DNA of 59,845 nt from Anaerolineae bacterium (GTDB lineage: Bacteria > Chloroflexota > Anaerolineae > JAFGEY01), in contig JAFGEY010000560.1 in NCBI GenBank assembly GCA_016931365.1, positions 1 through 59,845 on the forward strand. Direction: 5' to 3'. The notes beneath the pieces were generated by a model that was not told where the DNA came from, made no database searches, and saw nothing but the letters and a program-made list of their open reading frames with translations. How positions within the stretch are numbered: position 1 is the first letter of the stretch; each line of letters opens with the position of its first letter. Position numbers and translations under genes: made by a program. Positions 1 through 59,845 of the stretch are shown here, piece after piece.

Positions 1-174
1 ATGGAGCGCGCCTGCGTCACCGGCATCGCCGCGGCCAACGCGGTGCTGCGCGCCCGCCAATTGTCGTTGTGGCCGTTGATCGACCCGCCCCCGCCGGAGC
101 CTTTGGCCGGCTGGATCGAGCGGCTAATGCAGGGCGGACGGCGCAGCTTGCGTCGTTTTGCGCGGCGGCCTTGA
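1..174 (+). CDS. C-terminal fragment of a probable FAD-dependent amine-oxidase/desaturase-type flavoprotein
   Basis: The frame is open from the window edge to a TGA at 172-174, giving 57 residues. The fragment starts ERACVTGIAAANAVL, which resembles the final FAD-contacting segment of amine-oxidase and phytoene-desaturase-type flavoproteins, where a TG-x-x-AAN helix near the C terminus caps the flavin. It ends in a basic tail (RRSLRRFARR). The ATG at position 1 is probably an internal methionine and the gene starts outside the window. Substrate cannot be told from so short a piece. The family call rests on one motif and is tentative. Confidence 0.4.
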   Translation: MERACVTGIAAANAVLRARQLSLWPLIDPPPPEPLAGWIERLMQGGRRSLRRFARRP

Positions 175-203
175 TTGCCTATCTGCTCTTTGCTGGATAT
201 AAT
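175..203 (+). promoter_or_regulatory. Putative sigma70-type promoter for the FGE/sialidase fusion gene
   Basis: TTGCCT at 175-180 and a consensus TATAAT at 198-203 are separated by 17 bases. The elements lie directly after the stop codon of the preceding gene and 43 bases before the chosen ATG at 247. Seen in sequence only; no transcript data. Confidence 0.5.
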
Positions 204-246
204 GATACAAGCATTCCATCTCATTTTCTCGGGGAGAGTCGCAAGC

Positions 247-2175
247 ATGATCAATTCACTTGGGATGCGCCTGGTGCGCATCGACGGGGGCCAGTTCGCG
301 ATGGGCCAAGCCGACGGCGACTATGACGAGCGTCCGGTCCACGAGGTGCGTATCTCGCAACCCTTTTGGATCGCCGCGACGCCGGTCACAAACGCCCAAT
401 ACGAGCGGTTCGACCCGGCGCACCGGCGCTATCGCGGCGCACGCGGGCTGTCGAGTGACGACGACGAGGCCGTCGTCTGGGTGAGCTGGCACGACGCGGT
501 CGCCTTTTGCGTGTGGCTGTCCGAGCAGGAGGGCGAGCCGTACCGCCTGCCCACCGAAGCCGAGTGGGAGTATGCCTGCCGCGCCGGGACGACGACCGCC
601 TTTCACACCAGCGACACGCTGCCCGAACTGTATCACCGGCGCCAGCAGGAAGGCTGGTACCCGACGCCGGTGCCGCTCCACGTCGCGCAGACGCCGCCCA
701 ACGCCTGGGGCCTGCACGATATGCACGGCCTGGCCGAAGAGTGGTGCTGGGACTGGTATGGGCCGTATGTGGCCCAAGCCCAGGTCGATCCGCTGGGCCG
801 CGCCGATGGTGAATTCAAGGTCACGCGGGGCGGCAGTCACAACGTCGAGGTGCAGTTTTTGCGCTCGGCCAATCGACTGGGCACGCTGCCCGAGGACAAA
901 CACTGGCTGATCGGCTTTCGCGTGGTCAAGGGCATATTGCCTCAAACCAAACCGCTGCCCGCGCCCGCGCCGCCGGCCTGGGCGATCAGCGTATCGCAGG
1001 ATCGCTACAGTTGGCCGGCACACGATCCCGGCCAGCCTTATTTTGAAGGGCCAATCCCTTTTATGCGCTGGCCCGAGCACCCCGAGCGGGTGCCGATGTA
1101 CGGGCATAACCACTGTCCCAGCGTCACCTGGTGTGACGACGGCGACCTGCTGGCGGTCTGGTTTTCCTGTGAGCGCGAGCGCGGGCGCGAGATGACCATT
1201 CTCGCTAGTCGATTGCGGCAAGGCAGCGATCAGTGGGATTTGCCGGCCGAGTTCTTCAACGCGCCGGATCGCAACATGACCGGATCGGCGTTGTTTAACG
1301 ATGGGGCAGGAAAACTGTATCATTTCAACGGCCTCGAAGCTGCCGGGATGTGGGCCAACCTGGCTGTGACCCTGCGTACCAGCGTCGACAATGGTGCGAC
1401 GTGGTCGAAGGCGCGACTGATCGCGCCCGACCACCAGCCGCGCAACCAGGTGATCAGCGGGACGAGCCGGACGCGGGACGGCGTTTTGATCCAGCCCTGC
1501 GACGCTGTGTACGGCGGCAACGGTGGCACGGCGATCCACATCAGCCACGACGGCGGGTTAACCTGGTTCGATCCCGGTGCAGGAACGCCACCGCCGGATT
1601 TCCAAGGTGGCGCGACCGGTGGTACGATTGCCGGCATCCACGCTGGAGTGGTCGAATTGAAAGACGGCAGTCTGCTTGCCTTTGGTCGCGGTGATGAGAT
1701 TGGAGGCCAGATGCCCACAAGCCGCTCTGCTGATCTGGGTCAAACCTGGCGTTATGCCCCCGGCCCATTTCCGCCGATCAATGGCGGGCAGCGGTTGGTT
1801 TTGTTGAGGCTGCGCGAAGGGCCGCTGCTGTTCGTGTCTTTTACCGATTCATCGGAAAAGCGGGGCGACCCGCGTTGGCCGTCTGTTGATGGGCTGACGT
1901 TTCGAGATGCTGGAGGAAATGAGTTTTGCGGCTACGGGCTGTTTGCGGCGCTGTCGTTCGATGAGGGACAAACCTGGCCCGTGCGCAAGCTGGTCACACC
2001 TGGTTGCGAGTTCAAAACGCTGGACGGTGGGGCCTGGACGCGCAGTTTTGTGCTCGACGCGACGCACGCCGAACCGATGGGCTACCTGGCCGCCACGCAG
2101 TCGCCGGATGGGGTCATTCACCTGATCTCCAGCAAGCTGCATTACCGGTTCAACCTGGCATGGCTTGAGTCATAG
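247..2175 (+). CDS. FGE-sulfatase-like domain fused to an exo-alpha-sialidase-like (Asp-box) domain
   Basis: 642 residues from the ATG at 247, chosen because GGGGAGAG lies 8 bases upstream and a TATAAT precedes it; the frame is open to 175 but that region holds the promoter. Residues 5-225 match the formylglycine-generating enzyme (SUMF1) fold: GGQFAMGQADGDYDERPVHEV, TPVTNAQYE, RLPTEAEWEYACRAGT and VTRGGSHN followed by IGFRVVK. The paired cysteines that true FGEs carry after RGGS are absent (NVEVQFLRSANR instead), so sulfatase activation is unlikely. Residues from about 290 form a sialidase-type beta-propeller with four Asp boxes: SVDNGATW (about 379), SHDGGLTW (433), SADLGQTW (494) and SFDEGQTW (570). 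I see no signal peptide, so it appears cytoplasmic. The C-terminal part may hydrolyse sialic-acid-like glycosides; the FGE-like part may bind ligand or be structural. Confidence 0.75.
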   Translation: MINSLGMRLVRIDGGQFAMGQADGDYDERPVHEVRISQPFWIAATPVTNAQYERFDPAHRRYRGARGLSSDDDEAVVWVSWHDAVAFCVWLSEQEGEPYRLPTEAEWEYACRAGTTTAFHTSDTLPELYHRRQQEGWYPTPVPLHVAQTPPNAWGLHDMHGLAEEWCWDWYGPYVAQAQVDPLGRADGEFKVTRGGSHNVEVQFLRSANRLGTLPEDKHWLIGFRVVKGILPQTKPLPAPAPPAWAISVSQDRYSWPAHDPGQPYFEGPIPFMRWPEHPERVPMYGHNHCPSVTWCDDGDLLAVWFSCERERGREMTILASRLRQGSDQWDLPAEFFNAPDRNMTGSALFNDGAGKLYHFNGLEAAGMWANLAVTLRTSVDNGATWSKARLIAPDHQPRNQVISGTSRTRDGVLIQPCDAVYGGNGGTAIHISHDGGLTWFDPGAGTPPPDFQGGATGGTIAGIHAGVVELKDGSLLAFGRGDEIGGQMPTSRSADLGQTWRYAPGPFPPINGGQRLVLLRLREGPLLFVSFTDSSEKRGDPRWPSVDGLTFRDAGGNEFCGYGLFAALSFDEGQTWPVRKLVTPGCEFKTLDGGAWTRSFVLDATHAEPMGYLAATQSPDGVIHLISSKLHYRFNLAWLES

Positions 2176-2229
2176 TGGCGCTCTGAATCTACGGGGGTAA
2201 CGTTACAGGAGCTAGAGAGGAGTTGAGCG

Positions 2230-3456
2230 ATGGACGCGATGGATGCGACAGTAATGGTTCAACAACAAGGCATCTGGTATTTGCGGATCGTCCAGGGCCC
2301 GATGACTGGCCAGGTTCTTCCGCTGGAACGTAACCCGGCGATCATCGGCCGCGATCAGACCTGCGATGTGGTGATCACCGTGACAGGTGTGTCGCGCCGA
2401 CATGCCCAATTAAGCTTTCAGGAGCAGTGGTTCTCGATCCAGGACATGGGCAGCACCAACGGCACTTTTGTAAACGGCGTGCGTATCTCTGACATGCAGA
2501 TCCTGCAACCGGGAGACCTGGTCTCACTGGGCACTGAAGTCACTTTTGTGCTAGAGTGGGGAACTGCCTCGCCCGGCGTCGAGCAATTGACGCTGCCTCA
2601 GTACATGCCCGTCTCGTCCGCGTCTGCGGGCGTGCCTGCAGATGCGAGCGTGTCTACGCCTGTAAGCTCGCCTGCGCCTACAAGTGTGCCCAAGCCCAAA
2701 TCCGGGGCTTGGTGGCTGTGGCCGCTGATCGGCTGCGGCGTGCTGACCGTTGTAGGGATCGTTGTCGCCATCGTGATCGCACTGATGCTGACCAAGATCG
2801 TGCCCAATCCGTTTGCCGCCAAAACTTTTACGCCGATGGCGACTGCGCCATCATCACCTACAGCGACCTCCACGTTGGTCAGGCTGTCGACGCCAACGCC
2901 GACAGTGACCTTGACGCCATCGCCAACAGCAGCGCCAACGCATACGCCCACATCGACGTCCACTGCAACTGCTGTGCAGTTGCCTACGCCGGAATTGACA
3001 TCAACACCGACCGGAACGCCCGAGCCGACAGCAACGGAAACGCCCACGGAAACGCCCACGGCGACGCTGATGCCGACGCCGACGCCGACCCAGCCGCCGA
3101 CAGCGACGCCGACTGCTACCCCGACGTCTACCCAACCACCGACAGCAACGCCGACGGTTACCCCGACGACAGCGCCGCTGTCGATCAACTGGGAGTTGCT
3201 GGAGAAAAAATGCATCTCGAAAGAGCAGTGGACGCTAAAGTTCCGGCTCACGGCCGGCGGCGGCAAGGGACAATATGTGTACTATCGGGACATCGATCAA
3301 CTGTATGGGCCGACGAATGAGACGCAATACACCTATGAATTGACCTATGGCGCCAAGGCGTCGGCAGTAGGCACGTTCTTTGTCGAGTCCGGCGGGCAGC
3401 GCGCTGAAAACAAGTTCTGGGTCGATCATCCCGACTGCACGACGTACACACCATGA
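2230..3456 (+). CDS. FHA-domain membrane protein with Pro/Thr-rich extracellular stalk
   Basis: 408 residues; GAGAGGAG ends 8 bases before the ATG. An FHA domain, which binds phosphothreonine peptides, spans about residues 20-102 ([40 protein letters not shown]). A transmembrane helix lies at about 158-185, so the FHA domain should be cytoplasmic and the rest outside. Residues 195-320 are a TPTPT-type low-complexity stalk, followed by a roughly 85-residue C-terminal domain with two cysteines that I do not recognise. The stop overlaps the next gene by 4 bases (ATGA). A perfect palindrome GTAACGTTAC at 2197-2206 sits just upstream and could be a regulator site. It resembles the FHA membrane proteins of the eCIS locus in architecture but has no Ig-like middle domain. 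It may sense phosphorylated kinase substrates. Confidence 0.85.
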
Positions 3457-4424
3457 GCACCACAACGCAGGCCGCGCGCCCAGTTGACCTGCGAGCGTTG
3501 CCCAAAGCCGAGCTGCACTGTCATCTCGATGGCATCCTCGACCGGGCAATGCTGCGCGATATTCGCGCCGCCGATCCGGCTTTTCCTGTCAATCCGCAGG
3601 TGTTCGACGCAGCGTACCCGGTTGAGAGCTATGACCAGTTCTGGCAGTGGTGGCAGGGCATCAATCCGATTGAAGGCTCGCTGGCCCATTTTGCGCCGAT
3701 CCTGGCCTGCCACATCGAGCGGCTCAAAACTCAAAATGTGCGCTATGCTGAGATCATGATCGCCTCCAGCGAACTGCCGGAAGACATCGCAGAGTCTCTG
3801 GATGCCGTTGCTGCTTTTCGTGCGCTGGCCGATCACATTGGGTCGGAGCAAACCGAGGTCGAGTTCATGGTTGCCTTTGGACGAGGCCAAACGCCTGAGC
3901 GCGTGTCTGTTTTGACTGACAAATGGATCGCGCTGTGCCGCGCCGGGCTGATTGTTGGTGTGGCTCTGGCTGGACAGGAGCACATCCGCCCCGCGCAGGC
4001 CTTTGCGCCGACCTTTGACCGTCTTAGAGAGGCCGGACTGGGCATCGAAATTCACGCCGGCGAGTGGTGCGGGCCGGAATCGGTGCGGGACGCATTGGAT
4101 TATGGCCGTCCCAATCGCATCGGGCACGGCGTGAGCGCGTTTCAAGATCAGGCCTTGCTCGATGCGATCCGCGAGTGCGGCATCCACCTGGAAATGTGCC
4201 CGACCAGCAACCTCAGAACGGGAAGCGTGTTGTCGATTGCGGCACATCCGATCCGACGCGCACTTGACCTTGGATTGAGTTTCAGCATCAACACAGACGA
4301 TCCCGGCCCGTTTGAGAACAGTATGCTGGCCGAGTATGCGTTGCTGGCCGAGCATCTGGATTTTAGCCAACAGGATTTTGAACAGGTGTATTGGAACTCG
4401 CTTGCGGCGCGCTTTCAGCGCTAA
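3453..4424 (+). CDS. add: Adenosine deaminase family protein
   Basis: 323 residues, close to the usual 330-350 for bacterial adenosine deaminases, which deaminate adenosine to inosine using one zinc ion. Family motifs are present in order: HCHLDG (metal-binding HxH, about residue 22), [11 protein letters not shown] (catalytic Glu region), RIGHG (metal His), [10 protein letters not shown], and NTDDPGPF (metal-binding Asp). The start overlaps the FHA gene stop by ATGA, which implies translational coupling. Adenine deaminase or another purine-like aminohydrolase of the same family cannot be excluded, because substrate choice depends on residues I cannot judge by eye. Likely cytoplasmic purine salvage. 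Confidence 0.85.
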
Positions 4425-4457
4425 CCGCTAACTATGTATCGCTTGAAGGGGATTGAA

Positions 4458-6131
4458 ATGTCTGAACAATCCGATCTGGTTATTGATCAACAGGGCTATT
4501 TCTCGCATAACGGCCAACGCTTTGTACCCGCCGGCGTCAATTACTGGCCCGGCTCGTGCGGCGTCGAGATGTGGCCGCGCTGGCCCGAGGCCGAAATCCA
4601 GCACGATCTGGATGTGATCAAAGCCTTGGGACTGAACAGCATTCGCTTTTTCTTGCGCTGGCAGGATTTTGAACCGGCGCCCGGCGAATACGATGCTGCC
4701 ATGTTTGGCCGATTGGCTCAATTCCTCGTCTGGTGCCGTGAGCGCGAGGTCTGGGCACAGCCGTCGCTTTTTGTCGGCTGGATGAGCGGCGGCACATTTT
4801 GGCCGGACTGGAAAGGCGAGCGAAATTTCTTTGCCGATCCCTGGATGGTCGAACGGAGCACGGCGTTTGCGCGCCGCGCGGCTGAAACGATTGCTCCTTT
4901 TCACGTCAGGCTGCTCGGCATCGACCAGGGCAACGAACTCTGCTGCCTGTCCGACAGCACAGCCGCGCCACCGGGGCAAGTGATAGCCTGGTGCGCAGCG
5001 ATCAACGAGGCGATCCGCAGCGTTTATCCCCAGGCCTTGATCATCTCCGGCAACGAGCAAAACCAGATCGTCAATGATGCCGGCTGGCGCTTCGATGCCC
5101 AGCCCGGCACCGATCTGTACAGCATGCACGGCTATCCCGTCCCGTCATGGCATTCAGTCGGCTTTGATGGAATGACCGACCCGCTGTGCCAATCGCTGCT
5201 GCCCTTTTACACCCAGATTGCGCGCGCTTTTGGCCCGGTGATGGTGCAGGAATTCGGCACCATCGTCACCTTTGGACAGCGACAGCAAGATGCCTATCTG
5301 AAGGCTGTCTTGCCGGCCTGCTGGGAGGCCGGGGCAAACGGCTTTTTGTGGTGGTGCCTGCGCGACATTCGGGCCGATGTTCACCCGTATCTGTCGCACC
5401 GCTTTGAGAGCACGCTGGGACTGGTTGACGACGAGGATCGGGTCAAGCCGGGGCTGGCGTATTTTCTCGAGTTCGCGCGGTCGATCCAGGAGCGGCCTGC
5501 GCCTTCCATCGAAGCCGATACAGTCGGCATCTACTGGCCCAAGCACTACTATCATCGCGATACGCCGCTCAACCCCGGCAACCAGCCGCATCGATTGTCG
5601 CGCTGGTTGGTGATGACCAACTGGGCGCTGCGCCAGCTCGGATACCGCACGCGCATCGTGCGCGGCGATCAGCCTCTATCTGCCAACCTCAAAAAGCTGC
5701 TCATCTCCGGCGCGATGCTCGACGCGTTGGAAGTGCAGGCCGTCGAAACCTGGGTGCGCGGCGGCGGCAACCTGATCTGGCACGGGCCGGACCCGATCAA
5801 CTGGGGGCACGAGATGGTGCGGTTGCTCGGCGCCTGGCCGGTCGATTATCGCAGCGTGCGCCCGGTGCAGGTCGATGCTTTCGGCCTGACCTGGGTGCTC
5901 GATACCTATCCGCGCGATATACGCATCGAACTGCGGACGGGTGCAGCGACTATTATGGCCCGCGACGGCGATCGGCTACCGGTCCTGTTGCGCAACGATT
6001 ACGGTCGAGGCTGCGTGACTTTCGCCCTGCCGCTGGTTGAAGAGATGGTCGCCCAGGTTGCTGACGATCCTGAACGGCGCAGTCGCTGGCTCAAATGGTA
6101 TGATGGTTTGCTTGCTGGGGGTTCACTGTGA
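4458..6131 (+). CDS. GH5-like (clan A) glycoside hydrolase with C-terminal amidotransferase-like domain
   Basis: 557 residues from the ATG at 4458, chosen because AAGGGG lies 7 bases upstream; another in-frame ATG at 4434 has no such site. The N-terminal 340 residues form a TIM-barrel glycosidase of clan A: GVNYWPGSCG, a helix ALGLNSIRFFLRW, the acid/base Glu in DQGNELC (about residue 159) and the nucleophile Glu in MVQEFG (about 265), then FLWWCLRD. This pattern is typical of GH5 mannanase/endoglucanase-like enzymes, but the polysaccharide cannot be assigned. Residues 345-557 resemble the glutamine-amidotransferase-like trimerisation domain of GH42 beta-galactosidases (AVETWVRGGGNLIWHG). No signal peptide, so it probably acts on imported oligosaccharides. 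It overlaps the next gene by GTGA. Confidence 0.75.
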   Translation: MSEQSDLVIDQQGYFSHNGQRFVPAGVNYWPGSCGVEMWPRWPEAEIQHDLDVIKALGLNSIRFFLRWQDFEPAPGEYDAAMFGRLAQFLVWCREREVWAQPSLFVGWMSGGTFWPDWKGERNFFADPWMVERSTAFARRAAETIAPFHVRLLGIDQGNELCCLSDSTAAPPGQVIAWCAAINEAIRSVYPQALIISGNEQNQIVNDAGWRFDAQPGTDLYSMHGYPVPSWHSVGFDGMTDPLCQSLLPFYTQIARAFGPVMVQEFGTIVTFGQRQQDAYLKAVLPACWEAGANGFLWWCLRDIRADVHPYLSHRFESTLGLVDDEDRVKPGLAYFLEFARSIQERPAPSIEADTVGIYWPKHYYHRDTPLNPGNQPHRLSRWLVMTNWALRQLGYRTRIVRGDQPLSANLKKLLISGAMLDALEVQAVETWVRGGGNLIWHGPDPINWGHEMVRLLGAWPVDYRSVRPVQVDAFGLTWVLDTYPRDIRIELRTGAATIMARDGDRLPVLLRNDYGRGCVTFALPLVEEMVAQVADDPERRSRWLKWYDGLLAGGSL

Positions 6132-7807
6132 CCAGGCCACTGACGTTGGACACAGTTGTGGATGCACTGGCCGAACAGGCGCAAAAAGCACTGGCGCGGC
6201 AAATAACGGACGTCGCACACCCAAATGTCGGCGCATGCGTATCCGAGGCATTTGGCATCGCCGAGCCGGCCAGCGCAGTCTCGCTAATCGCCGCTTGCGG
6301 GTTCCTTTATCTCGTCCAACGCGACGATTTCTGGCTCGAACGCGCGCGGTTAGGCATCGACTATATGCTGCGCGCGCAACACTCCGACGGGCTGATTGAC
6401 CTGATCTCGTGCAATTACGATTCTGCGCCCGACACTGGTTTTGCCGTGCAGCGGCTCTGCCCGTTGATCGAGTTAGGACGTGGCACTGGCCTCGCAGGCG
6501 AACAGGCCGGGCGTGATTCACGCTGGACGGATTTTTCAACTCAGGTCGAGGCCTTTGTGCGCCGCGCCGTACCGGGCATGCTCACCGGCGGCTTTCACAC
6601 GCCCAACCACCGCTGGGCGATCTCCTCCGCGTTGGCCTGGGCTGCCCACCTTTGCCCCGATCTGGACGTAGACGACACGGTCGCGGCATATCTGGCCGAA
6701 GGCTTTGATGTGGATCAAGAAGGAGCATTTATCGAGCGCAGCGTGGGTGTGTATGATGCGGTGTGCGATCGGTCGTTGCTGCTTTTGCACACACTGTGGC
6801 AAGCGCCGGGCGCGCTTGGGGCTGTGCAGGCCAACCTCGATTTGGATTTGCACCTGCTGCATGCCGACGGCACTGCCGAGACTGGCCTCTCGCGACGGCA
6901 GGACTTGGGCACGCGCACTGTGCCGCTGGGACTGGCTGCACCTTATCTGTGGGCCGCGCATCTTTTAGGCGAGGCGCGTTTTGCCGCAGCCGCACAGTTT
7001 TTGTGGACATCGGCTACCTCGTTTGGCCTCGACGATCTGAATTGGCTCCTTTACGCGTTGCTCCGGTTGGGCGAACCGGACGGCGAATTGAAGGTGGTTG
7101 ATGCGCTGCCCAACCGCTTTACGCGCTATTTGCCGCTCAACGGTATCTGGCGTGTGCGCGACGGCCCGTTTAGCGCGACACTGTTTCGGGGATCAACGCG
7201 GCTATTGACGCTCGTTTACGGCCAGGCTGAATTGTGCGGGTTGAGTGCCAGCCAGAGCTATTTCGGCGTCGGGCAGTTTGTGGGCGACAGCCTGGAGGTG
7301 CAAGGCGACGTGACGGTTTTGCGCTCCGAAGGGATGCACCGCCCGCATCGCCCCGGCTACGACCTGCCGCTCGGTCGTCCGGTGCCGCCCCCAAGCTGGC
7401 ACGAGATACGCTTGCAGGGCGATTATCGCCCGCTGCCCCCTTGCGCGAGCGAATTGCACGTCCGGCAGATCGACGGTGGGCTGGAGCTGCACTATCGAAG
7501 CCTGGACGGCGTAGATGGTGTGGCCGCCCAGGTTGCCCTCGATTTTCCGCCGGGCGGAGTGTGGGAGACGGGTGATGTCTGCACGTCAACGCACGCCGGG
7601 CAGGCTGTTTTCCTCAAGCAAGGATACGGTACGATGCGTTACGGCACTGACGCGATCCGCGTTGGCCCCGGCGTTTATTCACATCGTACCTGGCAGATGC
7701 GCGATGTCCCTCTTGCATCTGACCGCGTGCGCGTGCTGTTCACCTTTCGCACGCCCATCGATTATGTGTTCACGATCACGTGCGATCAACAGATCGCTGC
7801 TTTGTGA
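6128..7807 (+). CDS. Unrecognised protein with alpha/alpha-toroid and beta-sandwich appearance, possible polysaccharide-processing enzyme
   Basis: 559 residues starting with GTG at 6128, which overlaps the stop of the glycosidase gene (GTGA), indicating coupling. The N-terminal half is rich in paired helices with aromatic and Asp/His residues between them (LISCNYDSAPDTGF, GGFHTPNHRWAISSALAW, SVGVYDAVCDRSLLLL). Such hairpins are common in (alpha/alpha) barrel lyases and glycosidases such as heparinase II/III-like proteins. The C-terminal 200 residues look beta-rich. The NHRW segment is in the kind of position that carries catalytic residues in those families, but I cannot assign a family. No signal peptide. 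The position after a GH5-like gene suggests work on the same glycan. Confidence 0.6.
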   Translation: MTRPLTLDTVVDALAEQAQKALARQITDVAHPNVGACVSEAFGIAEPASAVSLIAACGFLYLVQRDDFWLERARLGIDYMLRAQHSDGLIDLISCNYDSAPDTGFAVQRLCPLIELGRGTGLAGEQAGRDSRWTDFSTQVEAFVRRAVPGMLTGGFHTPNHRWAISSALAWAAHLCPDLDVDDTVAAYLAEGFDVDQEGAFIERSVGVYDAVCDRSLLLLHTLWQAPGALGAVQANLDLDLHLLHADGTAETGLSRRQDLGTRTVPLGLAAPYLWAAHLLGEARFAAAAQFLWTSATSFGLDDLNWLLYALLRLGEPDGELKVVDALPNRFTRYLPLNGIWRVRDGPFSATLFRGSTRLLTLVYGQAELCGLSASQSYFGVGQFVGDSLEVQGDVTVLRSEGMHRPHRPGYDLPLGRPVPPPSWHEIRLQGDYRPLPPCASELHVRQIDGGLELHYRSLDGVDGVAAQVALDFPPGGVWETGDVCTSTHAGQAVFLKQGYGTMRYGTDAIRVGPGVYSHRTWQMRDVPLASDRVRVLFTFRTPIDYVFTITCDQQIAAL

Positions 7808-7820
7808 GGTGTTGGAGGTT

Positions 7821-8561
7821 ATGGTAAAGTTCATCAAGCCATTCATTCGTCCTAAACGTTACTGGCTGTACCCGATTATGGTTACGCTGGTGCGATTCAT
7901 TGCCAGCTTTCTGGTCAGACTGGAGGTACGCGGCCTGGAACGCATTCCTGCCAGCGGGCCGATTGCGATGATCGGCAATCACGTCAACTTTTTGGACCCG
8001 GTGCTGGCGTATATCATCCATCGGCGGTACGTCAGGGGAATGACCGCCTCGGAAAACTTTCGCCGTTTCCTGTTCAATTTTTTCGCCTGGGCGGTCGACG
8101 CGATCCCGGTCGACCGGGGCACACCCGACCTGAGTGCAATTCACGCCTGTCTGGATGTGCTGGAAAACGGCTGGGCGCTGTACATCGCACCGGAGGGGAC
8201 GCGCAACAACAGCGGAAAAACGCAGCGCGGCCTCGCCGGTGTGACCTTGATTTTGCTCCGCGCAGGCGTACACATTCCCATCTATCCAGTGGCTTTTGAA
8301 GGCGTAGAAGATTTTTGGCCGCATCTCAAGCGCCTGCGCCGGGCGCCGATCCACATCACCATCGGCGAGCCGTTTTACATCGCCTCCCCAGCAGGAGAGA
8401 CGCCGCCGGGGGGGCACGCGCGGCAAACGCTTCGGCAGGCGATCACCGACGAGATGATGGTACAGATCGTCAAGCTGCTGCCCCCTAAAAATCGGGGCGT
8501 CTATGCCGATCAAGTCGATCAAACGCCTCGGTATTTACGCTTTGAGCCGCCAGGCAGCTAG
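7821..8561 (+). CDS. plsC: 1-acyl-sn-glycerol-3-phosphate acyltransferase (PlsC family)
   Basis: 246 residues, normal for the family, which transfers an acyl chain to lysophosphatidic acid at the membrane. The HX4D catalytic motif is NHVNFLDP (about residue 53) and the substrate motif is APEGTRNNSGK (about 130). The first 33 residues hold a hydrophobic segment (YWLYPIMVTLVRFIASFLV). The frame is open far upstream, but that part is antiparallel with a real gene in another frame; ATG 7821 starts the conserved region. GGAGG is only 2 bases from this ATG, so a GTG or TTG at 7809 or 7812 is a possible alternative start. It follows the preceding stop by 13 bases and is likely the last gene of the run. 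Confidence 0.85.
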   Translation: MVKFIKPFIRPKRYWLYPIMVTLVRFIASFLVRLEVRGLERIPASGPIAMIGNHVNFLDPVLAYIIHRRYVRGMTASENFRRFLFNFFAWAVDAIPVDRGTPDLSAIHACLDVLENGWALYIAPEGTRNNSGKTQRGLAGVTLILLRAGVHIPIYPVAFEGVEDFWPHLKRLRRAPIHITIGEPFYIASPAGETPPGGHARQTLRQAITDEMMVQIVKLLPPKNRGVYADQVDQTPRYLRFEPPGS

Positions 8562-8660
8562 ATCAAATCTTCTTGATTCACCCAGAAGTGAGTTTATCTG
8601 GTTGGTCGAGCGTGCCCGCGAGTTGGCGCGGATCGAGTGACGCCTTCTGCCTCTTGTGCT

Positions 8661-9953
8661 CTAAATGGGCGGCGGCTGCCAGCCGCCCAGAGCTTGTTCG
8701 ATCTGTTGTGCCACGTTGGCTTGCCCTTGTCTACTCAATTCCTCAAACTGCTGCCAACAAAGATACAACGCCCGTGGGGTGTGAAAACACCCTTTCCACT
8801 TGCCGCCCTTGAGGTTCAAAATGACTTCGCCTTGCCGGTTGAGGTAGCCGAACCACTCCCCATAGTCGGGGTCGGCAAAGCGGGGCCAGGCGTATTCATG
8901 CACCCGCTGGTACCACTGCCAGCACGCCTCGCGCCCGGTGAGCCGGTAGCCCATCGACAGGGCAATCAGCGTCTCCTGGTGCACCCACCACAGCTTTTGA
9001 TCCCACTCTAGCTGCTGCGGTGGATGTCCTTCGGCGTCCATAAAATAATACAGGCCGCCGTATTGTTCATCCCAGCCAAAGTCGAGGATGTTGAGCACGA
9101 TGTTAACTGCCTGCTCGATCAGCGCCCGGTCGCCGCGCCGTTGAGCGATATCCATTACAAACCACATCGCTTCGACGCCGTGGCCGGGACAGATCAGCCG
9201 GCCTTCAAAACTGTCCACGTGGCCGCCACGGTTGCCGTGGCCGCCGTCCGGGGCGACGTTTTCGTACATCAGCCCGCGCTCCAGGTCGTAAAAATCGCCC
9301 AGCACTTCATTCAGTGTTGCCTCGATCACCGCATCCAGTTTGTTAGCGGGCAGCATCCAGTCGAGTTCCAGGGTCAGGTTGGCCAGGATCATCGGGATAG
9401 CCAGCGCTTTCAGCGGGCGTGTGCCGGGGTAGAGCTTGTTGTACTGGCCTTTAGGATTATCCTTGCGACGCAGCACATTGTTGTAAGCCTGCAAGGCGAT
9501 CTCCCTGGCCCAATCCTCGCTGGAAGCCAGTGCATACTGGCTAAAAGCCATCGCCGCAAAGCAGTCGGAGAAAATGTTGTAAGGCTGGACGAGGGGGCGT
9601 CCCTGCTGGTCGAGGGCAAAATACCAGTTGCCCTCTGCATCGCGCCCGTGCCGGGCCAGAAATTCAGCGCCACAGCGGGCGATGCGCAGCCACTGCGGCC
9701 GTTTTTCCAGCCGGTTGTAAAGCATCGCAAACGTCCACACCTGGCGGTTTTGCAGCCAGATGAACTTGTCGGTGTCGAAGACATAGCCCTCTCGATCCAG
9801 GCAGGTGAAATAGCCGCCGTATTCCCAATCGACCGAGTGCTGCTCCCAGAACGGCAGCACATCCTCAAGCAGGGCGGATTTGTACTGGGCGGAAAGCGTC
9901 TCAAAGATCATAGGAACTCCGTTCAGAACATCGGCAGTCAGATTCTGGTTCAT
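8661..9953 (-). CDS. N-acylglucosamine 2-epimerase (AGE) family protein
   Basis: 430 residues. AGE-family proteins are (alpha/alpha)6 barrels that epimerise or isomerise sugars such as N-acetylglucosamine, mannose or cellobiose. Family features include [11 protein letters not shown] and [15 protein letters not shown] near the N terminus, [13 protein letters not shown] (about residue 240), [10 protein letters not shown] (about 320) and [14 protein letters not shown] (about 395), which carry the conserved His and Trp residues of the active site. ATG 9953 has AAGGAG 8 bases upstream; an internal ATG at 9911 with GGAG also starts a conserved stretch. It is the last gene of a minus-strand run and lies 12 bases after the permease gene. 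Substrate is not assignable; mannose/glucose or cellobiose epimerase activity would fit the glycosidases nearby. Confidence 0.85.
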
Positions 9954-9965
9954 GACGCACGCTCC

Positions 9966-11669
9966 TTATTCGTTAAATCGCGCCATGGGCTCTTTGCTGT
10001 CGAAAAACCCGATCAGAGCATCGGCAGCAGTGTAAAAAGTGACCGTGCAGATGCCGAGGATGATGCAAACAATAGGAACGGAGCCAGATTGAGCGCGCAG
10101 AGCCATCGTCATTTCAGAGAGCATCATGCCGAATGACGGCGTCGGCGGAGATACGCCCAGGCCCAGGAAATCGACGCTCACCAGCAGTTGGGTGGCCGCG
10201 AAAAGGGCGCCGATCAAAAGCGCGCCAATTCCAGCAAGCGCCGATCCGCTGTGGCCGCGCCGTTTCGATCGGGCCAGCCACAGCGTTTGAGTCAGACGGG
10301 CCGCCCGCGCAAGAAGCATCACCAAACAGGCCAGCCCCAGGATGATCCAGGCGGCAGCTCCCCGCGCGCGGGTCACGCTTCTGAGCAGGAAAACCAAAAC
10401 CCCCGCGCCCAGCGAAACGGGTAGAAACAAGAGTGCGTCGAGGGGCAAAAGGATGATATCGGCGACCGATTCGGCCCACAGCACTTTTTTATCCGCCAAC
10501 AAGCCGGCCAGCATCCCCCAAAGGCTGCTCGGAATTAGCAGCAGGACGGCGACAAGCGCCGCCAGGCCAAAGGTGATCGTCGCGCTGCCGGCCGTTCGCG
10601 CGGCGATGTCCCGTCCGAGCGAATCGGTGCCCAGCAGGTGCTCGCCGGAAGGCGGTTCCAGCCGCTGCTGCGGATTGGCTTGCAACGCCGCGTCCGAACC
10701 GACAAAGACCAGGCCAACGACGCCCAATCCGAGCGGGATGAGCATGGGCAGCAGGGCAACGATCGTCCAGATGACCCGCGCCCTTTGCTGCCATTGGGTT
10801 GGTTCGGGCTGCGGAGAGAGCATGGGGATGTGCAGCAGCCGTTCGAGCCAGCCGAAAAGCTCGGCCAGGAATCGCCCGATCAGGACGAGGGTGGCAAAAG
10901 TCCGGAGGATGCTAAAGAAAAGAGCGATGTCCAGGCGCACCAGGGCCATATACGCCAGCCGTCCCACCCCCGGCCAACCGAATACCTGTTCCACCACCAC
11001 CAGCGCACTGAGCAAGCCGCCCGTCTGTGCAAACAGGACGGCCAATCCCTTGCACAACCCGCCCAGCCAGAGACGAAAGCCACCTTCCTGCCGGGCGAGG
11101 GTGACCTGACGGGTGACGGCCTGTGCGGTCAACATCGAGGGCAGAAGCGACAGGGTCAGCGTGGGCAAAATCAAGTGTGCCAGACGGTCGATCAGACCGG
11201 CATCGCGGGTCATCGACACCATTCCGCCGGCAGGCAGCCACCCGAGCGAGATGGCGAAAACATACACCAGCACCGACGCAATGCCGACAGCCGGTGCGGC
11301 GGCATTGCCAAAGACCCATATCCGCCCAAGTCCCTTGAGCACTGATCCAACGGGGCCGGCGCGCGCTTCCAGCATATGGACAAGCACGCCGATCAACACC
11401 TTGACCACCGTCGACAGGACGACGACCAGGAGGGCTGCGCCCAGGAGCAGCAAGGTATTCGACAGATACTCACCGATCAAGTCGGCCGGCGACCGGGTTG
11501 AGGAACTCAATCCGGGCACATCTGCTGCCCATATTCCATACAATCCTCGCAGCAGCAGCAAGGCCAGGCCAAAAGCGATCAACAAGAGCAAAATGCGGCG
11601 GGGCAACTGAATCCAGAGCGACAGCCGGTCACTGCGATCATTTTGCCGAACGGACTGAACCATCGACAT
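9966..11669 (-). CDS. Fused DppB/DppC-like ABC permease, both halves in one chain
   Basis: 567 residues and about twelve hydrophobic helices. The N-terminal half ends with the DppB-type signature VVVEQVFGWPGVGRL (about residue 230). The C-terminal half carries the DppC-type signature GTDSLGRDIAAR (about 350) and, near the end, VDFLGLGVSPPTPSFG. In peptide/nickel importers these are two separate proteins that dimerise. The EAA loops that touch the ATPases are hardly recognisable in either half (RQEGGFRLWLGGL and LARSKRRGHSGSALAG). No ATPase or substrate-binding protein gene lies in the window. An excellent ribosome site, AAGGAGGTG, lies 5 bases before the ATG. It may be a fused permease using ATPases encoded elsewhere, or a derivative with another role. 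Confidence 0.75.
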   Translation of the reverse strand: MSMVQSVRQNDRSDRLSLWIQLPRRILLLLIAFGLALLLLRGLYGIWAADVPGLSSSTRSPADLIGEYLSNTLLLLGAALLVVVLSTVVKVLIGVLVHMLEARAGPVGSVLKGLGRIWVFGNAAAPAVGIASVLVYVFAISLGWLPAGGMVSMTRDAGLIDRLAHLILPTLTLSLLPSMLTAQAVTRQVTLARQEGGFRLWLGGLCKGLAVLFAQTGGLLSALVVVEQVFGWPGVGRLAYMALVRLDIALFFSILRTFATLVLIGRFLAELFGWLERLLHIPMLSPQPEPTQWQQRARVIWTIVALLPMLIPLGLGVVGLVFVGSDAALQANPQQRLEPPSGEHLLGTDSLGRDIAARTAGSATITFGLAALVAVLLLIPSSLWGMLAGLLADKKVLWAESVADIILLPLDALLFLPVSLGAGVLVFLLRSVTRARGAAAWIILGLACLVMLLARAARLTQTLWLARSKRRGHSGSALAGIGALLIGALFAATQLLVSVDFLGLGVSPPTPSFGMMLSEMTMALRAQSGSVPIVCIILGICTVTFYTAADALIGFFDSKEPMARFNE

Positions 11670-11704
11670 CGTTCACCTCCTTGTCGAACAACGCGTTTTT
11701 CTCT

Positions 11705-12853
11705 TTAGAGCGCGGCGAGTAAAATTGCCTCAACGTCTTGAGCATTCAGCGGGCGTGGATTGTGTTTGAGTGAGCCCGAGGGCAGCGATTCCTCGATGAT
11801 GGTCGAAAAATCTTCCACCTTGACGCCAAATGGCCCCAATTTTGAAGGGATGCCAATCGTCGCAAACAACGTGCGCACCACTTCAACTGCCGCCTGGGCG
11901 GCCTGCTCGGCGTCCATCCCGTTGGCGTCGACGCCGAGCAGCCGGGCGACGTGAGCATACTTTTCCTTCGCATAGCTCAGATTGTAGGCCATTACGTAAG
12001 GCAGCAGCAGCCCACAGACCACGCCGTGCGGGATGTGAAAGCGCTCGCCCAGTGGGTGAGCCATCCCATGCACGCCGCCAAGCCGGGCGTTAGCAAAGGC
12101 CATGCCGGTGAGCAGACTGCCGTAAAGCATGTCGGCGCGGGCAGAGACGTTTCGCCCGTCGTGGTACGCCACTGCCAACGAACGGCCGATCAACTCGATG
12201 GCCCGCATTGCCAGAGCATCGGTCGTCGGCATCGCGGCGATGGAGGTGTAAGCTTCGATGGCCTGAGTTAACGCATCACTGCCGCTGGCGGCGGTGATCG
12301 AAGGCGGGACGGACAAGGTCAGTTCCGGGTCAATCAAGGCAGTGTGGGCGTACCACCCATCGTGGCGCAGGCTGGACTTGATCCGCGTCTGCGGATCGCT
12401 GAGCACGGCGTTGGAGGTCACTTCTGCGCCGGTGCCGGCGGTTGTGGGCACGGCAATCCAGGGTAGGCCGCCGCCGGAAACCTTTTTCTCGCCCTGAAAA
12501 TACTCGTGCACTGTGCCGGAGTGGGTGAACAGTCCGGCGATTGCTTTGGCAACGTCCATCGCACTGCCGCCGCCAATGCCGACGAGCAATTCGGCATGTT
12601 CAGCTCTGGCCTGAACAAGCCCTTCGTGAACCACATCCAGCGTCGGCTCGCTGCGGACGGCATCATAGACGGTAGTTTTGACGCCCAGACCCCACAACAA
12701 ACCCAGCGCACGGTCGAGCTGGCCCGATCGCTTGAGCGAGCCGGCCCCGCAGACCAGCAACGCGCGGCGTCCCAGCATCGAAGCGCGCTGCCCGAGTTCT
12801 TCAAAACAGCCTTCTCCGGCGACAATAACGGTTGGCAGCCAAAATTGAGCCAT
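11705..12853 (-). CDS. Iron-containing alcohol dehydrogenase
   Basis: 382 residues, the usual length for group III Fe-ADHs, which oxidise alcohols or reduce aldehydes with NAD(P). The dinucleotide-binding motif GIGGGSAMDVAKA is at about residue 93 and the nicotinamide-side motif PTTAGTGAE at about 137. Metal ligands are visible: Asp in ALIDPEL, His in GGVHGMAHPLG and His in HIPHGVVCGLLLPYV. AGAGGA lies 5 bases before the ATG. The gene sits between the phosphotriesterase and permease genes on the same strand with short gaps, so co-transcription is likely. The natural alcohol or aldehyde is unknown. Confidence 0.9.
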   Translation of the reverse strand: MAQFWLPTVIVAGEGCFEELGQRASMLGRRALLVCGAGSLKRSGQLDRALGLLWGLGVKTTVYDAVRSEPTLDVVHEGLVQARAEHAELLVGIGGGSAMDVAKAIAGLFTHSGTVHEYFQGEKKVSGGGLPWIAVPTTAGTGAEVTSNAVLSDPQTRIKSSLRHDGWYAHTALIDPELTLSVPPSITAASGSDALTQAIEAYTSIAAMPTTDALAMRAIELIGRSLAVAYHDGRNVSARADMLYGSLLTGMAFANARLGGVHGMAHPLGERFHIPHGVVCGLLLPYVMAYNLSYAKEKYAHVARLLGVDANGMDAEQAAQAAVEVVRTLFATIGIPSKLGPFGVKVEDFSTIIEESLPSGSLKHNPRPLNAQDVEAILLAAL

Positions 12854-12888
12854 AATATCCTCTGAAAATCGTTGGACCCAAGTCTGTG

Positions 12889-13929
12889 TCAGCGCGCAAA
12901 TGCGTTGAAGGGATTGGTCACAGTCAGTTGATCCACGGTCTTTTGATCGATCCCGGCGTCGAGCAGCTTGGGCAAAAACTGCTCGCTGATGTAGGTAAAG
13001 GGGCGCGGTGTGCCACCGCCCGGTTGGGCCGGATCGTACCAGCCCCGGTCGTGGCTGAGCATGACCTTGTCGCCATACCCCGCATCGAGCATCGTCTGCA
13101 CGCGCTCGATCCAGAACGGGTCGCGCTGCGGGTCGCCGATAGCATCAAACTCGATCCACGCGCCGCGCGCGGCGATTTCCAGGTTCATATCGGGATCGTT
13201 CTGGGCGTGAATCCAGATAAACCGCTCCGGCGTGTAACCCGCGTCCTCGATGATATCCAACTGATCGTTGACCACGCGCCCGCGCCGGGTGTGGCTGCCG
13301 ATGATCGCGTTGGTTTCGGCTGCGGCTCTGGCCGCAGCACGCAAAATTTTGGTTTCGATGGCGGTAAGGCCATCGTCGCCGGCGCTGAGTTTGATCCAGG
13401 CGGCCTGGACGCCGCTGTCATCGATCTCATTGGTCAACTCGCCGAGCATCCATTCGTATAGTGTATCTTTGCTGGCCTTGTGCGCCCAGGCGGGTACCCA
13501 CGGCTCGCGGTAAATGCCGGTCGGCACGATGAGCGGAAAGCCGGTCGCACCTGAGACGGCCTTGAGGATGTCGGCGCGACGGCCCACGCCCTCCGGGCTG
13601 CACTCGATCAACGCAGTGACGCCGACTGCGCGTGCCCGTTCGATCTCGGGAGCCATCAACCGGATCACATCCTGAGGGTCAGCCTCGCCCTGGCCGGGTT
13701 GGTCGGGCGTGCGCAGGTCGACAAAGATATGCTCGTGAGGCAAGATCATGCCCAGTTCGTCGGCGGTTTTGGGTCCGAGGGTTGTGATCAGGTGCTTCAT
13801 TGGAGTACCTCCTTGGGTGTTAGTAGAATTGGATTGTGTCGACGCCGCGCAGCCGCTCAGAAACAAGCCGACACTGCCCAGAATGCTCTGGCAGAGAAAG
13901 GTTCGTCTGCTTGACACTGTGTGTGACAT
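12889..13929 (-). CDS. Phosphotriesterase-family metallohydrolase, probable Tat-exported lipoprotein
   Basis: 346 residues. The amidohydrolase-type ligands of the family are all present: HEH in LPHEHIFVD, the carbamylated Lys in AWIKLSAG, His in IGSHTRRG, His in WIHAQND and Asp in MLSHDRGW. This points to a binuclear metal site with lactonase, esterase or phosphotriesterase activity. The first 40 residues contain SRRTFL, a hydrophobic stretch and LSGC, which together look like a Tat signal with a lipobox. This start lies 3 bases after the stop of the upstream gene, implying coupling. An internal ATG at 13800 has AAGGAGG 7 bases upstream and begins exactly at the catalytic domain, so a shorter cytoplasmic form is plausible. 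Confidence 0.85.
   Translation of the reverse strand: MSHTVSSRRTFLCQSILGSVGLFLSGCAASTQSNSTNTQGGTPMKHLITTLGPKTADELGMILPHEHIFVDLRTPDQPGQGEADPQDVIRLMAPEIERARAVGVTALIECSPEGVGRRADILKAVSGATGFPLIVPTGIYREPWVPAWAHKASKDTLYEWMLGELTNEIDDSGVQAAWIKLSAGDDGLTAIETKILRAAARAAAETNAIIGSHTRRGRVVNDQLDIIEDAGYTPERFIWIHAQNDPDMNLEIAARGAWIEFDAIGDPQRDPFWIERVQTMLDAGYGDKVMLSHDRGWYDPAQPGGGTPRPFTYISEQFLPKLLDAGIDQKTVDQLTVTNPFNAFAR
13808..13814 (-). promoter_or_regulatory. Strong internal Shine-Dalgarno site giving an alternative start at 13800
   Basis: On the minus strand AAGGAGG precedes ATG 13800-13798 by 7 bases, inside the phosphotriesterase-family frame. The product from this start would lack the Tat/lipobox signal and begin MKHLITTLG. 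It is a better ribosome site than the one before the longer start at 13929. Confidence 0.6.
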
Positions 13930-13932
13930 TGG

Positions 13933-14892
13933 CTATGTCTCGGCGCGGCAAATTGCACCGGTACAGTCGATGATTGCACGGTCGGCGGCAAGCCCCTGGC
14001 GCATAAAGTACTTGATCCGTCCAATGGAAAATGTCTGTCGATAAAACACGGCGCGGGGATTCCACACGCCTTGTTCATCCAGGCAGCCCAGTTCGCCCTG
14101 GCCGGACGATTGGAACAACTCCAGATGCCGGGTGATGCCAAAAAAGCGGCGGTTAAGGCTCAACTTGACGCCAAACAGATAACCTTCTTGTTCAAATGCA
14201 TCATGCACGGCCGGGTCGATATGAATGGACAGGATGTGGGCATCCTGGGCTTCAATGTGCTTGTGCGCATCAAAGTGTTTGAAATCACGCATGTCGAACA
14301 GCATGCGTACCGTTTGCGAATTGCTCTGCTTAATAAAGTCGATCCTGGCCGGCAGCGGCATCGTCTTTCCGTAGCGCTTTTGTTTGGCCAGCAGCGAGTA
14401 AGCCGTGAGCGTGGTGTGTTTTTCGAGTGCATACTGATAATAGCTGTCACGGTAGCGGAGGGGCCAGTTTTTGGAAATCTCGACCAACACGCGTTCGATG
14501 TCGTCCCATAGTTCCTTGCCAATGACATACGCGCCAAACATGGATACTATCGACTCGATCGAAAGCAGTTCTTCGGGCTTGAAAGCCCAAAAGATCAAGG
14601 CGATCAATAATCCCAACGACAGGCCAAAAACTTCATTGAACCGATCTTGCTGCCGGGCATAGGCCGATCGCTGCTGCGAGAGCACATCCTTGACGTACTC
14701 TTCAAAGGGATAAAAGGCCAGGTTCTCCGACGACACCCGGCGACTGTACGGATAGAGCACAATATGACATTCAACCTCGTGATAGCGTTGAAGCACGGGC
14801 AAGTGGGTGAACTCGACATCGTGGATGTTGGGCACCTGTATATTTTTGTGCAGCCTGACCAGAGGCTGATCGGGTACTTGGGGTGGTTTCAT
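13933..14892 (-). CDS. Unrecognised two-TM membrane protein
   Basis: 319 residues. I do not recognise the family. Residues 1-85 are polar with many His/Tyr, followed by two hydrophobic helices at about 90-106 and 113-131, then a 180-residue soluble tail with KRYGKTMPLPARIDF and FFGITRHLELF segments. Both ends are probably on the same, cytoplasmic, side. The start is ATG 14892 because the promoter -10 element lies only 6 bases upstream; the longer frame up to 15048 would run through both divergent promoters and has no ribosome site. Its stop lies 3 bases before the phosphotriesterase start, so it probably heads the run 14892-8661. No functional assignment. Confidence 0.7.
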   Translation of the reverse strand: MKPPQVPDQPLVRLHKNIQVPNIHDVEFTHLPVLQRYHEVECHIVLYPYSRRVSSENLAFYPFEEYVKDVLSQQRSAYARQQDRFNEVFGLSLGLLIALIFWAFKPEELLSIESIVSMFGAYVIGKELWDDIERVLVEISKNWPLRYRDSYYQYALEKHTTLTAYSLLAKQKRYGKTMPLPARIDFIKQSNSQTVRMLFDMRDFKHFDAHKHIEAQDAHILSIHIDPAVHDAFEQEGYLFGVKLSLNRRFFGITRHLELFQSSGQGELGCLDEQGVWNPRAVFYRQTFSIGRIKYFMRQGLAADRAIIDCTGAICRAET

Positions 14893-14898
14893 ACGCCA

Positions 14899-14928
14899 AG
14901 TATACCATATCACGGATTCAAATGACAA
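14899..14928 (-). promoter_or_regulatory. Putative promoter giving a leaderless transcript for the gene starting at 14892
   Basis: On the minus strand TTGTCA (14928-14923), an 18-base spacer and TATACT (14904-14899) with an extended TGG just before it. Six bases separate the -10 from ATG 14892, so the expected +1 is the A of the start codon. No Shine-Dalgarno sequence is present. Confidence 0.55.
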
Positions 14929-14936
14929 ACACCTGT

Positions 14937-14966
14937 TTGCCAGTACCGGCGTATCTGTGTTATAAT
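14937..14966 (+). promoter_or_regulatory. Putative promoter for the secreted CARDB-like protein gene
   Basis: TTGCCA at 14937-14942, an 18-base spacer and TATAAT at 14961-14966 preceded by TGT (extended -10). It lies back to back with the minus-strand promoter at 14899-14928. Confidence 0.55.
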
Positions 14967-15012
14967 CGCTCCCTATTGCATTTGCCAAACCAGGCCTGGA
15001 GAATGACCTACT

Positions 15013-16998
15013 ATGGATTTTAAACCTCTGCTTTATCGCTCGACCCAATTGGCGTTGGCGCTGACGCTGTTGCTGTCCCTATCCGTGCAGCCGGCGTTCG
15101 CACAGCAAGAGCCAAGCCCGATTGACATCCAACTGATTGTGCCGGCGCAGGTTGGACCGGGTCAACTCTTTGAAGTGCAAATCAAATACGATGCCGTCGA
15201 TCCAAACGCGGGAGCCGACCTTAATTATAACGTTTTTGGCCCTTGCCGAATCTGGTCGCGCGATCCCGAGCCGCCAAACCCCATTGTCAACACCTGGAAG
15301 CCTACGGTCAGCGCGGCAAAGGGCGCGATCAAGATACAGATTCGCGTCGATGAAGGCACCGATGGTCAAACCATCCGTCATCAGGTCGAAGTGCGGTGGG
15401 GGCCCAAGAACCGCGTCTTTGATGCGACGACCACAATCAGGTACGTGCCACCGACGGCTACGCCTACACCAACACCCCGCCCCACGCGCTCCCCAGCCCA
15501 GCCAACACCTATACCCTCGCCGACGGTGGCGCCCGTTCCCGCTGCAGTCGCCCTGACACTGGCGCAGCCATCTTTTGTCGATATCGAGGGAAACCTGATT
15601 GTCATTGCCGAGGTTAACCAGACAGTTGGGCTGGACATCCGGTATACCAGCTCGATCGATCTGGAAAACGCACTGCTGACGATTAGCTTCGAACCCGACG
15701 TTGTAAATCTGGACAATGCTGTATATATCGATGGTCATTATGTGATCGACGTACCCACGTTGGCGGCGTCGGCTGAAGAAACAGTGTTATTCGGCTCGTT
15801 GCTGCTTGCGCACATCCGGCCCTATGCCGAGGGGGGGGAGACATACGAGTTGCGAGCGACGATCTCGCTTGCAGCGGCCGATGACGTGGCGACAGCTACG
15901 GCCGAAACGGAGGCGATCGAGGTCAGCCAGCCGACAGTTATCGAGATCGCCGCCAGCGTCGAGACAGAGATCGTCCAGGCCGGAGGAGGAATCATCATCC
16001 ACGCCGTGTGCACCAATCCGGGCGCGACGCCGGTCAAATGGCTCAAGCTGCAAGTCGAGGGCCTGCCCGAAGGGTTTGTGCTCAGCCCGCAAGAGCAAAG
16101 TATCGACGTGATCGACGCCGATGGGGGGAGAGTAGAACGTTTGTTCACTGTCCGTGTGCCCGACGAGTACACGGGGTTTGTCACCTTTAACGTGGTCGGG
16201 CTGCTGGATGGTGCGACACGCATCGAAGCCGCGCCAATCACGGTCGAACTGTCGCCGCCCAGCAAACTGATCCTCGACGCCGTGGCCGAACAGACTCTAG
16301 TGCGGGCAGGGCAGGCCGTGTATGTCAATGTCATTTGCACCAATGAAGGACGGTTCACGGCTCAAGAGGTTACGATCAAATTGATCGACACGTCGGGCAA
16401 CCTGGGCGTGCTGTTCCAGGACCTGGGCGACATTGAGCCGGGTGAGTCCAGACAGGCCGTATTTGTGGTCGAGATCCCACAAGATTTCGCCGCCGATGCC
16501 ACGGTCTCACTGGCCGCGCAAGCTGTCGCTGCCGACGGCACGCTCAGCCAGTCGCAGGCAATTTCTATTGCGATCGAGTGCGTGCCGGTGCTGGCGCTGG
16601 AGGCCAAATCGCCGACGATCAATGTTCGCGCGGGACAGCCGGCCGAGATCGTCGCCAGTGTGACCAATTCCAGCCAGTGCGCCGCGCGGAACGTGACCGT
16701 TTCCGTATCCAACCTTCCGCAGAGCTTTGCACAACTTGGGCCGCAGACCATTCTCGAACTGGGGCCGGGGCAGACGCGCCTGCTCAGTTTCAGCCTTTCT
16801 GTACCCAAAGGACACCAGGGGAGTGTCACTTTTGATGTGCAGGCGACCGCTGATGGGGGAGTGCTTGCACCGGCGGTCAATGGCAGTTTTTCCGTCGGCG
16901 GCGTGCCGCTGGCGTTCACGCTTCTCTTCTGGCTCCTGGTTGTTGCCGCCGTGACAGCGATTGTGGTCGGGTCGACACTGTATTTCAAGAATCGCTGA
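15013..16998 (+). CDS. Secreted, C-terminally anchored protein with Ig/CARDB-like domains
   Basis: 661 residues. A signal peptide (about residues 1-31, ending PAFAQQ) is followed by a beta-rich domain to about 150, a Pro/Thr-rich linker (about 153-180), a second beta-rich domain (about 182-305), and three Ig-like repeats of about 105 residues resembling CARDB/NEW3 domains (VLSPQEQSIDV, VFVVEIPQDFAADATVSLAA, FSLSVPKGHQGSVTF). A hydrophobic helix at about 632-656 followed by KNR anchors it, leaving almost the whole chain outside the cell. GGAG lies 11 bases before the ATG. It is transcribed alone from its own promoter into a strong terminator. Role unknown; a surface-structure or adhesion protein is the likely class. 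Confidence 0.8.
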   Translation: MDFKPLLYRSTQLALALTLLLSLSVQPAFAQQEPSPIDIQLIVPAQVGPGQLFEVQIKYDAVDPNAGADLNYNVFGPCRIWSRDPEPPNPIVNTWKPTVSAAKGAIKIQIRVDEGTDGQTIRHQVEVRWGPKNRVFDATTTIRYVPPTATPTPTPRPTRSPAQPTPIPSPTVAPVPAAVALTLAQPSFVDIEGNLIVIAEVNQTVGLDIRYTSSIDLENALLTISFEPDVVNLDNAVYIDGHYVIDVPTLAASAEETVLFGSLLLAHIRPYAEGGETYELRATISLAAADDVATATAETEAIEVSQPTVIEIAASVETEIVQAGGGIIIHAVCTNPGATPVKWLKLQVEGLPEGFVLSPQEQSIDVIDADGGRVERLFTVRVPDEYTGFVTFNVVGLLDGATRIEAAPITVELSPPSKLILDAVAEQTLVRAGQAVYVNVICTNEGRFTAQEVTIKLIDTSGNLGVLFQDLGDIEPGESRQAVFVVEIPQDFAADATVSLAAQAVAADGTLSQSQAISIAIECVPVLALEAKSPTINVRAGQPAEIVASVTNSSQCAARNVTVSVSNLPQSFAQLGPQTILELGPGQTRLLSFSLSVPKGHQGSVTFDVQATADGGVLAPAVNGSFSVGGVPLAFTLLFWLLVVAAVTAIVVGSTLYFKNR

Positions 16999-17027
16999 TC
17001 CGCTGCGGAGCAAAGTAGGGGGAAGGA

Positions 17028-17079
17028 CAACAAGGCGGTCGAGATATTCTGTTCCGACCGCCTTGTTGCTGACCTTTTT
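17028..17079 (+). terminator. Rho-independent terminator
   Basis: A perfect 14-base stem (17028-17041 pairs with 17055-17068) with a 13-base loop is followed by CTGACC and TTTTT at 17075-17079. It lies 30 bases after the stop of the secreted protein gene. Confidence 0.85.
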
Positions 17080-17520
17080 CTATGTCTTATAACTATGCTT
17101 GTCGGACATAGAAAATAGGCTCATTTCGCAGCCTCGTACAGGTCAATGGGAGCAATTGGGGCATAAAATACGCAGCGCTTTGGCCGCCAACAGCCAGCAC
17201 TCCCCTGGACGATAAGAAAATATAGCCTTGCCGGGTGGTTCTCGATGCGCGAACAAACCATTGACATGTTGCCGTTTCACAATCCTGCTATCACACTGTT
17301 GGGCACAAGCTGTGTGGGCGCAGAAACCGACCAAGACACACAGTGCGTCAACAGAATAAATCACTCCCCCAGAACGAGGGATTTTCTGCCGGGGTGCCGG
17401 GTGCGCTGGCCAAGGACAAATCCTCTGAGACTGCTCACTCGCTCTGCCTAGATTTCTGACGACGAGTATTAGAACAATAGTTCTGAAGTGAGAATATGGC
17501 ATAGAACAAATTTTCCAATG
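17080..17520. other. About 440 bases without a convincing gene
   Basis: Short open frames occur on both strands (17245-17451 plus, 17143-17502 minus), but neither has a ribosome site, recognisable motif or normal composition. Items seen: an 11-base inverted repeat (17076-17086 with 17105-17115) starting in the terminator T-tract, and AGAACAATAGTTCT at 17471-17484, which fits the GAAC-N4-GTTC form of a Bacillus-type LexA box. No tRNA, tmRNA, RNase P or 6S signature was noticed by eye. The region could hold a remnant gene or a small RNA; I cannot support either. Confidence 0.4.
17471..17484. promoter_or_regulatory. Possible LexA/DinR-type operator
   Basis: AGAACAATAGTTCT is a GAAC-N4-GTTC inverted repeat, the form bound by LexA in Gram-positive bacteria and reported for some green non-sulfur bacteria. 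On the minus strand it is followed at once by TAATAC, a possible -10. No SOS gene is adjacent, so chance occurrence is quite possible. Confidence 0.25.
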
Positions 17521-17525
17521 ATCAG

Positions 17526-17551
17526 AAAGAGCCAGGATATCCTGGCTCTTT
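17526..17551. terminator. Bidirectional rho-independent terminator
   Basis: A perfect 26-base palindrome centred on GATATC, with an A-run on the left and a T-run on the right (TTTTT at 17549-17553). It lies just after the 3' end of the DUF4129 gene on the minus strand and can serve both directions. Confidence 0.8.
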
Positions 17552-17575
17552 TTATACTATACGAAGCCTCTCCCC

Positions 17576-19033
17576 TCACCCTTCCTCGCTCTCGCCCATC
17601 TTTTTCTTGAGCGCCGGCGCGAGCAGTGCATACGCGTCCAGCACCGCCTGCGCCTCTTCGCGCGTTGGCGGCTCGTCGCCGTAGCGGGCAATGTCGTACA
17701 CGCGGGTGATGGTGTCCCAGGCCCCCTGCCCTTCCGGGTGCAGGGCGATCAATGTTTCCTCGTAGAGGTCCGGCGTCTGTCCCCAACGGCGCGGCGACTC
17801 GAGTGCGTCGGCCTGGGCGAGCACGGTCTGGTATACCTGCCGCACTGTACGCCGCGTATCTTGCAGGTCGTTCAAGCCCAGGAAAGGTGGCGGCTGGTGG
17901 CGGCGCAGCCCGCCCAACAGGTTTTGAAACTGTGCCTTGAGCAGATCGGTGGAGAGGATCGACTCGCGCTCCTCGACGATGCCGTCCGATTCCACTGTCG
18001 CTTCGCGTTTGCGCAGCGCACGGGCCAGCAGCCAGACCACCAACAGAATGCCCATCAGGATGACCGCGGTCTGGAAAATCTGGAACCAGATCGGCGGCAC
18101 CTCGATCGGGTTTCGCTCCAACTGCTCCATCATTTCACCCGGCGAAACTGCCGACTCGAAGGGCATCGTCATATCCCGTCGCTCTTCAGGCATTCGATCG
18201 AGCAGCGGCTCCAGCAGGCCAAAAAAGAGATAGGCAAACACATAGACGATCAACAAAAAAATCTGAACGATCGTGTCCCACAGCGGCTTAAAGATGCGAA
18301 AGCTCTCCGGCGAGATGAATTGGCTGACGAAAAGCCCAACCAAGATCAGTACGCCGATTACCCCGCTGATGGTGCCGACCCAGTAGCGATCGATACGCAA
18401 AGTAGTCCCGGTTCTGCGCTCCTGCTCGCGCATGGTGCGCGAAATCTGGGCGAACGAGAACGCCGCCATACTGGCGGCCAGGAACAGCAGCATCTGCAGC
18501 ATCAATGTGCCGCTCAGGCGGCTCATCGACTTGAAACTGATGAGCAGGATGCCTAACTGAATGGCCATCCCGATCGCAAACAGGCCGAGCACGCCTTCGT
18601 GCTGCATGCTCTGCGCCCTAAGCCCGCGCCACCATAAAAAGACGGCAAAGATCAGCGTCACCAGCGGCACGGGCAGCCGGTCGACACTGGCGTGAGTCAG
18701 ATCGAAAACAACGTCGGCAAACCACAGGTCGAGTGCCTGCGCGCCCGGCGGGATGACCAACATCCAGGCCACCAGAATGGCAATGATCGCCCCGAAAACG
18801 ACGATAAATGGGGCCATCCTGTTTTGCGTGGCAAGCTGTGCCACAGCAGCGCCAGCCAGCATAATCCCCAGACAGAGCCAGAACACAAACCCGGTCTCGG
18901 TGATCCCCGTTGTTGGCTCGTGCAAAAGCGCACTGAAAATCGGCGCGATACACACTACCTGCATCAGCGTCACCGACAGCGGGATCAAGAATATATCAAG
19001 CCAGTTCCAGCGCTTCCAAACGATGCCAAGCAT
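17576..19033 (-). CDS. DUF4129-domain membrane protein
   Basis: 485 residues. The start at ATG 19033 was chosen for GGGAGG 6 bases upstream; it overlaps the end of the DUF58 gene by 38 bases. Several transmembrane helices fill residues 10-260, a further helix lies at about 340-360 (FQTAVILMGILLVVWLLA), and a cytoplasmic C-terminal domain from about 400 matches DUF4129 (VRQVYQTVLAQADALESPRRWGQ, then a TRVYDIARYG-type ending). Third gene of a moxR-DUF58-DUF4129 set, a widespread trio thought to act in envelope or chaperone-like maturation; the exact role is not known. Confidence 0.8.
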   Translation of the reverse strand: MLGIVWKRWNWLDIFLIPLSVTLMQVVCIAPIFSALLHEPTTGITETGFVFWLCLGIMLAGAAVAQLATQNRMAPFIVVFGAIIAILVAWMLVIPPGAQALDLWFADVVFDLTHASVDRLPVPLVTLIFAVFLWWRGLRAQSMQHEGVLGLFAIGMAIQLGILLISFKSMSRLSGTLMLQMLLFLAASMAAFSFAQISRTMREQERRTGTTLRIDRYWVGTISGVIGVLILVGLFVSQFISPESFRIFKPLWDTIVQIFLLIVYVFAYLFFGLLEPLLDRMPEERRDMTMPFESAVSPGEMMEQLERNPIEVPPIWFQIFQTAVILMGILLVVWLLARALRKREATVESDGIVEERESILSTDLLKAQFQNLLGGLRRHQPPPFLGLNDLQDTRRTVRQVYQTVLAQADALESPRRWGQTPDLYEETLIALHPEGQGAWDTITRVYDIARYGDEPPTREEAQAVLDAYALLAPALKKKMGESEEG

Positions 19034-20219
19034 CGCGTCCTCCCAGATGAAATGTGTCAAAGATCGCCGGCACCGTAGGCGCCGTATCACCGACGGTCAG
19101 CAATTTGATCGGATGCCCTGCATCGCGGATACGCAGCAAGGTTGCAAACAATTCGCCATTTACCGTAGCCGTGACTGGCATGATCGTGCTGCCGTAGGGC
19201 AAAACTGGCAGTACCCGATGCAACAGCTGGTGCATTGGCACCAGGCGAAAGCCCACCAGCGGGGCCAGCGTGTCGAGAATCCGCGTACCCTGGCTCGGGC
19301 TACGCCCCGGCGACACAAAGGTCCAATAGCCGGCATTGCGCGGGCCGCCATTGACGTACAGTCCGACCGACTGGCGCATACTTAGGGCATGGATCGCCAT
19401 CGACGCGCAGGCGGTGATCACCAGTTCCAGAAATTCGGGCACAAAGTTGTACGGATAAAAGTGGGTTTGCAGATCGCAAAAGATGACCAGCGTTGGATTG
19501 GCACTGGGGTCGAAAACCTTGGTTTGCAGCTTATCGGTGCGCGCCGAGTTTTTCCAGTGAATGTGGCGCGGGCTGTCGCCCGGTACATACTCGCGCACCG
19601 TTGCCATCCGTAACGGGTCCTGGATCACCTTGCGCGTGGCCTTGACCTCGCCGCCGGGGCGCTCAAAGGGCAGGCCAAATTCTGTGACCGGGACTACTTT
19701 GGGATAAACCAGCAGGTGATCTGTGTCGCTAAAGCGCATGTATTTTTGATCCAGGCCAAACAGGTCGCCCGATATCAGCGAGACGGGGCCAAATTCGTAC
19801 AGACCGCGCTTGTTGCCCCGGACGCGATAGGTGCGCTGCAATCGCTCATACCAACGGATCGACATCAGGTCGTAGAGAAACGTGACCGTCTCTTCATCAT
19901 CGCCGACTGTGGTTGAGAGCTTGCCCGTAACCAGGGCCAGGTCGGACGGAAAGCGATCCGAAACCCACAGCCAGGGCAGCGGCAGCGGCTTCGCATTGGT
20001 GATCTCGATGCTCAAGTCGGTCTCTTCGCCGCAAAAGATGCGGTCGCTCTTGAGCTTGCGCCGGTAGGTCAGGCTGTTCAGACAGTACTTGGACCACAGC
20101 GCCGCCGCGCCAGAGGCCAGTGCCAGCAGCACACCGAACAAGACCAGTAAGTTGTATTTCATGATCAGGCCAATGACCACGATCACAAAGATGAGAAACC
20201 ACCATCTAGGGCCGATCAT
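18996..20219 (-). CDS. DUF58 domain-containing protein
   Basis: 407 residues. Two hydrophobic helices at about 6-20 and 24-42 anchor the N terminus. The DUF58 signature VREYVPGDSPRHIHWKNSART lies at about residue 208-228, followed by the VWA-like start TLVIFCDLQTH, as is usual for this family. AAGGAAA lies a few bases before the ATG. It sits between MoxR and DUF4129 genes, the classical arrangement in which the MoxR ATPase is thought to act on VWA-like partners. The Asp in FCDLQTH is in the MIDAS position, but the metal site is incomplete by eye. Confidence 0.9.
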   Translation of the reverse strand: MIGPRWWFLIFVIVVIGLIMKYNLLVLFGVLLALASGAAALWSKYCLNSLTYRRKLKSDRIFCGEETDLSIEITNAKPLPLPWLWVSDRFPSDLALVTGKLSTTVGDDEETVTFLYDLMSIRWYERLQRTYRVRGNKRGLYEFGPVSLISGDLFGLDQKYMRFSDTDHLLVYPKVVPVTEFGLPFERPGGEVKATRKVIQDPLRMATVREYVPGDSPRHIHWKNSARTDKLQTKVFDPSANPTLVIFCDLQTHFYPYNFVPEFLELVITACASMAIHALSMRQSVGLYVNGGPRNAGYWTFVSPGRSPSQGTRILDTLAPLVGFRLVPMHQLLHRVLPVLPYGSTIMPVTATVNGELFATLLRIRDAGHPIKLLTVGDTAPTVPAIFDTFHLGGRDAWHRLEALELA

Positions 20220-20254
20220 ACCATTTCCTTTATCTTGAGAACCTGGGTTCTTGA

Positions 20255-20287
20255 TTTATTCAAGCACCGAGTTTATTCAAGCACCGA
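20255..20287. repeat. 17-base tandem duplication across the moxR stop codon
   Basis: TTTATTCAAGCACCGA occurs at 20255-20270 and again at 20272-20287, separated by one G. The right-hand copy encodes the last codons and stop of the MoxR protein; the left-hand copy is just downstream of the stop on the coding strand. Confidence 0.9.
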
Positions 20288-21244
20288 CCAGCGTTCTTCG
20301 ACCGGCACCGGCACTTGAGCCAGCACCTGCGACAAAAGCGCAGCGACCGATTGGCCACGCAGCCGTATTGCCACGCTGGGAATGACGCGGTGGGTCAAGA
20401 TCGATTCGGCGAGGTATTGGATGTCGTCAGGCACCACATAATTGCGCCCACGCACAGCGGCCAACGCCTGGCTGGCGCGATAGAGGGCCATCGAACCGCG
20501 CGGGCTGACACCGAGAGCAAAAGTTTCCTGGTCGCGCGAGGCCTGCGCCAGGGCGATGATATATCGCTCTAAATGCTCGTGGACGTATACATCACGGCAA
20601 ATGGGGATCAATTCGCGGATGTTCTGTGCCGAGGCCACCGCTTGTAATGTATCCAGTGGGTCAGTGACGCGGAAACGGCGCAAAATCGCCCGCTCCTCCT
20701 CAGTCTCGGGATAGCCCAGGCGGAGGCGCATCAAAAAGCGATCGACCTGAGCCTCAGGCAGCGGGAACGTGCCCTCCAACTCGATTGGGTTTTGGGTCGC
20801 CAGGACAAGAAAGGGACGCGGCAGCGGACGCGTTACACCGTCGACTGTGACCTGGCGCTCCTGCATCGCCTCCAGCAGCGCGCTCTGTGTGCGCGGGCCG
20901 GCGCGGTTGATCTCGTCGGCGAGGACGATCTGGGTCATCACCGGGCCGGGGCGGTATTCAAACTCGGCAGTGCGCTGGTTGAACACACTCACACCAGTAA
21001 TGTCAGTGGGCAGCAGGTCGGGAGTGAACTGGATGCGCGCAAACGAGCAGTCAAGGCTGCGGGCCAGCGACTTGGCCAACATCGTCTTGCCGACGCCGGG
21101 CACGTCTTCCAGCAAAACATGGCCTTCGCACAACAGCGAAACGAGCAATTGCTCGATCACGGTCTCTTTGCCTACAATCACCTGGCTGATGTTATCGTGG
21201 ATGCGCTTGGCGAATGCTTGAACTCGGGCTATGTCGGGGGTCAT
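20273..21244 (-). CDS. MoxR-family AAA+ ATPase
   Basis: 323 residues from ATG 21244, preceded at 5 bases by AAGGAGG; the frame extends further upstream but without support. Walker A is EDVPGVGKTMLAKS (about residue 44), Walker B/DE is IVLADEINRAGPRTQ (about 108), with sensor ATQNPIELEGTFPLPEAQ and the arginine region QVDRFLMR following. Length and motifs fit MoxR proteins, which act as chaperone-like ATPases on VWA-containing partners. First gene of the moxR-DUF58-DUF4129 operon. The C-terminal coding end is duplicated in tandem just after the stop. Confidence 0.92.
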   Translation of the reverse strand: MTPDIARVQAFAKRIHDNISQVIVGKETVIEQLLVSLLCEGHVLLEDVPGVGKTMLAKSLARSLDCSFARIQFTPDLLPTDITGVSVFNQRTAEFEYRPGPVMTQIVLADEINRAGPRTQSALLEAMQERQVTVDGVTRPLPRPFLVLATQNPIELEGTFPLPEAQVDRFLMRLRLGYPETEEERAILRRFRVTDPLDTLQAVASAQNIRELIPICRDVYVHEHLERYIIALAQASRDQETFALGVSPRGSMALYRASQALAAVRGRNYVVPDDIQYLAESILTHRVIPSVAIRLRGQSVAALLSQVLAQVPVPVEERWSVLE

Positions 21245-21272
21245 TGGTTCCTCCTTGGAGCAAAAGTGCTTT

Positions 21273-21301
21273 ATTTTACTCCAAGTGGACGTTAAAGACA
21301 A
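21273..21301 (-). promoter_or_regulatory. Putative promoter for the moxR operon
   Basis: On the minus strand TTGTCT (21301-21296), a 17-base spacer and TAAAAT (21278-21273), 28 bases before the moxR ATG. Confidence 0.45.
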
Positions 21302-21335
21302 ACTGACTGTCGTTTGAAAGCACTAGAACTTTTGG

Positions 21336-21352
21336 CCGATCCGTGGTACAAT
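21336..21352 (+). promoter_or_regulatory. Possible extended -10 promoter for pepF-malQ
   Basis: TGGTACAAT gives an extended -10 with TACAAT at 21347-21352, 30 bases before the pepF ATG. No good -35 is visible at normal spacing, which is tolerated for extended -10 promoters. Confidence 0.35.
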
Positions 21353-21382
21353 AGCCGTATCTCAATCAAGGGAGCATCTTGG

Positions 21383-23158
21383 ATGAAGCAATATCAATTC
21401 GAACAAACCCATTGGAGCCTGACCGACCTCTTCTCCTCCCCCACAAGCTCAGAGTTCGACCAGATCACTGCCGCGCTCGACGCCGCAGTTTTTGCTCTGG
21501 AACAGCTACGCGAAAAACTGACATCTGACATAGACTCGCTCGTTTTTTTGGGCGCTCTCAACCTGATCGAGCGAATTTATACCCTGAGCGCACGCCTCGA
21601 CGCGTATGGCGGCCTATGGTTTGAGTCGGACACGCAATCGCAGGAGGCGCTCAGCTACCGGAGCCGGATGGATCAACGCCTGACCGACGTGCAAAATCGC
21701 ACCTTGTTCTTTTCGCTGTGGTGGAAATCGCTCGACGCCGGGTCGGCTGAACGGCTGATGGCTGTCAGCGGCGACGATCGCTATTACCTGGAGAGCCTGC
21801 GCCGCTTCAAACCGCACACGCTATCCGAGCCGGAAGAAAAGGTGATCAACCTCAAGGACGTTAACGGCGTCAATGCACTGACAACCATCTATTCGATGCT
21901 GACCAACAAGTTTACTTTCCAGATTGTGATCGACGGTGAGAGAAAGGAACTCACCCGTGCCGAGTTGATGGTTTATGTACGCAGCCCCCGCCCCGAACTG
22001 CGCGCTGCCGCTTACCGGGAACTATATCGCGTCTACGGCGAACAGGGCGCCGTGCTGGCCCAGATTTACAACCACATCGTCCGCGATTGGACGAGCGAGA
22101 ATATAGACTTGCGTCAATTCTCATCGCCTATTGCCGTGCGCAACCTGGCCAATGATATCCCCGACGCCGTCGCCGACACACTGCTTCAGGTCTCGCGCCA
22201 GAACGTCGGTGTTTTTCAACGCTACTTTCGCTGGAAGGCCCGGCGGCTTGGCATAGATCGCCTGCGTCGCTACGATATCTATGCCCCGGTCAGCACGTCA
22301 GACAAGACCTATCCCTTTACCAAAGCCGCCGACCTGATCCTTGACACTTTTGAGCAGTTCTCCCCTACCCTGGCCGAACAGGCGCGGCAGGTCTTCGCCA
22401 ACCAACATCTCGATGCGGAGATTCGCAAAGGTAAGGCCGGCGGAGCGTTTTGCGCTGGCGTGTTGCCCGGACTGACGCCCTGGGTGCATATGAACTATAC
22501 TGGCAAAGCCAACGATGTGGGAACGTTGGCCCACGAGTTAGGCCACGCTGTCCACGCCTTGATGGCGGCCGAGCATTCATCGCTGACCTTTCACTCGGCG
22601 CTGCCGCTGGCTGAGACGGCCTCGGTCTTTGCCGAGCAACTGCTCACCGACCGCCTGCTGGCTGAAGAGCCGGATGTCGCCGTGCGGCGCGACCTGCTCG
22701 TTAACGCCATAGACGATGCTTATGCCACAGTGCTTCGACAGGCCTATTTTGTCCTCTTTGAGCGGCAGGCCCACCAGATGATCGTCGATCAGGGCGCGAC
22801 CGCCGACGAACTGTGTGCGGTTTACCTCGACAACCTGGGCGAGCAGTTTGGCGATGCAGTCGAGATCGGCGACGAATTCAAATGGGAATGGGTGTCGATC
22901 CCGCACATTTACGACGTGCCTTTTTATTGTTATGCTTACAGTTTCGGTCAATTGCTGGTGCTTGCGCTGTATCGGCAGTACAAGGCGCAGGGCGACGGCT
23001 TTATCCCCAAGTATCTGCGCATCCTGACTCACGGCGGCGCCAAAAGCCCCGCGTTTATCTTGACCGAGGCCGGCGTTGATGTGACTTCGTCTGTGTTCTG
23101 GCAGGGTGGATTTGATGTGATCAATGGATTGATCGACGAACTGGAGGCATTGGAATGA
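21383..23158 (+). CDS. pepF: M3-family oligoendopeptidase (PepF-like)
   Basis: 591 residues from ATG 21383, preceded at 8 bases by GGGAG. M3 peptidases are cytoplasmic zinc enzymes that cut short peptides. The zinc site HELGHAVHAL is at about residue 383, with the third ligand in LAETASVFAEQLL about 26 residues later. Other family features are TWSLTDLFSSPTS-like N terminus (here HWSLTDLF), MNYTGKANDVGTLAHE upstream of the metal site, and FYCYAYSFGQLLVLALY near the C terminus. The stop overlaps malQ by ATGA, implying coupled translation. Length is close to the roughly 600 residues of bacterial oligoendopeptidase F. Confidence 0.9.
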   Translation: MKQYQFEQTHWSLTDLFSSPTSSEFDQITAALDAAVFALEQLREKLTSDIDSLVFLGALNLIERIYTLSARLDAYGGLWFESDTQSQEALSYRSRMDQRLTDVQNRTLFFSLWWKSLDAGSAERLMAVSGDDRYYLESLRRFKPHTLSEPEEKVINLKDVNGVNALTTIYSMLTNKFTFQIVIDGERKELTRAELMVYVRSPRPELRAAAYRELYRVYGEQGAVLAQIYNHIVRDWTSENIDLRQFSSPIAVRNLANDIPDAVADTLLQVSRQNVGVFQRYFRWKARRLGIDRLRRYDIYAPVSTSDKTYPFTKAADLILDTFEQFSPTLAEQARQVFANQHLDAEIRKGKAGGAFCAGVLPGLTPWVHMNYTGKANDVGTLAHELGHAVHALMAAEHSSLTFHSALPLAETASVFAEQLLTDRLLAEEPDVAVRRDLLVNAIDDAYATVLRQAYFVLFERQAHQMIVDQGATADELCAVYLDNLGEQFGDAVEIGDEFKWEWVSIPHIYDVPFYCYAYSFGQLLVLALYRQYKAQGDGFIPKYLRILTHGGAKSPAFILTEAGVDVTSSVFWQGGFDVINGLIDELEALE

Positions 23159-24684
23159 CCCCATCGCGCTCAAGCGGCGTGCTCTTGCATCCTACCTCTT
23201 TTCCCGGCCCGTATGGCATCGGCGATCTGGGTCAGGAAGCGCACTATTTTGTTGACTTTCTGGTCGCTGCCAAACAGAGCTTGTGGCAGGTGCTGCCCCT
23301 CGGCCCGACCGGGTTTGGCGACTCGCCGTATGCGTCTTTTTCGTCGCACGCCGGCAACCCGCTGTTGATCAACCTGGAAGCGTTAGTTCAGGAAGGCGAT
23401 CTGCTCGCACAAGACTTGGCCTCTGTGCCTGCTTTTCCCTCCGGCTATGTCGATTTTGGCCCGGTGATCACCTACAAAACCAATCTGCTGCGTCAGGCAG
23501 CACATTGTTTCCAGGCGACGGCGCTGACAGAACGCAAGCTGGCTTTTGAGACCTTTTGTGCCGCAAAAACGTACTGGCTCGACGATTTTGCCCTCTTTAT
23601 GGCCCTCAAGGATGCGCATCGCGGCGCGCCGTGGAATATGTGGGAGATCGATCTGATCCAGCGCAAGCCACAGGCACTGGACAAGTGGCGCAAAGAACTG
23701 GCCGACGAAATTTATTTTTTCAAATACACCCAGTTCCAGTTTTTCCGCCAGTGGGCACACGTCAAGCAGTATGCCAATCAGCGCGGGATCAGGATCGTCG
23801 GCGACATCCCCATTTTTGTCGCACCAGACAGCGCCGATGCCTGGGCCGCATCTGACATCTTTTATATGGACGACCAGGGCAAGCTAACCGTTGTCGCCGG
23901 GGTGCCGCCCGACTATTTTAGCTCTACCGGACAGCGCTGGGGCAACCCGCTCTATCGCTGGGACGTTTTGGCTGCCGACGGGTACGCGTGGTGGCTTCAA
24001 CGCATCCGCTCAGTGCTCGAAATGGTCGACATTCTGCGCATCGACCACTTTCGCGGCTTTCAGGATTATTGGGAGATTCCCGCCGAAGAACCGACGGCAA
24101 TCAAAGGGCGCTGGTTGCCCGGCCCCGGCGATGACCTGTTCAAGGCGCTGCGCCAAGGGCTTACCGGATCATCAGAAGGCGCACTTGCAATCATTGCTGA
24201 AGACCTGGGCATCATCAGCGACGAAGTGCGCGCGCTGCGCAAGCGAGTCGGCTTGCCGGGGATGAAGGTGCTTCATTTTGCCTTTTCCGAAGACGCTGAC
24301 CACGAGTACTTGCCCCACAACTATGAAGGCAGCGATTACGTCGTCTACCTGGGCACGCACGACAACGATACGACAATCGGCTGGTTCAGCGCGCTTTCCC
24401 CTCAAGAGCGCGAGTTTGTGTTGCGCTACCTGGGTCGCGACGGGCACGACGTCGTGTGGGGTATGATGCATCTGGCCTTTATGTCGATCGCCGAAACGGC
24501 CATCGTCACACTCCAGGACCTGCTCAAGCTGGGCGGCGAAGCACGAATGAATACTCCCGGAACACTCGGTGGCGGCAACTGGGCCTGGCGATACTGGCCC
24601 GGCGCGTTGTATGATGGCATTGCTGGGTGGCTGGGTGATCTGACGCAAACCTTTGGGCGCGCACCCAAAATTGAGACTAGATGA
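23155..24684 (+). CDS. malQ: 4-alpha-glucanotransferase (amylomaltase, GH77)
   Basis: 509 residues, the standard length of the short bacterial amylomaltases, which transfer alpha-1,4-glucan segments in maltodextrin and glycogen metabolism. The N terminus SSGVLLHPTSFPGPYGIGDLG is characteristic. Catalytic regions are visible: GDIPIFVAPDSADAW, the nucleophile Asp in LRIDHFRGF (about residue 298), the acid/base Glu in IIAEDLG (about 345) and the stabilising Asp in GTHDNDT (about 400). It overlaps pepF by 4 bases. Cytoplasmic. Confidence 0.95.
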   Translation: MTPSRSSGVLLHPTSFPGPYGIGDLGQEAHYFVDFLVAAKQSLWQVLPLGPTGFGDSPYASFSSHAGNPLLINLEALVQEGDLLAQDLASVPAFPSGYVDFGPVITYKTNLLRQAAHCFQATALTERKLAFETFCAAKTYWLDDFALFMALKDAHRGAPWNMWEIDLIQRKPQALDKWRKELADEIYFFKYTQFQFFRQWAHVKQYANQRGIRIVGDIPIFVAPDSADAWAASDIFYMDDQGKLTVVAGVPPDYFSSTGQRWGNPLYRWDVLAADGYAWWLQRIRSVLEMVDILRIDHFRGFQDYWEIPAEEPTAIKGRWLPGPGDDLFKALRQGLTGSSEGALAIIAEDLGIISDEVRALRKRVGLPGMKVLHFAFSEDADHEYLPHNYEGSDYVVYLGTHDNDTTIGWFSALSPQEREFVLRYLGRDGHDVVWGMMHLAFMSIAETAIVTLQDLLKLGGEARMNTPGTLGGGNWAWRYWPGALYDGIAGWLGDLTQTFGRAPKIETR

Positions 24685-24719
24685 ACAGATTTTGATACCT
24701 CATAAAAGGAGCCGATGAA

Positions 24720-25022
24720 ATGGCAGACAGCAAAAACCGCAAGCTGGAATCGCTGGTATCCTTACTTGAAGCTTATGACCGGATGATGCGGGAGGTTTCC
24801 TCAGAAGAGTTTGCTGCGTCAAACATCTTTGCGGTGTGGATGCAGCAGGTTGCCTCTACCTTGCTGATCACCGATATGGAGTTTGAGCGCCGTATCTGGG
24901 AAGAGGTTCGCAAGATCAAGGTTTCACTGCACGAGCGGCCGGCTTTTGACGCCTATGGGCTTGGCATGCGCGCCATGCTGGTGGGAATGATCCACAATAT
25001 TGAAAAGGAGACCAATCAATGA
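24720..25022 (+). CDS. Small unknown protein, paralogue of the next gene
   Basis: 100 residues, largely helical and acidic, no membrane segment. I do not recognise it. It aligns with the following 93-residue protein along its whole length: FAVWMQQVASTL against LEAWLQQVSSAL, RRIWEEVRKIKV against LALWDQVRQVTV, and MRAMLVGMIHNIE against MRAILLGFLSRIE. AAAAGGAG lies 8 bases before the ATG. The stop overlaps the next start by ATGA. Tandem paralogues read from one message may form a heterodimer. Confidence 0.75.
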   Translation: MADSKNRKLESLVSLLEAYDRMMREVSSEEFAASNIFAVWMQQVASTLLITDMEFERRIWEEVRKIKVSLHERPAFDAYGLGMRAMLVGMIHNIEKETNQ

Positions 25023-25300
25023 ATTATAAAGAAGAAATGCTCGAAATGTTGAGCAAAGCGGGCGAAATGCTGGTCGACAAGATGTCGCCGCAAGAGGCCC
25101 GCGAGTCCAATTTGCTCGAAGCCTGGCTGCAACAGGTCTCGTCGGCGCTCAAGGCTGTGAGGATGGACGAGGAGCTGGCCTTGTGGGATCAGGTGCGACA
25201 AGTCACAGTCAAAGTCGACAGCGAAGCCGGGTTTACCATTTACGTAACCTCGATGCGGGCGATCTTGCTTGGGTTCCTTTCCCGCATTGAAACGCGATGA
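25019..25300 (+). CDS. Small unknown protein, second tandem paralogue
   Basis: 93 residues, helical, no membrane segment. It shares the pattern W-x-QQVxSxL, a central W-x-x-VR and a C-terminal SMRAILLGF stretch with the protein encoded just upstream, so the two arose by duplication. Its start and stop overlap its neighbours by 4 bases each, which makes it part of a tightly coupled trio with the DppA-like peptidase. No function can be assigned. Confidence 0.75.
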   Translation: MNYKEEMLEMLSKAGEMLVDKMSPQEARESNLLEAWLQQVSSALKAVRMDEELALWDQVRQVTVKVDSEAGFTIYVTSMRAILLGFLSRIETR

Positions 25301-26073
25301 AACTCTACATCATCACCGACCTGGAAGGCGTTGCCGGAGTGCAGCGCTGGGAGCAGACGCGCGAACGTGGCCCGCTCAACGAACAGGCGATCCGCCTACT
25401 GACCGCCGAAGTTAATGCTGCCATCGATGGCATTCTCGATGCCGAACCGCAAGCTGAGGTGGTGGTCTGGGACGGGCACGGCAGCGGCGGCATCGATATA
25501 GAGCGGCTGCATTCCCGGGCACGTTTTATCCCTCGCGGACCAATCGCGCCGCCTTATTTTCTCGATGAGGGCTTTGAGGCCCTCTTTTTTGTCGGCCAGC
25601 ATGCGATGGCCGGCACGCCGGATGCGCCACTGAGCCATACCTACAGCTCTAAAACAATCGAGTACTATAAACTCAACGGCATTCTGATGGGCGAGTTTGG
25701 TTGCCGTGCGGCGCTGGCCGGCAGCCTGGGCATTCCGGCGGCGTTTATCTCGGGTGACGACAAGGCCGTCGCCGAAGCCTGTGCACTGGTGTCTGGCATC
25801 TATGGTGCGGTGGTCAAAGAGGGACGCGGCATTGAAATGGCGCTTCACCTCTCACCGGCGCAGGCGCGCGATCTGATTCGCGAGAGGGCAACTGAAGCCA
25901 CCAGGCACATCGACGACATATCGCTTTTCGTCCTCAAAGCCCCCTATGTACAAGAGATTCGTCTACTCGAAAGTGTGGATGTAACGTCCTATGCTCACGA
26001 TGAGCGGCTTGAGCAAATTGATGAGCGAACGTTCGTTCTGCGCAGCGAAAGCATAACCGGGCTGCGCATTTGA
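25297..26073 (+). CDS. M55-family D-aminopeptidase (DppA-like)
   Basis: 258 residues, close to the roughly 270 of Bacillus DppA, a zinc D-aminopeptidase that removes N-terminal D-residues. Family metal motifs are seen: TDLEGVAG at residue 7, VWDGHGSGG at about 58, FVGQHAMAGT at about 97 and MGEFGCRAALAG at about 128, with SGDDKAV later. The start overlaps the upstream small gene by ATGA. Likely cytoplasmic and involved in recovery of D-amino-acid peptides from peptidoglycan; the small paralogues may be partners. Confidence 0.88.
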   Translation: MKLYIITDLEGVAGVQRWEQTRERGPLNEQAIRLLTAEVNAAIDGILDAEPQAEVVVWDGHGSGGIDIERLHSRARFIPRGPIAPPYFLDEGFEALFFVGQHAMAGTPDAPLSHTYSSKTIEYYKLNGILMGEFGCRAALAGSLGIPAAFISGDDKAVAEACALVSGIYGAVVKEGRGIEMALHLSPAQARDLIRERATEATRHIDDISLFVLKAPYVQEIRLLESVDVTSYAHDERLEQIDERTFVLRSESITGLRI

Positions 26074-26086
26074 CCAGGATCTGCCC

Positions 26087-28381
26087 ATGCAACAATGTGC
26101 CAGGTTCACGTTGCGGTTCAAATCAACAGAACAAGACGTCATTTCGCAAGACGTTGTCTTGACTCAGCCAGTCACTGTGATCGGAAGTGCAGCTCCCAGC
26201 GATCTGATTGTCCGCGCACCCGGACTATCTGACACGCACGCACAGATAGAGTTTCGCCAGGACGGGTGTTATGTGGTCGATCTGGGCTCGGCACAGGGCA
26301 CTCGAGTTAACAGTCGGCGTATTAAGCAATCTCGGCTTGAGCAAGGTGACATCATCCAGCTGGGTTCCGTGACTCTGCAGTTTGAGCCGATCTTTCTGGA
26401 AAATAACTTTGGCGAGGCTGCCGATCACAAAACCACAGCGATCGATCTCTCGGCATTCTCGTCTGATGCAGCGAAATCGAGCCCGACAAAACCCATTCAG
26501 CAGCCGGGAGACCAAATCGGTCGTTATATCGTGCAGGGAAACCTGGGCAGCCGCGGCCATTACACAGTTTACCAAGCTTATGACCCCGATCTTGATCGCG
26601 CCGTAGCGATCAAACTCCTTTCCCCTCGCTTTGTGACAGACAGCAGTTTTCGCGCCCAGGTTCTCGGCGAAGTCAAGCTTATCGCCGCCCTCGACCACCC
26701 TTGCATTGTCCAGGTTTATGACTATGGCGAGCACCAGGAACAACCTTACGTGGTGATGCCTTTGATGGCTGGTGGCACGCTAATGGCCGCTCTAGGCAAA
26801 GGCGCATTTTCTCTGCAACAGATGCAGCCGATCATCACCCGCATTGCTGAAGCGCTGGATGACGCTCACGCGCGGGGCATCATTCATCGGCAGCTCAAAC
26901 CTCGCAACATTTTGTTCGACGAGCAGGGACTCGCCTATCTCTCGGATTTTGCCATTCCCTCGCTTGAAGCTGTCCTTTCAGCCGAACTCGACGACGAATT
27001 GGTGCATTACATCAGCCCAGAGCAAGCACAGGCATTGCGAGATAAACAACCGGCCCAGTTGGATGGCCGAAGCGACATTTATTCGTTGGGCGCTATTTTG
27101 TTTGAAGCGTTGACTGGACAGCCCCCCTTTCAGGCAGAGAGCAGTCTTGATACTGCTCTGACACGCCTAAATACGCCGGCTCCCCGACTTGCGGCCGTCA
27201 AGCCCGACTTGCCTTTTACTTTTCAGCGGATTTTTGATTTGTCGATGGGTTTTGATTCTCACAGTCGCTATGCGAAGGCAAGTGATATGGCCCGTCACAT
27301 CCGGGATATCCTTACTGGTCGGGGCTTTTTGCAACAGCTAAAGGATGATCCCTCCGACAAATTCGGAACGTCTGACAAATCCGATGAGTCTAAAGTCGCA
27401 AAGGAGCTTCAACAAACATCGTCTGAATTATCCGGCGCAGCGATCGGGCGATATCAGGTAGAGCGCGAACTGGGACGCGGCGGGATGGCTGTGGTTTACC
27501 TGGCGTTCGATCCAGTGATCGTCCGTCATGTGGCGATCAAAGTGCTGCCACGCCGGTTGACCGAGAATCCGGGCTTCCGCGAGCTTTTTCAGCGCGAAGC
27601 ACGGATCGTCGCCCGATTGCGCCATGAGAGCGTTGTTGGCCTGTATGACTTTGGCGAGTATAATGCCCAGCCATTTATTGTGATGCAGTATTTGCCTGGC
27701 GGCACGTTGGCTCAACAACTGGCGCAGGGGCCGATCCGTATGCGCAACCTCTCGATGATTGTTGAGCGTGTCGCCGCAGCACTGGACGAGGCGCACAAAA
27801 TGCAAATCATCCACCGCGATGTAAAGCCAGCCAACATCTTGTTCAACGCAGAGCGACAAGCTTTTTTGTCGGACTTTGGGATTGCCGTGCTCTCTGCGGC
27901 AGCGTCAGAGACGGCGGGCGGATGGTTCGCGGCCGGTACGCCAGACTACCTAAGCCCAGAACAGGCCCAGGAATTGTTGGGGAAAGGCCATACCCAGCTA
28001 TCCGGCCCGCGCCAGTTCTGGCATGCTTTAAAAGATCGTTTGGGGATTTCACATCAGGAGAAGGAAAAACGCGCGTCCACACCCGCCGGCGTGGACGCGC
28101 GCAGCGATATCTATTCACTTGGCGTTGTGATCTTTCACGCCCTGACTGGGCGGCCACCCTTTCGGGCCGAGACGCCCCATCAAGTGGCGATGATGCACCT
28201 GACCGCGCCGATCCCCAGCCTGGCTGAACTGACGTCGGGATTGCCCAAACACTGCCAGGCGATCATCGATCGGGCGATGGCCAAAAACCCCGATGAACGC
28301 TACCAGACGGGGAAAGAACTGGCCGATGATTTGAGCGAGTTGGCCACCGGACGCTGGCTGTTGCGGCAGATATCAGATTGA
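26087..28381 (+). CDS. FHA domain plus pseudokinase plus active Ser/Thr kinase
   Basis: 764 residues, no transmembrane helix seen. An FHA domain lies at about 20-105 (LSDTHAQIEF, GSAQGTRVNS). Kinase-like domain 1 begins at about 144. Its glycine loop is irregular (LGSRGHYTVY), it keeps AIKLL, but the catalytic HRD is HRQ (IIHRQLKPRN, about residue 265) and DFG is DFA, so it should be catalytically dead. Kinase domain 2 begins at about 453 with a normal loop LGRGGMAVVY, AIKVL, HRDVKPAN (about 576) and DFG (about 596), and is of the PknB type. The gene ends 9 bases inside the convergent last gene of the eCIS locus. It could phosphorylate FHA partners there; that is inference. Confidence 0.9.
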   Translation: MQQCARFTLRFKSTEQDVISQDVVLTQPVTVIGSAAPSDLIVRAPGLSDTHAQIEFRQDGCYVVDLGSAQGTRVNSRRIKQSRLEQGDIIQLGSVTLQFEPIFLENNFGEAADHKTTAIDLSAFSSDAAKSSPTKPIQQPGDQIGRYIVQGNLGSRGHYTVYQAYDPDLDRAVAIKLLSPRFVTDSSFRAQVLGEVKLIAALDHPCIVQVYDYGEHQEQPYVVMPLMAGGTLMAALGKGAFSLQQMQPIITRIAEALDDAHARGIIHRQLKPRNILFDEQGLAYLSDFAIPSLEAVLSAELDDELVHYISPEQAQALRDKQPAQLDGRSDIYSLGAILFEALTGQPPFQAESSLDTALTRLNTPAPRLAAVKPDLPFTFQRIFDLSMGFDSHSRYAKASDMARHIRDILTGRGFLQQLKDDPSDKFGTSDKSDESKVAKELQQTSSELSGAAIGRYQVERELGRGGMAVVYLAFDPVIVRHVAIKVLPRRLTENPGFRELFQREARIVARLRHESVVGLYDFGEYNAQPFIVMQYLPGGTLAQQLAQGPIRMRNLSMIVERVAAALDEAHKMQIIHRDVKPANILFNAERQAFLSDFGIAVLSAAASETAGGWFAAGTPDYLSPEQAQELLGKGHTQLSGPRQFWHALKDRLGISHQEKEKRASTPAGVDARSDIYSLGVVIFHALTGRPPFRAETPHQVAMMHLTAPIPSLAELTSGLPKHCQAIIDRAMAKNPDERYQTGKELADDLSELATGRWLLRQISD

Positions 28382-29299
28382 TTCACCGTTTGAAAGGTAT
28401 TCCAGCATGTCACGCGCAGCCTGGCGAACACCAGGGTCGTCATCTTGCTCAACAACAGAGATCAAAAGCTCACTCAACCCTTGAACATCCACAGCAGCAA
28501 GCAGAGAAGGAATCTCGACGCGCACATAGGCATGGCTATCGTGAAGGCGCTGGACCAACTCGGCTCGAACATCTACTATTTGGCCGTGGATACTCATTCC
28601 ATCGTAAGGCTTGAACGCCGGCAGATGTCGTGAGGCCATCAAACGTGTATGTTCATCGCTTTGATTGTGCAAACATCTCAACATCGCCGGCCAACCGGAA
28701 GGATCGCCAAGTTGGGCCAGGTAAAAAGCAGCCAGATAGCTCTCCATATCGTCAGGAACATCAACATTGACCAAAGGCAGCAAGGCCTGCCGCGCAGTTT
28801 CAGGTTCACCGCACAGTGCCAGCGACATTGCCGCCTCAATATACGCCGGAGTCATCACATCAAGTGCGTCTGCCGGCAAAGAATTTAGCAAACCGTGAAG
28901 AAGGGCCGTTAAATGTCCCTGAACTTCTGGCGTATCAGGTTGACATCGCCCCGCTAAAAATGCAGCGGCCGGCAGGAGCAAAGCGTCCTTGCTGTAAAAG
29001 ACTCGCTCGAGCATTTCCACCGTCAAGTTCCCTGTTTCATCCTCAAAGATCCCTTTGCCACGCCCCATCAATTGATTGACCATCAATGGATACATATTTT
29101 TTTCTCGCCGCAGGATAAGCGAACTCCGATGTGGAAAGCCGGCAGATGTGATACGCATGCGGCACTGTATTCCAGCGTCAGAATATACGACTAGTCCTTG
29201 GGCGTCAGCGGAGGATGGCACGCCATCGGGGGATAGTGAATGAATTTCTATTTGATCTGGCGAATGTTTGATCAATTTGTGCAAAAAACGCTTAATCAT
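28373..29299 (-). CDS. HEAT-repeat-like protein, last gene of the eCIS run
   Basis: 308 residues, soluble. The C-terminal half has HEAT-like helical repeats (ESYLAAFYLAQLGDPSGWPAM, HDSHAYVRVEIPSLLAAV, DDDPGVRQAARDMLEYL). The N-terminal 110 residues are not recognised. AAGGTG lies 8 bases before the ATG and the gap to the upstream DUF4157 gene is 12 bases, so it belongs to the same transcript. HEAT proteins are usually scaffolds; placed after two cargo-like genes it might be an adaptor, chaperone or immunity-like partner. The 3' end overlaps the convergent kinase gene by 9 bases. Confidence 0.7.
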   Translation of the reverse strand: MIKRFLHKLIKHSPDQIEIHSLSPDGVPSSADAQGLVVYSDAGIQCRMRITSAGFPHRSSLILRREKNMYPLMVNQLMGRGKGIFEDETGNLTVEMLERVFYSKDALLLPAAAFLAGRCQPDTPEVQGHLTALLHGLLNSLPADALDVMTPAYIEAAMSLALCGEPETARQALLPLVNVDVPDDMESYLAAFYLAQLGDPSGWPAMLRCLHNQSDEHTRLMASRHLPAFKPYDGMSIHGQIVDVRAELVQRLHDSHAYVRVEIPSLLAAVDVQGLSELLISVVEQDDDPGVRQAARDMLEYLSNGESI

Positions 29300-29311
29300 C
29301 GCGCAAACACC

Positions 29312-31129
29312 TTATTTCCAGAACTGCCACCACTTTTTCTTGGCTTTTGCTTCCAGCTTTTCACCTTGGGACTTGACGCCCTGGGCGAGTTGTTCGTAAG
29401 GCTCTTTTCCGTCGCCAAAAGCGCGCTCCTCGCCTGCGTATGACAGATAAGAGGTCGCCCCTCCGGTATAATATGCTGTGTTGGCCCGGCTCAACTGGGT
29501 GATGGCGTTATCCAGGTGCGCAGTCAAATCAGCTTGAATACTGTTCGAAGAAACGGTTTTGCCTTTCAGATAATTGATGACCAGCGTCCGGCCGGGCCCC
29601 TCAGTCCATTGCTTGTCATCGGTGCTGTGGTACTTTTCGTGGCGCTCACATACCTTTTGCGACCAGTATTGGCGACGTGGCGCCCGCCAGCATTTTTCGA
29701 TCTTGACCGGCGTCAGGTCGGAGACAATCTGTTTATAAGATGCTGCGGTCACAATTGCATCGGTCGCCGAAGGGACATCGGTCTTTCCGCCATTGTTAAC
29801 ACCCCAAGGACAGTTGATATCAAGCGTAAAATCCAGCTTGAGCCTGCCTTCATTGACCGTATAGTTGGCGTTTTTCCAACTGGGTCGGTAAGCCTCTTCC
29901 CCAAACGGATCCACTGCCATCCCACCGGGATTTTTCCACGCCACCCGAACGTCCTTGCGGTTGGTCGTCGAGCCAGATGTTGTGACCCCAACATTGCTAA
30001 ACCTGAAACCAATATTGCCCATTGCAATTGGGAGGTTCCCAGCAGATGGTGAGGCTGCCGATGGCGCAGATGCGGTTCGAGTGCTATTTCCGGTCCCATC
30101 CAATTTGACGCGATCATCAGGACCTTTGACCACCTCTTCTTCCTCGGTCGATTCATGCCCGGCCAGAGTGCCCGCATCAACCTTGCGCAGGCCAGGCTTG
30201 GGTTGACGACGGATCGCCGCCCCACCCTGCTGTACGACATGGGCCAGCTCGTGTGCCAGCAGTTGCTTGCCTCCAGCAGTTTCAGGTGCATAGTGCCCGG
30301 CGCCAAAGTGGATGTCGGACCCTAATGTGAACGCTTTGGCCTGGATCGCCCGATTCAGGGTTGCGGATTCACTCCCCGTATGCACGCGCACGCCGCTGAA
30401 ATCGACGCCGAATTTAGCGTCAAACTCGGTCCGGGTAAAAGGCGGCAAAGGCTGCCCTTCGCCTCTGGTGCCGCTCAAGCGGCGTTCAAACTCGCCGCCA
30501 GCTTCAAAACTGCCATCAGACCGACGCTGAAGCAGAGATGTCATCTGGATCATCTCTTCTTCTTCCTCGGGCACTGCTTGTCGCTGGAGCGGCATTGTTT
30601 GCACTTCCTCTTCTTCAGGCACCGCTTCGCGCCGCAGCGACATGGTCTGGATTTCTTCTTCCTCGGGCACCTCCTGTCGCTGGAGCGGCATCGTCTGGAC
30701 TTCCTCTTCCTCGGGCGCCGCCTGGCGTTGCACAAGAGGCGTGATCGTCGCGGCAAGTGGTTTGGTCTGGACTTCTTCTTCCTCCTCTTGCCGCTGCACG
30801 TTGCCTACCTGCTGACCGTTACTGACCGGCATCGGCATACTCATCACCCGTTCGGCAATTCGATCTGCTTCTCGCTCGTATTGATCGCCTGCCGCACCAA
30901 CGGTCAGCTTGGCCTGGATCAGGTGCGAAACAGCGCGATTGCCCGTCGCACGCTGCAAGGCCAATATATGGGCCGGGCGGGCCTGTCGCAGATCCGTAGC
31001 CACGCGCTGGAGCATCTCCATCACAGACGGTCGCGACATCCCTGTCGATTCCGGCTGCACAAGAGCAGGTTGGGGCTGCTTGCGCACCGGCTCAAGAGAT
31101 TGTTTACCTAATACCTTTTGATCTGCCAT
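29312..31129 (-). CDS. DUF4157 (eCIS core domain) protein with a second HExxH motif, probable cargo
   Basis: 605 residues; AAGGTGAA precedes the ATG. Residues 40-85 (LQRATGNRAVSHLIQAKL, YEREADRIAERV) are nearly the same as in the next DUF4157 protein. Residues 105-200 hold four 16-residue repeats of the form PEEEEVQTMPLQRQ. The eCIS core domain follows (FGVDFSGVRVHTG, AKAFTLGSDIHFG), with the zinc-peptidase-like HELAHVVQQG at about 295. The C-terminal 250 residues are unlike the neighbour and contain CERHEKYHSTDDKQW (about 497), another HExxH, ending in a lysine- and tryptophan-rich tail (KKKWWQFWK). DUF4157 proteins are commonly eCIS-linked toxins or cargo. Here the C-terminal part is inferred to be the payload, perhaps a metalloprotease. 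Confidence 0.8.
   Translation of the reverse strand: MADQKVLGKQSLEPVRKQPQPALVQPESTGMSRPSVMEMLQRVATDLRQARPAHILALQRATGNRAVSHLIQAKLTVGAAGDQYEREADRIAERVMSMPMPVSNGQQVGNVQRQEEEEEVQTKPLAATITPLVQRQAAPEEEEVQTMPLQRQEVPEEEEIQTMSLRREAVPEEEEVQTMPLQRQAVPEEEEEMIQMTSLLQRRSDGSFEAGGEFERRLSGTRGEGQPLPPFTRTEFDAKFGVDFSGVRVHTGSESATLNRAIQAKAFTLGSDIHFGAGHYAPETAGGKQLLAHELAHVVQQGGAAIRRQPKPGLRKVDAGTLAGHESTEEEEVVKGPDDRVKLDGTGNSTRTASAPSAASPSAGNLPIAMGNIGFRFSNVGVTTSGSTTNRKDVRVAWKNPGGMAVDPFGEEAYRPSWKNANYTVNEGRLKLDFTLDINCPWGVNNGGKTDVPSATDAIVTAASYKQIVSDLTPVKIEKCWRAPRRQYWSQKVCERHEKYHSTDDKQWTEGPGRTLVINYLKGKTVSSNSIQADLTAHLDNAITQLSRANTAYYTGGATSYLSYAGEERAFGDGKEPYEQLAQGVKSQGEKLEAKAKKKWWQFWK
30556..30750 (-). repeat. Four 48-base in-frame coding repeats
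   Basis: A 48-base unit recurs at a fixed spacing (GGGCAC/GGCACC landmarks at about 30570, 30618, 30666 and 30714). Each unit encodes 16 residues ending in QRQ or RRE after a run of glutamates. The units differ by several bases, so the array is older than a fresh slippage event. Confidence 0.8.
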
Positions 31130-31166
31130 TTCACCTTTTCCTACTCGGACAAGCCGTCCGACGGCA

Positions 31167-33275
31167 TCATATTATACCGAGAAGCTGCTTTTCTTTTTCT
31201 GAAATCAGTCCCGGATTTTGCTTCAAGTACTCGATATAAGCCTGCAAGCCGAGGGCCATATAGGCATCGGCGTTTTCTTGCTGCACGCCAATATCGCCAC
31301 TGAACACGTCCTGATATGCCTTGCGGATCGCTTCACCGACGATGGCGCGCTGGCGGCCCTTGTATTTGATCTTTTCCATCAAATAGTATTCCTTGGCCTG
31401 CTGCCGCCGCTCCGATTTGCTCAACCCTCCTTTGCGCAGACGCGAACGGTTCCAGACCTCAAACTTGTCTTTGGCTTCGCGGTAGGCCTTGCGGTATGTG
31501 GGATCGTTCTGCAGAAGGCCGGCTCCCTGTTCGTAAAAAGCCATCCCTTCTTCGAGCAAGCCCTTAAACTCGTCGGGGACGTTTTCGGTGGGGAGCTGTT
31601 TGGCCGTCTTATAGAGGTCGGCCATCCCTTCTTGGGCAATGGTCTGCTTGAAAACCAGGGCCATATTTCTGCGTTTTTCGCCGGTAGTCGAACCGGTCGC
31701 TGTTTTGCCGACCGCGCCGACCATCGACGCGCCCGACGACATGGCCGGTAAGAACCACTTGGCGCTCATCTTGCGTTTTTCGGGCGGTGCTTGCAGCACG
31801 CTGCCGGGAAAAGTGATTTTCTTTTCTTTGGTCGCACCCACTTGCTGGACGAAACTAGCCAGCACGCCCTGTCCAAAGGCCACCCCCAAGACCAGACCTT
31901 TGCGGTTGACACTGGCATTGTCCGGCGCCCAGCCATCAATCGAGTCTTGCCCTGTCCTGGTCTTGAACACCTCGACGCCTTGCTTTTCCCATTCATATTC
32001 ATTGAACGCTAAACGCGCATCATGGCCGGTAAAGGCATTCCCTTCGCCGTGCGATCCGCGATCTTCGGCCTGATGCAAGGCATCGCTGAGCACTGACATA
32101 CCCTCGGCGTGCTGGTAACTCTTCCACAGGCTGACCGCCTTGCCGATTAAACGCGTGGTCACGGCTGCGTTTTTGGCCGCGGCATCATCGTCTTTGTACA
32201 ATCCGGCCTCGCCGTGGCTCAACATGTAGGCCGGACGGCGATAGTGAATTTCGTTGTTGTTGTACATCTCGATCGCTTGCGGGCGAGTCTTTGTGTCCTT
32301 GCGCAACTTTTTATAGGCGTCAATTTTGCTTTTCGATTCGGCGATGCCCCGGTTCATCGTCGTGGCTTCGTCCTGGATGAAATCGATGTCGGGCGAGCGA
32401 TCGACAAGATAGTCAAGCACTTGTTTGTCGTAAAATTGATCAAAACCGCCTTCTTTGATCGCCATTTCCGAGACCAGGCGATGTCCGGTCGGCCACCAGC
32501 CGCGAATATGCTGCGCCGCGCCTTGCTGCAAGGTGTGAGTCAGTTCGTGGGCCAGCAAGTGCTTGCCGGATACAGTATCAGGGGCATAAGCGCCACTGCC
32601 CATATAGATGTCGCGCCCGTGGGTGAAGGCGCGAGCGTTCACTGCACGGTTCAGTTCGGCGGCATCCGCACCGGTGTGGACACGCACGCTGCTGAAATCG
32701 GCGCCGAACTTGGGTTCGAACTCAGCCCGTAGCGGAGCAGGCAAGGACAGGCCGCCACTCTGGGCGCTGTTCAGGCGACGCTCAAATTCGCCGCCAGGGT
32801 CAAAGCTACCTTTCGCCACACGTTGGAGGGGCATAGCCTGTACTTCTTCTTCCTCTTCTTGGCGCTGGACAAGCGGCTTGGTCTGGATTTCCTCTTCTTC
32901 CTCCTGCCGCTGAACAAACGGTGTGATGGTTGCCGCAAGTGGTTTGGCCTGAAGTGCTTCTTCTTCCTCTTGACCCTCTTGCCGCCGTACACCGTCAGAT
33001 GCTCCTTGGCTTACTGGCGCAGGCATATTGAGCACGCGCTCGGCGACACGGTCGGCTTCTTGCTCGTACTGGTCGCCGGCCGCGCCAACGGTGAGTTTGG
33101 CCTGGATCAGACCAGTCACGGCCCGGTTACCGGCGGTGCGCTGCAAAGCCAGGACATCGCGCTGAAGCGCCGACAAACCCAGCCCCGTCACACGCACAGG
33201 CGTCGCCTCGGTGTGATGAGGTAAGGGAGAATGAGCATGCGATTGAAGGCGAATTCTTTTACCGCAAACTGACAC
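31167..33275 (-). CDS. DUF4157 (eCIS core domain) protein with phospholipase C/nuclease P1-like tail, probable cargo
   Basis: 702 residues from GTG 33275, which has GGGAGG 7 bases upstream; that site lies within the last codons of the giant gene, so the two may be coupled. Order: LQRTAGNRAV and YEQEADRVAERV leader (about 38-85), Glu-rich QRQ repeats (about 95-150), eCIS core domain with HELTHTLQQG (about 244), then a 440-residue tail. The tail has widely spaced His/Asp motifs, including IHYRRPAYMLSHGEAG and ALHQAEDRGSHGEG with GHD after it (about 397-418). ALHxxED..SH is typical of zinc-dependent phospholipase C and nuclease P1-like folds. Membrane-lipid or nucleic-acid attack is therefore possible, as inference only. 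Confidence 0.8.
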   Translation of the reverse strand: MSVCGKRIRLQSHAHSPLPHHTEATPVRVTGLGLSALQRDVLALQRTAGNRAVTGLIQAKLTVGAAGDQYEQEADRVAERVLNMPAPVSQGASDGVRRQEGQEEEEALQAKPLAATITPFVQRQEEEEEIQTKPLVQRQEEEEEVQAMPLQRVAKGSFDPGGEFERRLNSAQSGGLSLPAPLRAEFEPKFGADFSSVRVHTGADAAELNRAVNARAFTHGRDIYMGSGAYAPDTVSGKHLLAHELTHTLQQGAAQHIRGWWPTGHRLVSEMAIKEGGFDQFYDKQVLDYLVDRSPDIDFIQDEATTMNRGIAESKSKIDAYKKLRKDTKTRPQAIEMYNNNEIHYRRPAYMLSHGEAGLYKDDDAAAKNAAVTTRLIGKAVSLWKSYQHAEGMSVLSDALHQAEDRGSHGEGNAFTGHDARLAFNEYEWEKQGVEVFKTRTGQDSIDGWAPDNASVNRKGLVLGVAFGQGVLASFVQQVGATKEKKITFPGSVLQAPPEKRKMSAKWFLPAMSSGASMVGAVGKTATGSTTGEKRRNMALVFKQTIAQEGMADLYKTAKQLPTENVPDEFKGLLEEGMAFYEQGAGLLQNDPTYRKAYREAKDKFEVWNRSRLRKGGLSKSERRQQAKEYYLMEKIKYKGRQRAIVGEAIRKAYQDVFSGDIGVQQENADAYMALGLQAYIEYLKQNPGLISEKEKQLLGII

Positions 33276-33287
33276 AGGTCTTCCTCC

Positions 33288-36200
33288 CTATTCAATGGTG
33301 ATACTGGCCGTATCCGTGCTCGAACTATACGGCGTCGTGCCTCCTGCCGATGTCGTATCAACCTTGTTTCCCGCAACGCCGCTGGATTGATCCCAGGCGC
33401 GGAACGTGAACGCACAAGAACCGGACCCCGTTGGATTAAAGCGCACTCGATCGGTTGGCCCCAAAAGTAAGGCGCTGCTGACGCTCACCGGAGCGACAGC
33501 AGTCCAGTTCAGACCGCCATCGAGCGAATACTGCCAGTCTCCAATGCCACAGCCATCGGCGGCAACTATGGCAATCGCCTTGACGGCGACGCCATCCACA
33601 TCACTGATCGAGCCATCGACCACAATGCCGGCGACGGTATCTGCGGTGTTGGTCAAAGGCAGCGCGGTAGAAATGATCGTGGTCAGCGTCGGGCTAAAAG
33701 AGGCATTCAGTACCGGCGCATCGTTTTCGGGAGTGATGACGACGTCGACGACAATTGTGTCCGTTCCGGTCAAACCATCGCTGACCTGTACGACAAAGCT
33801 ATCCATCCCATTATAGTTTGCATCGGGTGTATACCCAATGGCTCTTGACGTGCCCGTGCCGCTTGCCGTCGCTGTGCCGTGACCGGCCGCCGAGCTGATG
33901 CTCCAGGTGATGGTGTGCCCATCGGCATCTGTGGCGTGCAAGGTTAAGCCAAAAGCGATGGGCGATCCATCTTCGGACATCGTGACCGTGATCTCTGCGC
34001 CTTCGGTGATTTGCGGCGCGCGGTTGATCGGATTGATAGTAACCTCGTCCTGATCGTCTTCACTCAAGAGGTGATTGTTCGGCGTGCTGTCCCAATCAGG
34101 CTCGGTCACGGCAATCACTTCGGCCACGTTGACGATGGCGCTGCTGCCGGTGACTGAGGCAACCAGCGTGAGCGTCACCTGTGCGCCGGCATTGAGCGTG
34201 CCAATGTTCCAATCTCCGTTGCCCGAATTATAGGAGCCGGCCGTAGCGGCGGCATTGACAAAAATCAAGCCGGCGGGCAACGCATCGTTGACAACCACAC
34301 CGGTCGCCGTGGCTGTATGCTCGTTGCTAACCACGATAGTATAGGTAATCAAGTCGCTGATAAAGGGCGCTGTCGTGTTGACCGTTTTGCGCAGAGCAAC
34401 ATCGACCTTCACACCCACATCGGTCCCCAAGACGGTTTCGTTGGGCAGGTTGGGATCGGTCGTGTCGCTCGACATACGCGCCGTGTTGGTGATCCGCGTC
34501 TGGGCGAGCAAATCATTTGCAACGGTGACGGTAAAGACGATCTGGCCCGCCGCGCCGGGTGATAGTGAGGGCGTATACCAACGCACCCACCCGGCGACCA
34601 AGTTTTCCACCCGGTTCGCGATGCCCTGATTGACAACGCCACCCCAGGTGACGCTGAGCGGCAGCGTATCGGTGATATAGACTTCACGAGCCAGGGAGGG
34701 GCCGGCATTGGCATAGCTGATGGTATAGGTCAGGGTTTCACCGGCCGCCGTCACCCCCTGGATTGATTTATTGATCGTCAGATCGGCCCGTGCCTGCACC
34801 GCTGTGGTAATAGACATTTGATTGTCGCCCGCATCCGAATCGCCGACGCGACTGGTAATGGTTGCCGTATTGACCAGAATGCTTCCATCCGGCACGCTCG
34901 CATTGACGGTCACGGTAAAGCGGGTGGTGACGACAGCATCGACCGCCAGTTCGGACCAGGTCCACTCCACCACCTGCCCATCCGGTGATGGAGTGATGCT
35001 GGATGGCGCTGCGCTGCCGGGCAACATACCACCAAAGGTGACACCGGTCGTAAGCCGGTCGGTCAGCGTGATCGAACGCGCATACGATGGCCCTGTATTG
35101 GTGTGGATGAGCGTATAGGTCAGAACTGTCCCGGCCAGAACAGGATCGGGAGAATCCAGCTTGCGCACGCTGAGATCGGCCTGCGGCACCAGACTGACCC
35201 TGACCGAAGCCTGATTGTTGGACAAGTTCGAGTCCACGTAACCGCCCGGAACAGCAATATCTGCCGTGTTGGAAACCGACGAGAGCGTCGTTGAGGGAAC
35301 AACGTTGCCAATTACTATATACGTGACTGTACCGCCAGGCTCCAATCGCTCGATCGAGTGGGCGAGCGAGCCAAAGCCACTGGTCAAACCGCAAGATGAC
35401 CCCGGCGAAGGCTGGCATGTCCACGCCAATCCCTGGAAAAGGCCACCGGGCAGCGTATCCGAGGTCGTGGCATCCACCACCCGGACCGTTGCGCTAGCAT
35501 TAGTAACGACAATCGTGTAGGTAACCGGCTCGCCTGGAGCAACCACGTTGGTCGAAGCCGATTTAGTGACCCGAAGATCGGTTTGCAGAACCACCGTTGT
35601 ATTGATTGATTCATCGTTGGCATTCGGCCCGGGATCGGTTGTCTGGCTGGTGATAGTGACCCAGTTAGTGATCTCGCCCGGCAGGACCAAGCTGTCGGTC
35701 ACGGTCACCGTAAAGACAATCGTGCCCGAGGCTCCAGCCGCCAGCGACGGTGTTACCCAACGCACCCACCCGCTTGACAGACTTTCTTCACGGGTGACAA
35801 CGCTCGAACTACGGACACCGCCCCAGGTCACACTAATGGGCAGCGAATCTGTAATCGTAACCTGCCGCGCATAAGATGGCCCGTGGTTGGTGTAAATCAA
35901 GGTATAGGTCAGGACATCGCCAGCAACAACAGGATCGGGGGCATCCAGCTTGCTCACCTCAAGATCGGCCAGAGTGACAACAGTGGTAGTCATTGTATCG
36001 CTGTTATTGCCCAACACGGGATCTGGAACAATGCTGCTGATCTCGACCCGATTGACCAATTCGCCGGTTGCCCAAGGTGAAACCGTAACTGTGAAGACAA
36101 CTGTGTCCGCAACCTGTGCCCCCAGTGTTGGCCTGGACCAAACCAGTTGCTGACCGTTCACGACTGGCAACAAGCCAGGACTGACGACACCCCTAAATAC

Positions 36201-39200
36201 TGTACCAGCAGGCAGCGTATCGGTGATGAACACATCCCGTGAATCGGAAGGTTCTGTGTTTGTATATGTTATTGTGTATGTCAGGATCGTTCCGGCAATC
36301 ACCGTATCCGACGAAGCAACCTTGGCCACTGCCAGATCGGCCTCTGTAGTAGGCGACTGTTGATCGGTTGCCTGATTGTTCTCCAAGATATGTTCCACTG
36401 CCCCAGGCGGCGCAGTCACAGTAGCCACATTGACCACATTGGCCGAGGCCGAGGAATCGAGCCTGCCGGTAATGATGTAGGTGACATAACTTTCGGCAGA
36501 GAGGGTAATCAGGTCTGTGAGTACCCACCCAGAGCCGCTTGCTGTACACAGTGCACCAGATGAGGGTATACACTGCCAGGATGGATAGGGATCACTGCCT
36601 TGTGGCAAGAGCTCGGTCGGCAAGGTATCCGACACGAGCGCACCAAACACATCGCTAGGCCCCAGGTTTGTGACTGTAATCAAGTATGTCACTGGCGCGC
36701 CGGCGATGAGAGGCAGCGGAGTACTGGTCTTGGCAATCGCAAGGTCGACCAATGGGAATTCAGCCCAATAGATTTTTTGATCGGCAGCAAAAGCAACATT
36801 CAGCCCATTCGCACTGATCGAGGGCCGCGAGTTGCTGTCGCCTTTTCCGGCCAGTCGCATGCGCACGCGCTCACCAACATCGTAAAACCAAATGCCGTCA
36901 TTGTTCACATAGGCCACACGATAGCCGTCGCCACTGATCGAAGGCTGTTCGTTCACCAAATTGCCTGCCGTACTTGTAACCTGGGTGAATGTAAAGCCAG
37001 AAACATCTCTGACCACCAGGAATATCTCTTGGTTGCCATCCGCATTATCGCTGCTCAAAGTGCGATTGGAGACAAAAGCAATGTGGGTGCCGTTTTGATC
37101 GATCGTCGGCTGGATGTTGATCGAACCGGAGGAAAAAGTAGCGCTCAGGGTTGGATTGTTGGCATCCTGAATGTACCAAAGCTGAATCTCTGACGTGCCA
37201 TCCTGCTTGAAACGGGCCAGTGCAACGTAATTCCCATCGCCGCTGATGACCGGTTGATCGTTGCTCTCCCTGTCCAGAGACTCTGTAATCTGCGTGATCG
37301 TAATTGCAGATGCACTGACCTCAGCCACAAAGATTTCCTGAAGTCCCTCGCTGTTGCTTCTGCCTGGCAATGCCGGGTTATTGTGCAAATTGCGGTCAGA
37401 TGCAAAAACAACGCGCGTGCCATCGGCATTGATGGAAGGATAGAGGCTCACTCCCTCTTTACTATCGACAAGCTGTACAAAGGGATTGCCGGCCGCCAGC
37501 TCGTCGTACATAAAGATCTCAAAATTTTGATCGGCGTTCCTAGACTGTGTGCCAACCAGCGGATTGTATTCCAGATCCCGGTCCGAAAACAAGACCAGGC
37601 GGGTTCCTGTATAGTTCATCGAAGGCCACAGATTGAATCCGCCCAGAATACTACCCGTAGATGACGTCATCTGGGTGAATGTAACTTCGTAGGTTTGCGT
37701 GATCAGAGAAGAAACTCCCAGCTCGGCCAGGAAAACTTCAATATTTCCATCCGCATTGTTTGCTCCACTATCACAACCCAGATTCTTGCTTTTCAATGTG
37801 CCGGGTCTGATACACCAGTCTTGACCACTATTCGTATCGTCTCCGCGCCCTAATGTGTCATCCACGCCAACTACGATCGTGCCCGGATTACTTCCCTGCC
37901 AGATCGCACCTAAAGGAGGAGCGATCATCGAACTATCCCAACGAACAAAGTCGACGCCACGTCCATACGCATCCAACAGGCCTACGGCTCCACCTGAGCC
38001 AGGAACCCAGTCGACATTCTGGCCAAGATAAAGATCGTGGGCGGTGTTTATGCCTGTAGACTCGTGAACGATGATATAGTCCCCCGGCGCCAAGCTGAAT
38101 GCTGATGGAAGAGCATAGTTGATCGATCCTCCATTGTGTGAAATATTCAATTGCCAACCAGTCATATTGATCGTTTGGCCGCCATGGTTGTAAAGTTCAA
38201 TCGCTTCGCCTTCGGGCCTACCGAGATCGACCTCATTGATGACAATGGTCGGAACAATGACATTTCCCGATCCGCAAAATGCAATCACGTTGGCCATGGC
38301 CTGACTGCGCACCTCAGGGGTGGGCAGAGCCTCAAAGGGGAAGGCCCAGAACGTTGTCCTGTAGCTCGAAATTTTGGCTACAGCCGCAGGATTCCACTTC
38401 CAAGACGAGTCGAGGTAGTCATATCCCCAACCGAGAAAAGCTTGTTGAGCCGTGCCACTCGGAAAGATCCAATCACTGTAATTGAGAACCGGGTATGCCA
38501 ACGACCGGGTGCCCAATCCGGCAAAACTTCCCACGCCTGTGACCGACGAAATAGAACGATCACCCTGCACCGAGCCGACCCCCAGATAGGCGCTCATAAA
38601 GCCGGTCAATCCGCGATCATAATGATAGTCCTGGCTACTGATGAACAAACACCGACTGCCAGAGGACAAAAATGAACTCAGCGCAGCTTCACCGCTACTC
38701 CCCGGCCCGGCATAGCCGCCGTATTCGTCGCCTGTAAACCAAACCACGCCCAAGGAACGTGCCAGATCGGCAGCATTAGGCTCATAGTCACTGTTGTGGG
38801 TGTCCCAGACATCGTAGGTAATTCCCAACGCATCAAGCGCACCCTGGTAATAAGCGCGCACATCGGGATAATTATCGTCATCGTCAACCAGCAAAACTGT
38901 GGGCACGAGGTAATAGTTGAACCGGCTTCGATTTCCACCCAAATTGCCCGTCGACCAAAACGCGATGCGCTTGCCGGTGCCATTGATCGATGGCTGGCTG
39001 TAAATGCCCGCAATGTCTCCAGTCACGGTAAAGAGGCTGCATGGCGCAACACAACTGGAATAAACCGCCGTATCGGCGAGAAACGTCGCAGCCACGTCGT
39101 CTGCTTGTGCCGTGAGGGAACCAAATGCAGGCCGCATCATACCTGAAGATGCAAGTTCGTAAATGTGTCCCCCATCAACAGAAGAGATGGGTGGTTTGGC

Positions 39201-42200
39201 TATTGCCGAATCATCCACGACCTCGCGCACTGCCACCGACGAGGCGCCGGATTGGGCCGCTTTGAGCACAAGGGGCAGATAGATGTTGGGAACACCCGAT
39301 CCAACAACCAACTGTTTTGTCGCTGTAACGATGCGCACCACCGGACAGGGTTGCGTTTTTACAGATAGTGAAACATTATATGTATTAGGATATGCATAAA
39401 TATGGCTAATTGACTGCCCCTGTCTCACCGTGCCATCGCCCAGATTCCAGTTGAAGGTGAGCACGCCACTTCCCTGACTGATCGTCCCCATCAGGACAAC
39501 CGTTTCTCCAGGCTGAGGATTTTCGGGGAACGTCGTAATAGTCGGATGCTCCGGCCACACACACTCATCCGTCGCGCGCACGCGAAATGGAGGGCTGACC
39601 GAACTGGTGGAGGCATGTTGAACAGAGCCGGCCGGATCGAGGTAAATTGCCGTTACGCGAAAGAGGACATTGTCGCTAAACACCTGATCCGAAATAGCGT
39701 CCCACTCAAAAGTAAGCACCCGGCCAGAACGACCCACCGTAACACTCGCCGTTGGCGTTACAGCCGGCGTCGCCGTCCGCCAGGTACCACCGCCATCCGC
39801 CGAATACTCATAAAGTGTTGTATAAATCTCGCTAATGTGCCCGAGATCGACGCCGCGCCGGGTTTCGTCGGGGTCGTATAGCTCGTATTGAATAGTAATT
39901 GTAGGCTGCACCGAGCCAGACAAAAGTTCGTGAGACGAGTAAAAATAAGCGGACTTGGTTGTGCCGGGACGCGTGAGAGCCACATAAGGTGGGTTGTTGA
40001 GCAGCGGCATCGTCGGCGTGAAAACGCTCGCGAGATGCGACGGCGTCCAGTGGTGATTGATGTACACCCCATTTCTGTTGAGCATGTTTCGCTGGCTGAT
40101 CGCCAGGTCGAGATCGCCATCGCCATCCATATCGCCCCAGGCAACCCCGGTTGTCTCCAAAACCTCATCGGAGCGCCAAACCCAATCCAGTTGAATGATA
40201 CCGGTCCCCACGCTTCGGTTGGCATAGACCTGATCGGCTTCGCCATCGTTACCGACAGCCAGGTCCAGGTCGCCGTCGCCATCCCAGTCGCCCCAGGCTA
40301 GGCTCATTGTCTTGCTGTATTCAACTGAAACCCATGCAGGAGTCTGGCTAAAGGAGCCATTTTGATTGGCATAAATCAAATTTGGCGCGCCATAGTTGCC
40401 CACCGTCAGATCGAGATAGCCATCGCCGTTAAAGTCAGCCCAGGCAACACTGGTGGTATTGGAAACAAGGCTCGTAAAACTCCAGGCCAACACAAAGGCC
40501 TGTGCGCCCGTGTTACGATAAATACGGACCGGCTGCCCATAGTTACCCGCGGCAAAGTCGAGATAGCCATCCTGATCGTAATCACCCCAGGCAATGCTGC
40601 GTGTATCATCTGTTTGACTTGACGTCCAGACCGGCGAAGCGGCCAACGCGCTGCCCTGGTTGAGATACAGTGCGATTGCGCCGTTGCTGCCGACAAGCAA
40701 ATCCAGGTCACCATCACCTTCTACATCACCCCAGGCCAAACAATTGGCTGACAAAGCAACCGCCGGCTGCCAGGGTGCAACCGACAGTTGTCCATCATAA
40801 TAGACCTGAACGCCAGAAGCCGTCCCGACGGCCAGCTCCAATTTGCCGCCCGAATCACGGTTCACATTGGCAAAAGAGACGTTTGCTACCGGTCCATAGG
40901 CATAAGTCCATTGAGGCGAACCTTCAAATGTGCCATTCCCGGCGTTGCGATAGACCCCGGAGCGCAGAGACTGCCCGCCAGCGCCAAAGAACAGGTCTAG
41001 CGCACCATCGCCATCAACGTCCCCCCACGCGACGCTGTTCGCGGCCCAGCTTGAACCCACCGCGGACAACTTGCCGGCCAGGAGAGGGGCAAACGTCGTA
41101 AACAGCACGCTGGCGCCATCGCGATTGCCCAGGGCCAGATCCAGATCGCCATCATTGTCCTGATCGGCAGCAGCGATGCTCCATATCTGCCCATCTATGG
41201 CATCGATTGGGAAATCGACGACATTGGATGCGGAAAACGGCGTGCCAGCACCTCCACTGTTGAGATAGACGACCGGCGGTGAATCGGCAACGACCAGGTC
41301 CAGGTGCCCGTCCAGGTTAAAATCGGCCCAATCGAGGGCTAACGGAGTGTAAAATAGATCAGTTCGAAACTCGAGGTTTGGATCGAACGAGAATGCGCTT
41401 CCACCCTCATTGTGATAAATGCGCACGCGGCGATCCATCGGAAAGGCTGCGGCAAGGTCGAGGTACCCATCGCCGTCGTAATCCCCCCAGGCAAAGTCGT
41501 AGGGCAAAAAGGTCGTTGAATCATCGACAGTCAGTTGAGTCAAAGCAGAGGGTGGACTGACCAACGCCTGGCCGACATCGACCAGCAGCACAACTTTGTT
41601 GGGAAACTGTCCCAAAATAACATCGAGCAAACCGTCGTTGTCGTAATCGCCCAGCGCCAGGTTGGCCGTTGCATAGATGCTGACGCAGCGACCAATATCA
41701 TCAAATGCGCCGCTGTTATTCTTGAACATCCGCACCGGACAAGCCGCATCGATCGCATTGGTGCTGGCGATCATGTCCACCTGGCCGTCGTTGTCAAAAT
41801 CGCCAACCTCCACCCGCAAAAGCTGGTATTCAGAAGTAAAAGACGATGACGTCGCACTGCCGTCTGAATTCACAGAATAAATATAGTTTGTCCCCGATGT
41901 CACAGCACTGTTGCTGATACTCTCGCCAACAACGATCAACTCCAGATTGCCGCCCTCAAGCACATCAACCCATCGAACACCCAATGCATAGTGCGTGTTT
42001 CCCCAAAAACGGGTCAGATAACCGCCTTCATTCTGGTACACCGTCGTCCCACTGGTAGAGCCCAGCGCCAGGTCCAGATCACCGTCATGGTCAAAGTCAC
42101 CCCAGTCCAGGCCAATCGTGCCGCCTAAATCCACAGAAAGCCACGTCGGCGCATCCGACACACCGGCGACACCGTTGCCCGTGCTCCGAACGCGCACCGT

Positions 42201-42929
42201 TGTATAAACTCTGGCGCTGAAATCGAACTTGATATTACCACCAAGTGTGTAAAGCACATAAGCATCGTTCCCGATGATCGTTCCATCGGGTTGACCGGTG
42301 ACACGCCCCGAAAATGTGCGCACAATTTGTTCGCCGGGCGCTAAAACCAGGTCACTGCCATCGCGTTCACCGAGATCCCAACTCACCTTGGTGGTCACAG
42401 TCACCTCAACTGAATTTCCCAAAGGCGTCAGAACTTCTCGCGTATCGTAATCCAATATGCATTCTTCAACGCAGGCGACCTCATCGACCTGAACCTGTCC
42501 CCATGCGTCCTTAGGCAGTTCGTTTGCCAGAATGACGTCAGAGATTGCAACAGCGCCGGCGCCACTGTTTGACAGGACTACCGTATAGGTGATGCGCTTT
42601 CCATTAAACACAATGTTGTTATCGCCCGAACCCGTCTGCGCAAAAACACGAACTGTAAGGCCGCTGCTGGTCTGAAACATCAAATCAGTGGGCGCATCCC
42701 CAGCTACATCAACATCAGCGACAAGCGATGGCAGCCGTGCGTTTTGCGGAACCTGGGCCCGACTAAAAGCCAGCCGAGGCAGAGACGCCTGGAAAGCAAA
42801 TGTGTCTTGTGGCGGTGCAGCATCGACTTGGCCAATTTCAATCTCTGCCGGCGAAATAAGCCAAGCCAGGATCATCACAAGAGCTAATGCGCTCTTGAAT
42901 ATGGCATCACACTTGCGAATTTTATTCAT
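33288..42929 (-). CDS. Giant exported surface protein with FG-GAP, PKD, lamin-tail, beta-propeller and DUF11 repeats
   Basis: 3213 residues. ATG 42929 was chosen because it begins a signal-like N terminus (KSALALVMILAWLIS) and has GGTGATC close upstream. Order: about 13 FG-GAP/VCBS calcium-binding repeats of the DxDGDLDL type (about 270-945), a PKD domain (about 1127-1200), a segment VLLVDDDDNYPDVRAYYQG with a GATase-like look (about 1340), a lamin-tail domain (INEVDLGRPEGEAIELYN, about 1560), PD40/TolB-like propeller repeats (about 1720-2060), seven DUF11 repeats (about 2061-2960) and a cadherin-like domain (about 2967-3073). No LPXTG or C-terminal helix. It lies between FHA and cargo genes of the eCIS run. 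It may be a surface adhesin, fibre or docking scaffold. Confidence 0.85.
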   Translation of the reverse strand: MNKIRKCDAIFKSALALVMILAWLISPAEIEIGQVDAAPPQDTFAFQASLPRLAFSRAQVPQNARLPSLVADVDVAGDAPTDLMFQTSSGLTVRVFAQTGSGDNNIVFNGKRITYTVVLSNSGAGAVAISDVILANELPKDAWGQVQVDEVACVEECILDYDTREVLTPLGNSVEVTVTTKVSWDLGERDGSDLVLAPGEQIVRTFSGRVTGQPDGTIIGNDAYVLYTLGGNIKFDFSARVYTTVRVRSTGNGVAGVSDAPTWLSVDLGGTIGLDWGDFDHDGDLDLALGSTSGTTVYQNEGGYLTRFWGNTHYALGVRWVDVLEGGNLELIVVGESISNSAVTSGTNYIYSVNSDGSATSSSFTSEYQLLRVEVGDFDNDGQVDMIASTNAIDAACPVRMFKNNSGAFDDIGRCVSIYATANLALGDYDNDGLLDVILGQFPNKVVLLVDVGQALVSPPSALTQLTVDDSTTFLPYDFAWGDYDGDGYLDLAAAFPMDRRVRIYHNEGGSAFSFDPNLEFRTDLFYTPLALDWADFNLDGHLDLVVADSPPVVYLNSGGAGTPFSASNVVDFPIDAIDGQIWSIAAADQDNDGDLDLALGNRDGASVLFTTFAPLLAGKLSAVGSSWAANSVAWGDVDGDGALDLFFGAGGQSLRSGVYRNAGNGTFEGSPQWTYAYGPVANVSFANVNRDSGGKLELAVGTASGVQVYYDGQLSVAPWQPAVALSANCLAWGDVEGDGDLDLLVGSNGAIALYLNQGSALAASPVWTSSQTDDTRSIAWGDYDQDGYLDFAAGNYGQPVRIYRNTGAQAFVLAWSFTSLVSNTTSVAWADFNGDGYLDLTVGNYGAPNLIYANQNGSFSQTPAWVSVEYSKTMSLAWGDWDGDGDLDLAVGNDGEADQVYANRSVGTGIIQLDWVWRSDEVLETTGVAWGDMDGDGDLDLAISQRNMLNRNGVYINHHWTPSHLASVFTPTMPLLNNPPYVALTRPGTTKSAYFYSSHELLSGSVQPTITIQYELYDPDETRRGVDLGHISEIYTTLYEYSADGGGTWRTATPAVTPTASVTVGRSGRVLTFEWDAISDQVFSDNVLFRVTAIYLDPAGSVQHASTSSVSPPFRVRATDECVWPEHPTITTFPENPQPGETVVLMGTISQGSGVLTFNWNLGDGTVRQGQSISHIYAYPNTYNVSLSVKTQPCPVVRIVTATKQLVVGSGVPNIYLPLVLKAAQSGASSVAVREVVDDSAIAKPPISSVDGGHIYELASSGMMRPAFGSLTAQADDVAATFLADTAVYSSCVAPCSLFTVTGDIAGIYSQPSINGTGKRIAFWSTGNLGGNRSRFNYYLVPTVLLVDDDDNYPDVRAYYQGALDALGITYDVWDTHNSDYEPNAADLARSLGVVWFTGDEYGGYAGPGSSGEAALSSFLSSGSRCLFISSQDYHYDRGLTGFMSAYLGVGSVQGDRSISSVTGVGSFAGLGTRSLAYPVLNYSDWIFPSGTAQQAFLGWGYDYLDSSWKWNPAAVAKISSYRTTFWAFPFEALPTPEVRSQAMANVIAFCGSGNVIVPTIVINEVDLGRPEGEAIELYNHGGQTINMTGWQLNISHNGGSINYALPSAFSLAPGDYIIVHESTGINTAHDLYLGQNVDWVPGSGGAVGLLDAYGRGVDFVRWDSSMIAPPLGAIWQGSNPGTIVVGVDDTLGRGDDTNSGQDWCIRPGTLKSKNLGCDSGANNADGNIEVFLAELGVSSLITQTYEVTFTQMTSSTGSILGGFNLWPSMNYTGTRLVLFSDRDLEYNPLVGTQSRNADQNFEIFMYDELAAGNPFVQLVDSKEGVSLYPSINADGTRVVFASDRNLHNNPALPGRSNSEGLQEIFVAEVSASAITITQITESLDRESNDQPVISGDGNYVALARFKQDGTSEIQLWYIQDANNPTLSATFSSGSINIQPTIDQNGTHIAFVSNRTLSSDNADGNQEIFLVVRDVSGFTFTQVTSTAGNLVNEQPSISGDGYRVAYVNNDGIWFYDVGERVRMRLAGKGDSNSRPSISANGLNVAFAADQKIYWAEFPLVDLAIAKTSTPLPLIAGAPVTYLITVTNLGPSDVFGALVSDTLPTELLPQGSDPYPSWQCIPSSGALCTASGSGWVLTDLITLSAESYVTYIITGRLDSSASANVVNVATVTAPPGAVEHILENNQATDQQSPTTEADLAVAKVASSDTVIAGTILTYTITYTNTEPSDSRDVFITDTLPAGTVFRGVVSPGLLPVVNGQQLVWSRPTLGAQVADTVVFTVTVSPWATGELVNRVEISSIVPDPVLGNNSDTMTTTVVTLADLEVSKLDAPDPVVAGDVLTYTLIYTNHGPSYARQVTITDSLPISVTWGGVRSSSVVTREESLSSGWVRWVTPSLAAGASGTIVFTVTVTDSLVLPGEITNWVTITSQTTDPGPNANDESINTTVVLQTDLRVTKSASTNVVAPGEPVTYTIVVTNASATVRVVDATTSDTLPGGLFQGLAWTCQPSPGSSCGLTSGFGSLAHSIERLEPGGTVTYIVIGNVVPSTTLSSVSNTADIAVPGGYVDSNLSNNQASVRVSLVPQADLSVRKLDSPDPVLAGTVLTYTLIHTNTGPSYARSITLTDRLTTGVTFGGMLPGSAAPSSITPSPDGQVVEWTWSELAVDAVVTTRFTVTVNASVPDGSILVNTATITSRVGDSDAGDNQMSITTAVQARADLTINKSIQGVTAAGETLTYTISYANAGPSLAREVYITDTLPLSVTWGGVVNQGIANRVENLVAGWVRWYTPSLSPGAAGQIVFTVTVANDLLAQTRITNTARMSSDTTDPNLPNETVLGTDVGVKVDVALRKTVNTTAPFISDLITYTIVVSNEHTATATGVVVNDALPAGLIFVNAAATAGSYNSGNGDWNIGTLNAGAQVTLTLVASVTGSSAIVNVAEVIAVTEPDWDSTPNNHLLSEDDQDEVTINPINRAPQITEGAEITVTMSEDGSPIAFGLTLHATDADGHTITWSISSAAGHGTATASGTGTSRAIGYTPDANYNGMDSFVVQVSDGLTGTDTIVVDVVITPENDAPVLNASFSPTLTTIISTALPLTNTADTVAGIVVDGSISDVDGVAVKAIAIVAADGCGIGDWQYSLDGGLNWTAVAPVSVSSALLLGPTDRVRFNPTGSGSCAFTFRAWDQSSGVAGNKVDTTSAGGTTPYSSSTDTASITIE

Positions 42930-42964
42930 AGGATCACCATCTAGTGGCCAGACAAGGAATTGAA

Positions 42965-45900
42965 TCAGGGGCCACACGGCGAACTATACCAGCTTGTTGA
43001 GCTGGCATCGGTTTCTCGTTCTTCGTCGGCAATGATGTCTTGATACACGGCAACAACGTAATAGGCTTTACCGCAGAGATCGCTAACGCCGAGCGGATCA
43101 AAATATTCATAATTGACGGTCGGAAGCGCGCTGGTTTGAATCGCCACAAAAGCAATGTTCACGAAATCTGTTTCCGGAAACACGTTAGCGCGATAGACTC
43201 TGAATCCAGTCACCGGCATCTCAGTCGACGACGGGTACGTCCAGGTGATTGTGATCCCGGTCGTTCCCGCCGACACAGTTTGGCCATTGATGCTAGAAGG
43301 CGGTGGCGGCGGCGGCGGGAGGTAGACTTCCATCCGCACAAAAGCATTCACTTTGTTTAGCCCACCGTTATTTTCTGCCGTAAGCTGGTAGGTCTTGTTG
43401 GTGGTAAGTGAAAGTCCCTCCTGACTATCATCCAGGCCACGTGGACCGCCTAACCCAACCAAAAGCACCTGATCCGCATTGGTGACAGACCATACAAGCC
43501 TGAATACAGAGCCAGCCTCAACCGGATACACATAAATCGGACCACTCGCGCCTTCACTCCAATCACCGATACCGACGTCGCTCCCTTCAGCCTCAAACCG
43601 GATAATTCTGGGCGGCGGATAGGGCGTCGGCGTCAAGGTCGGTGTTGGTGTGGGCGTCGGTGTGTTGGTCGGTGTGTTGGTTGGCGTCGGTGTGTTGGTC
43701 GGTGTCGGCTCGATCGCCGATACTTCGATGGGCGCGCTGACGCTGCGCTCACCATTGTATGCCGTCAAAATAAACAAGGTCGTTTTCTCAACCGTGACGT
43801 CAAGGCCATCCGGGTCTTGCGGATCCAGGCCGCCCAGCTTGATGTTGGGAGCCGTAATTTCGACGTTGGTCGTCTGCCCCGTGATATTCCAACGCAAGTT
43901 CGCTACCTGGTTATCGCCAAGCACCACCTGCTTGGGGACAGCGTCAAATACCTGAATCACCGGCGGAGCCGGAGTTGGCGTTGGCGTGTTGACTATAACC
44001 TCTTTGATCACTGGCTCGCTCTCGACTCGCGTCGTACCGTCGGCGCCGGTGTGATAGGCAACAAGCTGATACCGTCGAAATTCAGGCGGCTGATCGCTTG
44101 TGTTTCCTTTGATGCCGAATCCACTGCCTAGTGGCTTGATCTCCACCTCTTCGGCACCAGAAACCTCCCATTGAAGCGCCACATTCTCGCCCAATGTTAT
44201 TGTCCGAGGCAGTACATCAAACTGAGCCACGACCGGAGTTGGGTAAAGTACCTGAACTGTTTGAGACTTTTTGCCTGGAGCACTCCCGGAGCTATTAGTC
44301 GCAATCAGCGTAAAGGTCGTCGTCCTATCGAGCGGCACACTGTACTGGCCCCGTTCCAACTGATCAGATGAAATGCTTTCTTGAGTACCCGGATACTCAA
44401 GCACCAGACTCTCGGCGTATTTGACTTCCCATTGCAGAACCGCCACCTCACCAGCCATAATCTGGCCTGATTGAGCAGTCATCGTGATGACTGGTTGAAC
44501 CGGTTCCACAAAAACGCGAACAATCTCGGATTCCCCTTCAAGGAACGGAATCCAAGTCCGAGTCCATAGCTGGTACGAATCGGTCGAACGAGGTGTGAGC
44601 GCAAGTTGCCCTGCAAAGTCATCAAGTGGATTGTCAGGGTTGTCGGATGCGGCCACAGTCTGCCAATCTTCGCCTGCCACAGACTTGTGTCGGAGCGTAA
44701 CCTTGAGGAACAAACCATTGAGGCGGTTAAATATATTGCCTGGACTCCAGTCGGCAAACCGAGAGGCATTATACGTCAGGGCCACTTTGCCCCCCGGTTC
44801 GCCGAGCGTTCCGGGAGCGACTCGCAATTGGGGCGCGAGGTTGGGCATAAAAAAGAATGTGATCAACGCCAGCAGTGAGATCATAGTCAGCAAAACGTGC
44901 CAGGGTCCTAAAAGGGGAGCGCTTTTCAACTGTCCCATCACTGTGCGGGGCATCTGATCGCCGCCCGCCATCGACGCCGTAACGCCAAAAGAAAATTTCC
45001 GCTTGCGCAAAGCGACCACTTTGCGGTCAACTGGCGTGATGTAAATGGGCAGGGTCAATAACTCATCAGGAGACAGTTGCACACCCACCTGACCAATCTG
45101 GCGGGCCAACTGCCCTGGCACCTGAAACTCGAATTTGCAGGCATGCTCATCGTCAGCGCCTTCAAGCATAAACAGAGCTCTGCTGTTACCCAGGTTGGTC
45201 AGTGAAAAAAAAGTCTGTCCGGTATGCTTGCTCCAGGAAACGGTCTGCTGTTTGGGATCCAGTTCATCAACCCCAAACTCATAATAAGGGTTAATGATCA
45301 GACGGGCGGCGGTTCGGCTGACATGTCCGGGATAGTTGGGCGACGTGATCACAATAGCCAGGCGATACTCACCGGCGCGACTGGAAGGCATTCGCGGGGG
45401 CGAAATCGATATGGCAATCGTCGTCCGTCCGCCTTCATACAGGCTGACTTCGGGTGATGAGATCTGAACCCAACTCTCATCGATGCCCTGCACCTGGATG
45501 TAAAAGCCGGCGACGATCTGCCCGCCATTGATCAAGGTTAACTGGCACACCGCAGTCTGCTCGACATCAATCGCCCATTCGCGCACTGGCACTTGGGTCA
45601 CGATTAACTCATCGGACTCGTCAAACAAGACAGTGCCCTCACTCGTCAAGGGCACAAGCGTTCTGGCGGGTGGAGGCGCAACAGGTATGCCGACGGCCGG
45701 AGTCGTTCGCACCTCTGCTGCCCCACGCGGTAAACCCGGTGCTTGATCCTGTAACAGGATCAACGAATATCCGTCCAGTTCAATCGTTCCCCAGTTATGC
45801 ACATCGACAGGCACATTGGACGCGAGGGACTGGCCGTTCAGTTTGGGTGTTCCCGACTCGCTCAAGATAATAAACTGGACGGGAGATTGGCGGTAATCAA

Positions 45901-46048
45901 GCACTGCGTGAAAAAGCGCAATGTTGGGACTGAGTAGGATAATGTTGTTTTCAGGATCGCGCCCAATGTTGGCAATTCCCTGAACCGGGTCCAGATCGTA
46001 AAAATTGATCTCCCCATTTGGGCTGATAATCTCTACTTGACTTGCCAT
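42965..46048 (-). CDS. FHA-domain membrane protein with Ig-like and fibronectin III extracellular region
   Basis: 1027 residues; AAGGAAG precedes the ATG. FHA domain at about 20-98 (IGRDPENNIIL, IALFHAVLDYR; the usual SxxH serine is replaced). An Ig-like domain at about 145-260 (REWAIDVEQ, SRAGEYRLAIVITSPNYPGH, INPYYEFGVDEL) is shared with the shorter FHA protein of this locus. A transmembrane helix lies at about 380-402 (VLLTMISLLALITFFFM). Outside come several Ig-like domains, a TPTPT stalk (about 775-808) and a fibronectin III domain (about 935-1020) near the C terminus. Phosphopeptide binding inside and adhesion or scaffolding outside is the simplest reading. It overlaps no gene and lies 35 bases before the giant gene. 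Confidence 0.85.
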   Translation of the reverse strand: MASQVEIISPNGEINFYDLDPVQGIANIGRDPENNIILLSPNIALFHAVLDYRQSPVQFIILSESGTPKLNGQSLASNVPVDVHNWGTIELDGYSLILLQDQAPGLPRGAAEVRTTPAVGIPVAPPPARTLVPLTSEGTVLFDESDELIVTQVPVREWAIDVEQTAVCQLTLINGGQIVAGFYIQVQGIDESWVQISSPEVSLYEGGRTTIAISISPPRMPSSRAGEYRLAIVITSPNYPGHVSRTAARLIINPYYEFGVDELDPKQQTVSWSKHTGQTFFSLTNLGNSRALFMLEGADDEHACKFEFQVPGQLARQIGQVGVQLSPDELLTLPIYITPVDRKVVALRKRKFSFGVTASMAGGDQMPRTVMGQLKSAPLLGPWHVLLTMISLLALITFFFMPNLAPQLRVAPGTLGEPGGKVALTYNASRFADWSPGNIFNRLNGLFLKVTLRHKSVAGEDWQTVAASDNPDNPLDDFAGQLALTPRSTDSYQLWTRTWIPFLEGESEIVRVFVEPVQPVITMTAQSGQIMAGEVAVLQWEVKYAESLVLEYPGTQESISSDQLERGQYSVPLDRTTTFTLIATNSSGSAPGKKSQTVQVLYPTPVVAQFDVLPRTITLGENVALQWEVSGAEEVEIKPLGSGFGIKGNTSDQPPEFRRYQLVAYHTGADGTTRVESEPVIKEVIVNTPTPTPAPPVIQVFDAVPKQVVLGDNQVANLRWNITGQTTNVEITAPNIKLGGLDPQDPDGLDVTVEKTTLFILTAYNGERSVSAPIEVSAIEPTPTNTPTPTNTPTNTPTPTPTPTLTPTPYPPPRIIRFEAEGSDVGIGDWSEGASGPIYVYPVEAGSVFRLVWSVTNADQVLLVGLGGPRGLDDSQEGLSLTTNKTYQLTAENNGGLNKVNAFVRMEVYLPPPPPPPSSINGQTVSAGTTGITITWTYPSSTEMPVTGFRVYRANVFPETDFVNIAFVAIQTSALPTVNYEYFDPLGVSDLCGKAYYVVAVYQDIIADEERETDASSTSWYSSPCGP

Positions 46049-46098
46049 CTTGCTTCCTTTGACTGACTCACCTTTTTAACGAGTCGGAGCCAAGCGAT

Positions 46099-48555
46099 TT
46101 ACAGTTTCAACCAAAACCCAATGAATGCCACCGCCGTAATAGCGCCAGCGACAACCAAAACCGACAAGATGTGAAAAAACCACGAGACTCTGGGCACTTG
46201 AATATATCCCTCTTGTGTCTGTACAGGTGCGCTTTCCTGCTCGATGGATTTCGAGATCACTTTAAAGGTATACATTCCGGCCCGGTATAGCCGGGTGGGA
46301 ACCACTAACAGCTGGATCAACAGATTCTCGCCGGCTTCTGCAACTGGCGTCTGGCTCCAAGCCCTGGTCGCGTCGACCCGTGTGACCGTCGGAACTTGGA
46401 CGCCGCCCGATGGAGACGCGCCTCGCGGCTGGCCCTGAGATCGACGAGCCGTAGAAGCGCCAGCGGCTCGAGTTGCAGAATCAGATACACGAGACGAAGC
46501 ATAATCGACACGATTCATCGTCATCCGACCTCGTCGAAACGTGCTGCTGAAACTGAGCAACGAGCTTCGGAGTGATCCCGGCAGCAGATAAGCCACCGTA
46601 ATCAGCAAATCGGCCAGCATATCACCCAGACGTACCACTCCTCTGATCTTTTCCAACGGATTCTGGCGAACCTTTCGAGTTCGCGAGTCCGCCACACCTG
46701 GCAGGCCCGACGATGCGCCAGGACGCTCTGCCTGGCGTGGTTCACCTGATTCGACCGGTTCAATAACCTCCGTATGCTCAACGACTTCGCGCCTGGGCAA
46801 ATCAGCGCCGTTGAGCAAGAAGCGGGTCTTGAGCGCATTTTCCAGAACCTCGGCGCGCAATTCATAGCGGCTGGGCACATTGCCGAGATTCGCGATTTCG
46901 AGCTTAAAAGTGCCTTGCCGCCGGAGCCGCTGCCAATGGAAAAGTCCAGCCAGCAAAAACAGTACCGCCACCAAAATGACGACGATCGACAAGATGCCCA
47001 CCGTCGGCTTGAGCCACGCCGGCTCAGATGGCAGTGGTGCAGGAGTCGGCGTAGGCGTGAGCGTTGGCACAGGTGTCGGCGTGAGAGGCGCAATAAAATG
47101 CACATTCAGGCCGGCCTCTGCGCTCCGTCCCAGACGGTCTTGGGCACGCACGGCCATCAAGTGATCGCCCGGCGCATATGGACGGCTGTCTACAGCGAGT
47201 TCGTAGACCCCAGCACCAACTGCGGTACCCGTGCCCAAAGATCGACCGTCCAACAAAAACTCGACCCGCGCCAGCTCGACCACAGCGTCGATCTTGGCCT
47301 GAACGGTCAGGCTTGCTCCGGGCTGGACGCGATCTGGCGCAGTCAGTGCCGTGATCACCACTGGATGTGCCACATTTAACTCGATGCTTGCCCACCCCTC
47401 GTTCCCGGCAGCATCACGGGCCTGGACGGTCAAAGTATAAGTACCAGGCGCATCACCGATACTGTCCCACTGCACGCGATACGGAGGCTTGACTGCCTCA
47501 CCGATTAAAGCATCCTCCAACCAATAAGTCACAGACTCGATCAGGGCCGGCGCTATTGCGCTGGCAGTCAGATCGACGACTCCGCCCACCGTTTGCCCGG
47601 CGGCCAACTCGAGCAAATCAACCTGCACCGGTCCAGTCTGAGCCCCAAGTTGACCGTCACTCCGCCCCTCCAGCCCTTCATAGGCGACCTGAACGGAAAA
47701 ATCGTGTTTGACGCCGTCAGCCAGATGGTTTGACTGAAACGTAATTCTGTACCCCTGATGGAGCAGCAAGGCAAGCGCTTGCAACGGAGACTGGACATCC
47801 TGAAAAGCGAGCAAGATAAAGGCTTGCCCACCCGTGACCTGGGCGAGCCGCTTGAGCTGATCTACTCCTGTTCGGGCCATCTTGGGGCCGTAGCCCAGAA
47901 TGTGAATGGGCACGTCAGCTGCTTGAACCTGGCTGAGCGCCGGATCGAAGGCCAGTTTGCCCGCGTTGTCCGGGCTGTCAGTGAGAATGATCACTGCTTT
48001 GCGCGGCGCTGAAGATGTTTCCAACAGTGCCACCGATTGCACAGCGGCCTCATTAAGCGTGGTAGAAAGTCCGGTGATCGTCAATGTCCCTGTGGCCTTG
48101 AGCGCCTCTTCCGGCGTGGTCAAATCCTGCACCACTTGCACCTCATCGGCAAAGGTAACTACGGCCAGCCGATCCGTTGGATTCAGCGCATGAATAAATT
48201 TGCGCACCGTTTCCTGTATCTGTGGCAGCGCACTCGCTTCAACGCTCACATCGATGGCCAAAACTAGATCGAGTCCTTGCGTAATATCGGGCTGCACGAC
48301 AATCGGCGGCGACTCGGGCAGCCCCTTTTCGACGATGGTCCAGTGTGTCTCGGTCAGACCATACACCGGCAGGCCATTTTGATCCAGCACCGAAACGTAA
48401 ACCTCGACCTGGGGAAAGGCTCCGCTTTCGACCCGCACAACAGTGACCGACAAACCATCGTTTTGAGCATCAACATGCGTGTGAATGCCGCCACTTGCGC
48501 TCAATGCCAGCGCCAGAGCCAATATGATCAAAAGAGCTGTCCTGGAGTTGTTCAT
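46099..48555 (-). CDS. VWA-domain membrane protein
   Basis: 818 residues from ATG 48555, which starts a signal peptide (ALLIILALALALSASG). A VWA domain covers about 85-275: the MIDAS motif is DVSVE in place of DxSxS, with TFADEVQVV, a conserved Thr region LSTTLNEA and ILTDSPDNAG. Bacterial Ig-like domains follow (about 330-510), then a TPTPAP stalk, a helix at about 530-550 (VGILSIVVILVAVLFLLAG), a basic region with RRQG, and a second helix at the very C terminus (ILSVLVVAGAITAVAFIGFW). VWA and Ig parts are thus outside and residues 555-785 inside. It sits between two FHA genes of the eCIS run. VWA proteins with FHA partners and kinases occur in type VI regulation. Confidence 0.82.
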   Translation of the reverse strand: MNNSRTALLIILALALALSASGGIHTHVDAQNDGLSVTVVRVESGAFPQVEVYVSVLDQNGLPVYGLTETHWTIVEKGLPESPPIVVQPDITQGLDLVLAIDVSVEASALPQIQETVRKFIHALNPTDRLAVVTFADEVQVVQDLTTPEEALKATGTLTITGLSTTLNEAAVQSVALLETSSAPRKAVIILTDSPDNAGKLAFDPALSQVQAADVPIHILGYGPKMARTGVDQLKRLAQVTGGQAFILLAFQDVQSPLQALALLLHQGYRITFQSNHLADGVKHDFSVQVAYEGLEGRSDGQLGAQTGPVQVDLLELAAGQTVGGVVDLTASAIAPALIESVTYWLEDALIGEAVKPPYRVQWDSIGDAPGTYTLTVQARDAAGNEGWASIELNVAHPVVITALTAPDRVQPGASLTVQAKIDAVVELARVEFLLDGRSLGTGTAVGAGVYELAVDSRPYAPGDHLMAVRAQDRLGRSAEAGLNVHFIAPLTPTPVPTLTPTPTPAPLPSEPAWLKPTVGILSIVVILVAVLFLLAGLFHWQRLRRQGTFKLEIANLGNVPSRYELRAEVLENALKTRFLLNGADLPRREVVEHTEVIEPVESGEPRQAERPGASSGLPGVADSRTRKVRQNPLEKIRGVVRLGDMLADLLITVAYLLPGSLRSSLLSFSSTFRRGRMTMNRVDYASSRVSDSATRAAGASTARRSQGQPRGASPSGGVQVPTVTRVDATRAWSQTPVAEAGENLLIQLLVVPTRLYRAGMYTFKVISKSIEQESAPVQTQEGYIQVPRVSWFFHILSVLVVAGAITAVAFIGFWLKL

Positions 48556-48574
48556 AGATGCTTTCCCAGTCAAA

Positions 48575-49339
48575 CTAGTGTTCACGAAGAACAAGATGGA
48601 CTTGATGGTCGTAAAAAGGATCGATCTGAATGATCTGCGAGATAATCACGCTTTGCCCCGGATATTCTTTGGGCGCAGTCGCCCGAATCAGAACACGATG
48701 TTCTCCGGCCAGCGGACGCGGCTTTCGCGGATGATAAATGCGCAATGCGACATCCTTTTCGGCGTTAGGAAACAGGATCGGCCCTGGTCCGATCTCGTAA
48801 TCCGCCGAGTCAAGCCCTTCCACATCTAGCCTGAATTGCACACCGGGCATCTTGCCCTGGTTGCGCACGATCACGGTGCCGTCGATGGGATGGTCGACAC
48901 TCAGCCTCGTTTGGGACAGAAAAACCTTTAATCCGATATCTTGGGCCTGTTCCACACTCTCACTACCAGACGGAGACCCAAACGCCATCTCGGGCACATA
49001 ACCACCATCTTGGATTTCGGGCGCCTCAAGACGGAATCGCAATTCAAAATCGCCCAAGCGCAGGAAATCGCCATCCTCAAGATCGCCGGCCGCCCGAGGA
49101 GACAGCGATCTATCGCGGAAGACGAGATCGCCATCGCTCAGATTGATCAGTCGATACCCTGCCTTTGCTCCCCTGGCATACACAAGCTGAAGGTGCCGTG
49201 CGGCCACACCGGCGCCTCTACCGCCAAGCACAATGTCGTTGCTGGGGTCGCTGCCGACGTGAACCAGTTTTTTATCCAACGGGAAAATCCGGCCCCAGCC
49301 GTCCTTATCGGTCACTTGGATTCTGTTTGACGCTTCCAT
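48575..49339 (-). CDS. FHA-domain protein with Ig-like tail
   Basis: 254 residues from ATG 49339, with AAGGGG 4 bases upstream. FHA domain at about 5-105 (HVGSDPSNDIVLGG, VAARHLQLVY, LEDGDFLRLGDFELRF). Residues 135-250 form an Ig-like domain that matches the corresponding part of the 1027-residue FHA protein: PLAGEHRVLIRATAPKEYPG against SRAGEYRLAIVITSPNYPG, and IQIDPFYDHQV against LIINPYYEFGV. No membrane helix, so it should be cytoplasmic. It lies between the methyltransferase and VWA genes in the eCIS run and may be a phosphothreonine-dependent adaptor. Confidence 0.85.
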   Translation of the reverse strand: MEASNRIQVTDKDGWGRIFPLDKKLVHVGSDPSNDIVLGGRGAGVAARHLQLVYARGAKAGYRLINLSDGDLVFRDRSLSPRAAGDLEDGDFLRLGDFELRFRLEAPEIQDGGYVPEMAFGSPSGSESVEQAQDIGLKVFLSQTRLSVDHPIDGTVIVRNQGKMPGVQFRLDVEGLDSADYEIGPGPILFPNAEKDVALRIYHPRKPRPLAGEHRVLIRATAPKEYPGQSVIISQIIQIDPFYDHQVHLVLREH

Positions 49340-49375
49340 CTCTCCCCTTGTTCTGTCTTGTTTCCCGATACCCAA

Positions 49376-51019
49376 TTAGCCCACCAGTAAAGATGCCTGG
49401 GCCAGCCAATGCAGTCGCTTTCGCACACCGTCGGTCACAATATCTCGTATCTCCTGAGCATTCGGAGCCGATCCCGCGGACCCGCCAGGTTCATCCTGAT
49501 CATCTGCGCCGGGCGTAATCGTCAGACGCCCATCGGCCAACGGCCCGGCGATCAACGACTCAACCATACTTGCACAATCGTGACGGCCATCCAAATAGTG
49601 CAGCAAATGCCGGTCTAGATCATCGAGGTCGACCCGCTCATGACACAGGTTGGTGACTTTGGATATCTCACGGGCCTGCAAGCGGGCCACCGGGCTGACG
49701 ATAGGTCGCTCACTGACTTGAAGGAACATTTCAGGTTGATAGGTGTGAAGCTCAACCAAAGTATCACTGTAGCTATAAGCCTGCAAAATATTCGCGCTCA
49801 ACACATAAGCATCGGTCGACCAACTGGGATCCGCGCGATCACCATTCAACTCCAAACGCACGCGGGCAGTTGCAAGCAGATGATCAAAGGTGACAGACCT
49901 GGGCCAGATTTCCGCCAAATAAAGCATCGCCTCTTTGGTCACGGGATGATCAGTCGACAACGTCGCGCCGCTGCCCGCGTGAAAGCGAGCAACCTGAACT
50001 GTGTGAACTGCTTCGGCGTCAGGTTCGGGTTTGGTGCGCGAGGCGATATAAAAAGGCAAGACCTGTTCGGGTCGCAACGCACGGCTGATCTTGACATGAT
50101 CGTGGCACAACAGCGTCCGTCGAAATGTACGATCCCGCAGAAAATCCATGTATTGTTCCAACTCGATGACATCATTGGACATTTGCTCCAATGTTTCCGA
50201 TACTTGCAGCGGAAAATTGCTGCTCACCATAGTGTGAAACTCGGCGTCACCAAGATACTGCAAGCCTTGCTGCTTTGCCAGGACCATGAACTGGTGAAAA
50301 TAAAGCGGCTGGTTGATCTCTTCGAGTTCGTCATGCAACAAAAGTGCGTCGCCGCGCTCACCGGCGCCCTTAAATTCGCCCTGCAAAAGCCGGGCATACA
50401 TATTTAGCAAACTGCCATAGGCCCCACTGTCAGGAGAAACCGCCTCCGCTAAAAAGTTCAACAACGCTCGAGCCCGTGTGGCACGCTCCTGCGGATCGTT
50501 CATCTCGCGGGTATGATAGAGCATCATCTCGCGGATCACGCCCAGTTGCCGCCAACCGGGATAGGTGTTATAGCTAACATAGGCCACGCCATTTGCAGTC
50601 AGGTTTTCCTTGCAGATCGACAATACCTTGTCTCGCACTTGCGTCGGTACCCACGAGAACACCCCATGCGCAATGATGTAATCAAATTCGCCCCGACTTT
50701 GGTCAACATCCAGAATATTCAAGTGTTCAAGAACGATGTTCTTTAGGCCCAGAGCTTGAATGTTTTCCTTGCCCGCCTCGATCTGAGCGCTCGAATAGTC
50801 GATGCCCACGAACTGGCTTTCTGGCAACGTATAGGCGAGCGGGATCAAATTTCCACCGCTGGCACAGCCCAACTCTAGCACGCGACAGCGCTCAATCGGC
50901 GTCGGCTTCATTCCCAATAAAATGGCAACCGTCGCCAGACGATCTGGATAGGTGTGCGAATAAGACAGGCCAGGATACGGAACCTGATCGTAGGCGTTGA
51001 ACGTCATTTCGTCGGTCAT
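49376..51019 (-). CDS. SAM-dependent methyltransferase with methyltransferase regulatory domain
   Basis: 547 residues from ATG 51019, which overlaps the stop of the upstream gene (ATGA). The class I SAM-binding motif VLELGCASGGNLIPLA is at about residue 44, followed by FVGIDYSSAQIEAG and FDYIIAHGVFSWVP. The middle and C-terminal parts match the methyltransferase regulatory domain family: IREMMLYHTREM, LLHDELEEINQPLYFHQF, then FRRTLLCHDHVKI and a closing region rich in LDDLDRHLLHYLDG. Such proteins occur beside secretion and surface-structure genes, but the substrate is generally unknown. Inside an eCIS run the target could be a baseplate, cargo or surface protein. Confidence 0.88.
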   Translation of the reverse strand: MTDEMTFNAYDQVPYPGLSYSHTYPDRLATVAILLGMKPTPIERCRVLELGCASGGNLIPLAYTLPESQFVGIDYSSAQIEAGKENIQALGLKNIVLEHLNILDVDQSRGEFDYIIAHGVFSWVPTQVRDKVLSICKENLTANGVAYVSYNTYPGWRQLGVIREMMLYHTREMNDPQERATRARALLNFLAEAVSPDSGAYGSLLNMYARLLQGEFKGAGERGDALLLHDELEEINQPLYFHQFMVLAKQQGLQYLGDAEFHTMVSSNFPLQVSETLEQMSNDVIELEQYMDFLRDRTFRRTLLCHDHVKISRALRPEQVLPFYIASRTKPEPDAEAVHTVQVARFHAGSGATLSTDHPVTKEAMLYLAEIWPRSVTFDHLLATARVRLELNGDRADPSWSTDAYVLSANILQAYSYSDTLVELHTYQPEMFLQVSERPIVSPVARLQAREISKVTNLCHERVDLDDLDRHLLHYLDGRHDCASMVESLIAGPLADGRLTITPGADDQDEPGGSAGSAPNAQEIRDIVTDGVRKRLHWLAQASLLVG

Positions 51020-52206
51020 GCACCGTCTCCGTCGGCGGACTGCCGACGACGCGCAAGGGCATAAGCGATGACATTGCTCCCCCATTCCTGCGCCGCGCGA
51101 ATTTCCTCGCGTGTCGCGCGGGTCTCGTCGCGCGGCGCGATCTGCCCGCGCCGAACTCCTCGCCACAAACAGCCGTAATCTAGGGTCGACCAGATCACAC
51201 CTTCCCCAACGCGGATCTCTCCCCCGCCGCCCGTCTCAAACCCTGGCGGTGGCGCAGCAAAGAGAAATGGCTCGATCAGCATTCGGTGATCGACAGGCAG
51301 AACCTCAGTTTTGAGGCCGAAAGACGCAAGCACATCGGCAAAAGAGGTATCAGCGGCCGGCTCACCTTCGATCGTGTTGCTTCGACAACTCTCAAAAAAC
51401 ACCGTCCCGCCTTGCTGGAGATAGGCATACAGCGCTTTTAGCTCATCCTGACCCAGTTGAAATCTGTCCTGCCCGACCAGGTAAAGCAACACATATCGAT
51501 TCAGATTGTCATCAATAGCCACGCCCTCATCGATCCAGGTATGACACAGCCCGGATTGCCGGAGAAAGCGCGCCAGGTGGCCGACCCCCTGAGCATGTCT
51601 GGTATTCGCCCCACCGCCAACATAACTCACCCCGATGCTCAGCGCCTGGGGCAGCTTGGCGCTGACTATTTGCCGGAAGCGCAGATCGATCTCGTTCAAA
51701 ACGGGCAACTCCGGGTTGGAGGCATCGCGGATCGGCGTATCGCGATCCTGTCGCCAGATGCGGCCAAGTTCGACATAGGGCGTATCTGGAAGTGCAGCCC
51801 GCGCTTCGATGCTGAACTGTGTGCAAATATACATCGAGCCAGCTGGCTCTTTGTTACCGGCCTGTGGCCGGCTTTCATCATAGGCGAGGAGCAGATGCAA
51901 AAACCCGTACGAGTGCCCGAGATCATAGGCCACCGGCTCGTGAAGAACGATGGTTTGTCCCAGGGCATCCATCGCAATGCCTGGCAAGATGTACACCGAA
52001 GAATCGGGTGGGTCGCTGGCCATCACATCCAGGCCGATCAAAATACCCGGCCCGTGGCTGAACAGCGCATGCACTTGCTGGCTTGAATGGTGATACTCGT
52101 GGGCTTCGGCCCATACCTCAGCCGTGATGGCCATACCATCAAAGGGACTGATCCTTTTGCCTGGAAACTTGCGAATCACCTCTTCTTTGCTCACGGCTTG
52201 TCTCAT
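51016..52206 (-). CDS. eCIS-linked protein with DUF4159-like C-terminal domain
   Basis: 396 residues. The N-terminal 150 residues begin ISPFDGMAITAEVWAEAHEYH and contain VYILPGIAMDALGQTIVLHEP, a pattern seen in proteins with a phage-tail-like beta domain. The C-terminal 190 residues (about 205-390) resemble DUF4159, a GATase-like fold: RYVLLYLVGQDRF, LYAYLQQGGTVFFESC, SFADVLASFG and VIWSTLDYGCLWRG. The ATG lies directly after AAGG, so a GTG at 52194 (12 bases after that site) is an alternative start. It lies between tail protein I and the methyltransferase gene, which it overlaps by 4 bases. Exact role not known. Confidence 0.65.
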   Translation of the reverse strand: MRQAVSKEEVIRKFPGKRISPFDGMAITAEVWAEAHEYHHSSQQVHALFSHGPGILIGLDVMASDPPDSSVYILPGIAMDALGQTIVLHEPVAYDLGHSYGFLHLLLAYDESRPQAGNKEPAGSMYICTQFSIEARAALPDTPYVELGRIWRQDRDTPIRDASNPELPVLNEIDLRFRQIVSAKLPQALSIGVSYVGGGANTRHAQGVGHLARFLRQSGLCHTWIDEGVAIDDNLNRYVLLYLVGQDRFQLGQDELKALYAYLQQGGTVFFESCRSNTIEGEPAADTSFADVLASFGLKTEVLPVDHRMLIEPFLFAAPPPGFETGGGGEIRVGEGVIWSTLDYGCLWRGVRRGQIAPRDETRATREEIRAAQEWGSNVIAYALARRRQSADGDGA

Positions 52207-52268
52207 CCTTCTATTTGTTCAATCGAATCGGCTTGCCGAACAAGCGATTAGGCGGCTATCGATCTTTT

Positions 52269-53273
52269 TCAGCCAAGCCCTTGTTTGGGTTCAATACGCA
52301 ATGTATAAGCCGCATGGGCCGGTTTTTCTGTTTCAATGATCGTCTCGATCAAGCGCCGGTGTTCTTGAGCTAAACGTGCATTTTCTGCCTCAGATTCAGC
52401 GCCGACAACGGGAGACAACGACAAAATCACAGTAAACGTGTGCGGCATATTCTCCCGTCCTAATGCGATGCTCAAGCCCAGCTTGCCCTCTGCGCCCAGG
52501 CGAAAATTGTGCGCCATATGTTCGACAATGACCGGCTTGACACCGGTAAAAATCTCCAGATAGCGTTCCAAGGCCCATTTTGTGCCACGGCGGCGATACA
52601 GCGTAGCGGCGGACTGAATCAGCAGCCGCCGTCGCTCCAATGACCAGTTCTCATTCAAAACCAGGCCTAGCCAGGAAGCCAGCCAGGACAGCAACTCGGG
52701 CGGCGTGAGTTTGGGATCAAAGTAAACCGGAATCTGGGCGATCTGTCTATCGATGGGCGACCAAAAGCTTTCAAAGAGCATCAGAAAACGTCCCATCAAA
52801 TCATCAGATTGATAAATGGAGGGCAGATATTGCAGATACCGCCCTTTAGCCGAGACGGCAATGGAAACAGCATCGGAAACGGACACGGATTCACCATCGG
52901 CACCCGGCACAACGACGGTCGCCCGGCTCGGCAAAACAACATCCTGCAGCGTGGGCGAAACCCTGGCAATGGCATGATACTCATAAACGCCGGCATCGAG
53001 TGGCGCATCTACCTTCCAGACAAGATAGGTCATTTCGGCAGTTACCCCAGCCTGGGGAATCACATTATCGGGCGCATATGTATTACCTGGCACCAGGCCC
53101 TCTGGAAAAGAGATGCGAAGTGTAAGCGCGGGCACTGATCGCCGCACTGTGATCCGCGTGGATAGAGTCACATCATCGCCAGGATAGCGCTGATAAAAAT
53201 CGGCGATGTGTGAAACCTCGACTGTGTTCTCAGTGTCTGTCTTGCTGGCTAATCCTTGAGCGTCTTGCATCAT
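52269..53273 (-). CDS. Phage tail protein I-like baseplate protein (Afp12-like)
   Basis: 334 residues. The C-terminal two thirds match the tail protein I / TIGR02242-type domain: LQYLPSIYQSDDLMGRFLMLFE (about 148), then PELLSWLASWLGLVLNENW, LYRRRGTKWALERYLEIFTG and a closing IETEKPAHAAYTLRIEP. In contractile systems this protein forms the wedge that links baseplate to fibres. The N-terminal 140 residues are beta-rich and probably contact neighbours. No strong ribosome site; it starts at one of two adjacent ATGs, 7 bases after the baseplate J gene, so coupling is likely. Confidence 0.88.
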   Translation of the reverse strand: MMQDAQGLASKTDTENTVEVSHIADFYQRYPGDDVTLSTRITVRRSVPALTLRISFPEGLVPGNTYAPDNVIPQAGVTAEMTYLVWKVDAPLDAGVYEYHAIARVSPTLQDVVLPSRATVVVPGADGESVSVSDAVSIAVSAKGRYLQYLPSIYQSDDLMGRFLMLFESFWSPIDRQIAQIPVYFDPKLTPPELLSWLASWLGLVLNENWSLERRRLLIQSAATLYRRRGTKWALERYLEIFTGVKPVIVEHMAHNFRLGAEGKLGLSIALGRENMPHTFTVILSLSPVVGAESEAENARLAQEHRRLIETIIETEKPAHAAYTLRIEPKQGLG

Positions 53274-53280
53274 TGTTATC

Positions 53281-55404
53281 TCACAAAGTAACCACTTGAA
53301 TTTCGTGCCCGAGCGAACAGACCAATGTGTCCGGGGGAACTTGAATCACTCGTTGATCTGACACTGCCAGTTGCTCGACGACTACCTCGATGGTCTCTTT
53401 CTCCTCATCCTCGGACTGGCCAACCTGCTCGGTTGGCGGGCGCTCGCGGCTGGGCATCACCGGCCGGGAGCCCAACTTGACATCGAGGACGTGCTTAACA
53501 CCAGGAACCTGCTGAATCAACGAATAGATCTCTGAAACGTACAGATCGCGGCCAAAAGGCCATCCCTCCCACTCAGGGCCCAAGAATTCAATCAACGGTT
53601 CGTCTTGCGTTTCCAGGGCCAACGGAGAAACAAAATGATCCAGGAACTCGCGAACCCGGGCCACCACAGGCTCTGCCCGGTGATATTCCGAGAGGACGAT
53701 CTGCGCCTGGACCTTGATTCCCAAATAGTGCGGCTCGCGGATATTCAATGTGGTCGTCAACAGGCGATACTGATCGAGATGCGCACGCACCGTCTTGATC
53801 AGGGCTTCGTCCAACACCAGCCGGGATCGGTCACCCAATCTGAGCGCATCAAAAGCCGCGGGGACGACGATCAGGTCAATCATACCGGGTGGAATCGTTC
53901 CACTGACCTGACCCGGCGCATTGCACTTGACGCGCGCCACCCGGCGGCTGGCAACGCGTCCCAGGTTTTCATAGTCTTCCGCCGTGACCGCTCGCTGCTG
54001 AGCGCGCACCTCACGCTGGGCGCGCAGCCGGGCCTCTTCAAGACTTTCCTGATCCCGCCCACCGATCGCCCGATACAGGTTGCTGACCCGGTCGACATAG
54101 GGAATTGCAGATCGAAGCACCTGGAGTTTACCTGCCGGCACATTGCCAATAACGCCACCGCCGTGACGATACTGGCTCATCCGAATCTGGAAGCCAGTTT
54201 CCGGTACGCGCCCATATTGATGGACCGTGCCATCCGGCTGGCGGACGCCAAGGCCAAACCCGATCTCCCCGGTCGCCTCATCGAGAACAAAGTGCCGGCT
54301 GTGTCGGTCGGAGCGAGAGAAATCGGGCACACGTTGCCAGGGAATAAACACCATCTCACCATCGCGGTCTTCTTCGACCTCGATGGTCTCGCCGGATCCA
54401 AGCGCGAGTACCGGTGCATGCTGGAGGTTAAAGATCTGCCCCGGTTCGCCGGAACTGCGACCCAACGCCTCTTCGCGAACCACTGTCGCGTGAGTGGCAG
54501 TGGTTGTCGCCCCGACCGCGTATGCAGAAACATTGATGATCCGTGGCGAGCGATTATACGTTCCCTGTTCCGAGCGACGTGGTTCGAACCGACAGCGCAC
54601 CCAATACGCATTGCGCCCTTGCACCAGATCGGGCCTGATGGTAAGCGGCAAGTACAGGACCAGCCGTCCTCTGGCGTTGTTCAGACCGCCGGTTGTATCC
54701 TGCTCGCTGCGACGAGAACTAGGGGCGATTTCCTGCCACTGACCATTGCCCAACGAACACTCCCAAATCAGGGGCGGATCCTCGCGTCTGATGCCTACGC
54801 CCTCAGTCTCCCGGCACTCAAACGCCAGTTGCAGCACGTACCCGCAGAGGTCTTGACTTTCGTCAAAGCCCAGGTAGAACGTGTCGCCTATCTGGGGTCG
54901 ATCCCGATTAAAGGCATAAAAATCTTCGATGCCCAGCCGAGGCAAATAGTTGCGGGTCAAATCGGCTTCGCGGCGCAATTGCGTCAGCTTGGGTGCGCGG
55001 AGGACTAATTTTTCATCGGTCGTAAAAATAATCGCAGGTTCTTCCTCGGTACTCCAGGTAGATACCTCAATTCCTTGCGGCACAGTCGTGATCGTATCGT
55101 CTTCCGGGCCGAGCGGAAAAGGTGCAGAAAGCCAGAAGGTCAATTCGGTATGAGCGCTGCCGGCAGGCTGAAGCTGGATGCCGAGCAACTCCATGAACTT
55201 GATATAACTTTTTTCCGGTATCCGATTCAGCCGATAAACCATCATTTCAGTCATCCAGGCAAAAAGCTCGATGAGCGTGATGCCTGGATCGCTCAAATTA
55301 TAGTCTGTCCACTCGGGACAGTAGCGGATAATGCGGCGTCTGGCCTCATCGACCAAATCGCGTTGAAAACGCAAATCGTCCAGGTTGGGTGTTGGTAATG
55401 GCAT
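53281..55404 (-). CDS. Baseplate J-like assembly protein (Afp11-like)
   Basis: 707 residues; AAGGAG lies 10 bases before the ATG. It matches the putative baseplate assembly protein family (gpJ/gp6-type wedge). It begins with LVDEARRRIIRYCPEWTDYNL and FAWMTEMMVYRLNRIPEKSY, a strongly conserved start in contractile injection systems. The middle has IGFGLGVRQPDGTVHQYGRVP and GNVPAGKLQVL, and then RAVTAEDYENLGR with VARVKCN, the J-type signature. It joins the gp25 and tail protein I products in the baseplate wedge. Placement between those two genes fits. Confidence 0.92.
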   Translation of the reverse strand: MPLPTPNLDDLRFQRDLVDEARRRIIRYCPEWTDYNLSDPGITLIELFAWMTEMMVYRLNRIPEKSYIKFMELLGIQLQPAGSAHTELTFWLSAPFPLGPEDDTITTVPQGIEVSTWSTEEEPAIIFTTDEKLVLRAPKLTQLRREADLTRNYLPRLGIEDFYAFNRDRPQIGDTFYLGFDESQDLCGYVLQLAFECRETEGVGIRREDPPLIWECSLGNGQWQEIAPSSRRSEQDTTGGLNNARGRLVLYLPLTIRPDLVQGRNAYWVRCRFEPRRSEQGTYNRSPRIINVSAYAVGATTTATHATVVREEALGRSSGEPGQIFNLQHAPVLALGSGETIEVEEDRDGEMVFIPWQRVPDFSRSDRHSRHFVLDEATGEIGFGLGVRQPDGTVHQYGRVPETGFQIRMSQYRHGGGVIGNVPAGKLQVLRSAIPYVDRVSNLYRAIGGRDQESLEEARLRAQREVRAQQRAVTAEDYENLGRVASRRVARVKCNAPGQVSGTIPPGMIDLIVVPAAFDALRLGDRSRLVLDEALIKTVRAHLDQYRLLTTTLNIREPHYLGIKVQAQIVLSEYHRAEPVVARVREFLDHFVSPLALETQDEPLIEFLGPEWEGWPFGRDLYVSEIYSLIQQVPGVKHVLDVKLGSRPVMPSRERPPTEQVGQSEDEEKETIEVVVEQLAVSDQRVIQVPPDTLVCSLGHEIQVVTL

Positions 55405-55433
55405 ACTCGCCGCGCTCCTTCAGACGGAACAGC

Positions 55434-55844
55434 CTAAATTTCCTCGTCCGTTATATAAAAAGGATAAACAATGCTTCGTTCGTCGTGCGTGTCCTTGGTC
55501 TGATACTTGATCTCGATCAACATCGTGCCATCTTGGACAGAAGGGGCAATATCGACGCTGCGCAGCGTGATGCGCGGCTCCCATCGATCCAATGCGCGCT
55601 TGATATAGTGGATCGCCAATCCCTCGGTGGCTGCGTCGTGGGGCGCGAAAACCAGATCGTGTATATAGCAGCCAAATTCCGGGCGCATCACCCGCTCGCC
55701 GGGCATCGTACCCAAAATAATCCGGATCGACTGCTCGATATCGCGCTCGCCAACTGCCAGAGCAATACCGCCGCGTGGAGTCAATTGCAGCGGGAAAGCC
55801 AATCCCTGCCCAAGAAATTCCCTGTTTAGGACGTTTTCACTCAC
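55434..55844 (-). CDS. gp25/GPW baseplate protein (Afp9-like)
   Basis: 136 residues from GTG 55844, with GAGGAG 8 bases upstream. The gp25 lysozyme-like family pattern is present: GIALAVGERDIEQSIRIILG, PGERVMRPEFGCYIHDLVF and AIHYIKRALDRWEPRITL, the last two being the EPR-type core that nucleates the sheath at the baseplate in contractile systems. Length is typical. It sits between PAAR and baseplate J genes. Confidence 0.93.
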   Translation of the reverse strand: MSENVLNREFLGQGLAFPLQLTPRGGIALAVGERDIEQSIRIILGTMPGERVMRPEFGCYIHDLVFAPHDAATEGLAIHYIKRALDRWEPRITLRSVDIAPSVQDGTMLIEIKYQTKDTHDERSIVYPFYITDEEI

Positions 55845-55878
55845 AGCGCAAACTCCTCACGTTCGCCAAAAAGACTGT

Positions 55879-56175
55879 TCAACCAATCAATACCGTTGGA
55901 CACCCGGCAGCGATCGAATCTGGCGGCCCGACACAAGTGGCCATATCTCCCATTCGTGCGGCCGGCTGCCCGCCGATCAGTACAGTCACACTTCCCAGTG
56001 TAATCGGTCCGCCGACATGTGGGATCGGGGGCACTCCTGGTGTTTGCATTGGACAAGTATGCATATCGCCCATTCGGGCGGCCGGCTGTCCCCCAATCAA
56101 AACAGTTGGACATCCGGCGACAATCACACCGCCATGTGCAGTCGAATCACCCATTCGGGCGGCTGGCTGGCCCAT
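55879..56175 (-). CDS. PAAR-repeat spike tip protein (Afp10-like)
   Basis: 98 residues; AGGAG lies 8 bases before the ATG. It carries three copies of QPAARMGD (about residues 3, 30 and 68) with DxxxH/C pairs after each, as in PAAR proteins, which form a sharp metal-holding cone on the VgrG trimer. The repeats at DNA level are near-identical. It directly follows the spike gene. No effector extension is fused to it, so cargo is probably not carried on the tip. Confidence 0.93.
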   Translation of the reverse strand: MGQPAARMGDSTAHGGVIVAGCPTVLIGGQPAARMGDMHTCPMQTPGVPPIPHVGGPITLGSVTVLIGGQPAARMGDMATCVGPPDSIAAGCPTVLIG

Positions 56176-56200
56176 CTACGTTGCTCCTCTTTTACTTGAC

Positions 56201-57997
56201 TCAGTTAATCTTGACAATTCCACCCTTGACCTCAGTCATCGCACTGCCTTCCACGCCGACTGTTGCACCTTTGAGCGTACTTTTGGCCGAACCCTCCACC
56301 GTCGTCTGAGTTCCTTTGACGGTGGCATTACCGGTGGCTTCTGCGTTTAAATTACCAGTTGTCTTGAGTGTCCCATTGGCTTTGGATTCCAGGGCCATAT
56401 CGCCGGTGCTGGTAATCGACACTTTGCCTTTGGCCACCACGGTAAAATCACCCTCGACGTTAAAAGTCATCGAGTTGGCCGAAGAATCGATAATAATCTC
56501 GTTTTTCTCGGTTTTGTCACGGATGGTGATCTTTTCCGCGCCATCCGAATCGTCGAAAATGACAATGTGCCCGCTGGTCGATTTGAAAATGCGTTCTTTG
56601 ACCTTGCCGCTCGCGGTCGCCTCCGAGTTGGGCTTGGGCGGTTTGTCGGTGCTGCTCCAGAGCATGCCCACAATGTAAGGGTGATGGACATCGCCGTGTT
56701 CAAAAGCGACCAAGACCTCGTCATTGACCTCGGGCAAATAGTAAAACCCCCGCTCGGCGCCGGCCATCGGCGCAGCAATGCGCATCCAATCGCTTTCGAT
56801 ATCATCCCCCAGCCAGCCGTATTTCACCTTGACCCGGCCCAAATCGTCGGGGTCTGAAAGGTTGGTTACCAACCCGGTGACCACGCCGCGCATCGAACCG
56901 CTTTCCTGCTCGCCCCCATTCCCGCCAAGCAGGTGGCTCAGGGTGTTGGGCCGCCGTCCGGTGATGCTGAACGTGGTTTGATAGCCGTCTTCAGTGTAGC
57001 GATGGATCGCCTGGGTTACCAAATACTTGCCGCCAAATCGAGTCCCCACGTTTTCAATGGTCACCGTGTAGCCAGCCTTGACACGCGGATCGCCCCGCCC
57101 CATCCCTTCTGCTTCCACAAATTCGCGGCTGATATCATTGCTCAACCCGATGGCGATTGCCGTGGCCTCATCAACGGTGAATACAGGCTGATCCGTAATG
57201 GTCGCTTCGGCTGCCGAAAAAGCAGATTGAGCCTTGGCGCCGCCAGTCTGAGTCATTCCACCCTGGTTCAAACTGCTGCTGGGCGTTTGCTGGTTGGTGA
57301 TCGCCGTTTTGGCCTTGCCATCCCATCCCTTGACGATAAACTTGTCAGCCTGGTGGGTGGCCGCAAAACAGGGGCGAAAACTGCGCAAAGCCTCCCCCAG
57401 TTTCAGCTCCGGCCCATCGCCCAGGGTCGCATCTCCTTTTTTAAAGTAAAGCTTACCTTCAGCGGCGTAGACTTGGTAACCGATGCGCGCCGCACGGCCC
57501 AGCAGAAATTCCATATTGGTCTGGTTGTTCTGCAAAATATAGTCGTAGGTCACGGTGGTTGTATCTGCTTGCGCGCTCAACCCCGCCTCTCCGGCAATCT
57601 TTGAAACCAGATCGGAATCTTTTACTTGGAGAAAGGTGCGCGTCTTTTTGCCGCGATGCAGCCGATGCGATTTGTCATAGCCCCGGATCAGCAAAGTCGT
57701 CCTGCCTTCGGCGGAAAAATCTGGCTCCAGTGCCGTGATCTCGCCTTTGATCAGCACGCCCTCGAGTGCACCTTGCTCTTCACCCGTCTTTGTACTGATC
57801 TCGACTTCCTTGCCGATATCTAGCAATTGTGTGTCGTCAACCCATTTCAAATTGGCATCATTGAGCTGAATTGTAAACATACTCGGCAGATGCAGGCTGG
57901 TATCGACAACAACCTCGATCAGCGCCGCCATGAACTCCTGCGGCACATTTTGCCCACCAATTTTGATGAAAAATTGCGTCAAATATTTTTGAGGCAT
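56201..57997 (-). CDS. VgrG/gpD-like spike protein (Afp8-like)
   Basis: 598 residues. N-terminal half resembles phage late-control D protein (VVVDTSLHLPSMFTIQLND, GYDKSHRLHRGKKTRTFLQV). Residues 370-470 are a gpV OB-fold: GLVTNLSDPDDLGRVKVKYGW, APMAGAERGFYYLPEVNDEV and EHGDVHHPYIVGMLW. The C-terminal 100 residues are short beta repeats ending in MTEVKGG, the triangular helix below the tip. A trimer would form the spike bearing the PAAR protein. A weak GGGA lies 10 bases before the ATG. Confidence 0.93.
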   Translation of the reverse strand: MPQKYLTQFFIKIGGQNVPQEFMAALIEVVVDTSLHLPSMFTIQLNDANLKWVDDTQLLDIGKEVEISTKTGEEQGALEGVLIKGEITALEPDFSAEGRTTLLIRGYDKSHRLHRGKKTRTFLQVKDSDLVSKIAGEAGLSAQADTTTVTYDYILQNNQTNMEFLLGRAARIGYQVYAAEGKLYFKKGDATLGDGPELKLGEALRSFRPCFAATHQADKFIVKGWDGKAKTAITNQQTPSSSLNQGGMTQTGGAKAQSAFSAAEATITDQPVFTVDEATAIAIGLSNDISREFVEAEGMGRGDPRVKAGYTVTIENVGTRFGGKYLVTQAIHRYTEDGYQTTFSITGRRPNTLSHLLGGNGGEQESGSMRGVVTGLVTNLSDPDDLGRVKVKYGWLGDDIESDWMRIAAPMAGAERGFYYLPEVNDEVLVAFEHGDVHHPYIVGMLWSSTDKPPKPNSEATASGKVKERIFKSTSGHIVIFDDSDGAEKITIRDKTEKNEIIIDSSANSMTFNVEGDFTVVAKGKVSITSTGDMALESKANGTLKTTGNLNAEATGNATVKGTQTTVEGSAKSTLKGATVGVEGSAMTEVKGGIVKIN

Positions 57998-58012
57998 ACC
58001 TGGCTGTCCCTC

Positions 58013-58684
58013 TTATGACAATGGAACCAGTTTGAGCACTTGCCCCGGATAGAGTGACCAGGGATTATCCAGGTTATTGGTCTCTGCAATATGCCGCCAC
58101 TGGGCCGCATCGCCATATTCGCGATACGCAATCCAGTCCAGCCGTTCGCCTTCGTGAACAACCCAGGTCTTGCGTGGCTCACTGCGCGAGGTCGGGTTTT
58201 GACCTTGCGGCACGTCTCTGATCTTGGCAAAGGTCACTTTGACTTTGGCCCGTAGCGGCGTGCCATCCGGTTTGAACATCGTAAAATTTTGCGTGATTTC
58301 TGTGATCACCGCGTTAAATGACAGCATTCGCCCCCATTGAAACTGGCATGTCGGCGGCTCGGCGCGCCCCGTCGTCGTGTTTTCTTCACCTTGAGTGACT
58401 GAAGCAATTTCAAGCAAGAGGTTATAGCTGTCACGTACATCACTGCCTGTATCCGTCGTATCGAACAAAAGTTCGGGGATCTCCAATGTCTGCTCTCCAC
58501 CGCCGGCAAAAGAATACGCGGGCGTATCCTCGCCAATGCTGGTTCTTCTGACCCAGCGAATTTGCGAGGAAATGTTGAGGTCCTTGGGGTTAAAGTGACA
58601 AACGACCTTGGCGCCTTCATCCACCGCGCCATTTGATTGCAGCTTGAAAATTGTTGCTTTTTGTACCTGCGGTCTTTCCGACAT
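58013..58684 (-). CDS. LysM tube-baseplate adaptor (Afp7-like)
   Basis: 223 residues; AGGAG lies 6 bases before the ATG. The N-terminal part has CHFNPKDLNISSQIRWVRR and LEIPELLFDTTDTGSDVR, and WGRMLSFNAVITEITQNFTMF, all typical of contractile tail adaptors. The C-terminal LysM domain (WVVHEGERLDWIAYREYGD to YPGQVLKL) is the common end of this family. It would join the inner tube to the spike. Confidence 0.92.
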   Translation of the reverse strand: MSERPQVQKATIFKLQSNGAVDEGAKVVCHFNPKDLNISSQIRWVRRTSIGEDTPAYSFAGGGEQTLEIPELLFDTTDTGSDVRDSYNLLLEIASVTQGEENTTTGRAEPPTCQFQWGRMLSFNAVITEITQNFTMFKPDGTPLRAKVKVTFAKIRDVPQGQNPTSRSEPRKTWVVHEGERLDWIAYREYGDAAQWRHIAETNNLDNPWSLYPGQVLKLVPLS

Positions 58685-58781
58685 CGTTCACTCCTATCCC
58701 AAATAAATCGGAACTGAACAGAGATTGCTCACTCGGAAGAAAATTCCTGCAAAAAAAGCAACGATCTTGAGGTATAGGCCC

Positions 58782-59845
58782 TTATCGCCAACGGCATGTC
58801 CTTCGCTCGCGTTCCACAGCCAACATCCGTTTGATACGCGGATACACTTCTTTGGCCAACCGATCCAGATCCGGCCCGGCTTGTTCTTCCGGTGCTGCGC
58901 CCATCTCAAGCGATGTTGTTTCAACGCGCTGGATCGCATTAGCCGTATCAGAAGATTCAAAGGAACTGATCGGCACATCTTTGATCTGTCGCTGGATCGC
59001 ACCTGCAAAAGGCGGCGTGCTTGTAAGCGGCAATGGCAGCCTCTCGCTCGCTTCTAAAGAACTGGACAGCCCGGCATCAAATCGCACGCCCTGGGTAATT
59101 GATGGCGCAGTTACTCCGGCTGCTACTGGCAATGGTTCGGCCTGTACCTCCGAAGAAAAACGACTCAATGGCGACGGTCGAACACCCGGTCGCACTCGCT
59201 GTTCACGTTCGGTCTGGCGTTGTATCTGTGCTAAAGGCAAAATCGTCGTTCGCTCAACAGAGCGCGTCTGAATCACGGACTTGGGCGATACGTCAGAGTG
59301 CAGTGCCAAAGGCGGCGATTGCTCTTGAACAGACTGCCGCTGGACAAGCTGATCCATCACCGTGACAGCCATTCCAGGACGTTGCGGTGACACAGAAGGC
59401 AAGAACAGATCGCCAGTGCCCGTCCCAGACGGCGAGCCCACAACCTGAGTGGGCAATGTCTCCTGTTCCAACTGCTGCAGCACAGCGGGCACGGAGACAC
59501 CCGACACAGGCAAATCAGATGATACAAGAGTATCAGACGGAACTGGCGTACCGGGCGGAATCGCTTCTAGCCGACGTTGAATGACAGCTGGAGCAATCGG
59601 CGCGACCAGCGGCAAAGCGGCAGGCACGGCCGCTGCCTTTTCTTTCTGGACAACTCTAGCTGGCGGCTCTGTCGGCACGGATGAAGGTGTTGTTTCCTCA
59701 AACGGCCCGCTTTGCACAGCCGGTACGCTTATCTCCGGCGATCCCGTAATGGGCGGCGTCGGCGCACTGGATGGGCCTGTTTCCGGCTGGCGTTGAACAA
59801 CATCTGGCGCGGCCGGTGCAGCCAAAGGCAAGGCGGAAGACTCTG
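58782..59845 (-). CDS. QRQ-motif low-complexity eCIS protein, 5' end beyond the window
   Basis: At least 354 residues; the frame is open at the window edge and no start is visible. The chain is rich in Pro, Val, Ala and Ser with repeated (V/I)QRQ or similar islands about every 30-45 residues: VVQRQPETG, AVIQRRLEA, LVQRQSVQE, IQRQTERE, AIQRQIKD and AIQRVET. The C terminus LDRLAKEVYPRIKRMLAVERER resembles a segment I associate with eCIS proteins encoded next to the LysM gene. The same QRQ islands occur in the two DUF4157 proteins of this locus. It may be an unstructured linker that holds cargo; that is inference. Confidence 0.65.
   Translation of the reverse strand, partial: ESSALPLAAPAAPDVVQRQPETGPSSAPTPPITGSPEISVPAVQSGPFEETTPSSVPTEPPARVVQKEKAAAVPAALPLVAPIAPAVIQRRLEAIPPGTPVPSDTLVSSDLPVSGVSVPAVLQQLEQETLPTQVVGSPSGTGTGDLFLPSVSPQRPGMAVTVMDQLVQRQSVQEQSPPLALHSDVSPKSVIQTRSVERTTILPLAQIQRQTEREQRVRPGVRPSPLSRFSSEVQAEPLPVAAGVTAPSITQGVRFDAGLSSSLEASERLPLPLTSTPPFAGAIQRQIKDVPISSFESSDTANAIQRVETTSLEMGAAPEEQAGPDLDRLAKEVYPRIKRMLAVERERRTCRWR

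What the first reader, a model, noticed from the sequence alone, without database searches (positions are those of the whole stretch)
28373..59845. Chloroflexota-type eCIS locus with a large non-structural half
Six baseplate/spike genes in Afp-like order are followed on the same strand by ten genes that are not standard eCIS structure: methyltransferase, two FHA proteins, a VWA protein, a 9.6-kb surface protein, two DUF4157 proteins and a HEAT-like protein. The genes are spaced as one transcript. This extra half makes up more than two thirds of the visible locus and may define an eCIS subtype.
Basis: partly seen in the sequence, partly recalled or inferred. Interest (0 to 1): 0.8.

Follow-up and report, generated by a model that had tools for sequence, protein, structure and literature searches.

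The report
Membrane-docking module in Chloroflexota injection system
A group of Chloroflexota bacteria carries a phage-tail-like injection machine in which, at the place where target-binding fibre genes usually lie, there is a conserved set of genes for proteins of the cell's own membrane and surface, which suggests that the machine is docked to its maker's membrane instead of being released.

The parts
58782..59843 (-). C-terminal 353 aa of a larger gene cut by the window end, in the place of the tapemeasure-related DUF4157 gene (Tme-like)
   Evidence: Runs off the window; no family; short C-terminal motif matched in L003, L006, L012, L016 and in the ~2600-aa genes of L021 and L024 before the LysM gene; the corresponding L026 gene has eCIS_core domains
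58013..58684 (-). CIS_tube/LysM protein (Afp7-like)
   Evidence: PF19266 E 2.1e-28; LysM
56201..57997 (-). VgrG-like spike (Afp8-like)
   Evidence: NF033848 E 1.9e-115; best PDB 9gtr E 8e-59, next 7aef 1.6e-38
55879..56175 (-). PAAR-repeat spike tip, 98 aa
   Evidence: 70-73% identical to ORFs at the same place in L005 and L011; PAAR name from the repeat pattern, recalled
55434..55844 (-). gp25-like baseplate protein
   Evidence: PF04965 E 2.2e-25
53281..55404 (-). Baseplate J-like (Afp11-like)
   Evidence: TIGR02243 E 1.4e-126; best PDB 9gtp E 4e-126, next 7aeb 4.2e-9
52269..53273 (-). Afp12/TssG-like Tail_P2_I protein; no FHA domain here
   Evidence: PF09684 E 9.3e-15, no FHA at E<=1; CIS12 model, TIGR02242; 9gtp_E E 3.2e-13, the only PDB match
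51016..52206 (-). CIS13-DUF4159: N-terminal TssK-shoulder-like domain plus C-terminal DUF4159 (GATase/ThuA-like) domain; candidate baseplate-to-membrane connector
49376..51166 (-). Methyltransferase with MethyTransf_Reg and PKMT winged-helix domain (protein-lysine methyltransferase-like); real start probably downstream of the listed one; optional member
   Evidence: PF10119 9e-24, PF21782 2.4e-16; in 11 of 22 type A loci, 2 copies in 5
48575..49375 (-). FHA266: soluble degenerate FHA plus beta domain
   Evidence: PF16697/PF00498; 278 hits with its own entry counted; phosphate-contact Arg in 0 of 29, Ser in 3 of 29; TM 0 of 22
46099..48594 (-). VWA protein: signal peptide, VWA and Ig outside, TM ~534, cytosolic beta domain, C-terminal TM ~809
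   Evidence: PF00092 1.2e-12; hydropathy; 11 of 22 type A loci have only the TM-cytosol-TM core
42965..46048 (-). FHA1027: cytosolic degenerate FHA and two beta domains, one TM at 383-401, extracellular Ig part
   Evidence: PF00498 9.4e-6; TM; TM in 27 of 28 ORFs whose best model is FHA1027; A2
33288..42977 (-). 3229-aa secreted surface protein: FG-GAP, PKD, LTD, DUF11 x7, Big/cadherin
   Evidence: hydrophobic N-terminal segment at residue 23; homologues at the same place
31167..33275 (-). DUF4157b: eCIS_core plus zinc phospholipase C-like C-terminal domain; candidate cargo
29312..31129 (-). DUF4157a: eCIS_core plus C-terminus without Pfam match that holds a second HExxH; candidate cargo
   Evidence: PF13699 8.8e-31; no family for the C-terminus; motif read
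28373..29299 (-). HEAT-repeat protein, last gene; link to the CIS not shown
   Evidence: PF13646 5.9e-10; no match in the relatives' loci

Best explanation
The locus encodes a CIS of the same broad kind as the cytoplasmic CIS of Streptomyces, in which the place of the tail fibre has been taken by a conserved module of the producer's own envelope. SHOWN by sequence: gene order, clade-wide conservation, membrane signals in the module and not in the particle proteins, no recognised fibre gene, degenerate FHA sites. INFERRED: the TssK-like domain of CIS13-DUF4159 sits on the baseplate wedge; its DUF4159 head and the soluble FHA266 link the baseplate to the cytosolic FHA/beta domains of FHA1027 and the cytosolic core of the VWA protein; these two span the membrane and carry Ig/VWA parts outside, next to the secreted 3229-aa protein, which acts as antenna or adhesin. 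Contact or stress sensed outside is passed through this platform to the docked baseplate and triggers firing across the producer's membrane, carrying DUF4157 cargo. In the sister lineage the platform protein is itself a transmembrane Ser/Thr kinase with FHA, and the wedge protein often carries its own FHA, so docking or firing there is probably controlled by phosphothreonine; in the window's lineage the FHA sites are degenerate and probably serve as structural joints. Whether firing goes outward at a neighbour or is lytic for the producer as in Streptomyces is open.
For: Recognised CIS genes beside FHA266 in 18 of 19 loci. Of 32 genomes with a clear FHA266 (78 bits or more) among 396, 27 have CIS genes on the same contig, 3 (G252, G280, G220) end at or near a contig edge, 2 (G262, G272) are unlinked and there the CIS is broken: spike and CIS13 fragments, bpJ split by a stop (hand tally). 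Strong FHA1027 (430 bits or more) and full bpJ (300 bits or more) co-occur: 26 of 30 against 45 of 366, Fisher p 8e-18 (hand tally). bpJ tree: one clade, SH-aLRT 100. TM signals: FHA1027 27/28, VWA 15/16, core 11/11 against bpJ 0/69, gp25 0/64, Afp12-like 0/62, CIS13 0/26, spike 1/58 (the FHA1027 and VWA counts include some sister-lineage ORFs). VWA head absent in 11 of 22 while the TM-cytosol-TM core stays. TssK-like domain in CIS13-DUF4159 (TssK also at rank 38 of Foldseek, E 6.3e-3) and a weak profile match to tCIS crown protein All3314 (E 0.0088). Sister lineage: kinase in the slot in 27 of 41 loci, in 23 of these 27 with one ORF matching kinase, FHA and Ig-TM; FHA fused to Tail_P2_I in 9 of 9 scanned, chosen as likely. 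Literature: CisA, a membrane protein coded in the usual fibre place, is needed for firing in Streptomyces (PMC12237407, passages); Roseiflexus lacks close CisA homologues and its mechanism may differ (PMC12998442, passages).
Confidence: 0.55

Rival explanations
1. The membrane and surface genes form a separate envelope adhesion or signalling system that is only co-transcribed with the CIS, for example made at the same time, without contact with the baseplate.
For: FHA-Ig proteins are common without CIS; G272 keeps the FHA266-VWA-FHA1027 set apart from a broken CIS; VWA and surface proteins resemble ordinary adhesins.
Against: Conserved order across a deep clade; FHA fused to the baseplate wedge protein in the sister lineage; CIS13-DUF4159 carries a baseplate-type domain; both unlinked cases lie in genomes whose CIS is broken.
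Confidence: 0.22
2. The particles are released eCIS. The surface protein and VWA protein coat the particle or the producer and bind targets, replacing fibres.
For: FG-GAP, Ig and VWA domains are target-binding types; VWA is found on some eCIS fibres (PMC12923769, passages).
Against: Signal peptides and TM segments put them in the Sec pathway and the membrane, while CIS assemble in the cytosol (recalled); no fibre domain was recognised in CIS13-DUF4159; closest solved relative is the cytoplasmic Streptomyces CIS.
Confidence: 0.12
3. VWA and other downstream proteins are injected toxins or effectors.
For: Geller 2021 lists VWA as an eCIS-associated anti-eukaryote candidate and finds effectors at the 3' end (PMC8213781, passages).
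Against: Signal peptide and two TM segments, with a core kept even where the VWA head is gone; very large secreted neighbour; unlike DUF4157 cargo they are clade-wide.
Confidence: 0.03

Closest known systems
Cytoplasmic CIS of Streptomyces coelicolor (CIS-Sc; PDB 9gtp/9gtr/9gts) with membrane adaptor CisA
   Same: Closest solved baseplate, spike and sheath by sequence (entries named in PMC12237407); the usual fibre place after the baseplate genes is taken by a membrane protein (PMC12237407, passages)
   Different: Here CIS13-DUF4159, two FHA proteins, a VWA protein and a giant secreted protein. CisA was not compared by sequence; it is described as disordered N-terminus, TM, substrate-binding-like C-terminus
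Thylakoid-anchored CIS of Anabaena (tCIS)
   Same: Fibre-type and baseplate proteins turned into membrane anchors (PMC8894136, passages); weak match of CIS13-DUF4159 to crown protein All3314/Cis19
   Different: tCIS anchors by a TM helix in Cis13 and a Cis12 extension; here CIS13 has no TM and separate membrane proteins follow
Type VI secretion system (TssK, TssG, TagH/Fha, PpkA)
   Same: TssK-like connector domain, Tail_P2_I/TssG-like wedge, FHA and (sister lineage) TM kinase: the same parts list as the T6SS threonine-phosphorylation pathway (PpkA/Fha roles recalled)
   Different: No TssJLM matched among the visible genes; single Phage_sheath_1 sheath, eCIS cap and AAA+ in a relative; FHA266 hits TagH only weakly (24.9 bits against a cutoff of 120)
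Roseiflexus/Deinococcota CIS of lineage IId (PMC12998442)
   Same: Chloroflexota CIS placed near Streptomyces cCIS; the paper says the attachment mechanism may differ as close CisA homologues are absent (outline and passages)
   Different: 0 occurrences of FHA or Anaerolineae in its main text; relation to the window's clade not tested
eCIS fibre anchor domains eBAP3/eBAP4 (PMC12923769)
   Same: Shoulder-type baseplate domain downstream of Tail_P2_I; eBAP3 TssK-like (passages)
   Different: Here followed by a compact DUF4159 domain and no recognised fibre; 0 occurrences of Chloroflex in its main text
Tme, tapemeasure-related DUF4157 effector (PMC11126660)
   Same: Largest gene immediately upstream of baseplate genes with DUF4157 (passages), as in L026
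   Different: Only the C-terminal 353 aa is in the window, without a family match

Membership tests
CIS of lineage IId / Streptomyces-type | Structural proteins closest to that lineage | tested here: met
   bpJ, spike, Afp12-like (window) and a relative's sheath have CIS-Sc chains as best PDB match. Only solved structures were compared; no tree with other lineages' reference genes, and lineage IId itself was not tested
CIS of lineage IId / Streptomyces-type | Sheath, tube, cap, AAA+ in one cluster | tested here: met
   Met in a relative (L026; similar gene clusters in L021, L022, L024, L028, L030; PF04984 in 14 of 14 genomes); not testable for the window's own contig
CIS of lineage IId / Streptomyces-type | CisA membrane adaptor | not tested
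   No CisA sequence was used; its function would be replaced by the FHA/VWA module in our reading
Released eCIS (AFP/PVC/AlgoCIS type) | Target-binding tail fibre | tested here: not met
   None recognised in the window or in the runs of 22 type A loci (only the window's own families were searched there); an unrecognised fibre cannot be excluded
Released eCIS (AFP/PVC/AlgoCIS type) | Release of intact particles | not testable with these tools
   Needs microscopy
T6SS | TssJLM membrane complex | tested here: inconclusive
   No such family among the window's genes or ten upstream ORFs of L026; the rest of the window's genome is not held
T6SS | TssK-type baseplate connector | tested here: inconclusive
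Phosphothreonine-binding FHA (signalling type) | Conserved Arg and Ser of the binding loops | tested here: not met
   FHA266 Arg 0/29, Ser 3/29; FHA1027 Arg 9/15, Ser 1/15; sister-lineage FHA domains that match L062's: Arg 63/63, Ser 58/63. FHA1027 of the window keeps the Arg. Role of these residues recalled
Zinc-dependent phospholipase C fold (DUF4157b C-terminus) | Fold and metal-ligand residues | tested here: inconclusive

The most novel reading that the evidence does not exclude
In this Chloroflexota class the CIS baseplate is loaded onto a transmembrane receptor under phosphothreonine control: in the sister lineage the wedge protein itself often carries a canonical FHA domain and the next gene encodes a Ser/Thr kinase-FHA-Ig-TM receptor, so kinase activity would gate docking or firing. 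The window's clade is a derivative that lost the kinase, kept FHA folds as structural joints and gained a TssK-like DUF4159 connector, a VWA head and a giant surface antenna. This would be a membrane-docked CIS arrived at separately from T6SS and tCIS.
Probability: 0.4. Interest if true: 0.87.

Novelty: new variant of a known kind. Interest (0 to 1): 0.74.

Why it matters
How cell-bound CIS outside T6SS reach and sense a membrane is largely open; the Roseiflexus paper found here says the mechanism may differ because close CisA homologues are missing. The module gives concrete candidates, testable by complex prediction, topology fusions and cryoET. It also suggests that VWA proteins in such loci are platform proteins and not injected toxins, and it puts a transmembrane kinase next to, and a phosphothreonine reader on, a CIS baseplate.

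Tried and rejected
Rejected: VWA as toxin (signal peptide, TM core kept without VWA). Phospho-switch through the window's own FHA proteins: considered first, then lowered because the binding residues are degenerate. The neighbouring STPK764 (26087-28381, opposite strand) gave no match in the 19 loci or the annotated flanks, so I do not count it in. DUF4157/HEAT as part of the conserved half. ORF 55841-56113 as a gene: replaced by the PAAR ORF. Viral contigs: 15 pattern matches, no FHA266 relative. Papers: no paper for the eCIS phrase with Chloroflexi and FHA or CIS with Chloroflex and von Willebrand; CIS with forkhead-associated and eCIS gave one liver paper and eCIS with FHA domain one endothelium paper, both seen in the listing only; CIS with Anaerolineae gave one sponge metagenome paper, listing only; one search listed nothing on the question. 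The main texts of PMC8213781, PMC11297309 and PMC12210884 hold 0 occurrences of FHA and of Chloroflexi/Chloroflex. That the module is not in print rests on these searches of open-licence PMC papers alone; Chen 2019 (dbeCIS) was not seen. Foldseek alone was not significant for DUF4157b.

Rows left out before a count: six bpJ matches with under 1.5 kb of contig downstream (G155, G233, G380, G177, G216, G020) were not fetched; the broken L069 was left out of the 58 and of the 36 (one search prints it among 37); L069, L078 and L114 were left out; G327 (69 bits at a contig start) fell under my FHA266 cut. My notebook says 19/19 linked loci; recounting gives 18 of 19.
Full report
WHAT IS THERE. On the minus strand, from the cut end of a Tme-like gene (58782-59843) to 28373, lie a LysM/CIS_tube protein, VgrG-like spike, PAAR, gp25, Baseplate J, Tail_P2_I (Afp12-like), CIS13-DUF4159, a methyltransferase, FHA266, a VWA protein, FHA1027, a 3229-aa FG-GAP/DUF11 protein, two eCIS_core proteins and a HEAT protein. 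Distances run from -151 (a start-codon effect of the longest ORF) to +97 bases. Terminator-like patterns exceed shuffles, but no minus-strand one lies in a gap between these genes.

UPSTREAM HALF. The window's own genome is not held. In 14 relatives' genomes a Phage_sheath_1 gene was found in all 14. In L026 the order is BTAD regulator (opposite strand), AAA+ with winged helix, Pvc16_N cap, sheath, gp19 tube, a methyltransferase-like gene, a 121-aa protein, two further gp19 tube genes and a 2530-aa protein with eCIS_core domains, followed by LysM and spike at the start of L017. The 2530-aa gene has the place of Tme, the tapemeasure-related DUF4157 effector of Streptomyces davawensis (PMC11126660, passages).

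LINKAGE, ANCHORED ON FHA266. A profile of 29 FHA266 homologues found 19 loci in the genome collection; 18 titles name Chloroflexota groups, one reads only 'bacterium'. Window proteins find CIS structural or CIS13 genes next to FHA266 in 18 of 19; in L008 the 1.1 kb before the contig end holds two unrecognised ORFs. In a class-wide draw of 396 genomes, 89 match the profile at E<=1e-3, most of them weakly; 32 have a match of 78 bits or more. Of these 27 have CIS genes on the same contig (hand tally), 3 (G252, G280, G220) end at or near a contig edge, and 2 are unlinked: G262, whose CIS is in pieces 1.34 Mb apart with a 66-aa spike fragment and a 74-aa CIS13 fragment, and G272, whose bpJ is split by a stop.

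LINKAGE, ANCHORED ON THE BASEPLATE. To avoid that bias I listed 71 genomes with a TIGR02243 match of 300 bits or more (75 matches) and used 69 of the 75 loci, leaving out six with under 1.5 kb of contig downstream (earlier loci reused). Of 58 loci with 5 kb or more downstream, L069 left out, 20 are type A (FHA266 module), 1 is probably type A (contig end), 27 have an FHA protein with a TM segment in the co-directional run (type B), and 10 have none in that run. Among all 22 type A loci CIS13 is in 22, the VWA protein in 11 and its core alone in 11, methyltransferase in 11, FHA1027 in 17 and the surface protein in 15; the 5 and 7 that lack the last two end at a contig edge before them (lengths). 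Order deviates in 2 (L091, L122). On a bpJ tree of 70 rows, which uses none of the module genes, type A is one set of 27 rows (window, 22 clear, 3 probable, and broken L069) with SH-aLRT 100 and a long stem; the window pairs with L001 (quick method, no bootstrap). Two deep loci, L120 and L129, have neither FHA nor module.

MEMBRANE NATURE. Hydropathy gives TM segments in 27 of 28 FHA1027, 15 of 16 VWA and 11 of 11 VWA-core ORFs (best model over 60 bits; some sister-lineage ORFs are among the first two), 8 of 18 surface ORFs (several without their N-terminus), and in 0 of 69 bpJ, 0 of 64 gp25, 0 of 62 Afp12-like, 0 of 26 CIS13 and 1 of 58 spike ORFs. In L003, L006, L012, L016 and L018 a ~300-aa protein replaces the VWA protein and aligns with its TM-cytosol-TM part alone: the VWA head is the optional part. 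FHA1027 and the VWA protein therefore look like proteins of the producer's membrane.

FHA SITES. The Arg and Ser that contact phosphothreonine (recalled) are nearly absent in FHA266 (Arg 0, Ser 3 of 29) and partly absent in FHA1027 (Arg 9, Ser 1 of 15; the window's keeps the Arg), against 63 and 58 of 63 in the sister lineage. A phospho-switch through the window's own FHA proteins is thus unlikely; a structural role, as in the YscD-type FHA fold that Pfam also matches, is likelier.

SISTER LINEAGE. In L062 the gene after the wedge gene encodes kinase, FHA, Ig-like part and TSP3 repeats with a TM segment. A kinase of this kind lies in the first two same-strand non-structural ORFs of 300 aa or more after bpJ in 27 of 41 type B or no-FHA loci (32 of 74 slot ORFs against 6 of 114 other ORFs in the same stretches, p 3e-10); 23 of the 27 hold one ORF that matches kinase, FHA and Ig-TM. 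Lys/Asp/Asp catalytic residues are present in 29 of 38 domains; the L062, L086 and L089 kinases lack the HRD Asp. The Ig-TM part of L062 matches FHA1027 of type A (32 to 87 bits where found), which looks like the same protein without the kinase. The wedge protein carries a fused FHA in 25 of 36 type B or no-FHA loci with a Tail_P2_I match, L069 left out (over 15 bits by phmmer), confirmed by Pfam at E 1e-13 to 5e-20 in 9 of 9 that were chosen because they matched. In type A it was found in 0 of 25.

READING. Streptomyces CIS, the nearest solved relative, needs CisA, a membrane protein coded in the usual fibre place (PMC12237407, passages). The Chloroflexota study reports cytoplasmic, unanchored CIS in Roseiflexus and no close CisA (PMC12998442, outline and passages). 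The module described here sits in that place and is rich in membrane proteins, so docking to the producer's membrane is the simplest reading. It is inferred: nothing here shows contact between module and baseplate, and FHA-Ig proteins are also common away from CIS (174 of 396 genomes match the FHA1027 profile at E<=1e-6).

LIMITS.

Noticed in passing
Sister-lineage loci, e.g. L063:11439-12377, L088:4524-5501, L104:6472-7461: Canonical FHA domain fused to the N-terminus of the baseplate wedge (Tail_P2_I) protein of a CIS.
   Followed up: partly
L062:10211-12976 and 26 further loci: Ser/Thr kinase genes, mostly kinase-FHA-Ig-TM, soon after CIS baseplate genes; the L062/L086/L089 group lacks the HRD Asp.
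   Followed up: partly
L113, L115, L117: Wedge gene followed by two kinase-FHA-TM genes (one ~2500 aa), a VWA-like gene and an AAA+-like gene.
   Followed up: no
L073:5856-8132 and 8382-10181: In G313 a 600-aa FHA-Ig ORF lies next to a Pvc15-like AAA+ ORF, about 35 kb from the bpJ gene on the same contig.
   Followed up: no
Genomes G218:C262, G107:C2, G258:C69, G375:C242 and others: Partial TIGR02243 matches (~200 bits) in pairs within ORFs of about 850-1690 aa: another baseplate-like system or a divergent one.
   Followed up: no
window 26087-28381 (+): Ser/Thr kinase with N-terminal FHA, convergent with the end of the CIS locus and overlapping it by 9 bases; no match in the relatives' loci searched.
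   Followed up: partly
window 31167-33275 (-), C-terminal 448 aa: Zinc phospholipase C-like domain behind an eCIS_core domain.
   Followed up: partly
L031:2859-3620: Protein with Hedgehog N-terminal signalling domain (PF01085) between the surface gene and AAA+ in a Roseilinea CIS locus.
   Followed up: no
L026:12252-19844, L024:375-8261, L021:1930-9690: ~2500-2600-aa genes in the tapemeasure/Tme place, with two weak eCIS_core domains (Pfam for L026).
   Followed up: partly
L120, L129: Deep-branching CIS loci of the same class without FHA genes after the wedge gene; several tandem ORFs with weak CIS13 matches, AAA+ downstream.
   Followed up: no
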